64,000 bases of DNA. Origin: Methylomicrobium sp. wino1. Lineage in GTDB: Bacteria; Pseudomonadota; Gammaproteobacteria; Methylococcales; Methylomonadaceae. The position numbers and the translations under genes were made by a program. Location of the stretch: assembly GCF_003932755.1 (NCBI RefSeq), contig NZ_CP024202.1, forward strand, positions 2,046,001-2,110,000. The letters are read 5' to 3'. Below are positions 1 to 64,000 of this stretch, piece by piece (the first letter of the stretch is position 1; each line of letters starts with the position of its first letter). The notes under the pieces were generated by a model that did not search any database, had not been told where the DNA came from, and saw only the letters and a list, made by a program, of their open reading frames with translations.

Positions 1-289
1 TTTGATGAACCAAGCCGTTGACGATCACTTGCACCGAACCGTTGCCGTGCGATTTCAGCAGCACCGGATTGAACAAATGATTCGGTTCGACCCGCGCGGC
101 CTCGGCTTGCAGGCATTGCGCGCGGGAGATTTCGCGGCCGTCCGGGGTCACCGCCGAATTATTCGAGACGTTTTGAGCCTTGAACGGCGCGACGCTGAGT
201 CCCTGGTCCGCAAAAATCCGGCACAAGGCCATCGCTATCGTGGTTTTGCCGGCGTCCGAGCTGGTGCCGAAGATCGCTAAAGGTTTCAT
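1..289 (-). CDS. cobQ: Cobyric acid synthase, N-terminal part (cut by window edge)
   Basis: Amidates the a, b, d and e side chains of adenosylcobyrinic a,c-diamide, using glutamine and ATP, to give cobyric acid in the cytoplasm. The visible 96 residues start [17 protein letters not shown], a P-loop of the dethiobiotin-synthetase-like ATPase domain, followed by the family motif [10 protein letters not shown] and the [13 protein letters not shown] segment. The glutamine amidotransferase domain lies outside the window. The ATG overlaps the TGA of cobC upstream (ATGA), so the two are probably translationally coupled. It is the last visible gene of the minus-strand cobalamin operon. Confidence 0.93.
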
Positions 290-849
290 AGGTTGAGATA
301 GTGAATGTAAGTGTATTGATGGCTGTATTGAAATTTATGCAAAGAGCCATGATCGACGCGGAATTGAAAGGCGGCGGCGGGCGACAGCTTCAATATATGG
401 GTCAGTAGGGCGCGAATTACGCCGGCATGGGTCACGACGACGGCTTGCGAAAGCTCGGTCTCGATGAGCTCTTCCCAAAAACTGCCGGCACGGCGGCATA
501 AATCGGTAAAACTTTCGCCGTTCGGCGGCGGGACGTCGACGAAATTTTGCGTCCAATGGTTTAGGGCTTTTGTGTCGATGTCGTCGAAGAACACGCCTTC
601 CCAGTCGCCGAAATCCAGCTCCAAGAGCCGTTCGTCGGTGACGACCTCATCGCATAGGGAGTCGGCCAAGCGTTTGCAGCGGCTGAGCGCGCTGCTATAA
701 AACCGGCAGTCTTCGGACAGTTCAGGCAATTTTTGCCGAAGCGCTTCGGCCTCCTGGGCAAAGCTGTCCGCCAAGGCAATGTCGGATCGCCCGTAACACA
801 AGCCTTTTTCGGCAGCGGTTTGGGTGTGGCGAATCAAATAAATGTCCAT
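286..849 (-). CDS. cobC: Alpha-ribazole-5'-phosphate phosphatase (histidine phosphatase family)
   Basis: Removes the phosphate from alpha-ribazole phosphate or adenosylcobalamin phosphate in nucleotide-loop assembly. The product is 187 residues and begins [11 protein letters not shown], containing the RHxxT phosphohistidine motif (His8). Later come LDFGDWEG and [12 protein letters not shown] with the second catalytic His. An upstream in-frame ATG at 1032 would add 61 residues, but these are translated from a family A MITE and are rejected. The chosen ATG follows the element directly, with no clear Shine-Dalgarno. It overlaps cobQ by 4 bp. Confidence 0.9.
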
Positions 850-1030
850 AGGATTTCGTGATAAATAATGTCCAGGAACTATGGGCGTTGTTGAGGGTTC
901 GGTAACTCGCTTGGCAGGACGCCGTAAATACGTCCGTGTAGGCTTGACGGCGGCTTTCCCTGCCGCCGACACCTGCCAATCGAGCAACCGAACCCTCCGT
1001 AAAATAGGGAAGTTATTTACGACCAAGTCC
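850..1030. repeat. MITE-like family A1 element between cobS and cobC
   Basis: An element of about 181 bp. Its ends resemble the A1 inverted termini (AGGATTTCGTGATAAATAA on one side, rc GGACTTGGTCGTAAATAAC on the other). Inside, an outer stem of about 24 bp (GGGTTCGGT...CTCG...TTGGCAGG paired with its complement) encloses two hairpins, GGACG/CGTCC and GACGGCGGC/GCCGCCGAC. It supplies the stop codon and last codons of cobS and ends one base before the cobC ATG. Confidence 0.85.
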
Positions 1031-1763
1031 ATATCGCGCTTAGGAAAAGATAAAAAACGACTTCGGCGACTTGCTGCCCGGCTCCCAAACAGTCGCCGGT
1101 ATAGCCGCCGATATGACGATGGAAATAGCGGCCGAGCCCCAGCGTGATCAGCATCATCGGTATCAGCGAAATCAAGGCCTGTGGCGGCAGCAAGGCAAAG
1201 GGCAACAACGCCGGAATGCCTACTAAGGCTAAGGTTTTCGCATCGGGCTTGAATACCGCGCCGGACGACTTGCTAGGCTGCGTGCGGGCGTAGTCGTAGC
1301 GGAACATCAAATACAACGGAAACCAGCGGCTGATACTGTGCCCCGCCAGCAAGGCAAACGGCGGAAGATGCGCAGGTAAACCGGCCAAAAGCTTGAATTT
1401 CAACAGCAGCAGCAACAGCAAACCGAGCGCGCCATAGGCACCGATCTGCGAGTCTTTCATGATGTCCAGAATGCGCTGTTTATCGTAGCCCCCGCCGAAA
1501 CCGTCGCAGACATCGGCAAAACCGTCTTCGTGAAAAGCCCCGGTAAGCAAGATGCCGGCGATTAAGGCGATAACGATCGCGATGTCTTGCGGCCAGATTT
1601 GCAAAGCGATCCAGAAAACCGATGCCGAAAATCCGCCGACCATCCAACCGATCAACGGTAGGTAAGCACAAGCAAAGGGCAAGCGTCGATAATCGAGCTT
1701 GGTAGGACAGGGCAGCCGGGTATAAAAGCCGACGGCCAGAAGGAAATCGTGTAATGAAGGCAT
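1017..1763 (-). CDS. cobS: Adenosylcobinamide-GDP ribazoletransferase (cobalamin synthase)
   Basis: Integral membrane enzyme joining adenosylcobinamide-GDP to alpha-ribazole (phosphate), the last assembly step of cobalamin. At 248 residues it is of normal family length. Family signatures are visible: FYTRLPCP near the N-terminus, the acidic motif GAFHEDGFADVCDGFGGG (about residues 76-93) that binds the metal-activated substrate, and GGYTGDCLGAGQQ near the C-terminus. Several hydrophobic helices surround these. The final residues (TWS) and the TAA stop come from the inverted end of the A1 element, so the native C-terminus was probably replaced by a few codons. Confidence 0.93.
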   Translation of the reverse strand: MPSLHDFLLAVGFYTRLPCPTKLDYRRLPFACAYLPLIGWMVGGFSASVFWIALQIWPQDIAIVIALIAGILLTGAFHEDGFADVCDGFGGGYDKQRILDIMKDSQIGAYGALGLLLLLLLKFKLLAGLPAHLPPFALLAGHSISRWFPLYLMFRYDYARTQPSKSSGAVFKPDAKTLALVGIPALLPFALLPPQALISLIPMMLITLGLGRYFHRHIGGYTGDCLGAGQQVAEVVFYLFLSAIWTWS

Positions 1764-1980
1764 GGAAAGTTTTGCTTGAATTAGGCGGGATATGTCCTTG
1801 GCATGTCTAATTCTACTTTGTCTTGCGACAATTTATAAAATCGATTGCTTAAGAATATGACAAACCGGGCGGCTGATTATGAACACAAGCAACACGATGT
1901 AAGCCTTGCGGCGTATGGCAAATGCCGGAAAAAGGGGGCGGTTGAATTATAAAATAACCCCGATACCCTTTATTTGCAGT

Positions 1981-2018
1981 TTTGTTTCGATCTGTCTAGT
2001 TTGGGGCTAGGGCAAAGC
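1981..2018. repeat. 38-bp tract shared with 5338-5375
   Basis: The sequence TTTGTTTCGATCTGTCTAG and the following GTTTGGGGCTAG recur at 5338-5375 with about three differences. Both copies lie directly next to an attC-like sequence in the accessory island, so this may be a cassette border. Confidence 0.6.
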
Positions 2019-2064
2019 TCAGAGGCGGAATGTTAGCGGAGTCCACTGGAATGCCAGGTTAGGC
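2005..2064 (-). other. Possible attC remnant at the 3' end of hicA
   Basis: Contains GTTAGGC (2058-2064), which matches the integron GTTRRRY core. On the minus strand the order is GCCTAAC, then a TGGCATTCCAG-type arm. The second arm and second core are not intact, so this is at best a truncated attC. The reading frame of hicA runs through it. Confidence 0.35.
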
Positions 2065-2249
2065 GTAGACGGCTTCATATCCCTAATTGCCCCTTGATAA
2101 GCCGACAAAGACTCTTTTATTTCGGAATGTCTTGGAACCGGAGTTTGTTTACCATTGGCAGGATTTGCATAAATATCGTGCTTATTGCCATGACGTTTAA
2201 GGTAACAGCCTGCTTCAACCAATTCTCTAATAAAGTTTCCTCGTTTCAC
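2019..2249 (-). CDS. hicA: HicA-type mRNA interferase toxin
   Basis: Toxin of a HicBA type II system; family members bind and cleave mRNA through a dsRBD-like fold with a catalytic His. The 76 residues match the family: MKRGNFIRELVEAGC, then GNKHDIYANPANGKQTPVPRH with the conserved His and the VPRH turn. The C-terminus (PNLAFQWTPLTFRL) is read from the attC-like sequence and is not typical of the family, so the original end may be lost. The start overlaps the hicB stop by 4 bp. Activity cannot be judged from sequence. Confidence 0.8.
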   Translation of the reverse strand: MKRGNFIRELVEAGCYLKRHGNKHDIYANPANGKQTPVPRHSEIKESLSAYQGAIRDMKPSTPNLAFQWTPLTFRL

Positions 2250-2455
2250 GCTACTTCGACGAAGACTTCTTTTATTTGTGATGCAGGGTGGTTGGTTTGC
2301 ACCTCCTCTGCCATTAAAAGTTTATAAGCATCTTCAATATTTTCTTCCAACTCCTCTAGTGTCTCACCCTGGCTAAAAACCCCAGGGATTTCCTTAAGTT
2401 TGCCAATATACCATCCATCATCTAACCAATACTCGAGAGTAAATGCACGTTTCAT
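2246..2455 (-). CDS. hicB: HicB-type antitoxin
   Basis: Antitoxin partner of HicA. The 69 residues form the partial-RNase-H-fold HicB domain: EYWLDDGWYIGKLKEIPGV followed by FSQGETLEELEENIEDA, the typical sequence of this family. There is no obvious C-terminal DNA-binding helix-turn-helix or ribbon-helix-helix, as in the short HicB class. Gene order is antitoxin first, then toxin, with an ATGA overlap. Confidence 0.82.
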   Translation of the reverse strand: MKRAFTLEYWLDDGWYIGKLKEIPGVFSQGETLEELEENIEDAYKLLMAEEVQTNHPASQIKEVFVEVA

Positions 2456-2490
2456 ATTTATATCCCACTAAAAATTGACCTAAATTCTGT

Positions 2491-2625
2491 TTATGATTTC
2501 GCAAATGATTGAGACCAACGTTTCTCAGATGCAAATTCTCCAAGCAGAATGGTTGCGAGGGTGTCCTGCTAGTCGGGTGGAAGCATTGTAGCTTCTGCAA
2601 CTGCATTATCGAGGGCCTGAGTCAT
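2491..2625 (-). pseudogene. Decayed addiction-module antitoxin-like gene
   Basis: The frame reads MTQALDNAVAEATMLPPD, an in-frame TAG (2569-2571), then QDTLATILLGEFASEKRW and a TAA (2491-2493). The pattern LPPDxQDTLATILLxE...E.RW is that of small addiction-module antitoxin-like proteins, in which the stop position is usually Glu. Two stops and loss of the C-terminal half mark it as a remnant. No matching toxin is seen next to it; hicB starts 36 bp further on. Confidence 0.6.
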
Positions 2626-2806
2626 ATTTCGTACTCCAAACCAGGATGATTTTTATTCTAAAGTAAGGTTATGTTAACGGGCAGCCGTAACTAGCACATT
2701 TGTAGAGACCTTAGCGAACGAAAAATGCGTCCGGGTTGACGGCCTTGGTATGTGCCGCTAGATACCTGTACAATTTCACGTACATGATAATTTTAGAGAG
2801 GCCCCG

Positions 2807-3060
2807 ATGGACGCCATAAGCTATACCACTGCACGAGCTAACCTAGCGAAAACTATGGAAAAGGTTTGTAATGACCTCGATCCCGTTATTATTACCCGAA
2901 AGAGAGAAGCGCCTGTAGTCATGATTTCTTTAGAAGACTTTCAGTCCATGGAAGAAACAGCTTACCCTGCTCCGATCCCCTGCAAATGCTCGCCACTCTA
3001 CTAGAGTCGATTGCAGAACTTGAGGCTGGGAACGGTACCGAGCACGAGTTGATAGAATGA
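2807..3060 (+). pseudogene. Frameshifted YefM/Phd-family antitoxin
   Basis: The start is intact (MDAISYTTARANLAKTMEK, then DPVIITRKREAPVVMISLED), which is the YefM DNA-binding domain. After EETAY the frame is broken: one extra base changes the expected LLRSPANARHLLESIAELE to PAPIPCKCSPLY and a stop at 3001-3003. A second shift is needed to recover LLESIAELEAGNGTEHELIE, which ends with a TGA overlapping the toxin ATG. The truncated 65-residue product would keep the DNA-binding part but lose the toxin-neutralising C-terminus. Confidence 0.85.
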
Positions 3061-3356
3061 ATCTGACTTTTTCCAGCGGAGCTTGGGAAAACTACTTGTA
3101 CCGGCAAAAAACCGATAAGGCCATGCTTAAACGAATAAATACTTTGATTAAGGCTATTCAGCGCAAACCTTTTGAAGGTATCGGTAAACCTGAGCCGTTG
3201 AAACACGGTTTGTCCGGCTATTGGTCTCGACGCATTAATGATGAACATCGGCTTGTCTATAAAGTTGTTGAAGACCATATCTTTATCGCTCAGCTCCGCT
3301 ATCAATACGAGTATTGCGCACATAACGCCAAGCGTAACCGCCCCACCAAAGCATAG
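3057..3356 (+). CDS. yoeB: YoeB-family toxin with altered C-terminus
   Basis: RelE-superfamily ribosome-dependent mRNA interferase. The body matches YoeB closely: FSSGAWENYLYRQKTDKAM, FEGIGKPEPLKHGLSGYW and SRRINDEHRLVYKV, so the catalytic Glu46 and Arg65 equivalents are present. E. coli YoeB ends in RYHY, with His83 and Tyr84 as functional residues. Here the end is RYQY followed by a 15-residue extension, so His is Gln and the native stop is lost. Together with the broken antitoxin this suggests a toxin that is weakened or dead. Confidence 0.85.
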   Translation: MNLTFSSGAWENYLYRQKTDKAMLKRINTLIKAIQRKPFEGIGKPEPLKHGLSGYWSRRINDEHRLVYKVVEDHIFIAQLRYQYEYCAHNAKRNRPTKA

Positions 3357-3450
3357 CGAAAGGCGCGCCGCTTATATTCTTAGACGTTTTTTCGATCAAA
3401 AGGGAGTAGTTAATTGTATCGGCTACTCGCTTAACGCGGGACAGTTTAAG

Positions 3451-3558
3451 GTTAATCCGTTCGTGGTGAGCCTGTCGAACCATGGGCGGATTAACCGTCC
3501 ACCCTTCGACAGGGCTCTCCTGAGCGCAGCCGAAGGGCTCAGGGCGAACGGTTAATCC
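3451..3558. repeat. REP-like palindrome
   Basis: Two inverted blocks, GTTCGTGGTGAGCCTGTCGA and the complement GAAGGGCTCAGGGCGAAC, flank an inner palindrome around GCGGATTAACCGTCCACC. This is a widespread type of intergenic hairpin element. It lies between the convergent yoeB and the 452-residue gene and may act as a bidirectional terminator. Confidence 0.7.
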
Positions 3559-4917
3559 TTAGTGCTTTTGTCCCGCCTTAAGTGGGAAGCCATTGTATCC
3601 AATATGATATGGCGACTCATTTATTGATTGGTATTCAATATAATTATTGTTCGCTAGCAGAGAGGAAATTGTTTGCTCGCTCACATCAAAGTGTTCTGCC
3701 GCATCCTCAATGGCCTCATTGGAAAAATCGCTCTCTAAAAAATTGATTAGGCCATTAATTGGACACAAAAACTCGGCGGCAAAAGCCCTTTGATACTTTT
3801 GTCTGGAAGTGCTTAAGTCCGTATTAGTCAGCCATTGATTGCTGCCGGTTTGAATAAAATCACCAACATAGCGTGATAACTCAAACCGCTTGCTAATAGG
3901 GTGCTTCTTGCGAGGTACGAATTTAATGGTCTGATCGTCGGTTGGTATTCCTACTGAAACACTGGATCTACCCATAGGCTCCCACTTGTCTATTGCCGAT
4001 GAAGCAATTCCCAATAGCTCAAAGAGAGTTTTCGTATCAATTGGACTGTTTGTGTTTCCGATTTCACTTCTTAATTTTTGCGCATTATCTACCGCTACTC
4101 TCCAAGGCGCTGAATCTGCGCAAGTACTATTTGCTATTTGTTTTGTAGAGAATGTAGGTTTTCCGTATACCCCTGGAGCACTAATAAATTTTTCAATAGG
4201 TTTCAATAGTTCTTCTTGCCCCATTTTTCCGTAGACTGGGGCTAACTCCAATAATGTACCCTCTCCATACTCACTATAAAGCTTGATTGCATATTCCATT
4301 GCATCGGGCGAGCATTCATCTGGATCAAACCCCATAAGAGCCTCCAGTTTACGGTAAATGCTGCTATCTTCGATTTGCTCTTCTTCTTTTACTATAGAAA
4401 ATAATGCTGAAAGATCACTAGCCCCCAACCCAAAGGCTTCTAATCTATTTTCGACCGTGGAGATAAAGTCAAAAAGTGCTTGTCGAAACTCGGTAATACT
4501 AATAGATACAGGAAGATTTAACCCATTAATATATCTAACAGACTGCTGACAATTTACCTCTGAAGGAGAAGACCAAACTTGCACATTTAGGCTGTCACTT
4601 GCAAATAGTATTTTTGGCCAAACAAACCCATGATCTGCCGCCCCTAATTCGTGCGCCATTCGCCAGCTAACATCAGGCTTATTAGGCGCCGGTAATGGCT
4701 CGTAAAGCAGTCTCCACCAATTCTGTAGCATCCAAAAAGCTAGTGGGTAGGACGATACAATCACATGATTTTGTATGGATTGAGAAAAAATATTCTCGTT
4801 TCTTGTGAGATTGTAATCTCCAACATGAATTTCCAACTGAGCCAATGTGTTTGCTAGCTCAGGTGTTCCGGAGCCGACACTAGACCAGCTTTGTCGAAAA
4901 TCAATCTTTTTTATCAC
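3559..4917 (-). CDS. ImmA/IrrE-like protein of unknown role, paired with a small conserved gene
   Basis: Predicted 452 residues with a GTG start at 4917, preceded by a GAGTGG sequence; an ATG at 4944 is the alternative. The N-terminal half has WRMAHELGAADHGF, reminiscent of a degenerate zinc-peptidase helix. The C-terminal part has YQRAFAAEFLCPINGL and then IEDAAEHFDVSEQTISSLL, the typical end of ImmA/IrrE-family metallopeptidases, where a residue of the AAE helix and a short helix-turn-helix follow. No clean HExxH is visible, so peptidase activity is doubtful. It overlaps the upstream partner by 17 bp, indicating co-expression. A defence or toxin-antitoxin role is only an inference from context. 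Confidence 0.7.
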   Translation of the reverse strand: MIKKIDFRQSWSSVGSGTPELANTLAQLEIHVGDYNLTRNENIFSQSIQNHVIVSSYPLAFWMLQNWWRLLYEPLPAPNKPDVSWRMAHELGAADHGFVWPKILFASDSLNVQVWSSPSEVNCQQSVRYINGLNLPVSISITEFRQALFDFISTVENRLEAFGLGASDLSALFSIVKEEEQIEDSSIYRKLEALMGFDPDECSPDAMEYAIKLYSEYGEGTLLELAPVYGKMGQEELLKPIEKFISAPGVYGKPTFSTKQIANSTCADSAPWRVAVDNAQKLRSEIGNTNSPIDTKTLFELLGIASSAIDKWEPMGRSSVSVGIPTDDQTIKFVPRKKHPISKRFELSRYVGDFIQTGSNQWLTNTDLSTSRQKYQRAFAAEFLCPINGLINFLESDFSNEAIEDAAEHFDVSEQTISSLLANNNYIEYQSINESPYHIGYNGFPLKAGQKH

Positions 4918-5335
4918 GAATTTTCCACTCTTTAATGACTTCATGGGAGAACGGATCGGATTCCGGCATTGGATAACCATGATACATCCCAGTCTCAGGA
5001 TTCTCTAATTGAGCTTCCAAAGGGGTTCCGTCACGAGTAACTGCCCATATATTCTGGGGCCACTTTCCTTTCATTTGTTCGCTAATCATACCTTTACGTA
5101 ATCCGGCCTTTATGTGGGCAATAGCAACCTTTTTAGTAAAGATTTCGACTGTATCACAAAGTGATTTTGCAGTCCTTGGCGATGATGGTGGTGTTAATTC
5201 GAAATCACCGGGATTTTTCTTATGCTCAGGATTGCCTCCGTATTTCACGTTCTTTACCAAAACATCTGACAGGCTATTCTCCGAGAAAGCTTGAATCTTC
5301 CTTTTCGTATTGAAGCGGCCTGGTCTTCTCTGCAT
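4901..5335 (-). CDS. Conserved protein with KYGGNPEHKKNPGDF motif, partner of the ImmA/IrrE-like gene
   Basis: A soluble 144-residue protein without a recognised domain. It begins with a basic segment (MQRRPGRFNTKRK) and then has VKYGGNPEHKKNPGDFEL, a CDTVEIF segment, and a strongly patterned C-terminal half, WPQNIWAVTRDGTPLEAQL followed by YHGYPMPESDPF. The last motifs look like a conserved globular domain. The downstream overlap with the ImmA/IrrE-like gene suggests that they act together. The start lies directly after the repeated 38-bp tract at 5338-5375. Function unknown. Confidence 0.65.
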   Translation of the reverse strand: MQRRPGRFNTKRKIQAFSENSLSDVLVKNVKYGGNPEHKKNPGDFELTPPSSPRTAKSLCDTVEIFTKKVAIAHIKAGLRKGMISEQMKGKWPQNIWAVTRDGTPLEAQLENPETGMYHGYPMPESDPFSHEVIKEWKIRDKKD

Positions 5336-5337
5336 TT

Positions 5338-5375
5338 TTGTTTCGACCTGTCTAGTTTGGGGCTAGCGTAAAGCA
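5338..5375. repeat. 38-bp tract, second copy
   Basis: Near-identical to 1981-2018 (TTGTTTCGACCTGTCTAG, then TTTGGGGCTAG). It lies between an attC-like site and the start codon at 5335. Confidence 0.6.
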
Positions 5376-5441
5376 TAACCGGACACAAAAAACGAAGCAT
5401 CGCGTAGCTTTTTGTGGTCCGAGTTTATGCGCTTGTTATGT
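5373..5441 (-). other. Integron attC-like recombination site
   Basis: On the plus strand it runs from GCATAAC (5373-5379) to GTTATGT (5435-5441), which fit the outer core boxes. Between them an imperfect palindrome pairs CGGACACAAAAAACGAAGC with GCTTTTTGTGGTCCGAG around a short ATCGCGTA loop; the arms are offset by unpaired bases, as in attC. It follows the stop codon of the small membrane-protein gene by 14 bp, the normal place for a cassette attC. No integrase gene is in the window. Confidence 0.65.
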
Positions 5442-5454
5442 GTTTTGTACATTG

Positions 5455-5709
5455 CTAGAACTGGCCTGCCAAATACAGCCCGATAACAACTAATACCGAA
5501 AAGCCAATGGCACTACACCAAAACCCATTTCGACCACTATAGTCTTCAAGGTAAACAACTTGTTTTGATGATGGGTACTTACCAGCCGTTATGAATTTAC
5601 AGAGAGGCCAGCCAATCCAATAACAGATAGTGCCGAAGAATATTTCAGCGAGAATATAACCAATACCCCGAAAAAATCCTTTCACTATCTCTCCGATTAA
5701 ATCATCCAT
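5455..5709 (-). CDS. Small two-helix membrane protein, probable gene-cassette ORF
   Basis: 84 residues with an N-terminal amphipathic segment (MDDLIGEIVKGFFRGIGYI), a hydrophobic stretch through CYWIGWPLCKF, a polar loop (YPSSKQVVYLEDYSGRNG) and a second hydrophobic helix (FSVLVVIGLYLAG). The attC-like site immediately downstream makes a captured cassette likely. No function can be assigned. Confidence 0.65.
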   Translation of the reverse strand: MDDLIGEIVKGFFRGIGYILAEIFFGTICYWIGWPLCKFITAGKYPSSKQVVYLEDYSGRNGFWCSAIGFSVLVVIGLYLAGQF

Positions 5710-6365
5710 AATACGATCTTCAATTACACATAACTATAATTAGACATCCTAAATGACGCAAAATATTGCGTCATAGAGCTGCCTATTTCATTTTTGAAAA
5801 TTAAAATCATATAGTTTACAGTGATTTGCAAAAAACAACCTTTCCTAATAAAAATTTAAAATACGTCGGTGCCGACTTCGGAGAATTCAACGATAGTATT
5901 GGAATAAGTACGTGTTAAGATTCGTACAAGCACTGTAGCAATCGTACCGAACAAGCTTAAAAGGACTGGATTAAATGCTATATTCTGCATTTTTGCAAAC
6001 GCCATCGCGTGACTTGGGCGCTAGCGAAACGATGCCGCAAGTAGCCCGGATGGAGTAACGCGGAATCCGGGGGGGGCATAAGCGCCAACTTAGTGTCTAT
6101 TCTATGGTGTATTTGTCTTTATTCGTCATATCGGCATGGATTGCTGATGTCCGGGTTACATGGGTGTGAAACCAAGCATTGCCATCCCTGGCTCTGGATT
6201 CCGCCAATCCCTGGCGGAATGACTCGTTTTTCCTTAAGTTGGCACCTATGGGGGGCGAAAAAAGGTTTTTCCCGTATCCGCTTACGCTGTATAAGGGCTA
6301 CATTTTGCGGGTATAAATACGATAGTGTGAAAAAGACATCGTGTTGAACTGTAAAGTCTTTTTTC
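5710..6365. other. Intergenic stretch without a convincing gene
   Basis: A perfect inverted repeat (9-bp arms) lies at 5753-5774 (ATGACGCAA...TTGCGTCAT), 44 bp upstream of the 5709 start, and may be an operator. A CCCGGATGG...TCCGGG palindrome lies near 6043-6070. The rest is AT-rich and I see no gene in it. Confidence 0.5.
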
Positions 6366-6794
6366 TTATTCCGGCCAAAACTCGGAATTCATAACCTGTT
6401 CAATGTCCCACGGACAGGACTCGGGGAAGCAATCGAGTCCTGTTTCCTTTACCGCAAGACTGACGGCATCGGACCACACCCATTCCCACCAATCGGGTTG
6501 AGTCAAATCGGTTTTAAGACTGGGGGTTTCTTTTAAGCAACCTGCAATCCCTCGACGTTGCTCCTTGATTGTCCGCTGCCAGCTTTTACTGCGAAAGCCC
6601 GCCTGATATTGCCATTTCAGAAGATGGGCTAGCAAAACAGCCATTCTACTTCTCAATTCTCTTCGTTCGCTTTTGCCCACGTCTTCAATCTCATCCGCAA
6701 TATGTTCAAGGTCGAGCATGTTGAATTGGCCCGCACGGAGAAGCGCGGCCTGTTCGTTCGCCCATGCAACAATGTCTGATTCGTATCTATGCAT
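6366..6794 (-). CDS. DUF29-family protein
   Basis: 142 residues beginning MHRYESDIVAWANEQAALLR, with LDLEHIADEIEDVGKSERRE and HLLKWQYQ, the conserved helices of the DUF29 family, which is common in cyanobacteria and methanotrophs and often found next to mobile or toxin-antitoxin genes. Function is unknown. In-frame codons up to 6866 exist, but family members start at this Met. It lies between the accessory island and a family C MITE. Confidence 0.8.
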   Translation of the reverse strand: MHRYESDIVAWANEQAALLRAGQFNMLDLEHIADEIEDVGKSERRELRSRMAVLLAHLLKWQYQAGFRSKSWQRTIKEQRRGIAGCLKETPSLKTDLTQPDWWEWVWSDAVSLAVKETGLDCFPESCPWDIEQVMNSEFWPE

Positions 6795-6883
6795 CGAAAA
6801 GCCCTCAAAATATCTCAATAGGGTTTTAAACCGTGAAAGAGTAACACCGCGTCTCATCAAAAACAAACCTCGGCAATTTCAAC

Positions 6884-7108
6884 AGCAATTCCCAATTTGG
6901 AGATCAAAAAGGGTGTGGGGTGTGCTTGGCGAGGATGTCGGCAGCGGGACAGATTTTTGCTCCTCGGCAATTGCTCCTGCATTGCCCTAATACACGCCAT
7001 CCTTGGCGCTTAGTTGCCGCCAAGCCCCCATGGATGGGTTTACGGCGTTCCTCGACAGGCATACCCCACACCCTAAAATCGGCGAAACTGCTCAAACTGG
7101 GAATTGCT
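6884..7108. mobile_element. MITE-like family C element with 11-bp target duplication
   Basis: 225 bp with inverted ends AGCAATTCCCAATTTG and rc AGCAATTCCCAGTTTG. It is flanked by the perfect direct repeat GCAATTTCAAC at 6873-6883 and 7109-7119. The interior has a long outer stem (GGGTGTGGGGTGTGC paired with its partner) and the conserved core ACGCCGTAAACCCATCC (minus strand). The right duplication contains the cobT stop codon. There is no coding capacity. Confidence 0.88.
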
Positions 7109-7114
7109 GCAATT

Positions 7115-8152
7115 TCAACCCGCATCCACACCGGCTTCGGCAAAGCTGGCCATTTCGTTCAGCATCGCAACCGCCGAGACTATTAAGGGATAGGCCAGTG
7201 CCGCGCCCGAGCCTTCGCCGAGGCGCAGTTCAAGATCGAGCAAGGCTTTTGCGCCGAAGTGATCGAGCAGTGCGCGATGGCCTTGTTCGTCCGAGACATG
7301 GCTGAATACGCAATAATCCAAAACTTCGGGATGGCACTTCGCCGCAACCAACAATGCGCTGCCGGCGATAAAGCCGTCGACGACGATCAACATGCCCAGT
7401 TCGGCGGCTTTCAAATAAGCGCCGGTCATCATCGCGATTTCAAAGCCGCCGAAGATGCCTAATGCCGCCAATGGATCGCGTTGGCCGGGGTGCCGTGCCA
7501 AGGCTTGATTCAATAGCGACAATTTATGGCTCAGTTGCGCATCGCTTAGTCCGGTGCCGCGTCCGACGCATTGCGCTAGCGGTATACCGGTCAAGCAATG
7601 CATCAACAGCGAGGCGGAAGAGGTATTGCCGATGCCCATTTCGCCGAAGCCGATACAATTGCATCCGGCCCGATGACGTTCCTGTACGATATCGGCGCCG
7701 GCTTGCATGGCTTGGGCGCATTCGCTCTCGGTTATTGCCGGCGCATCTAAAAAATTACGCGTGCCTTTGCCGATTTTAGCTTCGATCAATTTAGGGTGCC
7801 GGTTTAGATCGGCATTGACGCCGGCATCGACGATCCACAGGTCGAGGCCGTTGTGCTTGGCAATAACGCTGATGGCGGCCCCGCCCGCCAAAAAATTGGC
7901 GACCATTTGCGCGGTGACGCTTTGCGGATAGGCGCTGACGCCGGACGCGGCAATGCCGTGATCGCCGGCAAAAATCACGATAGCCGGGTTTGTCAGCGTC
8001 GGCGATAACGTGTTTTGTATTAGCCCGATGCGCAGCGCCAGTGCTTCCAATCGGCCCAGCGAACCCAAAGGCTTGGTCTTTTGGTCGATTTTGTCTTGTA
8101 GCGCGGCGGTAAGGGTGTGGTCTAGCGGATTGATCAAAAAGTGAGTTTGCAT
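7115..8152 (-). CDS. cobT: Nicotinate-nucleotide-dimethylbenzimidazole phosphoribosyltransferase
   Basis: Makes alpha-ribazole phosphate from 5,6-dimethylbenzimidazole and nicotinate mononucleotide. 345 residues of usual length. Signatures include KTKPLGSLGRLE, FAGDHGIAASGVSAYPQ, the central GFGEMGIGNTSSAS and the C-terminal LRLGEGSGAALAYPL, which carries the catalytic Glu. It overlaps bluB by 19 bp, so enzyme and substrate supplier are coupled. The stop codon lies in the target duplication of the downstream family C element, so the reading frame was not damaged. Confidence 0.95.
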   Translation of the reverse strand: MQTHFLINPLDHTLTAALQDKIDQKTKPLGSLGRLEALALRIGLIQNTLSPTLTNPAIVIFAGDHGIAASGVSAYPQSVTAQMVANFLAGGAAISVIAKHNGLDLWIVDAGVNADLNRHPKLIEAKIGKGTRNFLDAPAITESECAQAMQAGADIVQERHRAGCNCIGFGEMGIGNTSSASLLMHCLTGIPLAQCVGRGTGLSDAQLSHKLSLLNQALARHPGQRDPLAALGIFGGFEIAMMTGAYLKAAELGMLIVVDGFIAGSALLVAAKCHPEVLDYCVFSHVSDEQGHRALLDHFGAKALLDLELRLGEGSGAALAYPLIVSAVAMLNEMASFAEAGVDAG

Positions 8153-8796
8153 GGGTTGTTCCAGGCGTTTTCAAATAAACAATCGTTCAATTCCAAGCGC
8201 GATGCCCACCGTTCTTGTTGCAAGAGCGGCTCGTCATAAAAGCGCTCGACATGGCCCAGACATAAAATCGCGAACGGTTGGCTGTCGTCGGGCATCGCCA
8301 ATAATCGTTTCAGCGCTTCCGGCTCGAACATCGAAACCCAGCCCAAACCCAGACCTTCGGCCCGGGCGGCCAGCCACATATTCTGGATCGCGCAGGATAA
8401 CGAGGCCAGATCCATTTCCGGCAGGGTGCGCCGGCCGAAGATATGCTCGTCTCGGCGGTCGCTTAATGAGGCGATGATAATTTCGGCGCATTCCATGATG
8501 CCTTCGACCTTGATGCGCATGAATTCGTCTTCGCGCTCCTGTAAGGCGCGGGCGGTTTGCAGGCGTTCCTGCTCGACCTGGCCGTGTATGGCTTGGCGTA
8601 AATCCGGACGGGTGATGCGTATGAAACGCCAGGGCTGCATGAAGCCGACGCTTGGGGCGTGGTGCGCCGCCGCGATGATGCGTGCTAATCTGTCGGGTTC
8701 GACCGGGTCGGGCAAAAAATGGCGCATATCGCGGCGCTCGTAAATGGCGCGGTAAATGGCGGCGCGTTCGGCGTCGGAATAGCGATGATCAGGCAT
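8134..8796 (-). CDS. bluB: 5,6-dimethylbenzimidazole synthase
   Basis: Flavin-destructase of the nitroreductase fold that converts reduced FMN and oxygen into 5,6-dimethylbenzimidazole, the lower ligand of B12. 220 residues with ERRDMRHFLPDPV near the N-terminus, AHHAPSVGFMQPWRFI (FMN binding) and AARAEGLGLGWVSMFEP. Its presence implies aerobic lower-ligand synthesis. It overlaps the kinase gene by 8 bp and cobT by 19 bp. Confidence 0.94.
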   Translation of the reverse strand: MPDHRYSDAERAAIYRAIYERRDMRHFLPDPVEPDRLARIIAAAHHAPSVGFMQPWRFIRITRPDLRQAIHGQVEQERLQTARALQEREDEFMRIKVEGIMECAEIIIASLSDRRDEHIFGRRTLPEMDLASLSCAIQNMWLAARAEGLGLGWVSMFEPEALKRLLAMPDDSQPFAILCLGHVERFYDEPLLQQERWASRLELNDCLFENAWNNPCKLTF

Positions 8797-9718
8797 GGGC
8801 GGCGTTTCGATGTTGTACGAGCAGGTCTTTAAAAACGAACGGGTCTTTGGGTTGGCTCAGGGCAGCCGGGCGATTGCTGTAGCGGTGTACGAGGCGCGAC
8901 AGCCAAAAACGCAAAGCGGCGGCTCTGAGCATGCGGTTGCAATGCTGATGTTCGGTTGCCGATAACGGCCTTAGGGTTTCATAGCCTGAGAGCAGCGCGG
9001 TTAATTTTTGCGTGTTGAAAATACCCTTGTCGCAGCACCAGTCGTTCGCGCTGACCGCTATATCGCGTAGCCAGTGGTCGCTGCAGGCGCTGTAGAAATC
9101 GAGTATGCCGCTGATTTGCCCGTCGGCGAATAAGGCATTATCCCGAAATAAGTCGCCGTGAATCACGCCGCCGGGCAGCGTTTGTTGTTCGTGTTCGGAC
9201 TGAAATTGCAGTTCGCCGAGAATCAATTCGAGATCCGCGTCGGACAGTTGACTCTCGACTTGCTCGAACAAGGCTTTGATCGAATTGACGTCATGATGGC
9301 TTGCGATCGGAAAGGAATAATCCCGCGTGTCGAGATGCAGCCTGGCCAGTTCTGAGCCGATTTGCCGGCATTGATCTAGCGTGGGCGAAACGATGGATCG
9401 GCCGGCCAAGCGTTTACAGACCAGTGCCGGCTTGCCGTTGAGGTTGCGCAATAGCCGGTTTTGTCTGTCGGCCTGCGGATTCGGATACAGCGGGTTGCGT
9501 GCACCTAAGCGTTGCAGCAGTTCGATCACCGGATTCAGTTCCTCGTCATTCTGTGCTTCGAACAAGGTCAAGACATAGTCGCCTTGCGTGGTTGCGACCG
9601 CATAATGACTGTTCGCGATGCCGTCGGGAATGCCGGCAGAATCGACTACCTGGCCGAGATCGTAAGCGCCGAAAAAGGCGTCCAGTTGTGCGGCTGTGAC
9701 TGAGGTATAAACGGACAT
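8789..9718 (-). CDS. ThrB-type (type II) homoserine/threonine kinase in the cobalamin operon
   Basis: 309 residues from MSVYTSVTAAQLDAF. It has the aminoglycoside-phosphotransferase-like kinase fold of type II homoserine kinases: GIANSHYAV near the nucleotide loop, VIHGDLFRDNALF as catalytic loop and SGILDFYSACSDHW as the metal-binding Asp motif. The usual annotation is homoserine kinase of threonine synthesis. Its place directly before bluB and after cbiB and cobD raises the possibility that it phosphorylates threonine, the step done by PduX or BluE elsewhere. An in-frame extension to 9775 lacks family similarity. Confidence 0.85.
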   Translation of the reverse strand: MSVYTSVTAAQLDAFFGAYDLGQVVDSAGIPDGIANSHYAVATTQGDYVLTLFEAQNDEELNPVIELLQRLGARNPLYPNPQADRQNRLLRNLNGKPALVCKRLAGRSIVSPTLDQCRQIGSELARLHLDTRDYSFPIASHHDVNSIKALFEQVESQLSDADLELILGELQFQSEHEQQTLPGGVIHGDLFRDNALFADGQISGILDFYSACSDHWLRDIAVSANDWCCDKGIFNTQKLTALLSGYETLRPLSATEHQHCNRMLRAAALRFWLSRLVHRYSNRPAALSQPKDPFVFKDLLVQHRNAAHA

Positions 9719-9725
9719 TGCTTGA

Positions 9726-10619
9726 TCAAGACAGCAAGAAACCAACGGCCAATAGGCCGAGGATCGTGAAATCAATGGGTGTTTTCATGGACAATGCTTT
9801 CGATAGCGTGGTTTTAGTGACCGGCATGATGGCATCGCCGAGCGCCGGTTTGGTTTTTAGCCGGCCATGGTACATCGCATCGCCGCCCAATGCCACGCCC
9901 AAGGCACCCGCCATCGCGGCAATCGGCCGGCCGGCATTGGGGCTTTCCAGTTTATCGGCGTCCCGCCATAAGCATTGCCAGGCCCGTTTTTTATTAGCCG
10001 ACACTAAAATAATCAATAAGGCCGTCAAACGGGCCGGGATGAAATTGGCGAGATCGTCGAGTTTGGCGGCGACTCGGCCGAAATGAAGATAGCGATCGGT
10101 TTTATAGGCAATCATCGAGTCTAATGTGTTAATCGCTTTGTAAACGGCCAAGCCCGGCAAGCCGAACCCAACCAAATAAAACAGCGGAGCGATGACGCCG
10201 TCGCTGAGGTTTTCGGCCCAGGTTTCAATCGCTGCCTTATAGACGTCTTTATCGATCATCGCTTCGGTATCGCGGCTCACCAGATAACGCAAGGCTTGTC
10301 TGGGCCGTTCGGCGGTTGATATTTCCGTGACGCTTTCATGCAGCATGTGCATCGCCAGGCCCGTCGATGCGATGACAGCTAAAACGGGTAGGGCGAGCCA
10401 ATAGGGTAGCCATTGACAGGCATAAACGATCAAGAGGCTTAAGGCCAAGGTTAAGGTCAATAGACTGACGACCAGTATCGCGCCCGATAGAATGTTGTTT
10501 CGGTAATAGCGGCGTTCATACCCTTCGATAAAGCGGCCCATCAGCACGACCGGGTGAGTAGTGCGAAATTCGCCGAAACGCAGGTCGATCAAATAAGCCA
10601 AAGCCGCCAATTCAAACAT
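9726..10619 (-). CDS. cbiB: Adenosylcobinamide-phosphate synthase
   Basis: Membrane enzyme attaching the (R)-1-aminopropan-2-ol phosphate arm to adenosylcobyric acid. 297 residues starting MFELAALAYLIDLRFGEF, with HPVVLMGRFIEGYE typical of the family, several hydrophobic helices, then LSRDTEAM-like and ENLSDGVIAPLFYL motifs and the AKLDDLANFIPARLTAL segment. The ATG lies within the last codons of cobD (8-bp overlap); the longer frame upstream is read from cobD and is rejected. Confidence 0.93.
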   Translation of the reverse strand: MFELAALAYLIDLRFGEFRTTHPVVLMGRFIEGYERRYYRNNILSGAILVVSLLTLTLALSLLIVYACQWLPYWLALPVLAVIASTGLAMHMLHESVTEISTAERPRQALRYLVSRDTEAMIDKDVYKAAIETWAENLSDGVIAPLFYLVGFGLPGLAVYKAINTLDSMIAYKTDRYLHFGRVAAKLDDLANFIPARLTALLIILVSANKKRAWQCLWRDADKLESPNAGRPIAAMAGALGVALGGDAMYHGRLKTKPALGDAIMPVTKTTLSKALSMKTPIDFTILGLLAVGFLLS

Positions 10620-11631
10620 GTTGCAAACATTCGGCAAGCCGGGCGATCGATTCGGCATCCTTGACTGCAAAGCGCACATAGCGCTTATCCAGGCCTTCGA
10701 AATTGTCGCAAACGCGAATCAACATCCGCGCTTTTTCCAAATGACGCTGCAAGGCACGGCCGTCGATTTTCGCCAATCGGGCGAGGATAAAATTGGCTTG
10801 GCTCGGATACACCCGGTCGAACAGATTGGAATGCTGTAGGGTTCGCATCAAGGATTCGCGAAGCTCGGTCGTTTGTCTCCGCGTGTTTCCAACGAAGGCG
10901 TCGTTATAAAGGGCTTGCTGCATATAGGCGATATCGAAGCTCGATAATTTCCACGCCGGTTCGAGTTGCTTCAATACCGTGATCGCAGCTCTCTCGGTGG
11001 CGATAAAACCGATGCGAATGCCGGCGCTACCGTAAAATTTGCTCAAGGACTTGATCAGATAAAGGCGTGGGATTTGGCCGATCTTATCAACGATACTTGC
11101 TGTGTCGGTGCTAGGGCAAAAATCCAGAAAAGACTCGTCGATAATGATCGTGCATCGAGCGGCCTGCCATTGGGCCAGCAGATCGTGCAAATCGTAAAGC
11201 GTGCCGTCGGGCGTGGCCGGATTGACGAAAATGACGGTGCTGTAGGGCGGAATTTCCGTCTGTTCAAAACGACCGAAACGGTCGATGCAGTGAATGCGGC
11301 AGCCTAAGTGCCGGGCGATGCGTGCATATTCGACGTAGATCGGCGTATAAAGTATGACTTCTTCGGGATTGAGTCTGCACAATAACGCAAAAATAGCCGC
11401 GCTTGCGCCGTTGAAGGGTTCCAGGTCGGCAGGATCCGGCAACGGGTAGCGATGACGAAGCGCCTCTTTCAAGGCGCTGTAATCCGGATCGGAGTAAGGC
11501 GACGGGTCGAATTGTAACGTGCGCCAGTCGATGGCCTGAACGGGATTGATATTGGCTGAAAAGTCCAAGACCTGTTCGGGCAGGCAGCCGATGCGTTCGG
11601 CAAAACTGTAAATATTACCGCCGTGATTCAT
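10612..11631 (-). CDS. cobD: L-threonine-O-3-phosphate decarboxylase
   Basis: PLP-dependent class I/II aminotransferase-fold enzyme giving (R)-1-aminopropan-2-ol phosphate, the substrate for CbiB. 339 residues starting MNHGGNIYSFAERIG, with LDFSANINP, NPATPDGTLYD and the PLP-lysine motif SLSKFYGSAGIRIGF. It is the first gene of the visible cobalamin operon. The name follows Salmonella; Pseudomonas literature calls it CobC. No cobalamin riboswitch was recognised in the 250 bp upstream. Confidence 0.92.
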   Translation of the reverse strand: MNHGGNIYSFAERIGCLPEQVLDFSANINPVQAIDWRTLQFDPSPYSDPDYSALKEALRHRYPLPDPADLEPFNGASAAIFALLCRLNPEEVILYTPIYVEYARIARHLGCRIHCIDRFGRFEQTEIPPYSTVIFVNPATPDGTLYDLHDLLAQWQAARCTIIIDESFLDFCPSTDTASIVDKIGQIPRLYLIKSLSKFYGSAGIRIGFIATERAAITVLKQLEPAWKLSSFDIAYMQQALYNDAFVGNTRRQTTELRESLMRTLQHSNLFDRVYPSQANFILARLAKIDGRALQRHLEKARMLIRVCDNFEGLDKRYVRFAVKDAESIARLAECLQHV

Positions 11632-11881
11632 TCAGCAATGCGTGTTGTACGAAGTCAAAAGCCGGCTATTTTAAACCAAACGGGGCGCCGGGGGGTGAGA
11701 ATATCGGCGGAGAGGAGGCAAGCCGCAACCGGACTCGCGGAAGACTCAAACGGGCGCTGGTAATCCCGCGAAGTATATTTACTCACCATGAAGAACATGA
11801 GGCAGTGAATAAAATACCCAAAAATCAGCGGAAGCGAGACAACACGCCAAAACATTATAAATGTAGGGTACGGGTGCCAAA

Positions 11882-13525
11882 TCACCTGCTATCCTTCAAG
11901 AACGTGCGCCGAGCGATAAAAATCGCCGACAATGGCATCGCCAATCCTAGGAACATCACGATGAAAAATAAGCTGCCTAATTGGCTGTAATCGGCGGCGG
12001 TGATGACCGAACCGGTTGTAGGATCTTTGATTTCGCGGCTGATCACGAAAAATTGATTGAGCGCCTTGGTTAGTAATTGGGACAGCGAAAGGGCCAGATT
12101 GGTGAAAGCGGCCATGACCGCAAAATAGGTCGCCTTGAGTCTAGGCGGTGCGGAGTTGGCGATCCAAGCCAGCATCGGAATCATCGCGATCTGTCCGAGG
12201 GGAGATTCCAGCGCGGTATCGATCAAGGCAATGAAGCGCGCATCGACCACGCCGCCGGTATGGGCCTGGGTCCATTCATGAAAGCCGTAAAACAGCGCGA
12301 TATTCGGTAAATACAGCGCACTCAACGCTATCGTCAAGACCGCAATCACATGGGTGATCGGGCGTTCGGCCATGAAGCGCCGGAATAGAAACATGCCGAA
12401 CAGAGTCAGTCCGCTAGTGACTAACGATAGTTGCGCAAGAAACTGTTGATCGAAGGCGAGCACATCGATCATCCACCACGTTTCGCCTGCGCCGGTCGTC
12501 GGCACGGCCCGAAAGGCGAATATCACGAAGGCGATGCCGTACAGCTGATTGCGCTGGGTGGGTTCCAAGTCCAGCGTCAGGCGCCAAATCAAAAACATGA
12601 CGATAGCCAGCGAACCGATGAAGACGATTGCATCGCTATTCGGAATATCGCTCAAGCCCATTAAGACCGCGAACAACACGAAACCGAGTCCACCGCCGAG
12701 AATCCACCAGTTGATTTCGGGCAATTCATCTTCGGGTCGGGCCAGTAATCGGTTAATGTCTTCGAGTTCATAACCTTGCGCCGCCAAGCGCCATTCTTGT
12801 TGAGATCGCAGATAGGCGGACAGCAATACCCCGGCTATCGAAACCAAGGGTATGACCAACGCCCAACGATAAACCGCCAAATACACCGCCGCTTTTTCGG
12901 CGTCGTCCATCAAGTGTACGTCATCGAACAGAATGACATTGGCGGCCGCGACCAGCATCGATCCGCCGATAATGGCGACTCGGCCCAAGGTTTGCATCGT
13001 CGTGTGCGCCAATTTGATGTGCGCTTCGGGTAGCGGGTTGCCTTGTTCGTCGAAACGCGGCACTGCTTCGACCGTCATCGCATCGGCTACGGTATCTTGT
13101 ACGACATAACCGATCGGCGCCAGCAATACTGATAAGACAAACCAGGTTTCGGCGGGCAGGATATGCGTCATGAATTCCCGGTCAGCCAAGAGATTGATCA
13201 TGATCAGCAAGCTGGCCGCGATCAGCGCCGCGCCGAGATAGATCAACTTGGCTTTGTGCCGCCACAGTAAATCGACCAGATGGCCGACCGGCATTTTCAG
13301 CGCCCACGGCAGCATCACCCAGAAACCCAACATGGCCAGAAATTCGGCCGACAAACCGAGGTATTCCTTGACAAAAAAAGTTCCGACGATGCCGGTCAGG
13401 CCCGATACGCCGGCTGCCAGATAGACCATTAACGGCGGAACATAACTAAGGCGCATTTGTCGAGCCAGATCGTAAACATTGCGGTCTAGCCAGTTTTGCC
13501 ATTGGCGATTCAAATTTGTATTCAT
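11882..13525 (-). CDS. MFS-type transporter related to the BT1/AmpG group
   Basis: Inner-membrane protein of 547 residues with about a dozen hydrophobic segments. The N-terminal part MRLSYVPPLMVYLAAGVSGL, then FFVKEYLGLSAEFLAML and LPWALKMPVGHLVDL, resembles the folate-biopterin transporter (BT1) branch of the major facilitator superfamily. Substrate unknown. ATG 13525 is preferred; a TTG at 13558 is an in-frame alternative. A central charged region (about residues 235-290) may be a cytoplasmic loop. It is a single gene, followed by the start of the cobalamin operon. Confidence 0.75.
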   Translation of the reverse strand: MNTNLNRQWQNWLDRNVYDLARQMRLSYVPPLMVYLAAGVSGLTGIVGTFFVKEYLGLSAEFLAMLGFWVMLPWALKMPVGHLVDLLWRHKAKLIYLGAALIAASLLIMINLLADREFMTHILPAETWFVLSVLLAPIGYVVQDTVADAMTVEAVPRFDEQGNPLPEAHIKLAHTTMQTLGRVAIIGGSMLVAAANVILFDDVHLMDDAEKAAVYLAVYRWALVIPLVSIAGVLLSAYLRSQQEWRLAAQGYELEDINRLLARPEDELPEINWWILGGGLGFVLFAVLMGLSDIPNSDAIVFIGSLAIVMFLIWRLTLDLEPTQRNQLYGIAFVIFAFRAVPTTGAGETWWMIDVLAFDQQFLAQLSLVTSGLTLFGMFLFRRFMAERPITHVIAVLTIALSALYLPNIALFYGFHEWTQAHTGGVVDARFIALIDTALESPLGQIAMIPMLAWIANSAPPRLKATYFAVMAAFTNLALSLSQLLTKALNQFFVISREIKDPTTGSVITAADYSQLGSLFFIVMFLGLAMPLSAIFIARRTFLKDSR

Positions 13526-13935
13526 AAGTTCATTATCGATGAGTGAGGCGTTACGCAATGCATAATCCTAACCCGGACTAGCTCGGAGCCAAAGCGGAAA
13601 TCGTTTTCGCCATAGCGTAGCGACTTCGATACCGTGGTGCGTTTTTAGCATTATAGACCTCAATGATCGCGATCTGGGGATCGCTCCCACAACACTAACC
13701 ATCCTCGTTACTTGTTCCAACTCAAGCGGAACATCCGGTTTCGCAACGCTGGAGAGTTGCGGGCTGCATTCCAACGCAGAGCGTTGGAACGATAATTTGG
13801 AACGATAGATAATAGGGGCGATAACGCGGGGGCGGCTGAGGCATATCAATAATACCCACTATTTGAAACCGCTTCGCACCCATCTTGGTTTTTATGATTA
13901 AATGCCGTTTTACTTTTTTAATTAGGTCATTGTTT
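13526..13935. repeat. Intergenic repeat cluster (types E and D)
   Basis: Contains a type E block near 13658-13690 (GATCGCGATCTGGGGATCGC then TCCCACA) and a type D palindromic block at about 13738-13800 (CGCAACGCTGGAGAGTTGCG and CCAACGCAGAGCGTTGG). Short open frames here are translations of the repeats. No gene recognised. Confidence 0.7.
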
Positions 13936-14334
13936 ATGAAACTCCGAATCTTGGCTAAGAAGCCGCTGTTATTTTCGATCATAGTTATCGCTATCGTCGC
14001 CGGTTGTGCGTTTCAAAAACCTGATTATTTGACCATGATCAGTGCTGATGAACTCGATCGAATCATGCAAAATGAGTCTATTGTTTTAATTGATGTTCAC
14101 ATCCCCGAACAGCAGCATATCAAGGGGACTAATCTTTTCATTCCTTACAACGAGGTTGAGCAGTACCAAGATAAATTGCCTGCCGATAAAAATACCGCTC
14201 TTTACTTGTATTGCGAAGGCGGACCTATGGGCAATGCGGCCGCGCGGTCTCTCTATGAACTAGGTTATCGTAATTTGTACAATCTTGAAGGCGGCGCTAA
14301 GGCTTGGCGGCAAGCGGGGTTGGCGTTTGAATGA
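13936..14334 (+). CDS. Rhodanese-domain lipoprotein
   Basis: 132 residues from MKLRILAKKP. The N-terminal hydrophobic segment ends in the lipobox IVAGC, so it is probably lipid-anchored in the periplasm. The rest is a single rhodanese domain: LIDVHIPEQQHIKGT and the active-site loop YCEGGPMGNAA with the conserved Cys, then LYNLEGGAKAWRQAG. Family members carry sulfane sulfur; the substrate is unknown. It is monocistronic and followed directly by the heptamer arrays. Confidence 0.85.
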   Translation: MKLRILAKKPLLFSIIVIAIVAGCAFQKPDYLTMISADELDRIMQNESIVLIDVHIPEQQHIKGTNLFIPYNEVEQYQDKLPADKNTALYLYCEGGPMGNAAARSLYELGYRNLYNLEGGAKAWRQAGLAFE

Positions 14335-14371
14335 GGGGGCGTTAGTTAGCGGTGAGCAGTAAGCGGGAAGC

Positions 14372-14546
14372 GAGGAAAGAGGAAAGAGGAAAGAGGAAAG
14401 AGGAAAGAGGAAAGAGGAAAGAGGAAAGAGGAAAGAGGAAAGAGGAAAGAGGAAAGAGGAAAGAGGAAAGAGGAAAGAGGAAAGAGGAAAGAGGAAAGAG
14501 GAAAGAGGAAAGAGGAAAGAGGAAAGAGGAAAGAGGAAAGAGGAAA
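14372..14546. repeat. Perfect 7-bp tandem array, GAGGAAA x25
   Basis: 175 bp of uninterrupted GAGGAAA units. It is preceded in the same phase by degenerate heptamers (AGCGGTG, AGCAGTA, AGCGGGA, AGCGAGG). Because 7 is not a multiple of 3, every frame gives a 7-residue periodic peptide; the long open frames here are artefacts. Confidence 0.97.
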
Positions 14547-14583
14547 TTAGGGCTTGACAAATAGGTTAAATTCCGCATCATTT

Positions 14584-14793
14584 CACCGCTCACCGCTCAC
14601 CGCTCACCGCTCACCGCTCACCGCTCACCGCTCACCGCTCACCGCTCACCGCTCACCGCTCACCGCTCACCGCTCACCGCTCACCGCTCACCGCTCACCG
14701 CTCACCGCTCACCGCTCACCGCTCACCGCTCACCGCTCACCGCTCACCGCTCACCGCTCACCGCTCACCGCTCACCGCTCACCGCTCACCGCT
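14584..14793. repeat. Perfect 7-bp tandem array, CACCGCT x30
   Basis: 210 bp of uninterrupted CACCGCT units (AGCGGTG on the other strand), followed by a partial CACC. It ends 7 bp before the stop codon of the TolC-family gene, so the array lies in that gene's 3' untranslated region. Confidence 0.97.
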
Positions 14794-14800
14794 CACCAAT

Positions 14801-16159
14801 TCACCTCCAACTCCCCAGCGCTTTTTTGAGCTCGGCTTCGGCGCGTAGTGCGTCGAAACGTGCCGCGATATCGCGCGAATGCGCTTTGTCGCGCGCGACT
14901 TCGGCCTCGATATAACGCGTGACCGTGGCGGCGCCGGCTTGCCGTTGTTGATTGACCAAGCGCAAGGCTTCCTCGGCCGATTCGATGGCTGCTCGCGTCA
15001 CATTGAGGCGTGCCAGCGCTTCCCGAAATTTCAAATGCGCGGTTTTGACTTCGTTTTCGATCGCGAGCTTGGTCTGGGTATGCGCTTTTTGCGCTTCGTT
15101 CAATTGATGCTCGGCTTTTTTGACGGCTTCGCTGGTACCGAAACCGTTAAACAAATCCATTTCGACCATGACGCCGGCCGTGACATTGTCGCGGTTGGTC
15201 GAAAAATCGATATTCTTGCTGTCCGATCCGTAGCTGACATAAGCATTCGCGCGAGGCAGATGCGCGCCTTTGGCCGCGCTCAATTTGCGTTCGGCGATTT
15301 CGACCCGCTTGTAAGCCGCGGCGATTTCCGGACGCTCCTTGATGGCGCGGTTGAGTAAATTGTCGAACGATTCATGATTCTCCGGAATTTGCAGCGCCGC
15401 CGAGATCTGCTCAAATTCGAATGATTCGTCGGCATTGAGACCGAGCAGCGTTTTAAGTCCGGTCCGAGTCAGTTCGATCGCATTCGCGGCTTGAATCTCG
15501 GCGTCTTGGGTTTCGGCCAATTGCACTTCCAACGATAAGACATCGGATTTCAATAGCGCGCCGGCTTCGTATTGGTTTTTACTTTGCCGTAGTTCGCTGT
15601 CGACCGCCTTGATCGAATTCAAAGCGACTTTATGCGCCTCGAAGCTTGCCAGCAGGCCATAATAGGTCGAGGTCACCGCTTCGATCAATTGATTGCGGAC
15701 CGCCGACTCTTGCAATTCCGCCGCTTCGACGCCGAGTTCGGCGGCCTTGGCCGCTTGATAATCCTGGCCGCCGCGAAACAGCGAATAGGTCGCGACGACT
15801 TCGGGCCGGTAATTATCGGTTCCGCCCGGTTGATTGAAATTGGTAGTACCGTCGAGATTAAGCCGCCGCTGAGATATGATCATACCGAACGCGCGCGAGG
15901 GATTGTCGGTATGCTCGTAAGACATGCGTATTTGAGCTTGCGGGTAAAACGCGGCGAATGCTTCGCCCAATTGCGCTTGAGCCTGTCCGATACGCTCATG
16001 AGCGATTTGTAAATCCGGATTGTTTTGCAATGCAAGCGATATGGCGTCTTCTAAGGTATAAGTCGGCCGGCGTTCGAGTTCCAAGGATTGCGCGTAAGCA
16101 TGCGTTTGCGGCAGTATCAGTAAGCAAGCCAGAACGGCTGTTTTGGTCAATTCAAGCAT
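14801..16159 (-). CDS. TolC-family outer-membrane efflux protein
   Basis: 452 residues with a signal peptide (cleavage likely after THAYA), then TYTLEDAISLALQNNPDL, the usual start of the TolC repeat, and two homologous coiled-coil halves. A second hallmark, ERPEIAAAYKRVEIAERKL, opens the second half, and VEMDLFNGFGT forms the barrel strand. It would be the outer-membrane duct of a tripartite exporter or type I system, but no adaptor or pump gene is adjacent. The 3' end abuts the CACCGCT array. Confidence 0.9.
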   Translation of the reverse strand: MLELTKTAVLACLLILPQTHAYAQSLELERRPTYTLEDAISLALQNNPDLQIAHERIGQAQAQLGEAFAAFYPQAQIRMSYEHTDNPSRAFGMIISQRRLNLDGTTNFNQPGGTDNYRPEVVATYSLFRGGQDYQAAKAAELGVEAAELQESAVRNQLIEAVTSTYYGLLASFEAHKVALNSIKAVDSELRQSKNQYEAGALLKSDVLSLEVQLAETQDAEIQAANAIELTRTGLKTLLGLNADESFEFEQISAALQIPENHESFDNLLNRAIKERPEIAAAYKRVEIAERKLSAAKGAHLPRANAYVSYGSDSKNIDFSTNRDNVTAGVMVEMDLFNGFGTSEAVKKAEHQLNEAQKAHTQTKLAIENEVKTAHLKFREALARLNVTRAAIESAEEALRLVNQQRQAGAATVTRYIEAEVARDKAHSRDIAARFDALRAEAELKKALGSWR

Positions 16160-16586
16160 AATGGCTTTCCGTTGAGCTAGTGTGTATCATGACGGATAGT
16201 ATATAAGAAAATACTAATATTAAATAGGTTTTAGAATCGAGTCGATAATACCGCATCGTAAACGTATTTATTTACATCCCCTATCGTTCCCACGCTCCAG
16301 CGTGGGAATGCAGCCCGAGACGCTCTAGCGTCTCGTACCGCTGGAGCGGTACTCAGGCGTTCCCACGCAGAGCGTGGGAACGATAACTACTCCCTTTATA
16401 CTCAAGAATTATACTCATCGTAGATGAAAATTCGGCCTCGGCGTGCCCGTAAAGGACGCCGTAAACCCAGCACCTAAATTCCATAGTTCATTAGCTATGG
16501 TTAACTATCTGGGATAATTTAGGTGCTGAGTGAACGGCGGTCCTCAATAGACACATCCCATACCTTTTTATTCTTAGACGGTTTTT
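16160..16586. repeat. Intergenic repeats: type D palindrome and family B element
   Basis: A type D block at 16283-16383 (GTTCCCACGCTCCAGCGTGG, inner GAGACGCTCTAGCGTCTC, closing CCCACGCAGAGCGTGGG). A 65-bp family B palindrome follows at about 16470-16534, flanked by GGACGCCGTAAA and TGAACGGCGGTCC, a remnant of the A/C core. No gene recognised. Confidence 0.8.
16470..16534. repeat. 65-bp palindromic family B element
   Basis: Ends CCCAGCACCTAAATT and rc CTCAGCACCTAAATT with an inner CCATAG/CTATGG hairpin. It is a close inverted-orientation match to 33442-33506. It separates GGACGCCGTAAA from TGAACGGCGGTCC, suggesting insertion into a family A/C core. Confidence 0.8.
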
Positions 16587-19500
16587 TCACTCAAAAGGGG
16601 GTAGGATATTATTAATATCAATAACTATTTTTTCCGGAGAGTCGCTAAAATCATCGCGTAATTCGTAAAACGCCTTTTCGAGTAGAAATAGGTCGATCAG
16701 ACCGCGCGGAACTGTATTTTTTGCGAACAAGTCGCTACCGCTTACCGCTTCATCATAGGCAGCGAGGAAAGTGCGTTTAACCTCTGCTTTCCAGTCCCGC
16801 ATCATGGGTTCTAGTTTGGCGATATCATTGGGCCGTTCAATGCTGGCGAGCGTCATGGCTTTATGGGCCGCACGGTTCAAGGATCTTAGCACATCCGCCA
16901 CATCTCTTAACGGCGAATGTTTTCGATGTCGGCCGCCGCGTAATTGCGCCGGATCGCTCTCGAAGTCGGTAAATAAGAAATCGTTTTCGGTCAGCAGCAC
17001 ATGCCCCAGATGAAGATTTCCATGATAGCGGATTTTAACTCCTTTTACCGGTCCGGAAATACTAGCTTTCATTCGCTCAATCAGCGCCCCGCGTTGTTCG
17101 AGTAAAGGGCGTAGCGCTGTTTGAACCGATTCATCGAGCTCGTTCAGGCGATGTTCGAGTAAATCCAGCGTTGATGCCGCTTCGGTTTGCGCTTGACGCA
17201 CCCAGTCCGATAGGTCTTCGTCGCTGATTGGTTCGGGATCGAAAGCGGGAGTATCTGTTACCGTGCCCAATGCATGATGCAGTTCGCCTGTGCGTCGACC
17301 GAGCGTTTGAATGAGCATGAGATAGGCGCTATGCTTCTCTGCGGCAAGACAAGGCACAGGTTCCGTCGTGAGACATTCTTCCAGGAATCTTTCCAAATAA
17401 TCGAGTGTGTAGCTCCAACCGTCGCCCTGGTTTTTGACATAGCCTTGCAACACGGCAAGGGTCATAGCATCACCATTCTCGGCCTGATACTCTATGAAAC
17501 CGGCGATGGGCGGCGTATTACGGAATTTTACCGTATTGCTTAAAAAGCATCCTATTTCAATTTCCGGATGGCGTCCGATTTGAAGACGTCGATACCCTTT
17601 CAAAAATAACCGATTGTTCAGGGCGACGGTCGTTTTATTATCTTTCGTATGAGGCGGTTGTGCGGCTAGTTTGCCCGTCTCTTTTCCTGCGCATTCGTCA
17701 AATGCGTCGGTCGGTGAACAGTAAATGACTCCTTGTTCGCAGGTGATTGTTCGGTCGGCGCCAATGGCCTGGACAAGTGCTTGGCAAAATGCCTCGTCGG
17801 CAAATGCATCGCCTAAAATGCCTACTTGAGATTGCTGGCGTACTTTAGCCACGGTGAAAGGCGTTAAGTCATGCAGCCGTTTCAGGTCGTGATTTTCCCA
17901 TGCCAGCGCGAGCGGTAAAAAACAATGAAAAGGCTCTCCGGACTTGTGTTCGACACGGGCCAGGGTGAGTAACCACGTATTGTCTTCCGGTCCCCATTCG
18001 GAATAATCGCTAATATGCACACGGTCGAGCGATTCGCTGCTGATTTCACCATGCCAGTTTTGCGCGGCGACAAAGCCCGGTAACGCGTTTTCTTCGAGTT
18101 GAGTGCGCGCTTTTTTCGACATGGCAATACGCCAGGATTCGTCTTGGTTTCGAAAAAAACTGTGCCAGCCATCGAATAGCACTAGCGTCGGTAACTCCTC
18201 GGGTAATAAGTGTTCCTCGTGCCAAGCCGGCACGTCTTCGCTACGGGCCAGCCTGAACCAATAGTAATTATAGCCGGGCAGGGTAAGTAGGTAAGGTAAT
18301 TCGCCGATAGGCGGAAAAGCCGTGTGTCCGAGCATTTCCACCGGCACGCATCCTTTATAGGACGAAAGATCCAATTCGACCGCCTGCGCGGCTCGCGACA
18401 AGTTGCTGACGCATAGGATAATGTCGTCTTCGTATAACCTCAGATAGGCGAGAATCTTGCGATTGCCGGGGTGTAAAAAAACCAGTTCGCCGCGCCCGAA
18501 TGCCTGGTGATTTTTTCGCAATGTCAAAACATGCTTCATCCAATTGAGCAACGAAGAGCGGTCGCGCAACTGCGCCTCGACATTGACCGCCCCATAGCCA
18601 TAGATCGGGTCCATGATCGGAGGCAGATACAGTCGCTGCGGGTCGGCGCGGGAGAAACCGCCGTTACGATCGGGGCTCCATTGCATGGGGGTCCTGACGC
18701 CATTGCGGTCGCCTAGAAAAATATTGTCGCCCATGCCGATTTCGTCGCCGTAATAAATGATGGGCGAGCCCGGCATGGATAGCAGTAAGCTGTTCATCAG
18801 CTTGATTTTATCCAGCTCGTTATCCATCAGCGGGGCCAGCCGACGCCGAATTCCGACATTCAGGCGCGCGCGAGGGTCGCTGACATAGATTTGATACATA
18901 TAATCGCGCTCTTTGTCGGTGACCATCTCCAGGGTCAATTCGTCATGATTGCGCAGGAATATGGCCCATTGACAGTTTTCGGGAATAGTTGGAGTCTGCC
19001 GCATGATATCGACAACAGGATGACGGTCTTCTTGCGCGATAGCCATGTAAATTCGAGGCATGAGCGGGAAATGATAGGCCATGTGGCACTCGTCGCCATC
19101 ACTGAAATAATCCCGGACATTTTCCGGCCATTGATTGACTTCGGCGAGAAACACGCAATGCGGATAGTGTTCATCGACAATCGCACGCATTTGTTTGATC
19201 ACGTCATGCGTTTCCGGTAAATTTTCGTTGTTGGTTCCCTCTCGAACGCATAGATAGGGAATGGCGTCTAGGCGCATGCCGTCAACGCCTTGATCCAACC
19301 AGAAACGCATCAATTTGATCACCGCTTTGACGACCTGGGGGTTGTTGAAATTGAGATCCGGTTGGTGAGAAAAAAAGCGATGCCAGTAATAGGCATGAGC
19401 CTCATCGTCCCAAGTCCAATTCGATTTTTCGGTATCCTCGAAAATAATTCGCGTTTCGGGGAATTTTTGGTTGGTTTCGCTCCAGATATAAAAGTCGCGC

Positions 19501-19931
19501 TTGCCGGAGCCCGGCGGCGCTTTTTTCGCAGCTTGAAACCACGGATGCTGATCCGATGTGTGATTGATGACCAGTTCCGTGATGACCTTAAAGCCCCTGC
19601 GGTGGGCTTCTTTCATGAAACGCTTGAAATCGTCCATACAGCCGTAATCCGGATGAATGTTGCGATAGTCGGCTATGTCGTATCCGTCGTCGCGCAGCGG
19701 CGAAGGGTAAAAAGGCAGTAACCAGAGCGTGTTTACCCCGAGATCTTGCAGGTAATCGAGCTTCTGTATCAATCCTTCGAAATCGCCCATGCCGTTATTG
19801 TCGCTGTCGAAAAAAGCCTTGATGTGCAGTTCGTAAATGACGGCATCTTTGAACCACAACGGGTCGTTTTCCCAGTCCGGTTTGTCGCCGTTGAACGGTT
19901 GTTCAAATTTACTGCTTTCTGTTTTAGTCAT
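16587..19931 (-). CDS. treS: Trehalose synthase (maltose alpha-D-glucosyltransferase) fused to maltokinase
   Basis: 1114 residues, the usual length of the TreS-Mak (Pep2) fusion. Residues about 1-560 form a GH13 domain: WFKDAVIYELHIKAFFDSD, VITELVINHTSDQHPWF, the nucleophile region GVDGMRLDAIPYL, FLAEVNQWPENV with the acid-base Glu, and FLRNHDELTLEM. The C-terminal half is a maltokinase, with YHGNLHLGHVLL as catalytic loop and LFTDFESDP as metal motif. It interconverts trehalose and maltose and makes maltose 1-phosphate, the GlgE substrate for alpha-glucan. No glgE or other glycogen gene is nearby, and it appears monocistronic. Confidence 0.93.
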   Translation of the reverse strand: MTKTESSKFEQPFNGDKPDWENDPLWFKDAVIYELHIKAFFDSDNNGMGDFEGLIQKLDYLQDLGVNTLWLLPFYPSPLRDDGYDIADYRNIHPDYGCMDDFKRFMKEAHRRGFKVITELVINHTSDQHPWFQAAKKAPPGSGKRDFYIWSETNQKFPETRIIFEDTEKSNWTWDDEAHAYYWHRFFSHQPDLNFNNPQVVKAVIKLMRFWLDQGVDGMRLDAIPYLCVREGTNNENLPETHDVIKQMRAIVDEHYPHCVFLAEVNQWPENVRDYFSDGDECHMAYHFPLMPRIYMAIAQEDRHPVVDIMRQTPTIPENCQWAIFLRNHDELTLEMVTDKERDYMYQIYVSDPRARLNVGIRRRLAPLMDNELDKIKLMNSLLLSMPGSPIIYYGDEIGMGDNIFLGDRNGVRTPMQWSPDRNGGFSRADPQRLYLPPIMDPIYGYGAVNVEAQLRDRSSLLNWMKHVLTLRKNHQAFGRGELVFLHPGNRKILAYLRLYEDDIILCVSNLSRAAQAVELDLSSYKGCVPVEMLGHTAFPPIGELPYLLTLPGYNYYWFRLARSEDVPAWHEEHLLPEELPTLVLFDGWHSFFRNQDESWRIAMSKKARTQLEENALPGFVAAQNWHGEISSESLDRVHISDYSEWGPEDNTWLLTLARVEHKSGEPFHCFLPLALAWENHDLKRLHDLTPFTVAKVRQQSQVGILGDAFADEAFCQALVQAIGADRTITCEQGVIYCSPTDAFDECAGKETGKLAAQPPHTKDNKTTVALNNRLFLKGYRRLQIGRHPEIEIGCFLSNTVKFRNTPPIAGFIEYQAENGDAMTLAVLQGYVKNQGDGWSYTLDYLERFLEECLTTEPVPCLAAEKHSAYLMLIQTLGRRTGELHHALGTVTDTPAFDPEPISDEDLSDWVRQAQTEAASTLDLLEHRLNELDESVQTALRPLLEQRGALIERMKASISGPVKGVKIRYHGNLHLGHVLLTENDFLFTDFESDPAQLRGGRHRKHSPLRDVADVLRSLNRAAHKAMTLASIERPNDIAKLEPMMRDWKAEVKRTFLAAYDEAVSGSDLFAKNTVPRGLIDLFLLEKAFYELRDDFSDSPEKIVIDINNILPPFE

Positions 19932-20306
19932 GGCCTTTTTCTGCAGTAGTGAAAGGGGGCAATACCAACGTCCCGACGCTTACCGGTAAATATAAAACAG
20001 CCGGCGCTTCGGCTCAATACGGTTAATGAGAGTTTAGCACGCACATCTTTATCCTAACGTGCCCGGTTGCTGTTTTTCTGGTTCCCACGGTCCTCCACCC
20101 ATACCTTGGCAGCCGAGGCAAGATCGGTATGCATTCCCGCGCTGGAGCGGTGGGAACGAGGAAACTCAAACGACGGCGTCGCTCGCACAAAAGATTTCAA
20201 CAAAAGATTGCCGGACGGGAATAATTAAAAGCCATGCGGATTTTGAGTTTTTAGACCCTGCCCGCCAGTGATACAATACAACTTTCCAACCACGCCATTA
20301 CCCAGG
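19932..20306. repeat. Intergenic region between divergent genes with a type D palindrome
   Basis: Holds the promoters of treS (minus) and the large oxidoreductase (plus). A type D element lies at about 20078-20162 (CTGGTTCCCACGGTCC ... GAGCGGTGGGAACGAGG) with an inner ACCTTGGCAGCCGAGGCAAGA hairpin-like part. No further gene is seen. Confidence 0.6.
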
Positions 20307-23300
20307 ATGTCAGTGGATTCCGAACTCTCCCCCTTTGTTGCCGAAGCGTCGCCCGAGCGGCTGCGCGAAATTCCCTATAACTATACTTCTTTTTCCGACC
20401 GCGAGATCGTCATTCGATTGCTCGGCGAAGAGAACTGGCAGATCATCGAGTCGCTACGCGGCGAACGCATGACCGGCCGTTCCGCGCGGATGCTGTTTGA
20501 AGTGCTCGGCGATATTTGGGCGGTTCAGCGAAATCCCTATCTCGAGGACGATTTGCTGAACAACCGCAAACGCCGTAAGGCTTTGCTCGACGCCTTGCGC
20601 CACCGTCTGCGGCAAATGGAAATGCGCCATGCCGAATACGAAAACGAATATCCGGACCGGGCCCGACGCGTGGCGTTGCTGATCGAAGCGACGCATCAGG
20701 CCGTGAACGAATTCGAGGCGCATTTCGACCGCACCCGAGAAATGCGCCGCAAAGCGCTTGCCTTGTTTTCGAAGCATACGCACAAAGACAACATCGGTTT
20801 CGACGGTTTTGCCCGCGTGTCTCATGTGACCGATGCGACCGACTGGCGGGTCGAATATCCGTTCGTCGTGTTGTATCCGACCAGCGAAAAAGAAGTCGGC
20901 CAATTAGTGCGCGATTGCATCAAACTCGGCCTGACCATCATTCCGCGCGGCGGCGGTACCGGCTACACCGGCGGTGCGGTGCCGCTGACCCCTTACTCGG
21001 CCGTAATCAATACCGAAAAATTGCTGGACATGGGGCCGATCGAACCGCAATCCCAATTACCGGGCGTCGAGCAGACTTATGCGACGATACATACCGGCGC
21101 GGGCGTCGTAACTCGGCGCGTAATGGACATGGCCGAAAACGCCGGCTTGGTGTTCGCCTGCGACCCGACTTCGGCCGATGCTTCGTGCATCGGCGGCAAT
21201 GTCGCGATGAACGCCGGTGGTAAAAAGGCCGTGCTGTGGGGGACCGCGCTGGATAACTTGGTATCCTGGCGCATGGTGACGCCGGACGGCAATTGGCTCG
21301 AAGTCGAGCGTATCCATCACAATTTCGGTAAGATTCACGACCAGGAACTTGTTACCTTTACCTTGAAGCGTTTCGATGCCAAAGCCAAGGAGTTGTTGTC
21401 CGAAGAGCGACTCGAGATTCCCGGCGCGAAATTTCGCCGGGACGGCTTGGGCAAGGATGTGACCGATAAGTTTCTCGGCGGCCTGCCTGGCATACAAAAA
21501 GAAGGCTGCGATGGCATCATCACGTCGGCGCGCTGGATATTGCATAAAATGCCGGCCTTTACGCGCACGTTTTGCCTGGAGTTTTTCGGCCAGGTCCGCG
21601 ATTCGGTGCCGGCCATCGTCGAGATTCGGGATTTTCTGGCGGCCTTGCCGAAAAGCGGCAACGACAGGGTAATGCTGGCCGGGCTCGAACATTTGGACGA
21701 GCGTTATGTCAAGGCGGTCGGCTATGCCGGCAAGGCCAAGCATCGCGGTCGGCCGAAAATGGTGTTGATCGGCGACATCGTCGGCGACGACGATCATCAA
21801 GTCGCCTTGGCCGCCTCGGAAGTCGTCAGATTATGCAATGCGCGCGGCGCCGAAGGCTTCGTTGCGGTCAGTCCCGAGTCGCGCCGGACCTTCTGGCTCG
21901 ACCGGGCGCGCACCGCGGCGATCGCGAAACATACCAACGCTTTTAAAATCAATGAAGACGTCGTGATACCGCTGCCGCGCATGGGCGATTATTGCGACGG
22001 CATCGAACGCATCAATATCGAATTGTCGTTGCATAACAAACTGCGCTTGTGCGATGCCTTGATTGATTTGTTCGAAGGCGATCTGCCGTTGCGTTCCTAT
22101 GAGGACGGCGTCGATAAAACCGATTTGATCGGCGAACGGCGCGGCCATGCCTTGATGGTGGTTGCCGAAGTTCGCGAGCGTTGGCAATGGCTCTATGATA
22201 ATTTGGACTTGTCGTTGCCGCAGGCCGAGGCCTTATTTGCCCAATACGGTATCGTTGCCGGCGAATTGACCAACCTGACCGAGCAGCCGACCTTGTTTCA
22301 CCGCCTGCAGGATTATTCGTTGCGAGTGTCCTGGAAACAGGAATTGTTACCGCGCCTGAAAGAAATATTCGTCGGCGACAATTTTCGACCGGTTGTCGAA
22401 CGCATCGAGGCGGCGCATAAAGAGGTGTTGCGCGGAAGGGTATTCGTGGCGTTGCACATGCATGCCGGCGACGGCAACGTGCATACCAATCTGCCGGTCA
22501 ACTCCGATAATTATGAAATGCTCCAGGAAGCCAACGCGGCGGTGGCGCGCATCATGGCTTTGGCGCGCTCTTTGGGCGGCGTGATTTCCGGCGAACACGG
22601 CATTGGTATCACCAAATACGAATTTCTGACCGACGAGGAGCTGGCCGGATTCCACGATTACAAGCAACGCATCGACCCGGAAGGCCGCTTCAATCGCGGC
22701 AAGTTGATGCCCGGTTCCGATCTGAGCTCTGCCTATACGACTTCGTTCAATCTGATGGGTTTCGAGTCGTTGATCATGCAACAAAGCGACATCGGCGCGA
22801 TCTCCGATTCGGTTAAGGATTGTTTGCGTTGCGGTAAATGCAAGCCGGTTTGCTCGACGCATGTGCCGCGGGCGAATCTATTGTACTCGCCGCGTAACAA
22901 AATTTTGGCAACCTCGCTGTTGATCGAGGCTTTTTTGTACGAAGAGCAGACCCGGCGCGGCATTTCGATCACGCACTGGAAGGAATTCGAAGACGTCTCC
23001 GATCATTGCACAGTCTGTCATAAGTGCTTCAACCCGTGCCCGGTCGATATCGATTTCGGCGATGTATCGATGAACATGCGCAATCTTTTGCGCAAAATGG
23101 GCAAGCAAAGTTTCAACCCGGTCAAGACCGCGGCGATCGCGTTTTTGTCGACCGGCCGGCCGAGCAGCGTCAAGTTGATGCGTAAACTATTGATCGAATG
23201 GTCTTATAAAGCGCAGCGCTTGGGTAACTTCTTCCTCAGGCCTTGGGGCAAGGCGCAGCTCAAGCGACCGCCGTCGTCGACAGGCAAGCCGGAAATGAAA

Positions 23301-24224
23301 GAGTATGTGATTCATTTCACCAACCGGAAAATGCCCGGCAAGTTGCCGTCGAAAACGTCCAGAGCTCTGCTCGGCATCGAAAGCGATCAAATCGTGCCGA
23401 TCATTCGCGACCCGAACAAGACCCGGACCGATTCTGAAGCGGTCTTTTATTTCCCGGGCTGCGGCTCCGAACGCTTGTTTTCGCAGGTGGGTCTGGCGAC
23501 GCAGGCGATGCTCTATGAAATCGGCGTGCAAACCGTGCTGCCGCCGGGCTATTTATGCTGCGGTTTTCCTCAGCGCGCGGCCGGTCAATTCGACAAGGCG
23601 CAACAAATCACGACCGACAACCGCGTGTTGTTTCATCGGGTCGCGACCACGCTCAATTATCTCGATATCAAGACCGTCGTGGTCAGTTGCGGCACCTGCC
23701 TGGATCAGTTGGTCGATTACGAATTCGAAAAGATTTTTCCCGGCTGCCGCATGATCGACATTCACGAATATCTGCTCGAGAAAGGCGTGAAACTGGAGGG
23801 CGTCAACGGCCGTCGTTATTTATACCACGACCCATGTCACAGTCCGATGCAACAACAGGATGCGATGAAGACCGTCAACGGATTGCTCGGCGCGCCGGTC
23901 AATAAATCCGAGCGTTGCTGCGGCGAATCCGGAACCTTGGCGGTCGCGCGCCCCGATATTTCGACACAGGTGCGTTACCGCAAATCTGTCGAACTGCACC
24001 GCGACACCGCGAAACTCCGCGCCGACGATTATGACGGGCCGGTGAAGATGTTGACCTCGTGCCCATCCTGCCTGCAAGGCTTGCAGCGTTACAAGGGCGA
24101 CGTCGATCAGCTCGAAGTCGATTACATCGTCGTCGAAATCGCCCGGCATGTTCTCGGCGAGAATTGGATGAAAAGCTATATCAAGCAAGCGGCCAAGGGC
24201 GGGATTGAACGGGTTTTGGTTTGA
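20307..24224 (+). CDS. Giant FAD-linked oxidase / Fe-S (GlcD-GlcF-like) oxidoreductase with DUF3683
   Basis: 1305 residues from ATG 20307; a GTG at 20268 is an alternative start. Order: N-terminal DUF3683-like region (about 1-190), FAD-binding PCMH domain with [18 protein letters not shown] and [16 protein letters not shown]-oxidase C-terminal domain with [15 protein letters not shown] and [13 protein letters not shown], then two 4Fe-4S motifs ([11 protein letters not shown] about 839, [12 protein letters not shown] about 900) and two CCG domains ([40 protein letters not shown]). This is D-lactate/glycolate dehydrogenase architecture in one chain. Substrate and electron acceptor are unknown. 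It stands alone. Confidence 0.88.
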
Positions 24225-24621
24225 TTATGGTTAGCGGTTAGTAGGGAGCTGATGGCAGTCGCTTCCGCGGAACGGGTTATTCAACCCGTCCTCAACGTTT
24301 CGGCTTGCTTTGACCTCGGTCGAAACGTATAGGACGGAGTGGCAAGCCCCGTCTTGCCATGAGGGCGCTACCGCAAAGGGTAAATAGTACTGTGGGAGCG
24401 ATCCCCAGATCGCGATCATCGAGGTCCATATTGCTAAAAAACGCTCAACGGAGTCGAAGCCGTAATGCCAAAGCTTTGAAAAAAGGCGGCTAACCGTTGT
24501 AGGTTTCGAAAAAGACAAAGACAACTTAAACGATGCGGGCTTCGATATCGCGACGAAGGCGTCGCTCCCACAAACGATTTCTTCTTCTACGGGACGTGTA
24601 ATTTAACCCGTCCCGTCATAG
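24225..24621. repeat. Intergenic repeats (heptamer remnant and type E blocks)
   Basis: Begins with heptamer-like AGCGGTTAGTAGGGAGC. Type E blocks follow at about 24392-24425 (TGGGAGCGATCCCCAGATCG) and 24545-24573 (GACGAAGGCGTCGCTCCCAC). No gene recognised. Confidence 0.65.
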
Positions 24622-24831
24622 TAACGATCATTGAAGGTCTAGCCCTCGGCCCGGCAAATGAAAGTGAGAGGCGTGGCGGAGGGTGCGGTTACTCGCTCGA
24701 CAGGACGCCATGAATACGTCCCTGCCGCCGACCGCCTGCCGGTCGAGCAACCGCACTCGCTTCGCAGCCAGTAGCGTTTTGCATATCGAAAAATTAGGTA
24801 AGGAATGCAATACTGCGAACTTTCACAGTAA
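24622..24831. repeat. Family A2 element with a deletion in the core
   Basis: Left end TAACGATCATTGAAGG, right end CGAACTTTCACAGTAA. The core ACAGGACGCCATGAATACGT is followed directly by CTGCCGCCGAC, so the middle part (second hairpin 5' arm) is missing. About 50 bp of unrelated sequence is inserted before the right end. It lies downstream of bpt. Confidence 0.75.
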
Positions 24832-24902
24832 ATAGAAATTAGCCAAAATGGCTTTTTTCGACAGCCTATTCCGGACTTGACTTCGCCTCTTTATATTTGA
24901 AC

Positions 24903-25622
24903 TCAGCGTCTTAAATCGAACGCCTGCCAAACATTATCGATCAGCAGTTCTATCGGTTGGTATTCGATCTTGTAGGCCATTTTTCGGCAATCTTTGATCC
25001 AAAAGCCCAGATACAGCCAATTCAGTTTCAATTGCTTGGCCCATTCTATCTGCCAGAGCACGGCATACATACCGGGGCTTAAATGCGAGAAGTCCGGGTC
25101 AAAAAAGGTATATACCGCCGACAGGGCATTGTCGAGCCGGTCGACGGTCGCGACCGCGATCAATTTGTCGTCAATCAAGAATTCCACAAAAAAAGTATTG
25201 CACCAGCGACTGCCTAAAAAATTTAAATATTCCTCCGGGCTTGATTTCGCCATGCTGCCGTCGCAATGGCGGCTGTTTTGGTAGCGTAAATACAGATCGT
25301 AATGCGCTTGTTCGAATCGGGCCGGTTTGATGACGGTTCGCGTGTCTTGGTTTTTCTTTAAGCAGCGCTGTTGATTGCGTTTGGGTTTGAATTCGGCTAT
25401 AGGAAGCCGGGCAGGGGTGCAGGCTTGGCACTGCGGGCAGCGAGGGGCGTAAACATAGTCGCCGCTACGGCGAAAGCCACGCTCGAGCAAACGCGAATAG
25501 AATGCGCTATTGAGCTCGAAGGAGGGATGCACGAATGCCGAACAAGCAACCCGATCGTCCAGATAACTGCACGCATGCGGTTCTGATAAAAACAATGGGA
25601 TCGTGGTCGTCAGTTTTGCCAT
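24903..25622 (-). CDS. bpt: Aspartate/glutamate leucyltransferase
   Basis: Transfers Leu from Leu-tRNA to N-terminal Asp or Glu, creating substrates for ClpS/ClpAP. 239 residues from MAKLTTTIPLFLSEPH, with the Cys motif APRCPQCQACTPARLPIAEF, RHCDGSMAKSSPEEYLNFL, and LYLGFWIKDCRKMAYK near the C-terminus, all typical of the ATE/Bpt family. The start overlaps the aat stop by 13 bp. The two form a compact N-degron operon. Confidence 0.93.
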   Translation of the reverse strand: MAKLTTTIPLFLSEPHACSYLDDRVACSAFVHPSFELNSAFYSRLLERGFRRSGDYVYAPRCPQCQACTPARLPIAEFKPKRNQQRCLKKNQDTRTVIKPARFEQAHYDLYLRYQNSRHCDGSMAKSSPEEYLNFLGSRWCNTFFVEFLIDDKLIAVATVDRLDNALSAVYTFFDPDFSHLSPGMYAVLWQIEWAKQLKLNWLYLGFWIKDCRKMAYKIEYQPIELLIDNVWQAFDLRR

Positions 25623-26302
25623 GCGTCTGTCGAAGGTTTTGCCGGGCAATAGCGTTTAAGCAAGCCGGAAAAGTCGGTACGGGCGATTTCCTCGGCGCCC
25701 AGGCTCAGCAAATGTTGAGTTTGTACTTGGCAGTCGACGAGCCGATAATTCCATTGTTTTAATTGTCTGGCCAAGGTCACGAAGGCGACTTTGGACGCAT
25801 CGGTTTGTTTGTGAAACATCGATTCGCCGAAAAAAACCTGACCGATCGCGACGCCATACAATCCGCCGACTAGCTCGCCGTCGAACCAAGCCTCTACCGA
25901 ATGAGCCAAGCCTTGATGATGTAAGTCTTGATAGGCTTGCATCATTTCATCGGTGATCCAAGTCCCTGAAGACGCTTGGCGCGGTTCGGCGCAGCAGGCC
26001 ATGACTTGATCGAAGGCACGGTCGAATGTAACGGTAAAAAGTCCTTTACGCAAGGTTTTGGCAAGGCTGCGAGAGATATTGACTCGGTCCGGAAATAAAA
26101 CCAATCTCGGGTCGGGCGACCACCAAAGGATTGGTTCGCCGGGGTTGTACCATGGAAATATTCCGTTTCGATAAGCATTGAGCAGACGTTCGGTAGACAA
26201 ACACCCGCCTAGCGCCAGTAAGCCGTTAGGTTCTTCGAGGGCTTTGTATAGCGGGGGAAACGGCTGATTCGGACGAAACGGGTCGAGTACGGTCAATTGC
26301 AT
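25610..26302 (-). CDS. aat: Leucyl/phenylalanyl-tRNA-protein transferase
   Basis: Adds Leu or Phe to proteins starting with Lys or Arg, in the N-degron pathway. 230 residues with FPPLYKALEEPNGLLALGG, RNGIFPWYNPGEPILWWSPD, GTWITDEMMQAY and GLYGVAIGQVFFGESMF, the family signatures. It is first of a two-gene operon with bpt. Confidence 0.95.
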   Translation of the reverse strand: MQLTVLDPFRPNQPFPPLYKALEEPNGLLALGGCLSTERLLNAYRNGIFPWYNPGEPILWWSPDPRLVLFPDRVNISRSLAKTLRKGLFTVTFDRAFDQVMACCAEPRQASSGTWITDEMMQAYQDLHHQGLAHSVEAWFDGELVGGLYGVAIGQVFFGESMFHKQTDASKVAFVTLARQLKQWNYRLVDCQVQTQHLLSLGAEEIARTDFSGLLKRYCPAKPSTDAWQN

Positions 26303-26807
26303 GGTTTCATGGCTTTATCGAATGATTGTCCTTAGGGTTCCGCCGATTTTGCATTGTTCCCATGTTCTGCGCTCATCCTTATACATAAATCGTAGATACA
26401 GTCTTGCCATCTTAGCTAATGTGACCTCGATACCATGTTATTGTCGACTAACGCACCCGGCTTTCCCTCACCTAGCGTTAGGTGAGGGACGATCTGGGGA
26501 TCGCTCCCACAGAGAGCTTTGCTCTGTGTGGGAATGACTTCTTCGTTATCCCTCTCCTAAGGTTCGGTGAGGGAAAGCCACTGACGTTCAAGAACCGCAA
26601 ATTTTATCAAACATCCTCGTTCCCATCGCTCCAGCGTGGGAATGCATACCGATCATGATTCGGCAGGCAAGGTATGGGTTCCCACGGAGGACCGTGGGAA
26701 CCAGAAAATAGCGTACCCTGCGGGGCTCTAATGTGCCAAAAAAGTTTGCCGTCAATGGCGAAATGACGGGGGTGCTCATTAGTCGAATGAAATCCAAGTG
26801 CGCCGTA
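26303..26807. repeat. Intergenic repeats (types E and D)
   Basis: An inverted pair CCTCACCTAGCGTTAGGTGAGG at about 26466-26488, a type E block (CTGGGGATCGCTCCCACAGA ... CTCTGTGTGGGAATGAC) at about 26490-26537, and a type D palindrome at 26611-26703 (GTTCCCATCGCTCCAGCGTG ... CACGGAGGACCGTGGGAACC). No gene recognised; aat and trxB promoters or ends lie here. Confidence 0.7.
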
Positions 26808-27779
<972 letters not shown>

Positions 27780-27898
27780 TCAGCTTTATCGGAATTGGCA
27801 CGATTATAGCCGTCCGAATGATTTCTGTCTGTAATCGCAATGAAGAGCGTATTCGGGGGCTTAAAATTCAATGGCTTATCATTTTGTTAGCAGTAAGC

Positions 27899-27926
27899 AG
27901 TGAATAGTGAATAGTGAATAGTGAAT
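27899..27926. repeat. Short 7-bp tandem array, AGTGAAT x4
   Basis: Four AGTGAAT units, preceded in phase by AGTAAGC. Same period and similar sequence style as the arrays at 14372 and 14584. Confidence 0.9.
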
Positions 27927-27939
27927 AGTATATTGCCGG

Positions 27940-28587
27940 TTATTTGCTTTCCATTGTCCTGATGAAGGCGTTTGCTTCATTGATCGATTTTTCCATTGCG
28001 GTAATCAGCGCCGAAACGTCCGATTGAATCGATCCCAATTCGCCTTTGAGCGAGGCGATTGCCTGTGCGTTCAAGTTATGCTTTAGGTACAGCACCTGGT
28101 CCTTGAACACCGACAAGACCGGCTCGATTCGGGATTCGGCTTGTTTCATCGCATTGATAAGCTGCTGATAATGCACTTTCGTCGCATCGAGTTTTTGCTG
28201 GCTGTTTCGTTTCAGAGCAGCGCTACTATATTCTCCGATCTCCTGCTCCCATTCGCGGAATAGCGCGCCGGATACGTCCTCGATGTCGTGGATACGTTTG
28301 TTGACCTCTTTGGCCTTTTTTACGCTAGCTTCGTATTCGCCGTTAAGCTTGTTATAGGTTGATTCGAGATCGCCGCCCTTGAAATCGGTCAATGCGGTAA
28401 ATTGCTCCAACGCGGTTTTAAATTGCTCCTTGGTTTCTTCCTGTGTATCGCGGGCTTTCTCGACGCGGTGCACCATAACTTCCCGTTTTGGAATGCCGAT
28501 TTTTTCGAGGCCGCTGTAATACAGGCTCGAGCAAGCCGACAGGCTCATGAATACCATTGCGGCAATCAAGCGATATAAAACGATCAT
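27940..28587 (-). CDS. DUF2959 lipoprotein, coiled coil
   Basis: 215 residues from MIVLYRLIAAMVF, with lipobox LSAC and then SSLYYSGLEKIGIPKREV, the DUF2959 signature. The body is charged and helical (VEKARDTQEETKEQFKTALE) and should form a coiled coil in the periplasm. Start chosen because GGAG lies 7 bp upstream of this ATG; a longer frame to 28650 has no signal peptide at its start. Function unknown. Divergent from prfC. Confidence 0.82.
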   Translation of the reverse strand: MIVLYRLIAAMVFMSLSACSSLYYSGLEKIGIPKREVMVHRVEKARDTQEETKEQFKTALEQFTALTDFKGGDLESTYNKLNGEYEASVKKAKEVNKRIHDIEDVSGALFREWEQEIGEYSSAALKRNSQQKLDATKVHYQQLINAMKQAESRIEPVLSVFKDQVLYLKHNLNAQAIASLKGELGSIQSDVSALITAMEKSINEANAFIRTMESK

Positions 28588-28749
28588 AACTATCTCCATT
28601 AATGAGTTTTTATCCGGTAATGAAACTTCATAGAGAGCTTCGTCCACCAATAAATGGAACTAACCCGCGCCATTATATTGAAAATACAAAGGAATTGATA
28701 ATACGGTATAATTTGCCGTTTTTATCCCATCTTTATTTATTGAACATCC

Positions 28750-30330
28750 ATGTCAGAGTTACTTTCAGAACTGAGCCGCAGACGTACCTTCGCGATTATT
28801 TCCCATCCCGACGCAGGTAAAACCACGATCACCGAAAAACTACTGCTGTTCGGGGGCGCGATTCAGTTGGCCGGTTCCGTCAAGGGGCGCAAAGCGGCGC
28901 GTCATGCGACTTCGGACTGGATGGAAATGGAGAAAGAGCGGGGCATCTCGGTCACGACCTCGGTGATGCAGTTCGAGCATAAAAGCAGCATTATCAATCT
29001 ACTCGATACGCCAGGACACGAAGACTTTTCCGAGGATACCTATCGTACCTTGACCGCGGTCGATTCGGCGTTGATGGTGATCGACGTCGCGAAAGGCGTC
29101 GAGGACAGAACGATCAAACTGATGGAAGTCTGCCGCCTGCGCACGACGCCGATTTTGACCTTTATCAATAAGCTGGACAGGGAAGGGCGCGAGCCGATCG
29201 AATTGCTCGACGAAGTCGAAAGCGTCTTGCAAATCGAATGCGCACCGATGACTTGGCCGATCGGCATGGGGAAAAGGTTTAAAGGCGTTTATCATCTGTA
29301 CAAGGATGAAATTCATTTGTTCAGCCCGCAGCATGGCGGCAAGATCGCCAAGTCCGAAGTGATCAAAGGGCTCAATAACTTTCATCTGGACGATTTGCTG
29401 AAAGATCAGGCCGACGAATTGCGCGAGGAAATCGAGCTGGTCAAGGGCGCCAGCCACGAATTCGACATGGACAAATATCTGAAGGGCGAACAGACGCCGG
29501 TTTTTTTCGGTTCGGCGATCAACAATTTCGGAATTCTCGAATTGCTCGACGCGTTCGCCGAGTACGCGCCGGCGCCTTTGCCGCGCGAAACCGAACAACG
29601 GGAAGTGCGTCCCGACGAGGATAAATTCACCGGTTTCGTTTTCAAGGTTCAGGCCAATATGGACCCCGCGCATCGCGACCGGATCGCGTTTTTACGCGTT
29701 TGTTCCGGTAAGTTCGACAAAGGCATGAAGATCTATCATGTCCGCACCGGTAAAAACGTCCAGGTCGCCAATGCGCTGACCTTCCAGGCCGATAGCCGTA
29801 AAAACGTCGAAGAAGCCTATCCGGGCGATATCATCGGCTTGCACAATCACGGCACGATACAAGTCGGCGATACCTTCACGCAGGGCGAAACGCTCAAATA
29901 CGGAGGCATTCCATATTTCGCGCCGGAGCTCTTTAGACGCGTCGTACTGAAAGATCCGCTACGCGCAAAGGCTTTACAAAAAGGCCTGATCCAATTGACC
30001 GAAGAGGGCGCGACGCAGTTGTTCAAACCGCTCAAGAACAACGACTTGATACTCGGCGCGGTCGGCGTGCTGCAGTTTGATGTAACGGCACACCGCTTGA
30101 AAACCGAATACAATGTCGAATGCGTCTACGATAACGCGCCTATTTCGACAGTGCGCTGGATCAGTTCCGACAAGCCGGCCAAGCTCGAGGAATTCAAGAA
30201 AAAAGCCTTCGAGAACCTCGCCGAAGACGGCGGCGGTTTTTTGGTTTACGTTGCCAGTAGCCGCGTCAATTTGCAATTGACCGAGGAGCGTTGGCCGGAT
30301 ATTAAGTTTAGTGCAACGCGAGAGCTTTGA
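28750..30330 (+). CDS. prfC: Peptide chain release factor 3
   Basis: Translational GTPase that removes RF1/RF2 from the ribosome. 526 residues with P-loop [15 protein letters not shown], switch region [27 protein letters not shown] and [13 protein letters not shown], and the RF3 C-terminal domain ending [13 protein letters not shown]. Starts [14 protein letters not shown]. Followed by tusD after 30 bp, so possibly co-transcribed. Confidence 0.96.
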
Positions 30331-30360
30331 TGTCGCTTGGGATTTGGTTGAAGACAAGAT

Positions 30361-30750
30361 ATGAAATTCGCCATTCAAATCAACAGTAGCCCGACCGAGT
30401 CAGGCAGTGCCTATCATGCTTACCGATTTGTTTGCTCAGTGTTGACCGAAGGGCATTCGGTATTTCGCGTATTTTTTTATCATGAAGGGATTTACCATGC
30501 CTTCAATTATGCGATGCCTCCCGACGACGAACTTAATTATCCGAAACTGTGGAGTGCGTTGGCAAAACAATACGCTATCGATCTGGTGGTTTGCATTTCC
30601 GCTGCGCAAAGGCGTGGGTTGCTACATGCCGACGAAGCTAGCCGAGTCGGCAAACAGGATGACGATTTAGCCGACGGTTTTCGTATTTCCGGTCTAGGAC
30701 AATGGGTCGAAGCAACCCTCGAAGCGGACCGTTGCATCGTGTTCGGGTAG
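30361..30750 (+). CDS. tusD: Sulfurtransferase subunit TusD/DsrE
   Basis: Relay protein for 2-thiouridine of tRNA wobble U34, accepting sulfur from TusA. 129 residues: FAIQINSSPTESGSAYHAYR at the N-terminus, then LVVCISAAQRRGLL with the conserved sulfur-accepting Cys and FRISGLGQWVEATLEADR, which are TusD hallmarks. The ORF ends 3 bp before tusC. Confidence 0.9.
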   Translation: MKFAIQINSSPTESGSAYHAYRFVCSVLTEGHSVFRVFFYHEGIYHAFNYAMPPDDELNYPKLWSALAKQYAIDLVVCISAAQRRGLLHADEASRVGKQDDDLADGFRISGLGQWVEATLEADRCIVFG

Positions 30751-30753
30751 TTT

Positions 30754-31113
30754 ATGCATAAGAAATTTTTGTTTGTCTTGCGTAAACCTCCGTTCAATGG
30801 AGTTTTGGTGCAAGAGGCATTGGATAGCATATTGACGATTGCGGCATTCGATCAAGCGGTTAGCCTATTGTTGCTGGACGACGGCGTTTTTCAACTGAAG
30901 AATGGGCAGCAGCCGGAACACTTTGGCATGAAGGATACCGCGGCTGTGTTTGGCGCGTTAGAAATTTACGATATTCACGATATCCGAGGCGAAGTTGAAT
31001 CGTTGCAGGAGCGCGGCTTGAAGCCTCGCGATTTATGCCTGCCGGTGCGAGAAATCTACCGCAAAGATGTGGCTGCGTATATGAAAGAATTCGATGTGAT
31101 TCTTGCGGGCTAA
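30754..31113 (+). CDS. tusC: Sulfurtransferase subunit TusC/DsrF
   Basis: Second DsrE-fold subunit of the TusBCD hexamer. 119 residues: LFVLRKPPFNGVLVQEALD, LLLLDDGVFQL and LPVREIYRKDV match TusC. The catalytic Cys of TusD is not expected here. Directly downstream, where tusB usually sits, there is only repeat-rich DNA, so TusB (and TusE) must be elsewhere or absent. Confidence 0.88.
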   Translation: MHKKFLFVLRKPPFNGVLVQEALDSILTIAAFDQAVSLLLLDDGVFQLKNGQQPEHFGMKDTAAVFGALEIYDIHDIRGEVESLQERGLKPRDLCLPVREIYRKDVAAYMKEFDVILAG

Positions 31114-31348
31114 TGTCATCGGTCCAACGCTCCAGCGTTGCGAAACCCGCGTATAAAGTAACATGGATATGCGCCGAGACGCTGGAGCATCTAGAATGGG
31201 TTGCTACGCGGAGTGTTTTTCGTTATGCATCGATCTAGGGTACGCACCGCGCGTCTTCTTCGGGAAAAACGTTGCGATGCGTTTTGCAAAACTTGTTAGG
31301 CGAAAGAATGGCATCCCATTTGTTTTCATGCAGGATGCTGAACAATGA
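31114..31348. repeat. Repeat-rich spacer downstream of tusC
   Basis: Type D fragments (CCAACGCTCCAGCGTTG at about 31121; AGACGCTGGAGCATCTAG at about 31178) and a TAGGGTACGC motif near 31237. No TusB-like reading frame was found. Confidence 0.5.
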
Positions 31349-33109
31349 CTAAAAATGATATTTAAGCTGAAAGCGTACGTGGTCGTCGGCCCTGAACATG
31401 ATTAACGGGTCGGTGACTGGAATACCTCGAAACAGGCGGACTTGAAGGTCCGCGGTCCAGTCGTTGCCGATGCGCCTACTGGCTTCGATGTTGTATATTT
31501 TGGAGTTTTGGGTGCGGTCGAATATGATGCCGGCAAGCAGTTGAGTGTTTTGAATATCGTTAAAGCCCAGGCGGACTGCGGCTAAAAAGTCGTCTTGAAA
31601 TAGGGCTTGCTGGGTCAATGCCTGAAAATTATTGTAACCACGGCTGTCGTACATATATTCGGTTATCAGGCCTAGGTCGATGCCCGATTCGAAGAGGTCG
31701 AAGAATGTATATTCGACGCCTCCGGTTGCCGCGTAGAATCGGTCTCCTTGTCCCGAGCGCATTAACGCTTCGAGTTTCCATAACCAGCTGCCTTTGATCG
31801 TTTGTACATCGAGACTGGTTTGATTGATGTTTTCATAAAGCGGGATGATTCGTTCGATCTCGCCTAATTGATTAAAACGAGGCAGCATCGTCGGTTGGCG
31901 GGCGGTGCCGTAAAAATGGGCCAGTCCGACATCCCAATCGCCGAAGGAATGAGAATATCTACCTGCGTAAGCCAAATGTTTTTCGACGCCTTCCCTTTCA
32001 AATTGCGCATCTCCGACTGAGGTTACCGGATGCGTTCTTAAGCGGCCTTCGTGTCCGGCAAAGGTTCTTTCGCGAAAACCGGTCAGTAAAAACAAATCGA
32101 TGGTGCCCCAGTCTTGAATCAAGGCTAGGTTAATCATCGGTTGGCCGAGTTTTTGTTCGCCGTCGATGTTTTCGACAAAGTCGGCTTGATTGATAATGTC
32201 GATCAGATGAAAGCCTTCGGTAACGCCCCAAAATACTTGACGGAAGCCAACCCGCAGCTCCCAGTCGTAGGCGGCTTTTAGCCACGTTAATTCGCGGATG
32301 TCGAAATGGGTGCGGCGGCTGTCGTGTTGTGAGTAGCGATAAAAGGGCGAGAAGGTAAAGCTTTGCGATCCGTTATCCCAGCTGCGATAGAGTTCGGGGT
32401 TTATTGCGCCGGAAATATAGTGACTATGTTGCTGGTTGTCTTGCGGAGTTTGAAAAAAGCCCAAGCTTTCCACTTCGGCATACCCGGAAAATTCCCAATC
32501 GGATATCAAGTCATTGTAAAATGATTCGTCACCCGATGCGCCGATCCGGTTTTCTTCGAAATTCCTAGGATATGAATCGTTTGTAGACTGTTGGGGCGCG
32601 GTTAAATCGTATTTTTTGGGTTCGCCGCTTGAGACCGCATAATTCGATGGCGCGAATGTAATCGGGTTTTGTTCCCGGGCTAAAGCCGCTGTGTCTGTTA
32701 GGGTGACCAGATACGAGCCGCGGGCGTTTGAATCAGTATCGAGAGTGTATCCGTGCGTACCGGTTTGATTTTTTAAATCGAATACAAGCCGGAGATCGTT
32801 TTTATTGCGAAGCGAGCTGCGTAAGCGCTGAAAATACGGATGATCGGCTGATGGCTGGCTAAGTGGTTCCGAAGGTTTCAAGTTTTTTAAATCGAGTACA
32901 AGGCGCGGCGGGTTGTCGATTAGGAATGCCTTGAATTCGGGCGTTTTCCGATTTTCAGGGGTCTCCGTGGGAACGATGCTAAGATCTATCACGGCTTGAC
33001 GGGGCGTTGATTGGTAGGCGATCGAATCCAACACTACTTGTTGTGCATCAGCTTCCGAAAATGCCAAGCAAGTTGCCAAGCTGATATATTTAAGTCGGGT
33101 GTTACGCAT
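31349..33109 (-). CDS. AMIN-domain outer-membrane beta-barrel protein
   Basis: 586 residues with a signal peptide ending around SEADAQ. Residues about 25-135 look like an AMIN domain (VVLDSIAYQSTPRQAVIDLS, PRLVLDLKNLKPS, LRLVFDLKN), the peptidoglycan/pole-targeting module of AmiC and PilQ. The rest is rich in aromatic amphipathic strands and ends with Phe (FQLKYHF), as in porin-like barrels; DFDIRELTWLKAAYDWELRV-type segments recall DUF1302-like proteins. The gene upstream (33916-34695) is LolA-like, so they may belong to one envelope pathway. Substrate unknown. A RND/MMPL pump, frequent partner of this pair, is not visible. Confidence 0.7.
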   Translation of the reverse strand: MRNTRLKYISLATCLAFSEADAQQVVLDSIAYQSTPRQAVIDLSIVPTETPENRKTPEFKAFLIDNPPRLVLDLKNLKPSEPLSQPSADHPYFQRLRSSLRNKNDLRLVFDLKNQTGTHGYTLDTDSNARGSYLVTLTDTAALAREQNPITFAPSNYAVSSGEPKKYDLTAPQQSTNDSYPRNFEENRIGASGDESFYNDLISDWEFSGYAEVESLGFFQTPQDNQQHSHYISGAINPELYRSWDNGSQSFTFSPFYRYSQHDSRRTHFDIRELTWLKAAYDWELRVGFRQVFWGVTEGFHLIDIINQADFVENIDGEQKLGQPMINLALIQDWGTIDLFLLTGFRERTFAGHEGRLRTHPVTSVGDAQFEREGVEKHLAYAGRYSHSFGDWDVGLAHFYGTARQPTMLPRFNQLGEIERIIPLYENINQTSLDVQTIKGSWLWKLEALMRSGQGDRFYAATGGVEYTFFDLFESGIDLGLITEYMYDSRGYNNFQALTQQALFQDDFLAAVRLGFNDIQNTQLLAGIIFDRTQNSKIYNIEASRRIGNDWTADLQVRLFRGIPVTDPLIMFRADDHVRFQLKYHF

Positions 33110-33372
33110 AAGTTTTTACGTGTTATTACCTGATAGACTTCTTGCGTTCGCATGTATAGTATTTGTTTAGCCCTCCCTGTATTTCTCTGGTTCCCGCGGC
33201 TCTGCGTGGGAACCCATACCTTGGTTGTCGAGGTAAGGTCGGTATGCATTCCCACACAGAGCGCTCATCGTTATATATAAACCATACGTTACGCATCACA
33301 TACCATTTTCATACAGCTTATGGCTGCAACAAAACCTTGATAAAGGTAAGTGTTGCATACTTTGCAATGCAT
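33110..33372. repeat. Intergenic type D palindrome
   Basis: At 33188-33272: CTGGTTCCCGCGGCTCTGCG ... GCATTCCCACACAGAGCGC, followed by TCATCGTTATATATAAACC, the tail found with other type D copies. No gene. Confidence 0.7.
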
Positions 33373-33614
33373 AGGATTTCGCGAAAAATAACTTCCTGGA
33401 GTTATGGGCTTTGTCTAGGATTCGGTAACTCGCCTGGCAGGCCCAGCACCTAAATTATCCAAGATAGTTAACCATAGCCAACGAGCTATGGAATTTAGGT
33501 GCTGGGTGAATACGTCCTTGTAGGCTTGACGGCGGCGTTCTCTGCCGCCGATACCTGCCAATCGAGCAACCGAACCCTCCAAAAATAGGGAAGTTATTTA
33601 TGACCAAATCCTTA
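33373..33614. repeat. Family A1 element carrying a nested family B element
   Basis: Ends AGGATTTCGCGAAAAATAAC and rc TAAGGATTTGGTCATAAATA. The outer stem GATTCGGTAACTCGCC pairs with GGCAATCGAGCAACCG-type sequence. The core is interrupted between GGCAGG and TGAATACGTCC by the 65-bp element B; six core bases (ACGCCG) are missing at the junction. Confidence 0.85.
33442..33506. repeat. 65-bp family B palindrome nested in A1
   Basis: CCCAGCACCTAAATTATCC ... GGAATTTAGGTGCTGGG, with inner CATAGC/GCTATG arms. Nearly the same as the reverse complement of 16470-16534. Its position dates it as younger than the surrounding A1 copy. Confidence 0.88.
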
Positions 33615-33915
33615 ATATCTTAGTTATTTTGACCTCGATACCTTTTGTTGTTACCCAGCTCTCCCGGCTTCGAAATCGCGATCAGGGGATCGCTCCCACA
33701 TAGCACTCGCCTTCCCTATGTGGGAGTGACGCTCGCGCTCCCAGGCTTATTGTCCGAAAATGGTTGGGGGCAGAATAATTACGGTCTATTTGTACTTTAT
33801 ATAACACGATGGGCGTGGAAACGATGGATAAATATACGACAATGAGTTAAATAATGGCGCTAATTCGTTAATTTTATGAAATTTCCAAATATTCTCTATG
33901 AAGTATAATTGAAAT
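33615..33915. repeat. Intergenic type E block
   Basis: Near 33664-33745: TCGAAATCGCGATCAGGGGA, ATCGCTCCCACATAGCACTC, and the inverted CTATGTGGGAGTGACGC. The rest up to the LolA-like gene is AT-rich without a gene. Confidence 0.65.
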
Positions 33916-34695
33916 CTAGCGTGCGCGCCTTAAAGTATTTTGATCGAAATCGCGTTCGGTGAGTCCCGTGCGAAATTCGATGCTCTCAATCAATAAGCTG
34001 GTGCTTTTGCCGTTCTGATGATTGGTCATCAACATATCATGCGCCCGCCAGTATTGATTTAGGTATTGACGATAGTCTTTGTTTTCGAGTGTCTTCAATA
34101 GGGCATTTCTTCTGTCGTAATATTCGACTTTTATTGGAATATAGCGCTCCTTGTCTATCCACGATATCTGTCGGGTATATCCGGAATGTTCATACTGAGG
34201 GTCAAGCTCGACAACAAAGCAATCAATGCCGTCTACTGCTTCGTCATGAAGGTAGCGGTACTCATATTTCGGAATTTCAAATGAAGTTAAATCTTCGAAT
34301 GCAAATTCGCTGCCGAGGAAGGGGCCCGATTTGTTGTTTGACGAAATACGTCTAACCCTTCTCAATGCGGGTAAATAAAGCCATTGATCGTCCGGTTCGA
34401 GTGCATGGGTATAACTTAAAAAAGCCGTGCCCTTGACATCGCCGGGGCTATCGAAAATAGTCAGGCTTTTGTCTCCGTCACCGGTGACTTCTAACGTGTT
34501 GATTCTGAGTAAACGAACGGCTTGGCTCCCGCTTCGGGTTCTCAGGATCATTTTCATTTCGGCTTGGCTATCTTGCCAGCCTTTATCGCGTTTGACCATT
34601 TCTTCGATGATTTGCAAGCCTTTTTCTTGATCGCTTTGTGCTAGGCACGGTGATGTAATGAAGAAAAGACCAAGTAGTAAAAGTATGTTTTTCAT
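33916..34695 (-). CDS. Outer-membrane lipoprotein-sorting (LolA-like) protein
   Basis: 259 residues from MKNILLLLGLFF with a signal peptide cut near CLAQS. The mature part has DSPGDVKGTAFLSYTHALEP, DQWLYLPALRRVRRISSNNK, GPFLGSEFAFEDLTSFEI, the hallmarks of the LolA-like family often found with RND (MMPL) exporters and DUF1302-type barrels. Probably periplasmic and lipid-handling. It is followed after about 800 bp of repeats by the AMIN-barrel gene in the same direction. The pump of the usual triad is absent. Confidence 0.82.
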   Translation of the reverse strand: MKNILLLLGLFFITSPCLAQSDQEKGLQIIEEMVKRDKGWQDSQAEMKMILRTRSGSQAVRLLRINTLEVTGDGDKSLTIFDSPGDVKGTAFLSYTHALEPDDQWLYLPALRRVRRISSNNKSGPFLGSEFAFEDLTSFEIPKYEYRYLHDEAVDGIDCFVVELDPQYEHSGYTRQISWIDKERYIPIKVEYYDRRNALLKTLENKDYRQYLNQYWRAHDMLMTNHQNGKSTSLLIESIEFRTGLTERDFDQNTLRRAR

Positions 34696-34996
34696 TTTTA
34701 ATGCCAAGGTGAGTGTTTGAATAATTCCAGGATATACACCCTTTGCTCGTCAAATTTCGGCGCAGGGGTGCTCGTCAAAGACCCGGTACCTAAATTACTA
34801 AGATTATTAATCATAGTCCATAATTTACGGAATTTAGTTGCCGGATAACGCAAGTCGGTTGGAGTATTTTTCTCGTTCCCGAGCTCCAGTGTGGGAATGC
34901 GTACGGAGCTTAACGATGGGCGGAAGCCGTTACAAGAGTATCCTTCATTAGTCAGACTCAGACTACACCTAAATTTCTTTCTCTCTTTGGGAGGAG
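34696..34996. repeat. Intergenic with diverged family B copy
   Basis: At about 34786-34851: CCCGGTACCTAAATTACTAA ... GGAATTTAGTTGCCGG resembles element B with many changes. A type D half (CTCGTTCCCGAGCTCCAG) follows near 34873. No gene. Confidence 0.55.
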
Positions 34997-35182
34997 GTTA
35001 CTGTGAAAGTTGGCGGACCGAAGAGGGTACGGTTGCTCGAACCGACCGGCGTCGGCGGCAGGGAGCCGCCGTCGAGACTACATGGACGTATTTACGGCGT
35101 CCTGTCGGGCGAGTGATCGTACCCTAGCCAACCCCTCACAGTTTCATTTGTCGGGGTGATGACAGCTTCTTCATGATCGTTA
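34997..35182. repeat. Family A2 element (minus orientation)
   Basis: GTTACTGTGAAAGTTGGCGG at one end and CATCATGAAG-type TTCTTCATGATCGTTA at the other. The core, read on the minus strand, is ACGCCGTAAATACGTCC then ATGTAGTCTCGACGGCGGC. Nearly identical to 50840-51023. Confidence 0.85.
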
Positions 35183-35296
35183 GGATGAGGGTTTCAAATG
35201 GCGGGCGGCCTTTTCAAGCACTTCGTTGGTGATGCGGGAAGTGTACTCCGCGTTCGCCGCGGCCTGAGGAATAGATTGTACGGTTGTGTCAGTCAT
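35180..35296 (-). CDS. Short ORF, possibly truncated by the A2 element
   Basis: 38 residues, MTDTTVQSIPQAAANAEYTS and a helical remainder ending HLKPSS. The ATG is preceded by GGAGATAAGTTC, a good ribosome-binding site. The TAA stop is formed at the very boundary of the A2 element (TAACGATCATGAAG), so the gene was probably longer before insertion. No family recognised. It could be a remnant or an independent small protein. Confidence 0.4.
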   Translation of the reverse strand: MTDTTVQSIPQAAANAEYTSRITNEVLEKAARHLKPSS

Positions 35297-35566
35297 GAAC
35301 TTATCTCCGAAAATGTTCCCTAATTAAAGCATGGGGCGGTGTCTCAGGTATATTGACACAGGGGAAGTTCTAACTTCGCAGTACAAGTGAAAAAAGAAGC
35401 AAAAGTCTTTAAATATCTACAAAATATCCCTAATCCTCGTCTTTCTATAATGTGGCGTACCCCTTTCGAGTCGGAATATCGCTGTTATTTACAACAATCA
35501 GTTGATGTTATAATCCGTAGCCAGTCCGTGCATTCGTGAACGAAATGGTTGATTGCCGGATTCGCT

Positions 35567-35830
35567 TTAAACCGGGCATCCTTCTAATTTGTAAATTGCG
35601 TACCCTTGCTTGTCGATTTGTTTTCTTAATTCCGGCGGCGCTTCGGTGCTATGGCAAAACATGCAATTTGTTTGGTTAACAATGGCATCGGGTTCGCCGA
35701 TATCGGTAAGCCATTCTTTTGCGTAAGTCATGGCTTTATTCTGGTCTTTTTCATCGAGTACTACGTCAAAGTGCAATATTTTTCCTTTGGCGGTTTTAGC
35801 ATAGGTATCGTATACGTGGGATATAGGCAT
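35567..35830 (-). CDS. DUF2024-family protein
   Basis: 87 residues from MPISHVYDTYAKTAKGKILH, then FDVVLDEKDQNKAMTYAKEW and the Cys-containing CMFCHSTEAPPELRKQI, ending YAIYKLEGCPV; all are DUF2024 signatures. Function unknown; the CxxC could bind a metal or be redox active. GAGGAC lies about 10 bp before the ATG. Longer frames upstream run through an intrinsic terminator and are rejected. Divergent from a MarR gene with a shared operator region. Confidence 0.85.
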   Translation of the reverse strand: MPISHVYDTYAKTAKGKILHFDVVLDEKDQNKAMTYAKEWLTDIGEPDAIVNQTNCMFCHSTEAPPELRKQIDKQGYAIYKLEGCPV

Positions 35831-35846
35831 AATGATTAAGTCCTCT

Positions 35847-35873
35847 AAAAAAACCGGCGGTTTATCCGCCGGT
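35847..35873 (-). terminator. Intrinsic terminator in the leader of the DUF2024 gene
   Basis: On the minus strand ACCGGCGG, loop ATAAA, CCGCCGGT, followed by seven T. It lies after the predicted promoter and only about 17 bp before the start codon, so it would stop transcripts before the gene unless bypassed: attenuation or a leader switch is likely. Confidence 0.8.
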
Positions 35874-35944
35874 ATTAAAGTTCTCATACGAGGGATAGCA
35901 ATGTCCTTCCTGGATGTAAAAAAAGCATGACAGAAAGTCATTAT

Positions 35945-35963
35945 TTGTTTCGAATCGAAACAA
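35945..35963. promoter_or_regulatory. 19-bp palindrome, probable MarR operator
   Basis: TTGTTTCGAATCGAAACAA: two perfect 9-bp arms around one base. It lies between the divergent DUF2024 and marR genes, 65 bp upstream of the marR ATG, near the expected transcription start of the opposite promoter. Confidence 0.75.
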
Positions 35964-35968
35964 GTGTT

Positions 35969-35998
35969 AATGTATGATAATATCTCTGCAGTTGTCAA
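35969..35998 (-). promoter_or_regulatory. Predicted sigma70 promoter for the DUF2024 leader
   Basis: TTGACA (35998-35993) and TACATT (35974-35969) with an 18-bp spacer, reading on the minus strand. Transcription would start near 35962, inside the palindrome. Confidence 0.6.
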
Positions 35999-36027
35999 CA
36001 GAGTTAATACTTAATTAGCCGATTGCC

Positions 36028-36588
36028 ATGGAAACAGCCGATATTTACAAAGTCATTGAGCGCATGGCGGCCTTGATTAGGTCCGAAGAGCGCAAAAGAT
36101 GCACAGAACTCGGAATTCAGATCGTTCATTTGCAAGTTTTGGATTATTTGTCTCGATGCAATAAGTATAGTGATACGCCGGCGGCATTGACCCATTATTT
36201 GGGTATGACCAAAGGAACCGTTTCACAGACTTTATTGTTATTGGAAAGAAAAGGATTTATTCGGAAAGTTCCCGATCTTGCCGACAAACGCATGGTTCAT
36301 CTGCAATTGGTTGCGGAAGGATGGGATGTATTGCGTCAAGCTTATCCGACCGACTTGTTCAATAAAGCGGCGGAATTTTTTGAAAAAAATTGTCCGGAGG
36401 TCGGTGATACACCCTTCGTCGAAGCTTTGGCCGCGTTGCAAAAAGCACACAAGTCACATTCTTTCGGGCTTTGCGGAACATGCAAATATTTTACGACCAA
36501 ACCCGAAGGCTTCTTTTGCGGTTTGACCGGCGAACCGCTCACAAAATCCGATAGCGAAAAAATCTGTCAGGAACATACCGTCCCTTGA
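36028..36588 (+). CDS. MarR-family regulator with C-terminal four-cysteine module
   Basis: 186 residues. Residues about 30-100 form the winged helix: HLQVLDYLSRC, YLGMTKGTVSQTLLLLERKG (recognition helix) and the wing around DKRMVHLQL. The C-terminal extension has Cys149, Cys152, Cys164 and Cys180 (CGTCKYF, FFCGLTGEPL, ICQEH), a spacing suited to a Zn or Fe-S site. Three more Cys (25, 44, 122) are present. It is divergent from DUF2024 and probably binds the palindrome at 35945. The effector is likely redox or metal, by inference. Confidence 0.85.
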   Translation: METADIYKVIERMAALIRSEERKRCTELGIQIVHLQVLDYLSRCNKYSDTPAALTHYLGMTKGTVSQTLLLLERKGFIRKVPDLADKRMVHLQLVAEGWDVLRQAYPTDLFNKAAEFFEKNCPEVGDTPFVEALAALQKAHKSHSFGLCGTCKYFTTKPEGFFCGLTGEPLTKSDSEKICQEHTVP

Positions 36589-36675
36589 GGACTTGGCAAA
36601 AAATAATTTTCCGATGGGTTTTCCTGTGCCGGCACAAGAGATCATTATTGGTGCTTCATAATCCGTATTCCCATG

Positions 36676-37122
36676 CTAGAGCAGAAACGGGAAAAAACAC
36701 TCGGTAGAAACGTTGTGGATGAGATTACAAAACCCGTCCGGCGGCGAAATAATCATATCCTTATCCGCCACTGCCATTAATCTACACCAGACACCTTCAT
36801 TTTCGGACGATTTTGCGGCAATCATTGCCGAAGGGTAAGCGTCGACAACAAGTGTTTCACCCCATATCGGCTTCGACTTTCGCGAGGCATTCGGAAAGTT
36901 AATTGGTATCGAATCGATAATTAATTGACTTTTTTCTCTATCATTCTTATAGTTTCGAATCACTACTAAATGGTTGGGTTGATAACGACTTGCCGTTTTA
37001 GTAGCGATTGTCTGTCGACGATGATAAAAATTCAAACGGCTTGCATAGGTTGACAAGAGCCTGGCTAAGGCAACTAATGCAGATAAAGGGATGGTTGTTA
37101 GATCGGCGATTCGAGCATTCAT
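36676..37122 (-). CDS. Uncertain hypothetical protein
   Basis: 148 residues without recognised domain (SQLIIDSIPINFPNASRKSK, GVWCRLMAVADKDMII). There is no clear ribosome-binding site before the ATG, and the orientation differs from the neighbours. Could be a real lineage-specific gene or a chance frame. Confidence 0.35.
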   Translation of the reverse strand: MNARIADLTTIPLSALVALARLLSTYASRLNFYHRRQTIATKTASRYQPNHLVVIRNYKNDREKSQLIIDSIPINFPNASRKSKPIWGETLVVDAYPSAMIAAKSSENEGVWCRLMAVADKDMIISPPDGFCNLIHNVSTECFFPFLL

Positions 37123-37233
37123 GGAACAATGATGGCTGGATTTTAACGCTCTTTGAGATCAACGCGATCTGATACATTCCAGCGAAACGCATCGATCGAC
37201 AACTTAACATAATTATAAGAGAGGTAAAGAACC

Positions 37234-37407
37234 ATGACGATTGAAGAACCTAAAAAAGATAGATTTTGGCTTTATGTCGGTTGCCTGACATCAGCTTTAG
37301 TCATTACTCTGCTATTGGTCAAAATGAACGAGGATGAAAAATTCGCGCCTATCAAAGAGCAACTCAAGGAAGAAGAAGCGTTGATGAATATTCGTGTCTT
37401 GAACTAA
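37234..37407 (+). CDS. Small single-span membrane protein
   Basis: 57 residues: MTIEEPKKDR, a transmembrane helix FWLYVGCLTSALVITLLLV, then a charged tail rich in Glu and Lys. Preceded by GAGAGGTAAAGAACC, a good ribosome-binding site. It lies 80 bp before the Cys-rich secreted protein and in the same direction, so the two may be co-expressed. No family recognised. Confidence 0.7.
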   Translation: MTIEEPKKDRFWLYVGCLTSALVITLLLVKMNEDEKFAPIKEQLKEEEALMNIRVLN

Positions 37408-37488
37408 ACATCAACAATTGATTAAACATTCAAGACGAACAAAACGTTTATTTGCCCCAATATTTAAGAAAAAGCAGAGAATAAAGTT

Positions 37489-37851
37489 ATGAAACTAAAG
37501 TTGATAAGCTTATTGATGACATTGTCCTTCTACGCAGGAGGGTCGATGGCCACGGAATATATTTATCGAGATCTGATGGCCAATACATTGTCTTCGCCGA
37601 AATGCATGGTCGAAGAAGACGCCATCGCGCACGCTTCGAGAGATTATAATATCAAGCGGTTCAGTAAGAAGTTTTGTCAAACTCAAGGTTACGGTTGGCA
37701 CGTCGATGAAGTCAAAGATACCGGGAAAGCAGTTTGCGAAGCTTGTCCCGATACGTCTAAAACCGGCGTAACCTGTCATATGGAAGATGTCGTTGTGCAA
37801 TGTAAGCGTATCAAACCTGGCAGTGTAGGCATGTTGCCTGGTAAAGGTTGA
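37489..37851 (+). CDS. Secreted Cys-rich protein
   Basis: 120 residues with a signal peptide (MKLKLISLLMTLSFYAGG, cleavage near SMA). The mature chain has six Cys (39, 63, 83, 86, 96, 105), including CEAC, an even number consistent with three disulfides or a metal site. No known domain. RBS-like AGAG before ATG 37489. Located between a small membrane protein and an SLC13 transporter in the same direction, which hints at a shared envelope role. Confidence 0.75.
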   Translation: MKLKLISLLMTLSFYAGGSMATEYIYRDLMANTLSSPKCMVEEDAIAHASRDYNIKRFSKKFCQTQGYGWHVDEVKDTGKAVCEACPDTSKTGVTCHMEDVVVQCKRIKPGSVGMLPGKG

Positions 37852-37965
37852 TTCGCGCAACATCGCGCACAAGCACAGGGAAGTGCTGAACGTTGGGTAT
37901 TTGTTCTATAATAAGCCTCCTGTCCCAGGCGTATAAACCGCCTTCAATCAATTCTAGAGGAAATA

Positions 37966-39738
37966 ATGGACTGGCAAGGCTGGCTTACTATCTTTTTGAC
38001 GCTTGGGGTCTTGATTACCCTGGTTTTTTCCCGCCTAACCCCCGATATCGTATTGATGGCCGCGTTGACCGTACTGAGCGTTTGCGGGGTTCTCGATGCC
38101 AAACAAGCGTTGTCAGGATTCAGTAACGAAGGGCTGGTCACGGTTGCCGCCATGTTTATTATCGCTGCCGGCATAAGAGCATCCGGCGGTGTCGAATTGA
38201 TCGTCAATCTCATGTTGGGTAATCCAAAAAGCCTTCGTAGCGCCTTGTTTCGCCTAGTTTTGCCTATCATTCCGCTCAGCGCTTTTCTCAACAACACCCC
38301 GGTTGTCGCAACGATGATTCCGGCAGTGACTCGCTGGTCCAAACGTATCGGGGTCAGTCCGTCGAAGCTCATGATTCCATTGAGTTATGCTGCCATATTA
38401 GGCGGAACGCTAACGCTAATCGGGACTAGTACGAATTTGGTCATTAACGGCCAGTATCAAGTCTTGACCGGCAAAAGCGGTTTTGGATTGTTTGATATCA
38501 CTATGATAGGGTTGCCGGTAGCCCTGGTCGGTATTCTGTTTATCGTTTTCATGTTGCCGCTATTATTGCCGCAACGGCAGAGCGCTTCCGAACAATTCGC
38601 GGATAGGAAAAAGTTTACTTTCGAAGTGGCCGTGGCATTCAATGGTCCTTTAGAAGGCGTGACTATTGCCGAAGCCGGCTTAAGAAACCTCCACAAAATC
38701 TATTTGGCCGAAGTGGAACGTAACGGCAGTATCGTGACGGCCGTATCTTCGGAAGAAAAATTGCAAGGCGGCGACCGGTTGGTATTCGTCGGCGAAACCA
38801 GTGCTATTTTCGATATTCTTAGAACCAATGGCTTAGTGCCTTCCGATAATCAACATCCGGTCATAGAAAAAGATGCGCCGGAGCGGTGTTTGGTTGAAGC
38901 GGTGGTTTCGCCGCATTGCGATAGCATCGGCACGACGATTCGGGATTCCCAATTTAGAGATAGATACGGCGCCGTCGTGTTGGCCGTAGCTCGTAACGGC
39001 GAGCCTATTCAAGGTAACCTAGGGTCGATCGAGTTGCAGGCCGGCGATGTGCTGTTACTGGAAGCGCGGCCGGCTTTTGTTACACGTCAACGCGTACAGC
39101 GCGATTTTTTGATGATCAACGATTTGGCGGAAACACGTCCTAATCACAGTCGAGCGAATCTATCCTGGGCCTTATTGCTAGGCGTAATTATCCTGGCTAC
39201 GAGCGGCTTAACCAGTATGTTGAACGCAGCTTTGATCGGTGCCGGAGCGATGGTCGCGACCGGTTGTTGCAGCATCAACGAAGCGCGAAGAAGCCTCGAT
39301 TTGACCGTTATTGTGACCATTGCAGCGAGTTTTGCTCTGGGTAATGCGTTACAAATCAGTGGGGCCGCCGACTTCATAGCCCACCATGTGTTGTCTATTG
39401 CCGATGGTAATGCCTGGTTATTGTTGGGCTTGACTTACATCATCGTTTCGATCATGACCGAGGTGATTACCAATAACGCAGCAGCATTGCTGATGCTGCC
39501 GATCGTTTTGGCGATTACCGGCAACCTTGGCCTGAATCCGGAGCCTTTCGTGTTTGCCACGATGGTGGCAGCGTCGGCCAGTTTCGCGACGCCGATCGGT
39601 TATCAGACAAATTTGATGGTTTATGGGCCCGGTGGCTATTATTTCAGGGACTTTTTGAAAGTCGGGGTGCCGATGAATATCATCATTGCGATTACCTCGA
39701 TCGGGCTGATTCCGATAATTTGGCCGTTATCGAATTAA
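37966..39738 (+). CDS. SLC13/DASS-type anion transporter with two TrkA-C domains
   Basis: 590 residues. Two membrane halves, each with the family hairpin motif: SAFLNNTPVVATMIPAV with LIGTSTNLVING, and TEVITNNAAALLMLPIV with ATPIGYQTNLMVYGPGGY. Between them are two TrkA-C (RCK_C) domains at about 205-290 and 300-385 (AGLRNLHKIYLAEVERNG, GDRLVFVGE; IELQAGDVLLLEARP). Members carry sulfate, di- or tricarboxylates with Na+. Substrate not determined. A weak AGAGG precedes the ATG. Confidence 0.88.
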   Translation: MDWQGWLTIFLTLGVLITLVFSRLTPDIVLMAALTVLSVCGVLDAKQALSGFSNEGLVTVAAMFIIAAGIRASGGVELIVNLMLGNPKSLRSALFRLVLPIIPLSAFLNNTPVVATMIPAVTRWSKRIGVSPSKLMIPLSYAAILGGTLTLIGTSTNLVINGQYQVLTGKSGFGLFDITMIGLPVALVGILFIVFMLPLLLPQRQSASEQFADRKKFTFEVAVAFNGPLEGVTIAEAGLRNLHKIYLAEVERNGSIVTAVSSEEKLQGGDRLVFVGETSAIFDILRTNGLVPSDNQHPVIEKDAPERCLVEAVVSPHCDSIGTTIRDSQFRDRYGAVVLAVARNGEPIQGNLGSIELQAGDVLLLEARPAFVTRQRVQRDFLMINDLAETRPNHSRANLSWALLLGVIILATSGLTSMLNAALIGAGAMVATGCCSINEARRSLDLTVIVTIAASFALGNALQISGAADFIAHHVLSIADGNAWLLLGLTYIIVSIMTEVITNNAAALLMLPIVLAITGNLGLNPEPFVFATMVAASASFATPIGYQTNLMVYGPGGYYFRDFLKVGVPMNIIIAITSIGLIPIIWPLSN

Positions 39739-39741
39739 CGT

Positions 39742-40395
39742 TCAAATCAACCGTCTCAGTATAGCGACATCTCTGTCGATAAATTCGGTTTGGCACCGGT
39801 AACGGTATGCAAGCCAGAGAAAAGTCCTGTCGGAAAAGAAACAAACGTGTGTCGGGTCGATTTTATAATGCCATTGTGCGAATGCTTTTCGGTCGATTAC
39901 GCGCTTGGTCATGATGGCGAGAATGCCTTGGGGTTTGATCATGGAAAAAAGCCGGCTGAATTCAAGGCCCGGTGCGGTAAAGTGTTCCGCTACTTCGGTG
40001 CAGCTAATGAAATCGTATCGGTCTTGCAAAACCTCAGGGTCATTGGCATAAATCGGATCGTAAATAGCCGTCGGGAAGCCTTGTTCTTTTAGCATTAAAC
40101 TTAGTGCCGGACCGGGGCCGCAGCCGAAATCGAGCCCGCTTGCTCCCGGTAATAGGCGAGCGGAAAGCGGGATTGCGAGCCTCGACAAAAATTTCCGATA
40201 ACCATGATCATGCAAATTGTTTTGATGATGGTCGTAAACCGCTTTTTGTTGTTGCCAATTGAGTTGCTGGGCGGGCGGAACAAAGACCAAAGCGCAGGTC
40301 GAGCAAAGAAAATAGTCTCGTTGTTTATCGCTATGGAAATGTTCAATCTTCGACTCCGCGCAGAGCGGACAATGTAGATGATCGGTGGATTTCAT
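39742..40395 (-). CDS. Class I SAM-dependent methyltransferase with zinc-ribbon N-terminus
   Basis: 217 residues from MKSTDHLHCPLCAESKIEHF. N-terminal CPLC...CSTC looks like a zinc ribbon. Motif I is ASGLDFGCGPGPALSLML, then FISCTEVAEHF and LAIMTKRVIDR. Such proteins methylate small molecules or sugars; the substrate is unknown. Longer frame to 40473 lacks similarity. Convergent with the SLC13 gene, 3 bp apart. Confidence 0.85.
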   Translation of the reverse strand: MKSTDHLHCPLCAESKIEHFHSDKQRDYFLCSTCALVFVPPAQQLNWQQQKAVYDHHQNNLHDHGYRKFLSRLAIPLSARLLPGASGLDFGCGPGPALSLMLKEQGFPTAIYDPIYANDPEVLQDRYDFISCTEVAEHFTAPGLEFSRLFSMIKPQGILAIMTKRVIDRKAFAQWHYKIDPTHVCFFSDRTFLWLAYRYRCQTEFIDRDVAILRRLI

Positions 40396-40699
40396 GCGTC
40401 GTTGTTTTCTTGCGCGGTCGGCGGTTAATCGTGAGTGGGGCGGTGCTGCTTTAATGCTATCGACGTAAACCAATTATCCCAGAAAAAGACTCTCACCATC
40501 AAGATCATGAAGATTGACAGAGTACAATTTTCTTTGAATTTTTAAGTGTTTCCGGCAGTGCTGGATGATTTCAACACTTACCGCATACAGAGCCTTTCTT
40601 TTTGGAAAACCAGTATGGGAAGTTTACGGGACATTTCTACACAGACCTTTTAGTCGGCTTTTTCGATATAAAGTTAATTGGCCTGTAACATGTATCAAC
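40396..40699. other. Intergenic upstream of the methyltransferase
   Basis: AT-rich, no gene or repeat recognised up to the family C element at 40700. It should hold the methyltransferase promoter. Confidence 0.5.
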
Positions 40700-40864
40700 A
40701 GCTATTCCAAGTTTGAGCATTTTCGCCGAACTTAGGGTGCGGAGTATGCCTATCGAGGAACGCTGTGAACCCATCCATGGGGGCTTGACGGCAGCTCCCT
40801 GCGCCGACATCCTCGCCAAGGACCCTTCACACCCTCTTTAATCCCCAAGTTGGGAATTACAGCT
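40700..40864. repeat. Family C element, degraded, inverted orientation
   Basis: AGCTATTCCAAGTTTGAGCA at one end and CCCCAAGTTGGGAATTACAG at the other resemble the C termini. The core ACGCTGTGAACCCATCC and ATGGGGGCTTGACGGCAGC reads on the plus strand, opposite to the copies at 6884 and 61436. Target duplication is not clear (GTATCA on both sides). Confidence 0.75.
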
Positions 40865-41163
40865 GTATCAGATGAATGGTTGCAGGTAGCTGATTGACGT
40901 CTATAGAAATTTGGATTTTTCGGGAAGGCGATAACTGACAGGGTTGTCCATTCTGTTCTTCGATGGGCATGCGCACATCAAGCAAGTTATCCCGGCTTGA
41001 GACCTTGCTGTTTGGTCAATGAGGTTGCGCTGCTTTGCTTTAGCACTGAAATAACGCTGGTAGTTATGCATGTGGCATATACCTCAATCTGTATAGAATC
41101 GTTAGAAGCACAATAGCTATGGCTTTAATGTCGACTATCAGCTACTGAGGTGAGGTTTGCATT
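40865..41163. other. Intergenic without recognised feature
   Basis: No convincing gene, only short open frames. It leads into the decayed Phd gene at 41164. Confidence 0.4.
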
Positions 41164-41276
41164 ATGAAAACAGCAACCATTGCAGATGCAAAAAGTCATT
41201 TATCACACCTCATCCATCAACTTGAGAATGACGAACCTTATACATCCGACCCGTTATGATGTCCGAAGCGCAAAAT
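41164..41276 (+). pseudogene. Decayed Phd/YefM-family antitoxin
   Basis: Reads MKTATIADAKSHLSHLIHQL, ENDEP, then shifts to YTSDPL and a stop at 41257. Removing one T restores EPIHPTRY, matching the usual EPIxLTRYG of these antitoxins. The remainder is missing; a family A element starts at 41294. GAGGTGAGG upstream looks like a former ribosome-binding site. No toxin gene follows. Confidence 0.7.
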
Positions 41277-41293
41277 AATAAGCTGATTACGCC

Positions 41294-41490
41294 TAACGTT
41301 CATGAAGGCCCCGGCCATCGCCCCGACAAATGAAAGTGCGGGATGGAGGGAGGGTGCGGTCACTCGCCCGGCAGGACGCCGTGAATACGTCCGTGTAGGC
41401 TCGACGGCGGCTTTCTCTGCCGCCGACACCTTCCAATCGAGCAACCGAACTTTCCGTAAAATAAGGAAGTTATTTACGACCAAATCCTTA
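41294..41490. repeat. Mosaic family A element (A2 left end, A1 right end)
   Basis: Left part TAACGTTCATGAAGGCCC and CCCCGACAAATGAAAGTGCG as in A2; right part GGAAGTTATTTACGACC and AAATCCTTA as in A1. Core ACGCCGTGAATACGTCC, GTGTAGGCTCGACGGCGGC intact. Confidence 0.8.
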
Positions 41491-41631
41491 CCTTCTGGGT
41501 ACGAATATACTTTCGGAGTCGGCCAGGCTCAAACCCAAATGTTTAGCGCTCGATTCCGGTTGTAGCCTCGTACACCGTGGTCGTTTAAATTTACTTTGAC
41601 CGACATAAAGTTGACTGAATACGAGATTACT

Positions 41632-42885
41632 TTAATTCCTCAAATGGCCATTGCCATAGGCCACCCACTTGTAGGTTGTCAATTCATCCGGTCCGACCGG
41701 GCCGCGGGCGTGGAGTTTGTCGGTGCTGATGCCGATTACCGATCCCAAACCGTAATCGCCGCCTCCTGATAATCTTGTAGAAGCATTGATCAATACCGAG
41801 GCCGAATCAACCTGATGCTCGAATTGTTGAGCCATGTTCAGGCTTTGCGTGACAATGGCATCGGTATGTCCCGACCCATAGCGATTGATATGATCGATCG
41901 CCTCATCGATACCGTTGACGATTTTTATTGACAGTATCGGCGCCAGATATTCGCTATGCCAATCTTCTTCTGTTGCCGGGGCGATGCCCGGCAAGAGCTT
42001 TTGTGTCTTTTCGCAGCCGCGCAGTTCGATATTGTTTGCGTCAAATGCCGTTTGGAGTAAGGGTAGCATTTCTTTGGCGCACTGTTTATCGACTAATAGC
42101 GTTTCGAGCGCGTTACAGACCTGAACGCTTTGGCATTTCGAGTTGATCGCGAGATTGATCGCTTGAGCAGGGGGCGCGTCTGCTGCGATATAGAGATGAC
42201 AGATGCCGTCGTAATGTTTGATGACAGGAATTCGTGTACCTTCGGCAATACGTTTGATCAAGTCCTTGCCGCCGCGCGGAATCAAAACGTCCACATAGTC
42301 ATCCATCTTAAGCAGTTCGCCAACGGCTTCATGGCCCGGCGTGCGGATAATCTGTATAGCATGTTCCGGAAGTCCTGCGTCTACAGCGCCTTCAATCATC
42401 GCATCGGTCAAGAGCATGTTGGTTTGCAGCGCTTCCGATCCGCCTCGCAAGATGACGGCATTACCGCTTTTGATACAAACCCCGGCGGCATCAGTGGTGA
42501 CATTAGGCCGTGATTCGTAAATGATACCGATGACGCCAAGCGGCACCGATTTTTTAAAAACCTGAAGCCCGGCGGGATTGGTATGGCCTTCGAGTACGCG
42601 ATTCAACGGGTCCGGCCGCCGAGCGACTTCATTTAGCCTTGATATCATGTATTGAAAAACCTTGTCGTCGATCGTCAAACGTTTGACCAGTGCATTCGAT
42701 TGTCCAGCCTGCCGAGCTTTTTCGACTTCTTCGGCATTGACGTCCAGAACCCGGTTTTTGATTGATTGAAGCGAGTCGACCATTTTTGAAAGCGCAAGAT
42801 TACGCAATGACTCGGATGTCGATGATAATTGACGTGCCGCAAGACGGCTCTGTTTGGCAATGACTTGAACGGAACGGCTACTCAC
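41632..42885 (-). CDS. proA: Glutamate-5-semialdehyde dehydrogenase
   Basis: NADPH-dependent reduction of gamma-glutamyl phosphate in proline synthesis. 417 residues with PLGVIGIIYESRPNVTTDAA, KSGNAVILRGGSEA, the catalytic Cys in SVQVCNALETLLVD and GLGSVIGISTDKLHARGPVG near the end. Starts MSSRSVQVIAKQSR. Monocistronic; proB is not adjacent. Confidence 0.95.
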   Translation of the reverse strand: MSSRSVQVIAKQSRLAARQLSSTSESLRNLALSKMVDSLQSIKNRVLDVNAEEVEKARQAGQSNALVKRLTIDDKVFQYMISRLNEVARRPDPLNRVLEGHTNPAGLQVFKKSVPLGVIGIIYESRPNVTTDAAGVCIKSGNAVILRGGSEALQTNMLLTDAMIEGAVDAGLPEHAIQIIRTPGHEAVGELLKMDDYVDVLIPRGGKDLIKRIAEGTRIPVIKHYDGICHLYIAADAPPAQAINLAINSKCQSVQVCNALETLLVDKQCAKEMLPLLQTAFDANNIELRGCEKTQKLLPGIAPATEEDWHSEYLAPILSIKIVNGIDEAIDHINRYGSGHTDAIVTQSLNMAQQFEHQVDSASVLINASTRLSGGGDYGLGSVIGISTDKLHARGPVGPDELTTYKWVAYGNGHLRN

Positions 42886-43222
42886 AATGGATCCATAGTT
42901 ATTTTGAAAGCCTGAAGGTTAGCAGTAAATTAAGAGTGGCACAAAATTCGAGCAGTTGATTAGGTTGATTAAGGCTTAGGAATATGCACAAAATAACTTA
43001 TACAAGTAGTAGGCTTTGGGGCGGTTCGGTGACTCTCTTGACAGGACGCCGTGAATACGTCCATGTAGGCTTGACGGCGACTATCCCTGCCGCCGACACC
43101 TGTCAATCGAGCCACCGAACCCCCTTCTAACAGCTGTCGAAGTTATTTCATGCTCGTTCCTTAGCGTCCTATCGCGATCATAATCAGAACGGTCGGGAGC
43201 TTGGGGAGCGCGCGAAGTATGA
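42886..43222. repeat. Intergenic with family A3 element (42976-43163)
   Basis: Ends TTAGGAATATGCACAAAATA and rc TAAGGAACGAGCATGAAATA, an A-type terminus of different sequence. Outer stem GGTTCGGTGACTCTC...; core ACGCCGTGAATACGTCC and ATGTAGGCTTGACGGCG. No gene. Confidence 0.8.
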
Positions 43223-43726
43223 CTAATAAAGTTGTGCTCCTTGAGCAAGGCAAGTCAGATAAAGCCGCATATCAAATTCCAGCTGGTGGTAGTTGGGCTC
43301 CATGTGTTCGCACAATTTATAGAATGCCTTGTTGTGCTGTTTTTCCCGCAAATGAGCCAGTTCATGTACGACGATCATCTTTAAGAATTCAAGTGGTGTT
43401 TTTTTAAAAACGGAACCTATGCGGATTTCATTTTTTGCTTTTAATTGATTACCTTGCACTCGGGCTACCCCTGAATGTAAGCCAAGCGCTTGATGAACGA
43501 CATCAATTTTATCGTCGTAAACGATCTTGCTTATCGGACCGGATTGCCGAAGAAATTGATTTTTTAGCTCAATCGCATAGGCATAGAGTGCTCTATCGGT
43601 TCGGATCTGATGGGGAGTCGGGTATTTATTCAGTAGTAGCTCGGCTAATTTATCGTCATTGATCAGTCGTTGGATTTGATCGGTAACGGTTACGGGGTAG
43701 CCGGTCAGATAGTTTATCGGGCGCAT
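43223..43726 (-). CDS. YgjP-like M48-type metallopeptidase
   Basis: 167 residues with zinc motif VVHELAHLREKQHNKAF (HELAH at 121-125, third ligand His131) and KLCEHMEPNYHQLEFDMRLYL, the usual end of the YgjP/DUF45 family. No signal peptide, so cytoplasmic. Partners unknown. Followed in the same direction upstream by a DUF5710 gene. Confidence 0.85.
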   Translation of the reverse strand: MRPINYLTGYPVTVTDQIQRLINDDKLAELLLNKYPTPHQIRTDRALYAYAIELKNQFLRQSGPISKIVYDDKIDVVHQALGLHSGVARVQGNQLKAKNEIRIGSVFKKTPLEFLKMIVVHELAHLREKQHNKAFYKLCEHMEPNYHQLEFDMRLYLTCLAQGAQLY

Positions 43727-43763
43727 CTCATGCTGCTGTATTATAAAGGCTTAAAAACTAAGG

Positions 43764-44075
43764 TTATTCCCATGGCGGCTCATCACCACTGTAGGCTACA
43801 AAGTCTTTATCCGTTGCATAGGTAATGACGCCCGAGCCGGCGTTACCGGCGTTATTGGTTGAAGGACTTTTTTTGATGGATGAGGCTGATTTAAAGCCGG
43901 AAGCTGCGAACGACTTTGGCCCGGCGTCTTGTGTTTGCCATTGTGCAAAAAGTGATATGTCCTTATTGCTTGGAACATACCATTTCTTTTGGGCGGGATC
44001 CCATCTTGCTCCTAGCGCTTTAGCCGCATCTTTTTGCGCATACGGCACATTCAGATAAGTTTTTGATTCAGCCAT
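43764..44075 (-). CDS. DUF5710-domain protein
   Basis: 103 residues. The first 45 match the DUF5710 motif: TYLNVPYAQKDAAKALGARW and DPAQKKWYVPSN. The rest is low-complexity Ser/Ala/Asn, ending GDEPPWE, a tail seen in single-stranded-nucleic-acid-related proteins. In larger proteins this domain is found with topoisomerase, primase or DNA-repair modules. Function here unknown. Confidence 0.78.
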   Translation of the reverse strand: MAESKTYLNVPYAQKDAAKALGARWDPAQKKWYVPSNKDISLFAQWQTQDAGPKSFAASGFKSASSIKKSPSTNNAGNAGSGVITYATDKDFVAYSGDEPPWE

Positions 44076-44107
44076 TTCTTCTAGTGGTAAGTGCCCAATG
44101 CACTACT

Positions 44108-44299
44108 TTATGCGAAGCTAGCAGATTTGCTGTTGATTAAATTAAAAAAACGATTGCGTAGGTTAACATACGATTTTTGTAAAGGCGACCAAATGCCCGG
44201 TAAAACACGAAGACAAAATGCAGCGATGTTCTCCCCCTCGGCCTCTTTAACCACAAAAATAAAATAAATAACGGTTAACACATAAATAAATTCTGACAT
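44108..44299 (-). CDS. Possible small membrane protein
   Basis: 63 residues: an N-terminal hydrophobic helix (FIYVLTVIYFIFVV), then a basic tail. AGGAC precedes the ATG by about 8 bp. In line with the DUF5710 gene. No family recognised. Confidence 0.45.
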   Translation of the reverse strand: MSEFIYVLTVIYFIFVVKEAEGENIAAFCLRVLPGIWSPLQKSYVNLRNRFFNLINSKSASFA

Positions 44300-44368
44300 A
44301 TTTGCGTCCTGATAGTATTGATTGTTCTTGTAATTTTCTGTCTGAAAATGATCATTCGGTATGCTCTA

Positions 44369-44565
44369 TTAGGATTCGGTCATAAATAACTTCCCTATTG
44401 TTAATGCAAGGTAAGCAGGTTCGGTTGCTCGATTGGCAGGTGTCGGCGGCAGGAAAAGCCGCCGTCAAGCCTACAAGGACGTATTCAGGGCGTCCTGTCG
44501 AGCGAGTTACCGAACCCGATACAAAACTCATAGTACAAGGAAGTTATTTTTCACGAAATCCTTAT
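44369..44565. repeat. Family A1 element (minus orientation)
   Basis: Ends TTAGGATTCGGTCATAAATA and rc TAAGGATTTCGTGAAAAATA. Outer stem GGTTCGGTTGCTCGATTGG with CGAGCGAGTTACCGAACC. Core on the minus strand ACGCCCTGAATACGTCC, TTGTAGGCTTGACGGCGGC. Confidence 0.85.
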
Positions 44566-45041
44566 ATTGGTTGTTGGCGAGTGAATATAACAGAAGTTGC
44601 CCAAAATAAGTAAGCGAATGTAATTTGGACGTCGCGAAAATTAGTAAGGAGGGTGAAATATCACTAGACAGTTGCTTTATATTGGATGTCTTTTACTGGT
44701 TACGTTTCATAGTTCTCAAATATCTGCTTAAAAATCATATAACCTTTATTCCGGTTTCTGTCGGTTGGATCCGAATGGGTTCTTCGAGTCGTTCAAGAGA
44801 TCGCAGTTCGTGACGGGCTTAAATCAAGGCACAATGAGTTTGAGAAATGTATGAGTGTTAATGCTGGTTCAAACCGCATTTCAACAAGCTTAGAGCGAAC
44901 AGCAGATGTTTAAACGATTGAAACTTTATGCTCTAGTGCAGAGGTTATGTTTAATTGAGCATTGCCGGCTTGGCGTTTTTCACATAATCTAACTGTGCAC
45001 TCTGCAATTTTCAACGATAATCGATATCATCAGCCACTATC
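44566..45041. other. Intergenic upstream of the HDOD-GGDEF gene
   Basis: No gene or repeat recognised; the short open frames lack ribosome-binding sites. Promoter expected near the 3' end. Confidence 0.4.
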
Positions 45042-47072
45042 ATGGATAACAATACCGCTTCAGCAAACGAAGATTTGCTTGGCTATCCCGCCGGGATTGC
45101 TAAGGCGGCGCGCGCGGTTTTAAAAAAGGAAGTTAGGCATTTGCAGTTGATTCCGGCTGCTGCGATCAAATTACTTAAACTGACCAATGATGAAAACACC
45201 CGGGTAAAAGATTTATCGAAGGTGATCGAGACGGAGCCGGCGTTGGCGGCTAAAGTACTAAGGATCGTTAATTCGGCGGCATTTTGTCTGCCTAAAAAAA
45301 TCACTTCGATCAAACATGCGGTCAATATGCTGGGGTTTTCAGCCGTTAGGCAGGCCGCTTTGGATCAGTTATTTTATAATCGGTTAATCCGGCATAAATC
45401 TAAGCAATCGTTCAATCAGATGTTTTTTTGGCAGCATTGTTTGTTTGTCGCATCGATGAGTAAGGCGATTGCCGTAACCTTGAAACATCCCGATCCGGAT
45501 ATGATATACACAGGCGGTTTATTGCACGATGTCGGCAAAGTCGTGTTGGAAAGTTATGGACGTGTGTCGTATAGCGATTATTTAACGGCATACGATAAAA
45601 GCGATAGATCGTTGATGGAAAGCGAGAAAACTTTTTTTGGCTTAACGCATACCGAAATCGGTTTGGTTTTCTGCGCGACTTGGAATTTACCGCCTGCGAT
45701 TACCGCAATGATCGGCTTTCATCACGAAATGCCCCCCGCCGATTCCCCGTATACTCAATTTAAAACCGAGACCGCGATTATTTCGTTTGCCAATTATATT
45801 GCTTGGGTTCAAGGAGTAGGGTCCAGCGAAAAAATTTGTAGTCCGGATTTACAAGAAGAAGTCTTAAAAATTATCGATATCGATAAGTTAAATTTGGAGC
45901 AGTTACTTGAACATGTCGATCGGGAAATGGCCAATACCCGGGAGTTTTACGGTATTTCATTTCCGAATATTCATAAACTGAGAGCGACATTGGTACAGGC
46001 GACGATTAAACTAAGCGTCATCGGCAACAAAACTCGGAATGAAAAATCGAATGGAGGCAATGCTGGGGTGGCCTCGAACGGTTCAATTTTAACGATCCCT
46101 CACCGGAGTCTCGATCCGGAAGAATTTTTACCTTGGACTTTAGAGGCGATTCAAAGCGATTTCGGTTTCGATCGAGTTATTATGCTGAATATCGATCCGA
46201 AACGCCGAGGCTTGATTGCCGCGCATTGGTGGCCGGAGTCGATTCTTGAAGACGAATTGCAACCGTTTGAAATTCCAATCGGTGAAGTCACCGGTAAGCT
46301 ATTGGACTGTTTACGCAATAAAAAACCGGTCTTGATAAGAAAGGAAGATAATCTCGATCGGCAAATGCTTCATAGGATCAATGTCGACGAGTTTATCGCA
46401 CTGCCTGTCTTGCGGCATAACAAGTTGGTCGGTGTTCTCTATGCCGATAATTCGTTGAGCGATCGAGGAATGGATGAAAAAGTTCTCGGTGAAATGTTGC
46501 CGATCGTTAATGAACTGGGTATCGCGTTGATGAATGCTAAGCAGTATACCCTAGCTAGAAAGGAGTCTCAGATCGACCCGTTGACGCAATTATTTAACAA
46601 GCGTGTAATAAACGAGTTTTTGGCGCGTCTTTTCGAGAGCGAACCGCAGGTATTAACCAAAATCGCGGTAGGATTTATCGATGTGGACCGGTTTAAGCAC
46701 TTTAATGATGTCTGCGGTCATCAGGCGGGTGACGATGTTTTGAAGATCGTCGCGGATATCTTACGGAGCATGACGCGCCCAGGCGATTTGATCGGCCGCT
46801 ACGGCGGCGAAGAATTTTTATTTGTGTTGCGTAATACCGATCAAGCCGGCGCATTGGGTTACGCCGAGAGAATACGAGGTGAAATCGAGCGGCGCGGCAA
46901 AGTAATGAGCGAGCGGTTTCATGATCATGAACTGACGGTCAGTGTTGGATTGGCCGTGTATTCGTCGGAGTATAAAAGCTATCCTGCGATGATCGAAGCG
47001 GCCGATAAAGCTATGTATCGAGCCAAGCATAGCGGACGTAATCGGGTGGTTATTTATCAGGAATCTGTATGA
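45042..47072 (+). CDS. HDOD-GAF-GGDEF signalling protein (diguanylate cyclase)
   Basis: 676 residues. HDOD domain about 30-230 (LQLIPAAAIKLLKLTNDE, EPALAAKVLRIVNSAAFCLP, and GGLLHDVGKVV with HD). GAF-like region about 350-510 (FIALPVLRHNKLVGVLYADN). GGDEF domain about 515-676: FIDVDRFKHFNDVCGHQAGD, inhibitory-site RPGD five residues before the active-site GGEEF at about 588. It should synthesise cyclic di-GMP with product inhibition. No membrane segment. Possibly co-transcribed with the next gene (about 70 bp). Confidence 0.9.
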   Translation: MDNNTASANEDLLGYPAGIAKAARAVLKKEVRHLQLIPAAAIKLLKLTNDENTRVKDLSKVIETEPALAAKVLRIVNSAAFCLPKKITSIKHAVNMLGFSAVRQAALDQLFYNRLIRHKSKQSFNQMFFWQHCLFVASMSKAIAVTLKHPDPDMIYTGGLLHDVGKVVLESYGRVSYSDYLTAYDKSDRSLMESEKTFFGLTHTEIGLVFCATWNLPPAITAMIGFHHEMPPADSPYTQFKTETAIISFANYIAWVQGVGSSEKICSPDLQEEVLKIIDIDKLNLEQLLEHVDREMANTREFYGISFPNIHKLRATLVQATIKLSVIGNKTRNEKSNGGNAGVASNGSILTIPHRSLDPEEFLPWTLEAIQSDFGFDRVIMLNIDPKRRGLIAAHWWPESILEDELQPFEIPIGEVTGKLLDCLRNKKPVLIRKEDNLDRQMLHRINVDEFIALPVLRHNKLVGVLYADNSLSDRGMDEKVLGEMLPIVNELGIALMNAKQYTLARKESQIDPLTQLFNKRVINEFLARLFESEPQVLTKIAVGFIDVDRFKHFNDVCGHQAGDDVLKIVADILRSMTRPGDLIGRYGGEEFLFVLRNTDQAGALGYAERIRGEIERRGKVMSERFHDHELTVSVGLAVYSSEYKSYPAMIEAADKAMYRAKHSGRNRVVIYQESV

Positions 47073-47141
47073 GTAATCGATATGGTGTTCAAAAAATGAA
47101 TGATTGTGAGTTTTTTCGCAATTTTCGAAGGATGCTTGATG

Positions 47142-47909
47142 ATGCCAAATAATCTCGACTACCGGGCTTCGATATTGATAGCCATCGCGTTGATTTTTGT
47201 GATCTTGATGTTTTTTTTTCCGGCAATTCCCCAAGATCGGTTTTATCATGAGTTTGCCGATCAAAGAGAAATGCTCGGTATTAAACATTTTTTCAATGCG
47301 GCGTCCAACTTGTTTTTTATCTTGGTAGGGTTGGTCGGTGTCAAGACTCTTTTTTCCGTTGATCGTTCTAAAATCGTCGATGTCATTTTACCGTCTTACA
47401 TACTGTTTTTTAGCAGCGTAGCCTTGGTGGGAATTGGTTCGGTTTATTATCACCTGGACCCGAATAATCGCACGTTGATTTGGGATAGACTGCCGATGGC
47501 CATGGCCTTTATGTCTTTTTTTTCGGTGATTGTCGGCGAGTATATTTCTGAAAAGGTCGCGTCGAAATTACTGTATCCGCTACTGTTAACCGGGTTGACT
47601 TCCGTTCTTTACTGGCATTATAGCGAGTTGCAAGGCTGTGGCGATTTACGTTTATACGGACTAGTTCAATTCTTGCCGTTACTGTTGCTGCCGTTGATAT
47701 TAGTGATGTATAAACCCCGTTTTACCCATGGGTGGGCCTATTGGATTTTTTTCGGCTTGTATGGGCTGGCGAAGGTTTTTGAAGTTGCGGATAGTCCTGT
47801 CTACCATAGGTTATATGGTATTAGTGGGCATACTCTTAAACATTTACTCGCGGCATTAGGGTGTTATGTTTTTCTTCGGCAAATCGCAGAAAGGCAACGG
47901 TTGTTTTAA
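47142..47909 (+). CDS. Ceramidase-like membrane protein (CREST superfamily)
   Basis: 255 residues with about seven hydrophobic segments. Motifs fitting the alkaline ceramidase/CREST group: VGIGSVYYHLDPNNRTLIWD (Ser, His, Asp) and SGHTLKHLLAALG (two His). These residues form the zinc site of the family. Substrate unknown; bacterial members may act on acyl amides. Start chosen at ATG 47142 after GAAGGA; ATG 47139 is equally possible. Confidence 0.75.
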   Translation: MPNNLDYRASILIAIALIFVILMFFFPAIPQDRFYHEFADQREMLGIKHFFNAASNLFFILVGLVGVKTLFSVDRSKIVDVILPSYILFFSSVALVGIGSVYYHLDPNNRTLIWDRLPMAMAFMSFFSVIVGEYISEKVASKLLYPLLLTGLTSVLYWHYSELQGCGDLRLYGLVQFLPLLLLPLILVMYKPRFTHGWAYWIFFGLYGLAKVFEVADSPVYHRLYGISGHTLKHLLAALGCYVFLRQIAERQRLF

Positions 47910-48272
47910 TGAACTTGGGCTAAGCACACTATTAGGGGTTGGAATCTGAGGTATGCCCACAAAACGCTCGTTCCCATGCTCTGCGTGGGAATGCCGCTTT
48001 AGACGCTCTGCGTCGACTGCGGCGGGCAATTGGATTAAGAAACTGTAGAGAATGTATCGTTGCTCTTGTCGGGATTATCGACCTCTGAGGACGCAGAGCG
48101 TAGGAACGATGAAAAAATCAATATATCTATCAACTTTTAGCCATAGCAAATCGTTTTATTTGGCTATTTCGTTGGGATACCTCAGGGTTGGAATAAAATT
48201 TTTAACTCTTAATTTGAATTTAAGGAACATATAATGGAAATCCGTATCGAGTTTTTCTGCCAGGTAACCTAG
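47910..48272. repeat. Intergenic type D palindrome
   Basis: At 47972-48112: CGTTCCCATGCTCTGCGTGG ... AGACGCTCTGCGTC ... GGACGCAGAGCGTAGGAACG. A 12-codon frame (48235-48273) with AAGGA upstream stops on the mltB ATG (TAGATG) and may be a leader peptide, weakly supported. Confidence 0.55.
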
Positions 48273-49406
48273 ATGTATAAAAAACTAGCCGTCGTTATTT
48301 TAATGCTAACCGGATGTTCCTCAACAGCTCAGCAGCACCCGCCGTTTCAAAAAGCTGCCGATAAGTCGTCCGCTCCAGTATTGAATAGACAGGTCTCGAA
48401 ATCCGTGCCGCCAAAACAAATTGGGCCCTATCGTGCCTCGTCAATTTCCGGAGAATATGGGGGGTATGTTGACTTGCAACGCTTTATCGATAACATGGTT
48501 TTAAAACACGGCTTCAGCCGCGACTATTTAAACGGCTTATTTTCACAGGCTAAACGAAAACAATGGACCTTGGACTACTTACATAAATCGGATCAAGCCG
48601 CAAAAACGAGGGCGAAGCCGGCGCCAGGTGGTTGGACGCGTTATCGCGCGAAATTTTTGGACAAACTCCATATCAACAGTGGTGTTTCATTTTGGATGAA
48701 ACATAGCGAGACTTTACGACGTGCGGAAGATAAATACGGCGTTCCGGCAGAATATATTCTAGGTATTCTAGGCGTTGAAACATCTTATGGCGGTTATATC
48801 GGCAATCACCGTATCATCGATGCATTGACGACATTAGCGTTCGATTATAAGCGGCGCGGCGACTATTTTCGTGGCGAACTCGAAAACTTTCTGATCATGG
48901 CTGGCAAGGAAGGTTTCGATCCGTCCAAGCCGGTCGGTTCGTTTGCCGGCGCGATGGGCTTGGGGCAATTCATGCCGACCAGTTTTCTAAAATGGGCTGT
49001 CGATTTTAACGGGAATGGTCGCAAGGATTTATGGAGCCCTGAAGATGCTATCGGCAGCGTGGCCAATTATTTCGCTCAACACGGTTGGCAATCGGGGCAG
49101 CCGGTTGTGACACCCGCAAAACTCAACGGTGCGCAAGCTCATGCGCTTGAAACCGGAGTCAATCATCAATATACGTTGCCTCAATTCAAGCAAGCAGGAG
49201 TCATTCCGGCGCGCCATTGCCAATGCGAGGGTCCGCTTCATTTAGTATTGCTGAGAAAATCCATTGGCGATGACTATTGGATTGGTCATCCCAACTTCTA
49301 TGTCATAACTCGCTATAACCAAAGTTCTTATTATGCGATGGCGGTTCACGATTTGGCGATGGCGATCAAATCGCGTTACCGGAAAACGCAAATGGTTTCC
49401 CGATGA
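48273..49406 (+). CDS. mltB: Membrane-bound lytic murein transglycosylase B
   Basis: Cleaves the MurNAc-GlcNAc bond of peptidoglycan with 1,6-anhydro product. 377 residues; lipoprotein signal MYKKLAVVILMLTGCSS with LTGC lipobox. SLT domain with catalytic Glu in GILGVETSYGGYIGN, then FAGAMGLGQFMPTSFLKWAV and DLWSPEDAIGSVANYF, the MltB family signatures. Outer-membrane anchored. Confidence 0.94.
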   Translation: MYKKLAVVILMLTGCSSTAQQHPPFQKAADKSSAPVLNRQVSKSVPPKQIGPYRASSISGEYGGYVDLQRFIDNMVLKHGFSRDYLNGLFSQAKRKQWTLDYLHKSDQAAKTRAKPAPGGWTRYRAKFLDKLHINSGVSFWMKHSETLRRAEDKYGVPAEYILGILGVETSYGGYIGNHRIIDALTTLAFDYKRRGDYFRGELENFLIMAGKEGFDPSKPVGSFAGAMGLGQFMPTSFLKWAVDFNGNGRKDLWSPEDAIGSVANYFAQHGWQSGQPVVTPAKLNGAQAHALETGVNHQYTLPQFKQAGVIPARHCQCEGPLHLVLLRKSIGDDYWIGHPNFYVITRYNQSSYYAMAVHDLAMAIKSRYRKTQMVSR

Positions 49407-49428
49407 TTGGCAAATGAGTCGTTGGTAG

Positions 49429-50253
49429 GTGAATAGGCTGAAATATTGGTTGGTATTCATGAGCGGCTTCTGGAGCTTTGCTTGTGGTGCAACCGATATC
49501 GCCCGCGAGGCTGATTATGCTGCTCGAATTACCAAAACTTTGAGTGTCGGCGAAATCGTTTGGCTACAAGCGAATAAGCGCAAATTCTTAAGTATCTATA
49601 CGGAGACCGAATATCCTGACATTAAAGAAGCGGCAATTATATTGCACGATAAAGGCGCGCATCCGGACAGAAAGCCATTGATTTATGACCTCAGAACCGA
49701 ATTACCGAAACATCGTTGGTCGACATTAGCGCTACAAATGCCGTTAAGAGAGACGGGGGCCGAGGCTGAAGATTATTTTGACTTGTTTGTCGAAGCAACG
49801 GCACGTATGCGTGCGGCGGTAAGTTTTTTGGAAGCAAAGGAATACGAAAATATCGTGATCGTCGGTCATGGTATGGGGGCATTGATGGCTTTGCAGGCTC
49901 AAAACGCTTTGCAAGACGATATTAAAGCATCGGTGATAATCGATGTTCCGGTAACTCGTAATACAGCCGCTAGAACAATGGAATGGATTAGGGAGGCCGA
50001 ACTTCCGTTACTCGATCTATTGGTTAGTCGAAAGATACCGAATATGGCCGTTAGCTCTGCGAAAAGGCGTTTGGCGGCTAAAGACAATACGCATTACCGG
50101 CAAGTTAGCATTAACGATGATGAAGCCATGATGGTCAAGCGAGTATATAGTTGGCTAAGGCGCACAATGGAAACGCTTGCATCAGCCGAGAATGGCGACG
50201 AAGCTGCCGAAAAAGAATCTGCTAAAAACGAAGCCGATGCTCAAGGCAATTGA
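49429..50253 (+). CDS. DUF3530-family protein (alpha/beta-hydrolase-like)
   Basis: 274 residues from a GTG start that opens a signal peptide (MNRLKYWLVFMSGFWSFACG). The body matches DUF3530: AAIILHDKGAHPD, RWSTLALQMPL, and IVIVGHGMGALMALQAQN, a G-H-G-M-G nucleophile-elbow-like motif lacking Ser. The C-terminal 30 residues are Glu/Ala/Asn-rich. Periplasmic, unknown role. It lies 22 bp after mltB and may be co-transcribed. Confidence 0.75.
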   Translation: MNRLKYWLVFMSGFWSFACGATDIAREADYAARITKTLSVGEIVWLQANKRKFLSIYTETEYPDIKEAAIILHDKGAHPDRKPLIYDLRTELPKHRWSTLALQMPLRETGAEAEDYFDLFVEATARMRAAVSFLEAKEYENIVIVGHGMGALMALQAQNALQDDIKASVIIDVPVTRNTAARTMEWIREAELPLLDLLVSRKIPNMAVSSAKRRLAAKDNTHYRQVSINDDEAMMVKRVYSWLRRTMETLASAENGDEAAEKESAKNEADAQGN

Positions 50254-50410
50254 ACCGCTTGGCAAGCCGTCCATGGCTGTGGATGCCTATTTTAGAGGCA
50301 TGTGGGAAGGGCTTGAAAGTTTAAAGTTAAGCGCTTCGATCAGGTTAATTAGCCAAAAATCATTATTTTCGGCTAATACAGATTTGTTGCGCCATAGGCC
50401 AAACAAAAAG

Positions 50411-50527
50411 CTACATCAATTGAATGGCAACCAATACAGTGACGGAAACAAGCTGTAACACCACCATCTTGATCAAACCGCTTCGGTCTTCGCTTTTTGT
50501 CATTTGTCGAACGGCAACTTTTTTCAT
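50411..50527 (-). CDS. Small membrane protein
   Basis: 38 residues, MKKVAVRQMTKSEDRSGLIK and a hydrophobic helix MVVLQLVSVTVLVAIQLM. Preceded by CAAGGGGATTATC, a strong ribosome-binding site. Looks like a single-span small protein; no family recognised. Confidence 0.55.
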   Translation of the reverse strand: MKKVAVRQMTKSEDRSGLIKMVVLQLVSVTVLVAIQLM

Positions 50528-50839
50528 GATAATCCCCTTGAACAAGAGTAAATCGAAAATAACATGACCCTTTGAAAAGGAATCTAAAAGAGATTACCTC
50601 GTAATCCCACAATTCCAAATTCAATTTGAATTATGCAATATCACTGCCAGTTTTATAAATATGATGCAAGGCTGTGGGTTGGCGATTTATGTCTTATTGT
50701 AACGGCCTGATCGCAACATTGATTGGGAATGCCGAGTAAGTAAGTTGATCCGAGTTGTCATTTTTTTGCACCATCATAATGCGCTATTTGATAGAAAAGC
50801 GTCAAAAGGGGTGCTTTAACCATCGCGATATTTTTTCTC
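50528..50839. other. Intergenic without recognised feature
   Basis: AT-rich; contains GAGATTACCTCGTAATCCC, a small palindrome near 50591-50609. No gene. Confidence 0.4.
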
Positions 50840-51023
50840 TAACGATCATGAAGAAGCTGTCATCACCCCGGCAAATGAAAGTGCGAGGGGTGGCTAGGGT
50901 ACGATCACTCGCCCGACAGGACGCCGTAAATACGTCCATGTAGTCTCGACGGCGGCTCTCTGCCGCCGACGCCGGTCGGTCTAGCAACCGCACCCTCTTC
51001 GGTTCGCCAACTTTCACCGTAAC
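50840..51023. repeat. Family A2 element
   Basis: TAACGATCATGAAGAAGCTG at one end, GCCAACTTTCACCGTAAC at the other. Core ACGCCGTAAATACGTCC, ATGTAGTCTCGACGGCGGC. Nearly identical, in the reverse direction, to 34997-35182. Confidence 0.87.
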
Positions 51024-51067
51024 AATAAATTCTACTTTCTGAGTAAAAAACTGCCCAATAATCAGTA

Positions 51068-51105
51068 GGTGTGGGGTGTGTTTGATAAGAATGTCGGTGT
51101 GCAAC
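51068..51105. repeat. Family C fragment
   Basis: GTGTGGGGTGTGTTTGATAA followed by GAATGTCGGTGTGCA matches the left interior of the element at 6884 (GGGTGTGGGGTGTGCTTGGC). The rest of the element is missing. Confidence 0.6.
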
Positions 51106-51155
51106 CGAACTCTCTATCCAGGGCAGGGTATTGGAAAGTAATTATTGACAATTCC

Positions 51156-52520
51156 TTAAATCGTTGTCGATGTTTCCGATTTGCGTAGCAGGTCGTGGTA
51201 GAGCCGGATACGGTCGATGTATTTGACCGAATCCTTGCCTGCCGCATAGCCGTATTTCAGGTTTTTGAAATGTCGCCTTTCCGACAGCAGTGGCAATACT
51301 TGTTTGATATCGGCCCAGACATTCGGGTTTTTGCCCATTTTTCTAGCTAGTTCGCGCGCATCGTACAGGTGGGCGATGCCGATATTGTAAGCGGCCATCG
51401 CGAACCAGATGCGGTCTTCCTCGGCGACTTCCTGAGGAATTCTTTTCAGCAGTTGTTGCATGTATTTCGCCCCGCCGCGGATGCTTTGCCTAGGATTGAG
51501 TCGGTCGTTGACGCCCAGCGATTTGGCGGTTCTATTGGTCAGCATCATCAGGCCGCGTACGCCGGTCGGGCTTTCCGCGTCGGGGTTCCATTCCGATTCG
51601 CCGTAAGCCTGGGTTGCCAGTAGCGTCCACGGAATGTTGTAGTCGGCCGCGACTTGTTTGAAATAAGATTTATATTTGGGCAGACGTTTTTTGACGCGTT
51701 GCAAAAAGACCGCTGCGTCATGGTAGTCAAACAATTCGGCATAGCCGTAATAGCGTTCGTTGATCGCTTTTAAAGTTGAGTCGTTTTGTATTCGCGCGAG
51801 CCAACTTTCGATGTATTGCTTGAGGCTTGAGGAATTGTGCGGCAATGCCCAGGCAAGTTTTTCTTCGGACAATGTGTAGGCGTTGATTAGATTAGGATAA
51901 TGTAGGCGGTTGACAGCAACGATGTTCGACTCGACGACCGTGCAATCGACCAAGCCGTTGGAGACTTGTTCAAGAACTTGTTCGGTCGATAGCGTCGTGG
52001 TGTTTTGCCATGACAGTTCGGGATAATGTTGATGGATTTCGGATAGTTTTTCATCGCTACGGCTGTCGGCAATGACCAGTAGCGAATGATTCAGTAGGTC
52101 TTCGTGGGTCTTCGGCAGTTTGCTGCGTTTGTTGCAGACGACCTGTTGTTCGACCGTTTTGTAACTCGGTCCGTACTGGAAATGTTTCGCGCCGTATTCG
52201 CTAGGGGTCAATCCGGCCGCGGCGATATGACCTTCGCCGGCCGCCAGCGCGGCCATGATATCGGAGGTGTTGTCGTAGACCTTGTATTCGACGTCGATAT
52301 TCAACGACTGCGCCAATTGTTGTGTCAGTTCGTATTCGAAGCCTTGTTGCGTGGCGTCGTCATGGTAATACGTCGTCGGCGCGTGACGGGTCAAAACGAT
52401 CAGCTTGCCTTTTTCGCGGATGTCTTCCCAGACGCTAACCGGCTTGCTGGTCAGGTCGGTATCGTGAACCGGCAGTTGGACGAATAGCGGGATGAACAAA
52501 GCGTGTAGCTTCTTTTTCAT
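51156..52520 (-). CDS. mltF: Membrane-bound lytic murein transglycosylase F
   Basis: 454 residues. An N-terminal solute-binding-type domain (GKLIVLTRHAPTTYYHDDAT, DIMAALAAGEGHIAAAGLTP) regulates a C-terminal SLT domain with catalytic Glu in ATQAYGESEWNPDAESPTG, then RGLMMLTNRTAKSLGV and AYNIGIAHLYDAREL. The N-terminus MKKKLHALFIPLFVQLPV is a signal or anchor. Muropeptide binding to the first domain activates the enzyme in Pseudomonas. Next to tamB but separated by about 20 bp. Confidence 0.93.
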   Translation of the reverse strand: MKKKLHALFIPLFVQLPVHDTDLTSKPVSVWEDIREKGKLIVLTRHAPTTYYHDDATQQGFEYELTQQLAQSLNIDVEYKVYDNTSDIMAALAAGEGHIAAAGLTPSEYGAKHFQYGPSYKTVEQQVVCNKRSKLPKTHEDLLNHSLLVIADSRSDEKLSEIHQHYPELSWQNTTTLSTEQVLEQVSNGLVDCTVVESNIVAVNRLHYPNLINAYTLSEEKLAWALPHNSSSLKQYIESWLARIQNDSTLKAINERYYGYAELFDYHDAAVFLQRVKKRLPKYKSYFKQVAADYNIPWTLLATQAYGESEWNPDAESPTGVRGLMMLTNRTAKSLGVNDRLNPRQSIRGGAKYMQQLLKRIPQEVAEEDRIWFAMAAYNIGIAHLYDARELARKMGKNPNVWADIKQVLPLLSERRHFKNLKYGYAAGKDSVKYIDRIRLYHDLLRKSETSTTI

Positions 52521-52541
52521 AACAGTACCTTCAAGTAGTAA

Positions 52542-55500
52542 TCAGTCTTTTTCCAACCGGTATTTCAAATCGATCCTTTGCGACTCCCCGGCTCGGGTCT
52601 GCAGACTAAAATGTTGAGTCAATTTTTGTTCCAAAATGACGGCATAGGTATTGGAAAACAGTCCTAACGAAAAACCCAGATATAAATCGGGATTGATGTA
52701 TTTGCCTAAACGCACGGCGGTATCTTCGAGGCTCTTGGCTTCTTCAACCTCGAACTGGTCGAAGCCTAACTGATTGCTGAGCCACGAAAGTTCTCCGGCT
52801 CCATAGTTAATTGCGGCCTTAGCCAGCATGTTGGCTTGCGATTCGCCGGTGCGTTGTAACGACCGGCCGGTAAGCAGATAGGCGAGTGCATCGGATTCCG
52901 GCATCGGCGGCCGGCTCGATACTTTGGTTTGCGGCGATTTGGCCGGCCCGGTCACGGTCAATACCGCGGTCACGTCTTCGCCGATGGCTTTGCGTGTGGC
53001 TTCGAAGTTTAACCACGGGTTATCCACCGGTCCGTTAAATAAAAACTCCCCTTTTGCGATCGTCAAGTCCTGGCCGTAAGCCTTATATCTCGCATCTTTC
53101 ATCGCGACCCGTCCGAGCATGCGTTGCGTACCGGGCGAGGAAGTATAACGCAGGTTGCCGGTTAGCCGGGTAGCCATGCCGTAGCCGGAGAAGCGCACCT
53201 GTTCGCCGAGCAAGATGCCGATATCGGTTTGCAGATTTAAAACGGTTTTTTCTTTCTCGATAATTTCCCGGCCGATGATGATTTCATCGGCACTGGGCGC
53301 GATCGCGGTTTCCGGTAATTCGACCAGTTTCAACTCGGCGTTATCGACCGTGACGTCGCCGGCGACTCGGATTGCCGCTTCACTTTGTTTGACCGTCAGG
53401 CGCGGTGAGACGCTGATTTCGGCTTCGGGAATTCGGGCTATTTCGAATTCGCTGCCGGTGATCGACAGTTCCGCCGGAAAACCTGTTTCCGGATTCAGCT
53501 CGAAGGCGCCGTCGAGGTAGAGCGAACCTTTACCGGAATCGATGCGTCCGGACAAGGCCAACTGTTCGGGCTGTCCCGGTTGCCCCGACAACCTTAGGTT
53601 GATGTTGTGCGGATGAATGCCGATTTCAGGTACATCGAGTTCGGCATTGCTGAGTTGCAGCAGACCGCTGATTGCCGGTCGTTCGGTGTCGCCGGCAAGG
53701 GTCAGGTCGGCCGTGATCCGGCCTTTGAGGTTTTCGATATCCTGCACGAGTTGATCGACTAGGTTTAAGTCGGCAATCGATGCTTGCAAGTTGCCTGTCA
53801 AAGACTGTGCGTTTGTTGCGGCGAGCGGTGCGGTTTTGACTTGCGCACTGATAAAATCCTCGCCGGTCAAACCGATACGCAACTCGGCATCGAGCCGCTC
53901 GTCGCCGTATTGTGCTTTTAGCCGAGTTTCGGATAAAGCAAAAATAAGTGGCTTTTCGCCGTCTCTGGAAAGTTGCAGCGATCCGTTGGCGACTCCAGCT
54001 TCGGCATCGGCCGTCAGGCGTTCGCCTCGTTTCAGGAAATTGGCGTTGGCATTGAGCGCACCGGCAAGGCTCAAGTTTTCGGGCAACCACGGTTTAGCCG
54101 TGGCCAAATCGATATTGCGTAATTCGGCAGTGGCGCTCAGGCGGCGCTCGATCGAACCGTCAGCGCTAAGGCAGATCGCCGCGTCGGCTTGAACGAGACA
54201 ATTTTGCGGCAGGTTGACACCGAGATCGTCGCCGGCGAAATCCAGCCGAATCGGCCAAGGCCGTTCGAGTTGCCATTGCTTGAGTTGCGCTGGGTCGATG
54301 TCGAGTCTTTCCAGTGTGGCAAGCCAGCGTTGCTTGCTAAAGTTGCCCGTCAGCTCGGTTTGAAGCTGTACGATGTCCGATATCAGCTTCGCGTCGAACC
54401 GGTGAGCGCTCAACGATCCCGAGCCTTGCAGCGTCAATTCATCGATCGTTTGCCCGTCCAGCTCTAAGCCTTGCAGAACTAGGTCGAGTTGCGAGCGTTG
54501 ACCCAAGGCTTCGGCATAGTCGAGATTCAGCGTTAAATGGCTGAATCTAAAATCTTGGTAACTGAGTTTGTTGGCATTCAATTGAGCTTTGACGGCAGGG
54601 TCTAAATAATTGCCGCGTACGGTGCCGCTGCCTTTAATCGAGCCGGAAAGTCCGGGCCAAACCGCCGCGAGATTGGGCGCATCGATCGAAAAATCGAGAT
54701 TGGAGCGGGCTTCGGCCAGAATGCCGTCGACCGTTAGGCGATTAGCGGACGATTGCAGCTGTAGTTTGTCGATTGTCAGGCGCTGCTCGGCGAAAGCGAG
54801 TTTGCCTTGACCTTGAATCGGGCTATCGAAAAGCGTGCCATGCAGTTTTTCGATCGTGAGTATGCCGGTCAATTGTTCTTCGGCAAAGCGTCCGGATGCG
54901 GCGGCTTGAAGATTCAGCGAACCGCTGATGTCGGGCGTAAAATCGCCCGGATCGAGCCGTTGGGCATTCAGGTCCAGCGCGAAATCTATCGCGTCGCGCC
55001 ACGAAACTTGGCCTTTCAGGTCCAACCGTCCTTGTTTCGGACGTAGAGACAATTGATGTATATCGATCGCTTCGGTACTGCCTTGTCCGTTGAAAATTAG
55101 GTCGAACGGCGGCAATTGTTCCATTGCCAGCTTGGTATTCAATTCAATCCGGTAATCGTCCAAGGTTCCGCTCAAGTCGAAACGGCCTTGTTCGGTTTCG
55201 ACCTGGGGCGGGCCTGATAGCGGCCATTGCAGCTTTTTCCAATCGCCGGTTAAATCGACGCTGATCGGTTCGTTCGACCACACAACACGGCCGGCAACGG
55301 TCAAATGGCCTTGTTTGGGCGCCATTTCCAGCCGTTCGAGCGTCAACGAATCGCTATCGCCATAGCCTGCCAATTGCAATTCGAACGATTCCTGCTCGGC
55401 CGACAGTTGTGCGGCCAGATCGATGCGGTAATCATCCACGTTGCCGTCGATCTTGAACTCACCCTTAGGGCTTGCGATATCGGCTTTGCCGTCCAGCGGC

Positions 55501-56285
55501 CATTGCAATCGTTGCCAACGGCCGGAGACCGAAAAGACCGGTACGCTGTCGGCCAAATTGAGACGGGCTTCGTGATGAAAGCGAAAAGGCCCTTCGGCAT
55601 GACCCTTTAGCAAGAGTTCGTTTAGCGTGCCAATCGCGGTGATTTCGCCGCTAATCGCCGGTGTTTCCGGAAGATTCAATTGCCAAGTCAATTGCGCCGA
55701 TAACGGAAAATCTGCTTGCAGTTCGACTTCCGCGTGTCCGTAAATGACTGCCTTCGGCATTTCCAGCGCGAGGCCTTTCAGGCGCAACGTATTATCGATC
55801 AAGGCGGCGCGCAGACGAAAGCGGTCGATCATGATGTCTTGCTCGCCGCTTCGAAAACGCGTCGCTTGTAAGTCGATATCATCGATTAGGATAGCCAAAG
55901 GGATGTTCGGCATCGAAAAAGGCTCGTCATCGTCGGACTCGGGCGTCTCGCCCGTTATCTCGACCGATAAGACGTTCGCCGTAAGCTTGTCTATATGCAG
56001 CGTGCCGCCCAATAATGCCGAAGGCTTCCAGCCGAAAACGAATGTGTCCAGCGTGACTTGTTCGGTTTCGCTACGATAGACGAGTTTGTTCAGGGTTAGC
56101 TCGCCAAGCAGCGTGCCGTCGATGCGCTCGATTTCGGCATCGAGTTCGGTGACGCTTATCCCAGTCTGTATTAGCCAGCGGCTGCCGGGTTCAGTGCCGA
56201 GTATCGCCAACAGTGCGATCGGTAGACTAAACAGCACACCGATCAGCGTCAGCACGAGCGCCTTGAAAAAAGCTTTTGCGGTCAC
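52542..56285 (-). CDS. tamB: Translocation and assembly module subunit TamB
   Basis: Inner-membrane-anchored, periplasm-spanning AsmA-like bridge protein that works with TamA and moves phospholipid or barrel proteins to the outer membrane. 1247 residues: N-terminal transmembrane helix LVLTLIGVLFSLPIALLAIL, a long beta-rich groove with repeated DLSG..L.DYRIELN-type units, and the C-terminal DUF490 domain with DLTIAKGEFLFNGPVDNP, LAYLLTGRSL and LGFDQFEVEE, ending QSQRIDLKYRLEKD. Overlaps tamA stop by 4 bp. Confidence 0.93.
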   Translation of the reverse strand: MTAKAFFKALVLTLIGVLFSLPIALLAILGTEPGSRWLIQTGISVTELDAEIERIDGTLLGELTLNKLVYRSETEQVTLDTFVFGWKPSALLGGTLHIDKLTANVLSVEITGETPESDDDEPFSMPNIPLAILIDDIDLQATRFRSGEQDIMIDRFRLRAALIDNTLRLKGLALEMPKAVIYGHAEVELQADFPLSAQLTWQLNLPETPAISGEITAIGTLNELLLKGHAEGPFRFHHEARLNLADSVPVFSVSGRWQRLQWPLDGKADIASPKGEFKIDGNVDDYRIDLAAQLSAEQESFELQLAGYGDSDSLTLERLEMAPKQGHLTVAGRVVWSNEPISVDLTGDWKKLQWPLSGPPQVETEQGRFDLSGTLDDYRIELNTKLAMEQLPPFDLIFNGQGSTEAIDIHQLSLRPKQGRLDLKGQVSWRDAIDFALDLNAQRLDPGDFTPDISGSLNLQAAASGRFAEEQLTGILTIEKLHGTLFDSPIQGQGKLAFAEQRLTIDKLQLQSSANRLTVDGILAEARSNLDFSIDAPNLAAVWPGLSGSIKGSGTVRGNYLDPAVKAQLNANKLSYQDFRFSHLTLNLDYAEALGQRSQLDLVLQGLELDGQTIDELTLQGSGSLSAHRFDAKLISDIVQLQTELTGNFSKQRWLATLERLDIDPAQLKQWQLERPWPIRLDFAGDDLGVNLPQNCLVQADAAICLSADGSIERRLSATAELRNIDLATAKPWLPENLSLAGALNANANFLKRGERLTADAEAGVANGSLQLSRDGEKPLIFALSETRLKAQYGDERLDAELRIGLTGEDFISAQVKTAPLAATNAQSLTGNLQASIADLNLVDQLVQDIENLKGRITADLTLAGDTERPAISGLLQLSNAELDVPEIGIHPHNINLRLSGQPGQPEQLALSGRIDSGKGSLYLDGAFELNPETGFPAELSITGSEFEIARIPEAEISVSPRLTVKQSEAAIRVAGDVTVDNAELKLVELPETAIAPSADEIIIGREIIEKEKTVLNLQTDIGILLGEQVRFSGYGMATRLTGNLRYTSSPGTQRMLGRVAMKDARYKAYGQDLTIAKGEFLFNGPVDNPWLNFEATRKAIGEDVTAVLTVTGPAKSPQTKVSSRPPMPESDALAYLLTGRSLQRTGESQANMLAKAAINYGAGELSWLSNQLGFDQFEVEEAKSLEDTAVRLGKYINPDLYLGFSLGLFSNTYAVILEQKLTQHFSLQTRAGESQRIDLKYRLEKD

Positions 56286-58105
56286 AGCTGCGAACCTGCC
56301 GAGAAATGCACCTGAAACGACGAGCCGGATTCATGAAAAGGCACCGCGAAATCGATCCGCACCGGACCGACCGGCGATATCCAGCGCACGCCGAGTCCCG
56401 CGCCGATTTTTACGTCGATATCGCCGAAATCGTTATGCGCGTTGCCGCCGTCGACAAAGGCCGCGACGCCCCATTGATCGCCGATGAATTGTTCGTATTC
56501 GAGGCTCAACACGGACAGCATCTTGCCGCCGATCACCTGTCCGGCCGCATTGGTCGGACCGAGTTCCTTGTATTCGTAGCCTCGTATCGATTGCGCGCCG
56601 CCGGCATAATAACGGTATGTCGTCGGTAAATCGTCGAAATTACTGACCAGGCTTGCGCCGACATCGCCGCGCATGATGAAGCGCCCGGACCAAGGTACGC
56701 CGGTAATCAACCGCGCGCCGGCGCCGGCTTGCACGAAACTCAGCGACGAGACGACCGATTCGTGCGCGCCGGCCAGGGAGAAATTCAAGTGATAACCTTC
56801 GGTGGGTCGGATCGGCGAGTTACTGCGCGTATATTGCAGGCGAACGCCGGGTATCAATAACAAGGCGCTGCTATCGACATCGGCCGATTGGAACGATTCG
56901 TAAACGAGATCCAGGAAGCCGATTTGCTGCCAGCCGCTCGGAGCTATGCGTTGCCGTTGTGCCGATACTTTGAACATATTCGAAGTGAATGTATCCGGTT
57001 CTTCTCGTTTGAAGCCCGCGCCGAAACTGAAAAAGTCGCTGGTCGGCCGTTGTAGCGGAATGTTATAGCGGCTTTCCGCGGTCGACAGCACCGGCGACAG
57101 GTCTAGAGCCGCGTTGAAGGTGTGTCCGCGCTTATTTAGCCGCCGGTTGGTATAACCTAAGCTGAACAGCGGGCCGAAATTCGTGTCGTAACCGACGCCG
57201 ACTTCGTAACTGTGTTTTTTTTGAGGATACAGTGCGATGTCGACCGGCACTTTTAAATCGACCGCGTCGTCGATACGAGGCCGGATTTCTATAGTCCTGA
57301 AATAACCGCCTGCGGTTAGATTGTTGTAGGTGTCGGCCAGTTTTCGGCTCGAATAAGACTCGTCTTCTTCAAACGGGATAAAGCGTTGAACGAAGTCCGG
57401 ATTCAGAATGTCTTGATCAATCTTGACTTCGCCGAAGAAATAACGCTGTCCGGATACGAAATCGAGAATGATTTTGGCGCTGTTGCGTTCGGTATCGACT
57501 TTGATCGCGCTTTTCAGAAAGCGGGCGTCGAAATAGCCGCGTTCCTGGGCGAGCGATTGGAAACTGCTCTTGAACGATTCGTAGCGTCCATGGTGCAGAA
57601 TGTTGCCGGTCTTGATCGGATTTCCGGTGAGCAATTGCTTATACGCCGTATCGAACTCCGCTTCTCCCGAGACGCTTATGGCAAGTTCTTCGATGCGCAC
57701 CGGCGGGCCGCGGGTGATTTTGAATTCGGCGTGCCAGCAGTCTTCGTTAAAGTCCAGTTTTTTTTCGACGCGGGTGTGATAATAGCCTAGCGCCCGCATC
57801 GCTTCGTCGATTTCGGTGTCGGCTTGCGCGAACAAGCGATTAAGGCGCCATTGCGGTGCATCGCAGGCTTCCTTAGTTAGACTCAAGAAGGCGCGCACAT
57901 TGGCTTTTTGTCCGCTGCTGACGCCTGAAATGACGATGTCCGGCGTATCGGGCTCGAAAGCGTCGAACGGCAGCAGGCGGCGCAGCATGGCTTGAAAGCC
58001 GCTTTCGCTTTCAGGTGTCGTAGCGGCGATGCCGTTGCAAGAAACAAGCAACAATGCCGGGAGACAGAGGCTTTTTCGGCACTTGAAGATGCTTATACTT
58101 CGCAC
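56282..58105 (-). CDS. tamA: Translocation and assembly module subunit TamA (Omp85 family)
   Basis: 607 residues from a GTG at 58105, which opens a basic signal sequence (FKCRKSLCLPALLLVSCNGI). Three POTRA domains (about 60-280) precede the 16-stranded barrel, with SYEVGVGYDTNFGPLFSLGY, FSFGAGFKREEPD, and the lid-lock motif region RIDDAV; the end is FQVHFSAGSQL as in TamA. A longer frame to 58297 would run through a palindromic repeat (58135-58215) and lacks a signal peptide, so it is rejected. Coupled with tamB through ATGA. Confidence 0.9.
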   Translation of the reverse strand: MRSISIFKCRKSLCLPALLLVSCNGIAATTPESESGFQAMLRRLLPFDAFEPDTPDIVISGVSSGQKANVRAFLSLTKEACDAPQWRLNRLFAQADTEIDEAMRALGYYHTRVEKKLDFNEDCWHAEFKITRGPPVRIEELAISVSGEAEFDTAYKQLLTGNPIKTGNILHHGRYESFKSSFQSLAQERGYFDARFLKSAIKVDTERNSAKIILDFVSGQRYFFGEVKIDQDILNPDFVQRFIPFEEDESYSSRKLADTYNNLTAGGYFRTIEIRPRIDDAVDLKVPVDIALYPQKKHSYEVGVGYDTNFGPLFSLGYTNRRLNKRGHTFNAALDLSPVLSTAESRYNIPLQRPTSDFFSFGAGFKREEPDTFTSNMFKVSAQRQRIAPSGWQQIGFLDLVYESFQSADVDSSALLLIPGVRLQYTRSNSPIRPTEGYHLNFSLAGAHESVVSSLSFVQAGAGARLITGVPWSGRFIMRGDVGASLVSNFDDLPTTYRYYAGGAQSIRGYEYKELGPTNAAGQVIGGKMLSVLSLEYEQFIGDQWGVAAFVDGGNAHNDFGDIDVKIGAGLGVRWISPVGPVRIDFAVPFHESGSSFQVHFSAGSQL

Positions 58106-58134
58106 GGTCACATTTGCGGTTTTCTTACGCGCTC

Positions 58135-58215
58135 TTTTGTCCAGTAGCTGCGTTGCGAAAACAGTTACATAGCTTGCTATGCGCCTGTTTTCGCGCCTAG
58201 CTACCGAACAAAATA
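58135..58215. repeat. Long hairpin repeat upstream of tamA
   Basis: Arms of about 30 bp: TTTTGTCCAGTAGCTGCGTT ... CGAAAACAG with its imperfect complement CTGTTTTCGCGCCTAGCTAC, around ATAGC/GCTAT. Lies in the leader of tamA. Confidence 0.75.
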
Positions 58216-58304
58216 GCCTTGCCATAAAATCCGCAAACATGACCGCGCGAAGTATGTCATAAAAGTGAAGGCCAAAAATTTCGGCCCATGCTGTCAAGGA
58301 TTTA

Positions 58305-58706
58305 TTAATCGGACAACGGAAAGACTTCGATCGTCTCGGCGGGTTGGGGCGCCGGGTAAGACGGATAAGCGCTTTCTTGAGGCCGACCGGTTTGGTAAAG
58401 CCTTTCGCCTTCTTCGAGTAGTTTTTTGCCTTGTTCGATCATGTTTTGGCCATCTTTGACTTGAAGCTCGCCTTGCGCGACCAGTTTCTTGCCTTCGTTA
58501 ATCGTATCGCGGCCTTCGGCAATTCTTTTATTGCCGTCCTTGACCAGGCGGTTGCCTTCATTCCATTTAATGCCGGCTTCGATGAATGGACCGCCTTGTT
58601 TAATCATCAGATCGCCTTTGCTCGGTGCGGGAGTGTTGCAACCGGTCATTTGGGTAGCGAATACCGAAAATACCGGCAATAGGATCGATAATTTGGTTTT
58701 TGACAT
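58305..58706 (-). CDS. Lipoprotein with glycine heptad repeats
   Basis: 133 residues; signal ends in the lipobox TGC (Cys23). Residues 51-107 carry eight consecutive heptads each starting with Gly (G51, 58, 65, 72, 79, 86, 93, 100, 107) with Ile/Leu/Val at position 4-5: GNRLVKDGNKRIAEGR, GKKLVAQGELQVKDGQ, GKKLLEEGERLYQTG. It is probably a helical rod with Gly along one face. A Pro-rich tail follows. No family or function known to me; between tamA and the znuD-like gene. Confidence 0.75.
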   Translation of the reverse strand: MSKTKLSILLPVFSVFATQMTGCNTPAPSKGDLMIKQGGPFIEAGIKWNEGNRLVKDGNKRIAEGRDTINEGKKLVAQGELQVKDGQNMIEQGKKLLEEGERLYQTGRPQESAYPSYPAPQPAETIEVFPLSD

Positions 58707-58862
58707 GACTGGGCCTTTTGATTGGAAAAAACGAACCGGCATTATAACGTAATTAAGGAATTAGCGGGTTTAAGGAGGGTGATTGATTCGAAGGTGGGGG
58801 GATGATTCGAAAGCGTTTTTGGATTTGAGCCCGGATGGCGAAATAAAAATCTACTTGATGAT

Positions 58863-58881
58863 TGTTACAATATAACGTATC
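58863..58881. promoter_or_regulatory. Zur-like operator upstream of the znuD-like gene
   Basis: TGTTACAATATAACGTATC. This matches 18 of 19 bases of the reverse complement of 62898-62916 and has the GTTAnnnTATAAC form of gammaproteobacterial Zur boxes. It is 85 bp upstream of the ATG. Confidence 0.75.
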
Positions 58882-58965
58882 TTAATGTTTTTTTATTAAT
58901 CTGTTTGCTGCTTTGCAGAGAAAATTTCGAAACAATCGTGATAAATTGCCGGTCAGTCTGAGCTC

Positions 58966-61053
58966 ATGCACAAATCATCTATATTATTGTTGGTTCCTTT
59001 CGCTTCGGTGGGTCATGCCGCCGATGAAAACAAAGCTTCGAAATCCATTATGTTGGATAAAATCGTCGTCAGCTCACCATTGCCGCAATCGGCTTCCGAT
59101 ACCGCTTTGCCCGTGACTATTCTGAGCGGCGAAGAATTACGTCTGAAGGCGGGCAGCACGATCGGCGATACCTTGAAGAACGAGCCGGGCATTCATAGTC
59201 AATCCTTCGGTCCCGGTGTCGGACAACCGGTCATTCGCGGTCAATCCGGATCTCGGGCGCAAGTCCTGCAAAACGGCTTGGGCAGTCTCGATGCGGCCTC
59301 GATCAGTCCGGATCACGCGAACAGCACCGAGGGCTTTTGGGCCGAACGGATCGAGGTATTGAAAGGCCCCGCCACGCTACTTTACGGCGGCGGCGCGATT
59401 GGCGGCGTGGTCAATGTCATCGATAACCGTATACCCGATCGTGTGCCGGACAAATTGATCGAAGGCGCGGCCGAGCAGCGTTATAACTTCGTCAACGAAG
59501 GCAAGACCACGGCTTTCAAACTGGAAGGCGGCAAGGATTTCTTCGCATGGCATCTGGACGGCATGTTCCGCGAAAGCATCGATATGCAGATTCCCGGTTT
59601 GGCGGTCGACGAAGCTGCGGAAGCGCAAAGCCATGACGATGAAGAAGATACTTTCAATAGTCGGGGGCGTTTGTTGAATTCGAACACGCGAGCGCGCACA
59701 GGAACCGTAGGCTTTTCCTTTGTCGGCGATCCCGGGTTTATCGGATTTTCGATCAACCATCTCGACAACAATTACGGGGTGCCGCTCGGTGCGCATGCGC
59801 ATCATGAGGATGAGGGAGACGAAGATGCCATGCCTGAAAGCGTGCGTATCGATCTCAAGCAAACCCGCTACGATATGAAAGGCGAGATCAAGGACCCTGT
59901 GTGGTTTGCTGACAGTTTGCGGATTCGGCTGGGTTATAACGATTACCAGCATACCGAATTGGAAAACGGCGAAAAAGGTACGGTCTATACCAATACCGGA
60001 TTCGATAGCCGACTCGAATTGATTCAAAAACCTTGGTTGCTGTTCGATCACGGAGTGGTCGGCGTGCAAACCAAAAACAGCGAATTCGAAGCAAAGGGCG
60101 ATGAAGCGGTCGTGCCGCGCTCAAAGATCGACTCGTTCGGTTTTTTTACGATACAGGACATTCATGCAGGACCAATGACTTATGAATTCGGCGCACGCGT
60201 CGAGCAGCAATTCATCGATCCGGAAGGCCAAAAGCAAAGCTCGCATACGCCAGTCAGCGGTTCGGCATCGGCGCTCTGGCATTTTACCGATCAAGACTCG
60301 GTTCGATTGTCGTTTACCCATGCGCAGCGCGCGCCGGACGTACAGGAATTGTTTTCCAACGGTCCGCATTTAGCGACCAACAGTTTCGATATCGGGAATG
60401 CGGGACTTACGGTCGAGGCTGCGAATAATCTGGAATTGGGGCTGCATTTCGAGCGCGACTGGGTTCATGCCGACTTCAATTTGTATCATAACTGGGTCAA
60501 CAATTACATCGCGCAAATCAGGACCGGCGAGGTTTTCGACGAAGATCATGCCGAGATCGAGGATGAATGCGATCATGATCACGAGTGTTTGCCGGTTTTT
60601 CGGGCGCAACAGCGCGATGCGATCTTGAAAGGTTTCGAAGCGCAAGTGACCTTTCCGTTGCTGGAAACGCGTTACGGACATTTGGACAGTCAGTTTTTCG
60701 GCGATTACGTGCGCGGACAATTCACCGACGGCAGCGATATTCCCCGCATGCCGCCTTTACGTTACGGCATGCAACTTTCGTGGGAGCATACGGCTTGGGC
60801 CGCGAATGTGCGCATTACGCGCGCCGAAAGACAGGAAAACCCGGGCGACAACGAAACCGAAACCCCCAGTTATTGGCTTTTGAATAGTACCGCGAATTAC
60901 CGAGTGGATGCCGGAGACGAAACCGATGTATTGCTGTTTGTTAAAACCAGTAACCTACTGAATCAGGATATCCGTAATTCGGTGTCTTATCTGCGCAATA
61001 TCGCACCCGAAGCCGGGCGTGCCGTGGAGTTGGGTATTCGCGTCGTATTTTAG
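58966..61053 (+). CDS. TonB-dependent receptor, ZnuD-like zinc uptake
   Basis: 695 residues; signal peptide (MHKSSILLLVPFASVGHA), plug domain about 45-160 (TIGDTLKNEPGIHSQSFGPG, PVIRGQSGSRAQVLQNGLG, IEVLKGPATLLYGGGAIGGV), then the 22-strand barrel ending RAVELGIRVVF. His/Asp/Glu-rich loops near residues 276-290 (AHHEDEGDEDA) and 524-545 (DEDHAEIEDECDHDHEC) fit the zinc-binding loops of ZnuD. The Zur-like operator supports zinc as substrate. Other metals cannot be excluded. Confidence 0.88.
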   Translation: MHKSSILLLVPFASVGHAADENKASKSIMLDKIVVSSPLPQSASDTALPVTILSGEELRLKAGSTIGDTLKNEPGIHSQSFGPGVGQPVIRGQSGSRAQVLQNGLGSLDAASISPDHANSTEGFWAERIEVLKGPATLLYGGGAIGGVVNVIDNRIPDRVPDKLIEGAAEQRYNFVNEGKTTAFKLEGGKDFFAWHLDGMFRESIDMQIPGLAVDEAAEAQSHDDEEDTFNSRGRLLNSNTRARTGTVGFSFVGDPGFIGFSINHLDNNYGVPLGAHAHHEDEGDEDAMPESVRIDLKQTRYDMKGEIKDPVWFADSLRIRLGYNDYQHTELENGEKGTVYTNTGFDSRLELIQKPWLLFDHGVVGVQTKNSEFEAKGDEAVVPRSKIDSFGFFTIQDIHAGPMTYEFGARVEQQFIDPEGQKQSSHTPVSGSASALWHFTDQDSVRLSFTHAQRAPDVQELFSNGPHLATNSFDIGNAGLTVEAANNLELGLHFERDWVHADFNLYHNWVNNYIAQIRTGEVFDEDHAEIEDECDHDHECLPVFRAQQRDAILKGFEAQVTFPLLETRYGHLDSQFFGDYVRGQFTDGSDIPRMPPLRYGMQLSWEHTAWAANVRITRAERQENPGDNETETPSYWLLNSTANYRVDAGDETDVLLFVKTSNLLNQDIRNSVSYLRNIAPEAGRAVELGIRVVF

Positions 61054-61435
61054 ACGGTATGCCGAATACGCTTCGGATCTGGGTTCTAAACAAACTGCGC
61101 ACTTCTTCCTCGTTCCCACCGCTCCAGCGTGGGAATGTTACCGATTCTGTTTCGGTAGCGAAAGTATGGATCCCCACGGAGGATCGCTCGTCGTTATACA
61201 TAAATATCGGTACACTTGCTAAACAGAGGTCATCGTATACCTGGGAACGGTGTTGTTTGATAAATCTGCGGATATTGAACATTAGTGGCTTCGAAATCGC
61301 GATCTGGGGATCGCTCCCACAGAGCATCAGGCCCTCTCTTGTGGGAGCGACGCCTACGTCGCGACTATCGAAGCCGCTATCGCTCAAACACCAATAGCCT
61401 TTTCGGACGACACGGCAATCTAGCGCTCGGTCGCC
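61054..61435. repeat. Intergenic types D and E
   Basis: Type D at 61111-61195 (CGTTCCCACCGCTCCAGCGT ... CCCCACGGAGGATCG, then TCGTCGTTATACATAAATAT) and type E at 61288-61373 (TCGAAATCGCGATCTGGGGA ... GTGGGAGCGACGCCTACG). No gene. Confidence 0.7.
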
Positions 61436-61647
61436 AGCAATTCCCAATTTGGGGATCAAACAGGGTGTGGGATATGCTTGGCGAGGATGTCGGCAGCAGG
61501 GGCAGATTTTTGCTCCTGCAAAATCTGCATTCACGCCATCTTTGGCGCTTAGCTGCCGTCAAGCCCCCATGGATGGGTTCACGGCGTTCCTCGACAGGGA
61601 TACCCCACACCCTAAATCCAGTGAGAATGCTCAAACTGGGAATTGCT
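61436..61647. mobile_element. Family C element with 10-11 bp target duplication
   Basis: Inverted ends AGCAATTCCCAATTTGG and rc AGCAATTCCCAGTTTGAG. Flanks GCTCGGTCGCC (61425-61435) and GCTCGGTCGCT (61648-61658), 10 of 11 identical. Core on the minus strand ACGCCGTGAACCCATCC, ATGGGGGCTTGACGGCAGC. Same orientation as the 6884 copy. Confidence 0.85.
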
Positions 61648-61853
61648 GCTCGGTCGCTACGTTATACACAAGTAGGTATATCTATACTTGTGTATAACGG
61701 CGAGCGGAGAACTGTGGGAACCAGAAAAACGATAAAAACCCGCGAAGTATATAACTTTATCTAATTGACTTTAAGCGTTCTTGCGGTAAAAGTATCGGAT
61801 AGATCGAAACAATATGCCCGAGTTCTATTCGTGTATGCTAGCCGGGAGGAAAA
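61648..61853. other. Intergenic before the protease-like gene
   Basis: Contains the right target duplication and the motif GGTATATCTATACTTGTGTA (short palindromic part near 61675-61690). GGGAGGAAAA before 61854 is a good ribosome-binding site. Confidence 0.5.
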
Positions 61854-62543
61854 ATGAGCCGGATTCGAAGTGTCGGATTATTTTGGTTTTCAATCGGGCT
61901 TTTTTGCTTGTCTCAGGCTTGGGCGATAGAGCTCGACATGCAACTGTCGCTCAGCGTCGTCAAAGTGATTGCCCGAAATGCGGCCGGTAAAAGTTATATG
62001 GGGTCCGGCGTTATCATCGCTCCGGGCAGAGTCGCGACCAATTGTCATGTCACGCGGGATGCGGAGCAAATCGTCTTGTTTAAATCGGGTCATGCTTATC
62101 CGGTTTTAAAACAGGCTGCCCTGACGGAATTGAATGCCTGTATTCTCGAAACCGGTTCCATGCCTTTACCGGCTGCGCAACTGGCCTTATCCGAAGACAC
62201 CGCAGTCGGAATGCCGGTCTATATGTACGGATATCCTTTTGCCTTGGGAATGCGCTCCAGACCGACCTCGGTTGTTGCCTTTCATCCTTATCATGCCGGG
62301 CATGTGTTCGAAATCGATGCCGGTTTCATGCAAGGAGCCAGCGGCGGCGGAATTTTTAATGAAGCGGGCGAATTGGTCGGCTTGATGACGTTTATCGGAA
62401 AGGACGTTAAAGATTTCCATTTTTATGCGATTCCTGCCGAGTGGCTGGTCAAGGCGGCACAAGAGCCTTTTGTCGCGATCCATGCTTTCAAAGGACTTAG
62501 CTTTTGGGAGAGCGGCGCTTTCAAGCCGGAAACCGAGCACTGA
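61854..62543 (+). CDS. Trypsin-like serine protease homologue, secreted
   Basis: 229 residues; signal peptide ends near SQAWA. Trypsin-like S1 fold: GSGVIIAPGRVATNCHVT with the catalytic His, and QGASGGGIFNEAGELVGLM with the catalytic Ser. At the position of the catalytic Asp (usually DLALL) it has LNACIL, so Asp appears to be Asn. Activity is therefore uncertain. No PDZ domain. Preceded by GGGAGG. Confidence 0.8.
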   Translation: MSRIRSVGLFWFSIGLFCLSQAWAIELDMQLSLSVVKVIARNAAGKSYMGSGVIIAPGRVATNCHVTRDAEQIVLFKSGHAYPVLKQAALTELNACILETGSMPLPAAQLALSEDTAVGMPVYMYGYPFALGMRSRPTSVVAFHPYHAGHVFEIDAGFMQGASGGGIFNEAGELVGLMTFIGKDVKDFHFYAIPAEWLVKAAQEPFVAIHAFKGLSFWESGAFKPETEH

Positions 62544-62663
62544 TATCGTAATTATTTTCCCCCTATCGTTCCTACTCTCCAGCGCTTGCTGTTATACACA
62601 TCTCTTTGAGATACCCTGCTGGCCATCCAGCGCGATGGTCAAATCACGCAATCGCCGGAACTC

Positions 62664-62771
62664 TGTAGGGTACGCTGTGCGTACCATGGCGACCCCGCCA
62701 ATGTTAACCTAAGCCCTTTGGTTTGACTTGGGTAGGGTTTCGAACCTTAGGTACGCGCAGCGTACCCTACA
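62664..62771. repeat. 108-bp element with 22-bp inverted ends
   Basis: TGTAGGGTACGCTGTGCGTA CC at 62664-62685 and its complement (one mismatch) at 62750-62771. It splits a type D element (TTATACACA ... TTTATGTATAACGATGAGCG), as if inserted in it. Confidence 0.7.
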
Positions 62772-62897
62772 GTTTATGTATAACGATGAGCGCAGAGCGT
62801 GAGAGCGTGAATTGCCGGGGGCTGGATAGTTACCTGATATCAGCTATCGAAGCGCGAAAAGGGTGTAATAAAAAGGACGAAATTGCCATATCTTAGA

Positions 62898-62916
62898 GAT
62901 ATGTTATATTGTAACA
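62898..62916. promoter_or_regulatory. Zur-like operator upstream of the COG0523 gene
   Basis: GATATGTTATATTGTAACA, nearly the exact reverse complement of 58863-58881. It is 27 bp upstream of the ATG, so it would overlap the promoter. Confidence 0.78.
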
Positions 62917-62942
62917 AATTATTTAAAGTGAAGATTCTTTCA

Positions 62943-64000
62943 ATGTTAAGTAAACATACCCCATCCAAACTGCCTGTTACGGTTCTGTCCGGTTTTTTAG
63001 GGGCCGGTAAAACCACCTTGCTCAATCATATTCTGACTAATCGGGACAATCTTAAGATCGCTGTGATCGTCAACGATATGAGCGAAGTCAATATCGATGC
63101 CGCGACGGTCAAGAACGAGATCGAACTCAACCGTTCCGAGGAAAAATTGGTCGAAATGAGCAACGGCTGCATCTGTTGCACGCTGCGCGAGGATTTGCTT
63201 GTCGAAGTCGGACAAATGGCTCGCGAAGGCCGTTTCGATTATTTGTTGATCGAATCGACCGGTATCGCCGAGCCGATGCCGATCGCCGAAACTTTCACGT
63301 TTCGCGATGAAGAAGGTCGTAGCCTATCCGATATCGCACGGCTCGACACGTTGGTGACCGTGGTCGATGCGGTCAATTTCATGCGCGATTACATGGAAGC
63401 TCAATCGTTGAAGGAAATCGAAGCCGAATTGGGCGATGACGACGAACGTAACATCGCCGATCTCTTGGTCGATCAAATCGAGTTCAGCAATGTCATTCTG
63501 ATTTCCAAGGTCGACCTGATCAGCCGAGACGAACTGGCCAATTTGACCGGAATACTGACTCATTTGAATCCCGATGCGGAAATAATCCCGATGATCATGG
63601 GGCAAGCCCCGCTCGCCAAAATTTTGAATACCGGCCGATTCGACTTCGACAAAGCGTCGCAGGCACCCGGCTGGCTACAGGAAATGCGCGGGTCGCATAC
63701 GCCCGAAACCGAAGAGTACGGCATCGCCAGTTTTGTCTATCATGCCCGTCGCCCGTTTCATCCGGGGCGTTTCTATGATTATCTCCACTACGGCGATTGG
63801 AATAACGGCACGCTGTTGCGCTCGAAAGGTTTCTTTTGGCTGGCGTCCAGGCCCGAATGGGTCGGTACTTGGTCGCAAGCCGGCGGCATCATGCAGCACG
63901 GCTGTGCGGGCCGCTGGTGGGCGTCGGTGCCGAAAAGCGAATGGCCCGAAGCCTATAAAGCCGATATCGAAACGCAGTGGCAGCCGCCGTTCGGCGATTG
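62943..64000 (+). CDS. COG0523 (CobW/ZigA-like) GTPase metallochaperone, cut by window edge
   Basis: At least 352 residues; the end lies outside the window. P-loop [16 protein letters not shown] (about 17), CxCC metal motif [12 protein letters not shown] (about 75-81), [13 protein letters not shown] and [12 protein letters not shown] (G4). The C-terminal CobW_C domain starts around [21 protein letters not shown] Zur-like operator at 62898 points to low-zinc induction, so this is a likely zinc chaperone (ZigA-type) and not the cobalt chelatase accessory protein. Confidence 0.93.

Follow-up and report, generated by a model that had tools for sequence, protein, structure and literature searches.

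Short palindromic repeats of the kind represented by the Yersinia palindromic element YPAL/RU-2 (167-168 bp) have been in print since 2006-2007, and the literature consulted gives no agreed function for them. YPAL/RU-2 is mobile, intergenic and present in many copies, and a review reports duplications of 3-26 bp at dyad targets. REP (GTAG/CGTC) repeats are likewise abundant intergenic palindromes, each of which, according to PMC3733652, forms one small hairpin whose foot reads GTAG or CGTC. RNAs of the CsrB/RsmZ class, together with leader sites, present ANGGA hairpin loops closed by C-G, and the excerpted sources give the CsrA/RsmA motif as RUACARGGAUGU, with ANGGAN in loops (PMC3791407, PMC7937890). 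RNAs of ISPpu8-adjacent intergenic regions, one of them a "long palindromic region", were pulled down by the Pseudomonas putida Rsm proteins RsmA, RsmE and RsmI, according to PMC7937890.

In the genome that includes the window (the whole stretch of 64,000 nucleotides analysed), placed by kinship in the genus Methylotuvimicrobium, a common core is carried by elements of six end types (A1, A2, A3, B, C and E). On its GGA strand the core folds as a three-way junction consisting of an outer stem (P1) and two hairpins (P2 and P3). The features are given below with recurrent inserts (D and F) and matches to a covariance model built on 37 sequences, 31 of them from other genomes.

849..1031, plus strand: A1-type element; model match 909-981 on the minus (GGA) strand, both loops ANGGA
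3385..3408, minus strand: isolated E-type left end, no core, adjoining an ORF without Pfam match
6883..7109, minus strand: C-type element with insert F in the second hairpin; 9-bp duplication TTGAAATTG; partial model match 6964-7048
16410..16603, no strand assigned: chimera of B left end, insert D and inverted E left end; junction inside the core
24622..24831, plus strand: A2-type element; internal deletion, most of P2/P3 gone
33371..33614, plus strand: A1-type element; core interrupted by palindromic insert D, 33442-33506
34998..35182, minus strand: A2-type element; model match 35040-35110, both loops ANGGA
40696..40865, plus strand: C-type element, CCC/GGG variant of the P2 tip; model match 40750-40819, both loops ANGGA
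41294..41490, plus strand: chimera, left end A2, right end A1; model match 41366-41438, P3 loop decayed
42976..43163, plus strand: A3-type element; model match 43036-43108, both loops ANGGA
44369..44565, minus strand: A1-type element; model match 44431-44503, P3 loop decayed
50840..51023, plus strand: A2-type element; model match 50911-50981, P3 loop decayed
61435..61648, minus strand: C-type element with insert F in the second hairpin; partial model match 61542-61587

Ten window copies are recovered by the model, which misses the internally deleted element at 24622-24831 and the chimera at 16410-16603. The shared core described in the initial annotation is real: 12 window sites match the core pattern at up to three mismatches, against a mean of 4.0 in shuffles (none of 100 reaching 12), and the exact pattern occurs 118 times in the 5.06 Mb genome (reversed control 0). 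The core is present in 53 of 276 sampled Gammaproteobacteria genomes, and a sister genome holds 505 exact copies. Pattern matches in Salibacterium and one Lysobacterales MAG lacked the P2 partner strand and were taken as chance. At E values up to 1, nothing in plasmids, phages or E. coli genomes matched a 33-nt GGA-strand consensus of P2. Separately, a single viral contig matches a related pattern.

Among the systems above, YPAL/RU-2 contains the same GGA-strand core from position 64 of the printed Y. pestis sequence (Table 1b, PMC2759123), with loops AAGGAT and ATGGAT. Its arms and ends, however, differ from those of all six end types, and duplications here are TA or 9-10 bp. The word CsrA does not occur in the YPAL papers PMC2229807 and PMC2759123. 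The Rfam family Ysr224 (RF02770), the Rfam counterpart of YPAL, whose best match (126.5 bits) is in Yersinia similis, gave 57 weak matches in this genome, the best of 34.8 bits (26 bits within 40600-44650) lying below the 70-bit gathering cut-off, and 2 of 14 control genomes also matched weakly. The Rfam model is built on the UCC strand and pairs it differently, whereas the fold here is on the GGA strand. C and E types carry GGGGG at the place of the REP GTAG foot. While CsrB/RsmZ sponges possess many GGA hairpins in a single transcript driven by its own promoter, each core here holds two GGA hairpins, predicted to be sites and transposon-borne in many copies, and no promoter-like site was found inside the four elements of 40600-44650 (6 found across that interval, 6.6 expected). 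By their published description, the ISPpu8-adjacent RNAs resemble these elements in coming from intergenic regions linked to a mobile element, one of them palindromic.

The elements are mobile, recombining modules, as demonstrated by empty sites (in a sister species, for A3, B and C elements), nested insertions, and chimeras that unite different ends at a junction inside one core. They resemble MITEs in being short and numerous, with matched ends, target duplications and empty sites. Ends were matched in 147 of 194 copies, and per-type counts omit the other 47, which are chimeras or have one or both ends unrecognised; chimeras were counted only where read by eye, some automatic calls being nested or adjacent elements. 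C-type elements are flanked by 9-10 bp target duplications in 21 of 29 cases, whereas all 10 E-type elements have TA at either side and B is also TA-flanked, such that at least two kinds of target duplication are in use, suggesting different transposases. The same inserts D and F recur in several end types; most insert-D copies are absent from the end-type, duplication, chimera and orientation counts because they fail the search pattern. Coreless copies of A1 and B ends also exist; a search for ends without core yielded short coreless elements at three own-genome loci, and no transposase or autonomous parent among the loci of this kind in the genome. The initial annotation had distinguished at least four kinds of ends. 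Differing ends stand, but they number six, B and E having gone unlisted, and the outer stems of A1 and A3, which it had separated, are nearly identical. Its view that the core is kept while ends change holds, and the distinct duplications and the end-swapping chimeras show that point mutation alone did not produce the different ends.

The core fold was derived from 141 copies, reduced to 51 by removing those with fewer than 8 of 10 P1 pairs and near duplicates, and to 41 by dropping ten by eye for irregular P1 or P3; 37 of these were aligned (L058, L139, L148 and L155 were left out). P1 and the P3 stem are free in sequence, P2 comprises a GGC foot, a UUYAC bulge and a 3-bp tip, and conservation is higher in the loops than in the stems. 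In a plain MAFFT alignment of the 37 sequences, covariation was 0.534 compared with 0.152 in shuffles. A second set of 47 copies not used for the model, from 46 of 63 loci searched (L157-L219, mainly outside Methylotuvimicrobium), gave a covariation score of 0.736 against 0.171 shuffled, with 95.6% against 65.8% of cells paired and both-sided changes at 20 of 23 pairs, some of these copies coming from genomes that also fed the model. Covariation thus bears out the outer stem and two inner hairpins first read from the window, and is strong where its absence had been named as the contrary outcome. Selection on the core, as initially suggested, is supported both by these base pairs and by ends that were exchanged rather than point-diverged.

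The conserved fold belongs to the GGA strand, opposite to the strand initially written out. In a test scored without credit for G-U, and with this genome represented by copies free of inserts D and F, mismatches that could form G-U on the GGA strand only numbered 191, versus 60 on the other strand only. Of 38 groups, 32 favoured the GGA strand, namely 25 of the 31 organism groups and all 7 end-type groups of this genome; one group opposed it and five tied. Owing to this asymmetry of wobble-compatible mismatches, a strand-neutral DNA hairpin, among the alternatives originally listed, is disfavoured. Stem substitutions relative to the family consensus showed no strand asymmetry (199 to 203, copies free of D and F).

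The apical loops of P2 and P3 both read A-N-G-G-A(-N) and are closed by C-G, as in CsrA/Rsm-binding RNAs; in the consensus, 20 nt separate one GGA from the other. Among the 47 second-set copies, the P2 loop was ANGGAN in all 46 parsed, with all four bases at both N positions, and the P3 loop ANGGA in 37 of 42 parsed (28 of 32 parsed among the 37 of the first set). Across Methylotuvimicrobium copies free of D and F, P3 was ANGGA in 88 of 117, covering all six end types, and no ANGGA loop was parsed in the other 29. In the window, all 10 model matches keep an intact P2 loop and 4 of the 8 full-length ones an intact P3 loop; copies bearing insert F have lost the P3 loop. The host encodes an intact CsrA of 65 aa. 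Of the 26 family genomes holding the core, 23 gave a CsrA hit, and two near-complete drafts gave none, one of them judged by its absence from the list of hits. This co-occurrence carries no information, since almost every genome of the family has CsrA (172 of 201). The loops are matched in conservation by the UUYAC bulge and the GGC foot, neither of which CsrA explains.

Together, these findings suggest that the core is probably a transposon-borne structured RNA module presenting two predicted CsrA/Rsm sites. We propose that the earlier alternatives of a structured RNA and a host-protein site converge on an RNA with two candidate CsrA-type loops; its transcription and CsrA binding are predictions from sequence. 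The GGA strand would be transcribed, most likely by read-through, and a CsrA dimer would bind the P2 and P3 loops, so that an insertion might place the host transcript under CsrA control or enlarge the pool of CsrA-titrating RNA. Loop selection on actively transposing copies would preserve the core, while recombination within it could swap P1, ends and transposition mode. By analogy, the Rsm pull-down of IS-adjacent intergenic regions offers a suggestive precedent for binding of such elements. More tentatively, mobile elements widespread in Gammaproteobacteria may carry a predicted double CsrA/Rsm junction between transposon families, rewiring or titrating the Csr network. If so, up to hundreds of CsrA sites would be seeded per genome, and Csr/Rsm regulons would hold a mobile, lineage-specific layer, affecting how they are read and engineered, for example in the methanotroph M. 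buryatense 5G; transposons of different kinds would then also provide a clear example of a shared RNA cargo. Now that covariation, a defined strand and a conserved loop motif whose protein partner is known have been established, the function of such palindromic repeats becomes experimentally testable.

It is less likely that a structured RNA or single-stranded DNA serves the spread of the element itself, in packaging, priming, protection or recognition, with the GGA loops addressing a protein other than CsrA. Such a role would accommodate the conserved bulge and joint outside the loops, as well as a weak preference for one replication strand shown by the UCC strand (77 of 135, by hand count). 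Single-stranded DNA also tolerates G-T wobbles, and may be the selected form. Conversely, a single core persists despite duplications (TA, 9 bp) suggestive of different transposases, A1 and B ends occur without it, and the variable loop positions coincide with the N positions of the CsrA motif. We consider it improbable that the palindromes, like REP elements, work solely by the stability of their stems to terminate transcription or stabilise mRNA. The stems are long and stable, a review reports YPAL as tied to upstream transcripts, and in 23 of 29 C-type copies a run of at least five T follows the outer stem on the UCC strand, whereby C elements may terminate transcription reading that strand; yet none of the 118 matched copies of the remaining five end types shows the T-run, it lies opposite the selected GGA strand, and loops surpass stems in conservation. 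Least probable is a functionless recombination substrate kept uniform by gene conversion between abundant palindromes, which would fit chimera junctions in the core and inserts shared among end types, but is disfavoured by covariation between distant genomes, explaining neither conserved loops with compensatory stem changes across genomes of many families nor the strand asymmetry.

With regard to orientation, a replication-strand model was rejected, the copies being only weakly uneven relative to GC skew (77 to 58, by hand count). Near tandem genes, the GGA strand is under-represented as sense (43 versus 71, n=114, p=0.011, on crude gene calls and with neither genome significant alone), and in other species the corresponding count is 8 to 11.

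Within the window, 12 matches to the core pattern were identified at up to 3 mismatches, compared with a mean of 4.0 in shuffled sequences (0/100 shuffles reached 12), and 118 exact matches were found across the 5.06 Mb genome, with 0 for the reversed control. A first collection of core copies numbered 99, part of them read by eye; a later collection comprised 196 (135 from the genome under study and 61 from its sister genome, G010), with full flanks in 194. The initial annotation had proposed at least four kinds of ends around one core, a claim borne out by a count of six types, with matched ends in 147 of the 194 copies (B, 38; A2, 32; C, 29; A3, 25; A1, 13; E, 10). Given that the outer stems of A1 and A3 are nearly identical, these two types probably represent subfamilies of a single lineage.

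The elements bearing the core are mobile and recombining. Target duplications of 9-10 bp were found at 21 of 29 C copies, TA flanks on both sides in 10/10 E copies, and a right-hand TA in 33 of 38 B copies; for A1, A2 and A3, TA flanks are apparent by eye, although automatic boundaries do not prove them. Comparison between the two species identified uninterrupted DNA matching the joined flanks of an A3 copy at 3326307, and empty sites for a B copy (G010 2666119; single TA) and a C copy (G010 79606; single 9-mer, one mismatch). Nesting was also observed, comprising C inside A3, C inside B, and A1, B and E inside D, one of two inserts found in the core:
Window 33442-33506; also loci L050, L055, L066, L070, L072 and others: insert D, a palindrome at the P2 bulge, found in both orientations
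Window 6883-7109 and 61435-61648; loci L003, L019, L030, L047, L063 and others: insert F, in the P3 loop

Identical 4-bp duplications accompany 20 of 27 D copies (TGAA/TGAA, 17; TAAA/TAAA, 3), 26 of the 27 lying in fetched stretches of the genome under study and 1 in those of the sister genome. Because these duplications occur at the P2 bulge with D in both orientations, its insertion is repeated and site-specific. Insert F occurs in 30 of the 147 matched-end copies, across five of the six end types. Chimeras joined within the core were read directly for A2/A1 (window 41294-41490), E/A1 (1669811 and 663915) and A2/B (159526 and G010 293151), while joins across insert D link an A1-type left arm to a B-type right arm (L023) and B to an inverted E (window 16410-16603). 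Together, the duplications, empty sites, nesting, chimeras and inserts reject the alternative that the ends are merely point-mutated forms of one element. Insert F also has its own GGA hairpins, which read C-AAGGAT-G or C-ATGGAT-G, plus C-AGGA-G, when the opposite strand is taken; their stem changes look compensatory by eye.

The core fold and its loops are conserved on one strand, here termed the GGA strand, with the consensus P1 - cGUc - P3 (loop A(U/G)GGAU) - UCAAGCC - UAC ANGGAY GUA - UUYAC - GGC - GUC - P1'. In a plain MAFFT alignment of 37 sequences, 90.6% of cells were paired (69.2% shuffled), and covariation was 0.534, compared with 0.152 shuffled and at most 0.134 in slid versions. 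In the larger alignment of 47 copies not used for the covariance model (R1), where the initial annotation had looked to covarying pairs as a test of the structure, these were found: covariation was 0.736 (0.171 shuffled; slid versions at most 0.101), paired cells reached 95.6% (65.8% shuffled) and both sides changed in 20 of 23 pairs, in an alignment that was fitted to the model and so leans towards the structure, and that includes copies from genomes which also supplied the model. In both alignments, conservation of the UUYAC five-base bulge and the GGC foot of P2 is roughly equal to that of the GGA loops, and the bulge needs a separate explanation.

A stem with two hairpins had initially been described for either strand; the fold stands, but the conserved strand is opposite to the one first read (the UCC strand). 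With P1 arms aligned using Watson-Crick credit only and distinct mismatches counted per group, 191 mismatches are wobbles only for the GGA-strand fold and 60 only for the UCC-strand fold. The GGA-strand fold was favoured by 32 of 38 groups (25 of 31 organisms and 7 of 7 end-type groups of the genome under study), the UCC-strand fold by 1, with 5 ties, the groups being not fully independent as end types are common to the Methylococcales groups. Substitutions in single copies relative to the family consensus lacked asymmetry in stems (199 to 203) and showed no clear asymmetry in ends (105 to 84, p=0.15); thus no general mutation bias of the size of 191:60 is seen, and the recent decay of copies gives no sign of selection either. 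It is the family masters that carry the strand asymmetry.

Among the 47 copies, the P2 loop reads ANGGAN in 46/46 parsed, with all four bases at each of positions 2 and 6 across six tip-stem combinations. Since many copies were found through their P2 sequence, P3 offers the less biased evidence: its stem sequence is free to vary, yet its loop keeps ANGGA in 37 of 42 parsed. Of 117 Methylotuvimicrobium copies, 88 retain this P3 loop, and they span all six end types. In the window, the P3 loop is kept in 4/8 full-length matches and the P2 loop in 10/10 model matches. The host encodes an intact CsrA of 65 aa that has the RNA-binding residues Leu4 and Arg44, and the two GGA are 20 nt apart, a gap that presumably suits a single CsrA dimer. 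CsrA/RsmA are described as preferring 5'-RUACARGGAUGU in loops, with ANGGAN as recognition motif (PMC7937890, PMC3791407), and UACARGGAUGU is present in the P2 forms UACAGGGAUGUA and UACAAGGAUGUA. From these predicted sites, CsrA would bind GGA-strand transcripts of the core.

Such transcripts are likelier to arise by read-through than as an own transcript, as no promoter-like site was found within the four elements of window 40600-44650. Near tandem genes, the GGA strand is rarer as sense (43 vs 71, p=0.011, mainly A2 and A3), a count based on crude gene calls and significant in neither genome alone; other species show no sense-strand bias (8 vs 11). The lower GGA-sense count could mean that such insertions are costly, which is compatible with an active RNA. 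In 23 of 29 type C copies (e.g. window 40696-40865), at least 5 T follow the outer stem when the UCC strand is read; with this terminator-like T-run, the elements may also end transcription arriving from the UCC-strand side. Separately, within window 2919-3408 an isolated E end adjoins a region that, by eye, may encode a pair of small genes on the other strand; the minus-strand ORF had no Pfam match.

The exact core pattern occurs in 26 of 201 sampled family genomes (9 of 29 genera), and at least 113 stretches match it in named genomes, with Stenotrophomonas, Yersinia, Pantoea, Idiomarina, Ectothiorhodospira, Thioalkalivibrio, Sedimenticola, Microbulbifer and Alishewanella among the matches listed. 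Two loci, L127 and L132, match the pattern without the structure and were rejected as core copies. Across the class, R1 detects the core in 53 of 276 genomes, representing 47 of 215 genera; as its scan scores few candidates per genome, copy numbers should be read as minimum values. When R1 was applied to a sample of the phylum, 18 of 249 genomes matched, 18/18 in the same class as the query genome, the sampled genomes outside that class being incompletely listed. Two near-complete drafts, G098 and G176, carry core copies with no CsrA match (G176 by absence from the listing).

Among known families, Rfam Ysr224, counted among the most abundant sRNA families in PMC9029176, scores 126.5 bits on the Yersinia copy, 51.2 on a Pantoea copy and at most 26 on window stretch 40600-44650; its search of the genome gave no copy above cut-off, with weak matches also in 2 of 14 control genomes. 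At listing level, no publication tying CsrA to such repeats was found in the openly licensed literature apart from P. putida Rsm pull-downs, which recovered ISPpu8-adjacent regions and a long palindromic region whose meaning the authors leave open (PMC7937890). The YPAL/RU-2 sequence printed in PMC2759123 includes the core, and a review describes YPAL as a mobile element associated with upstream transcripts (PMC2229807). The core is also present on one IMG/VR contig, IMGVR_UViG_2724679354_000001 (L280:6227-6253), possibly a provirus flank.
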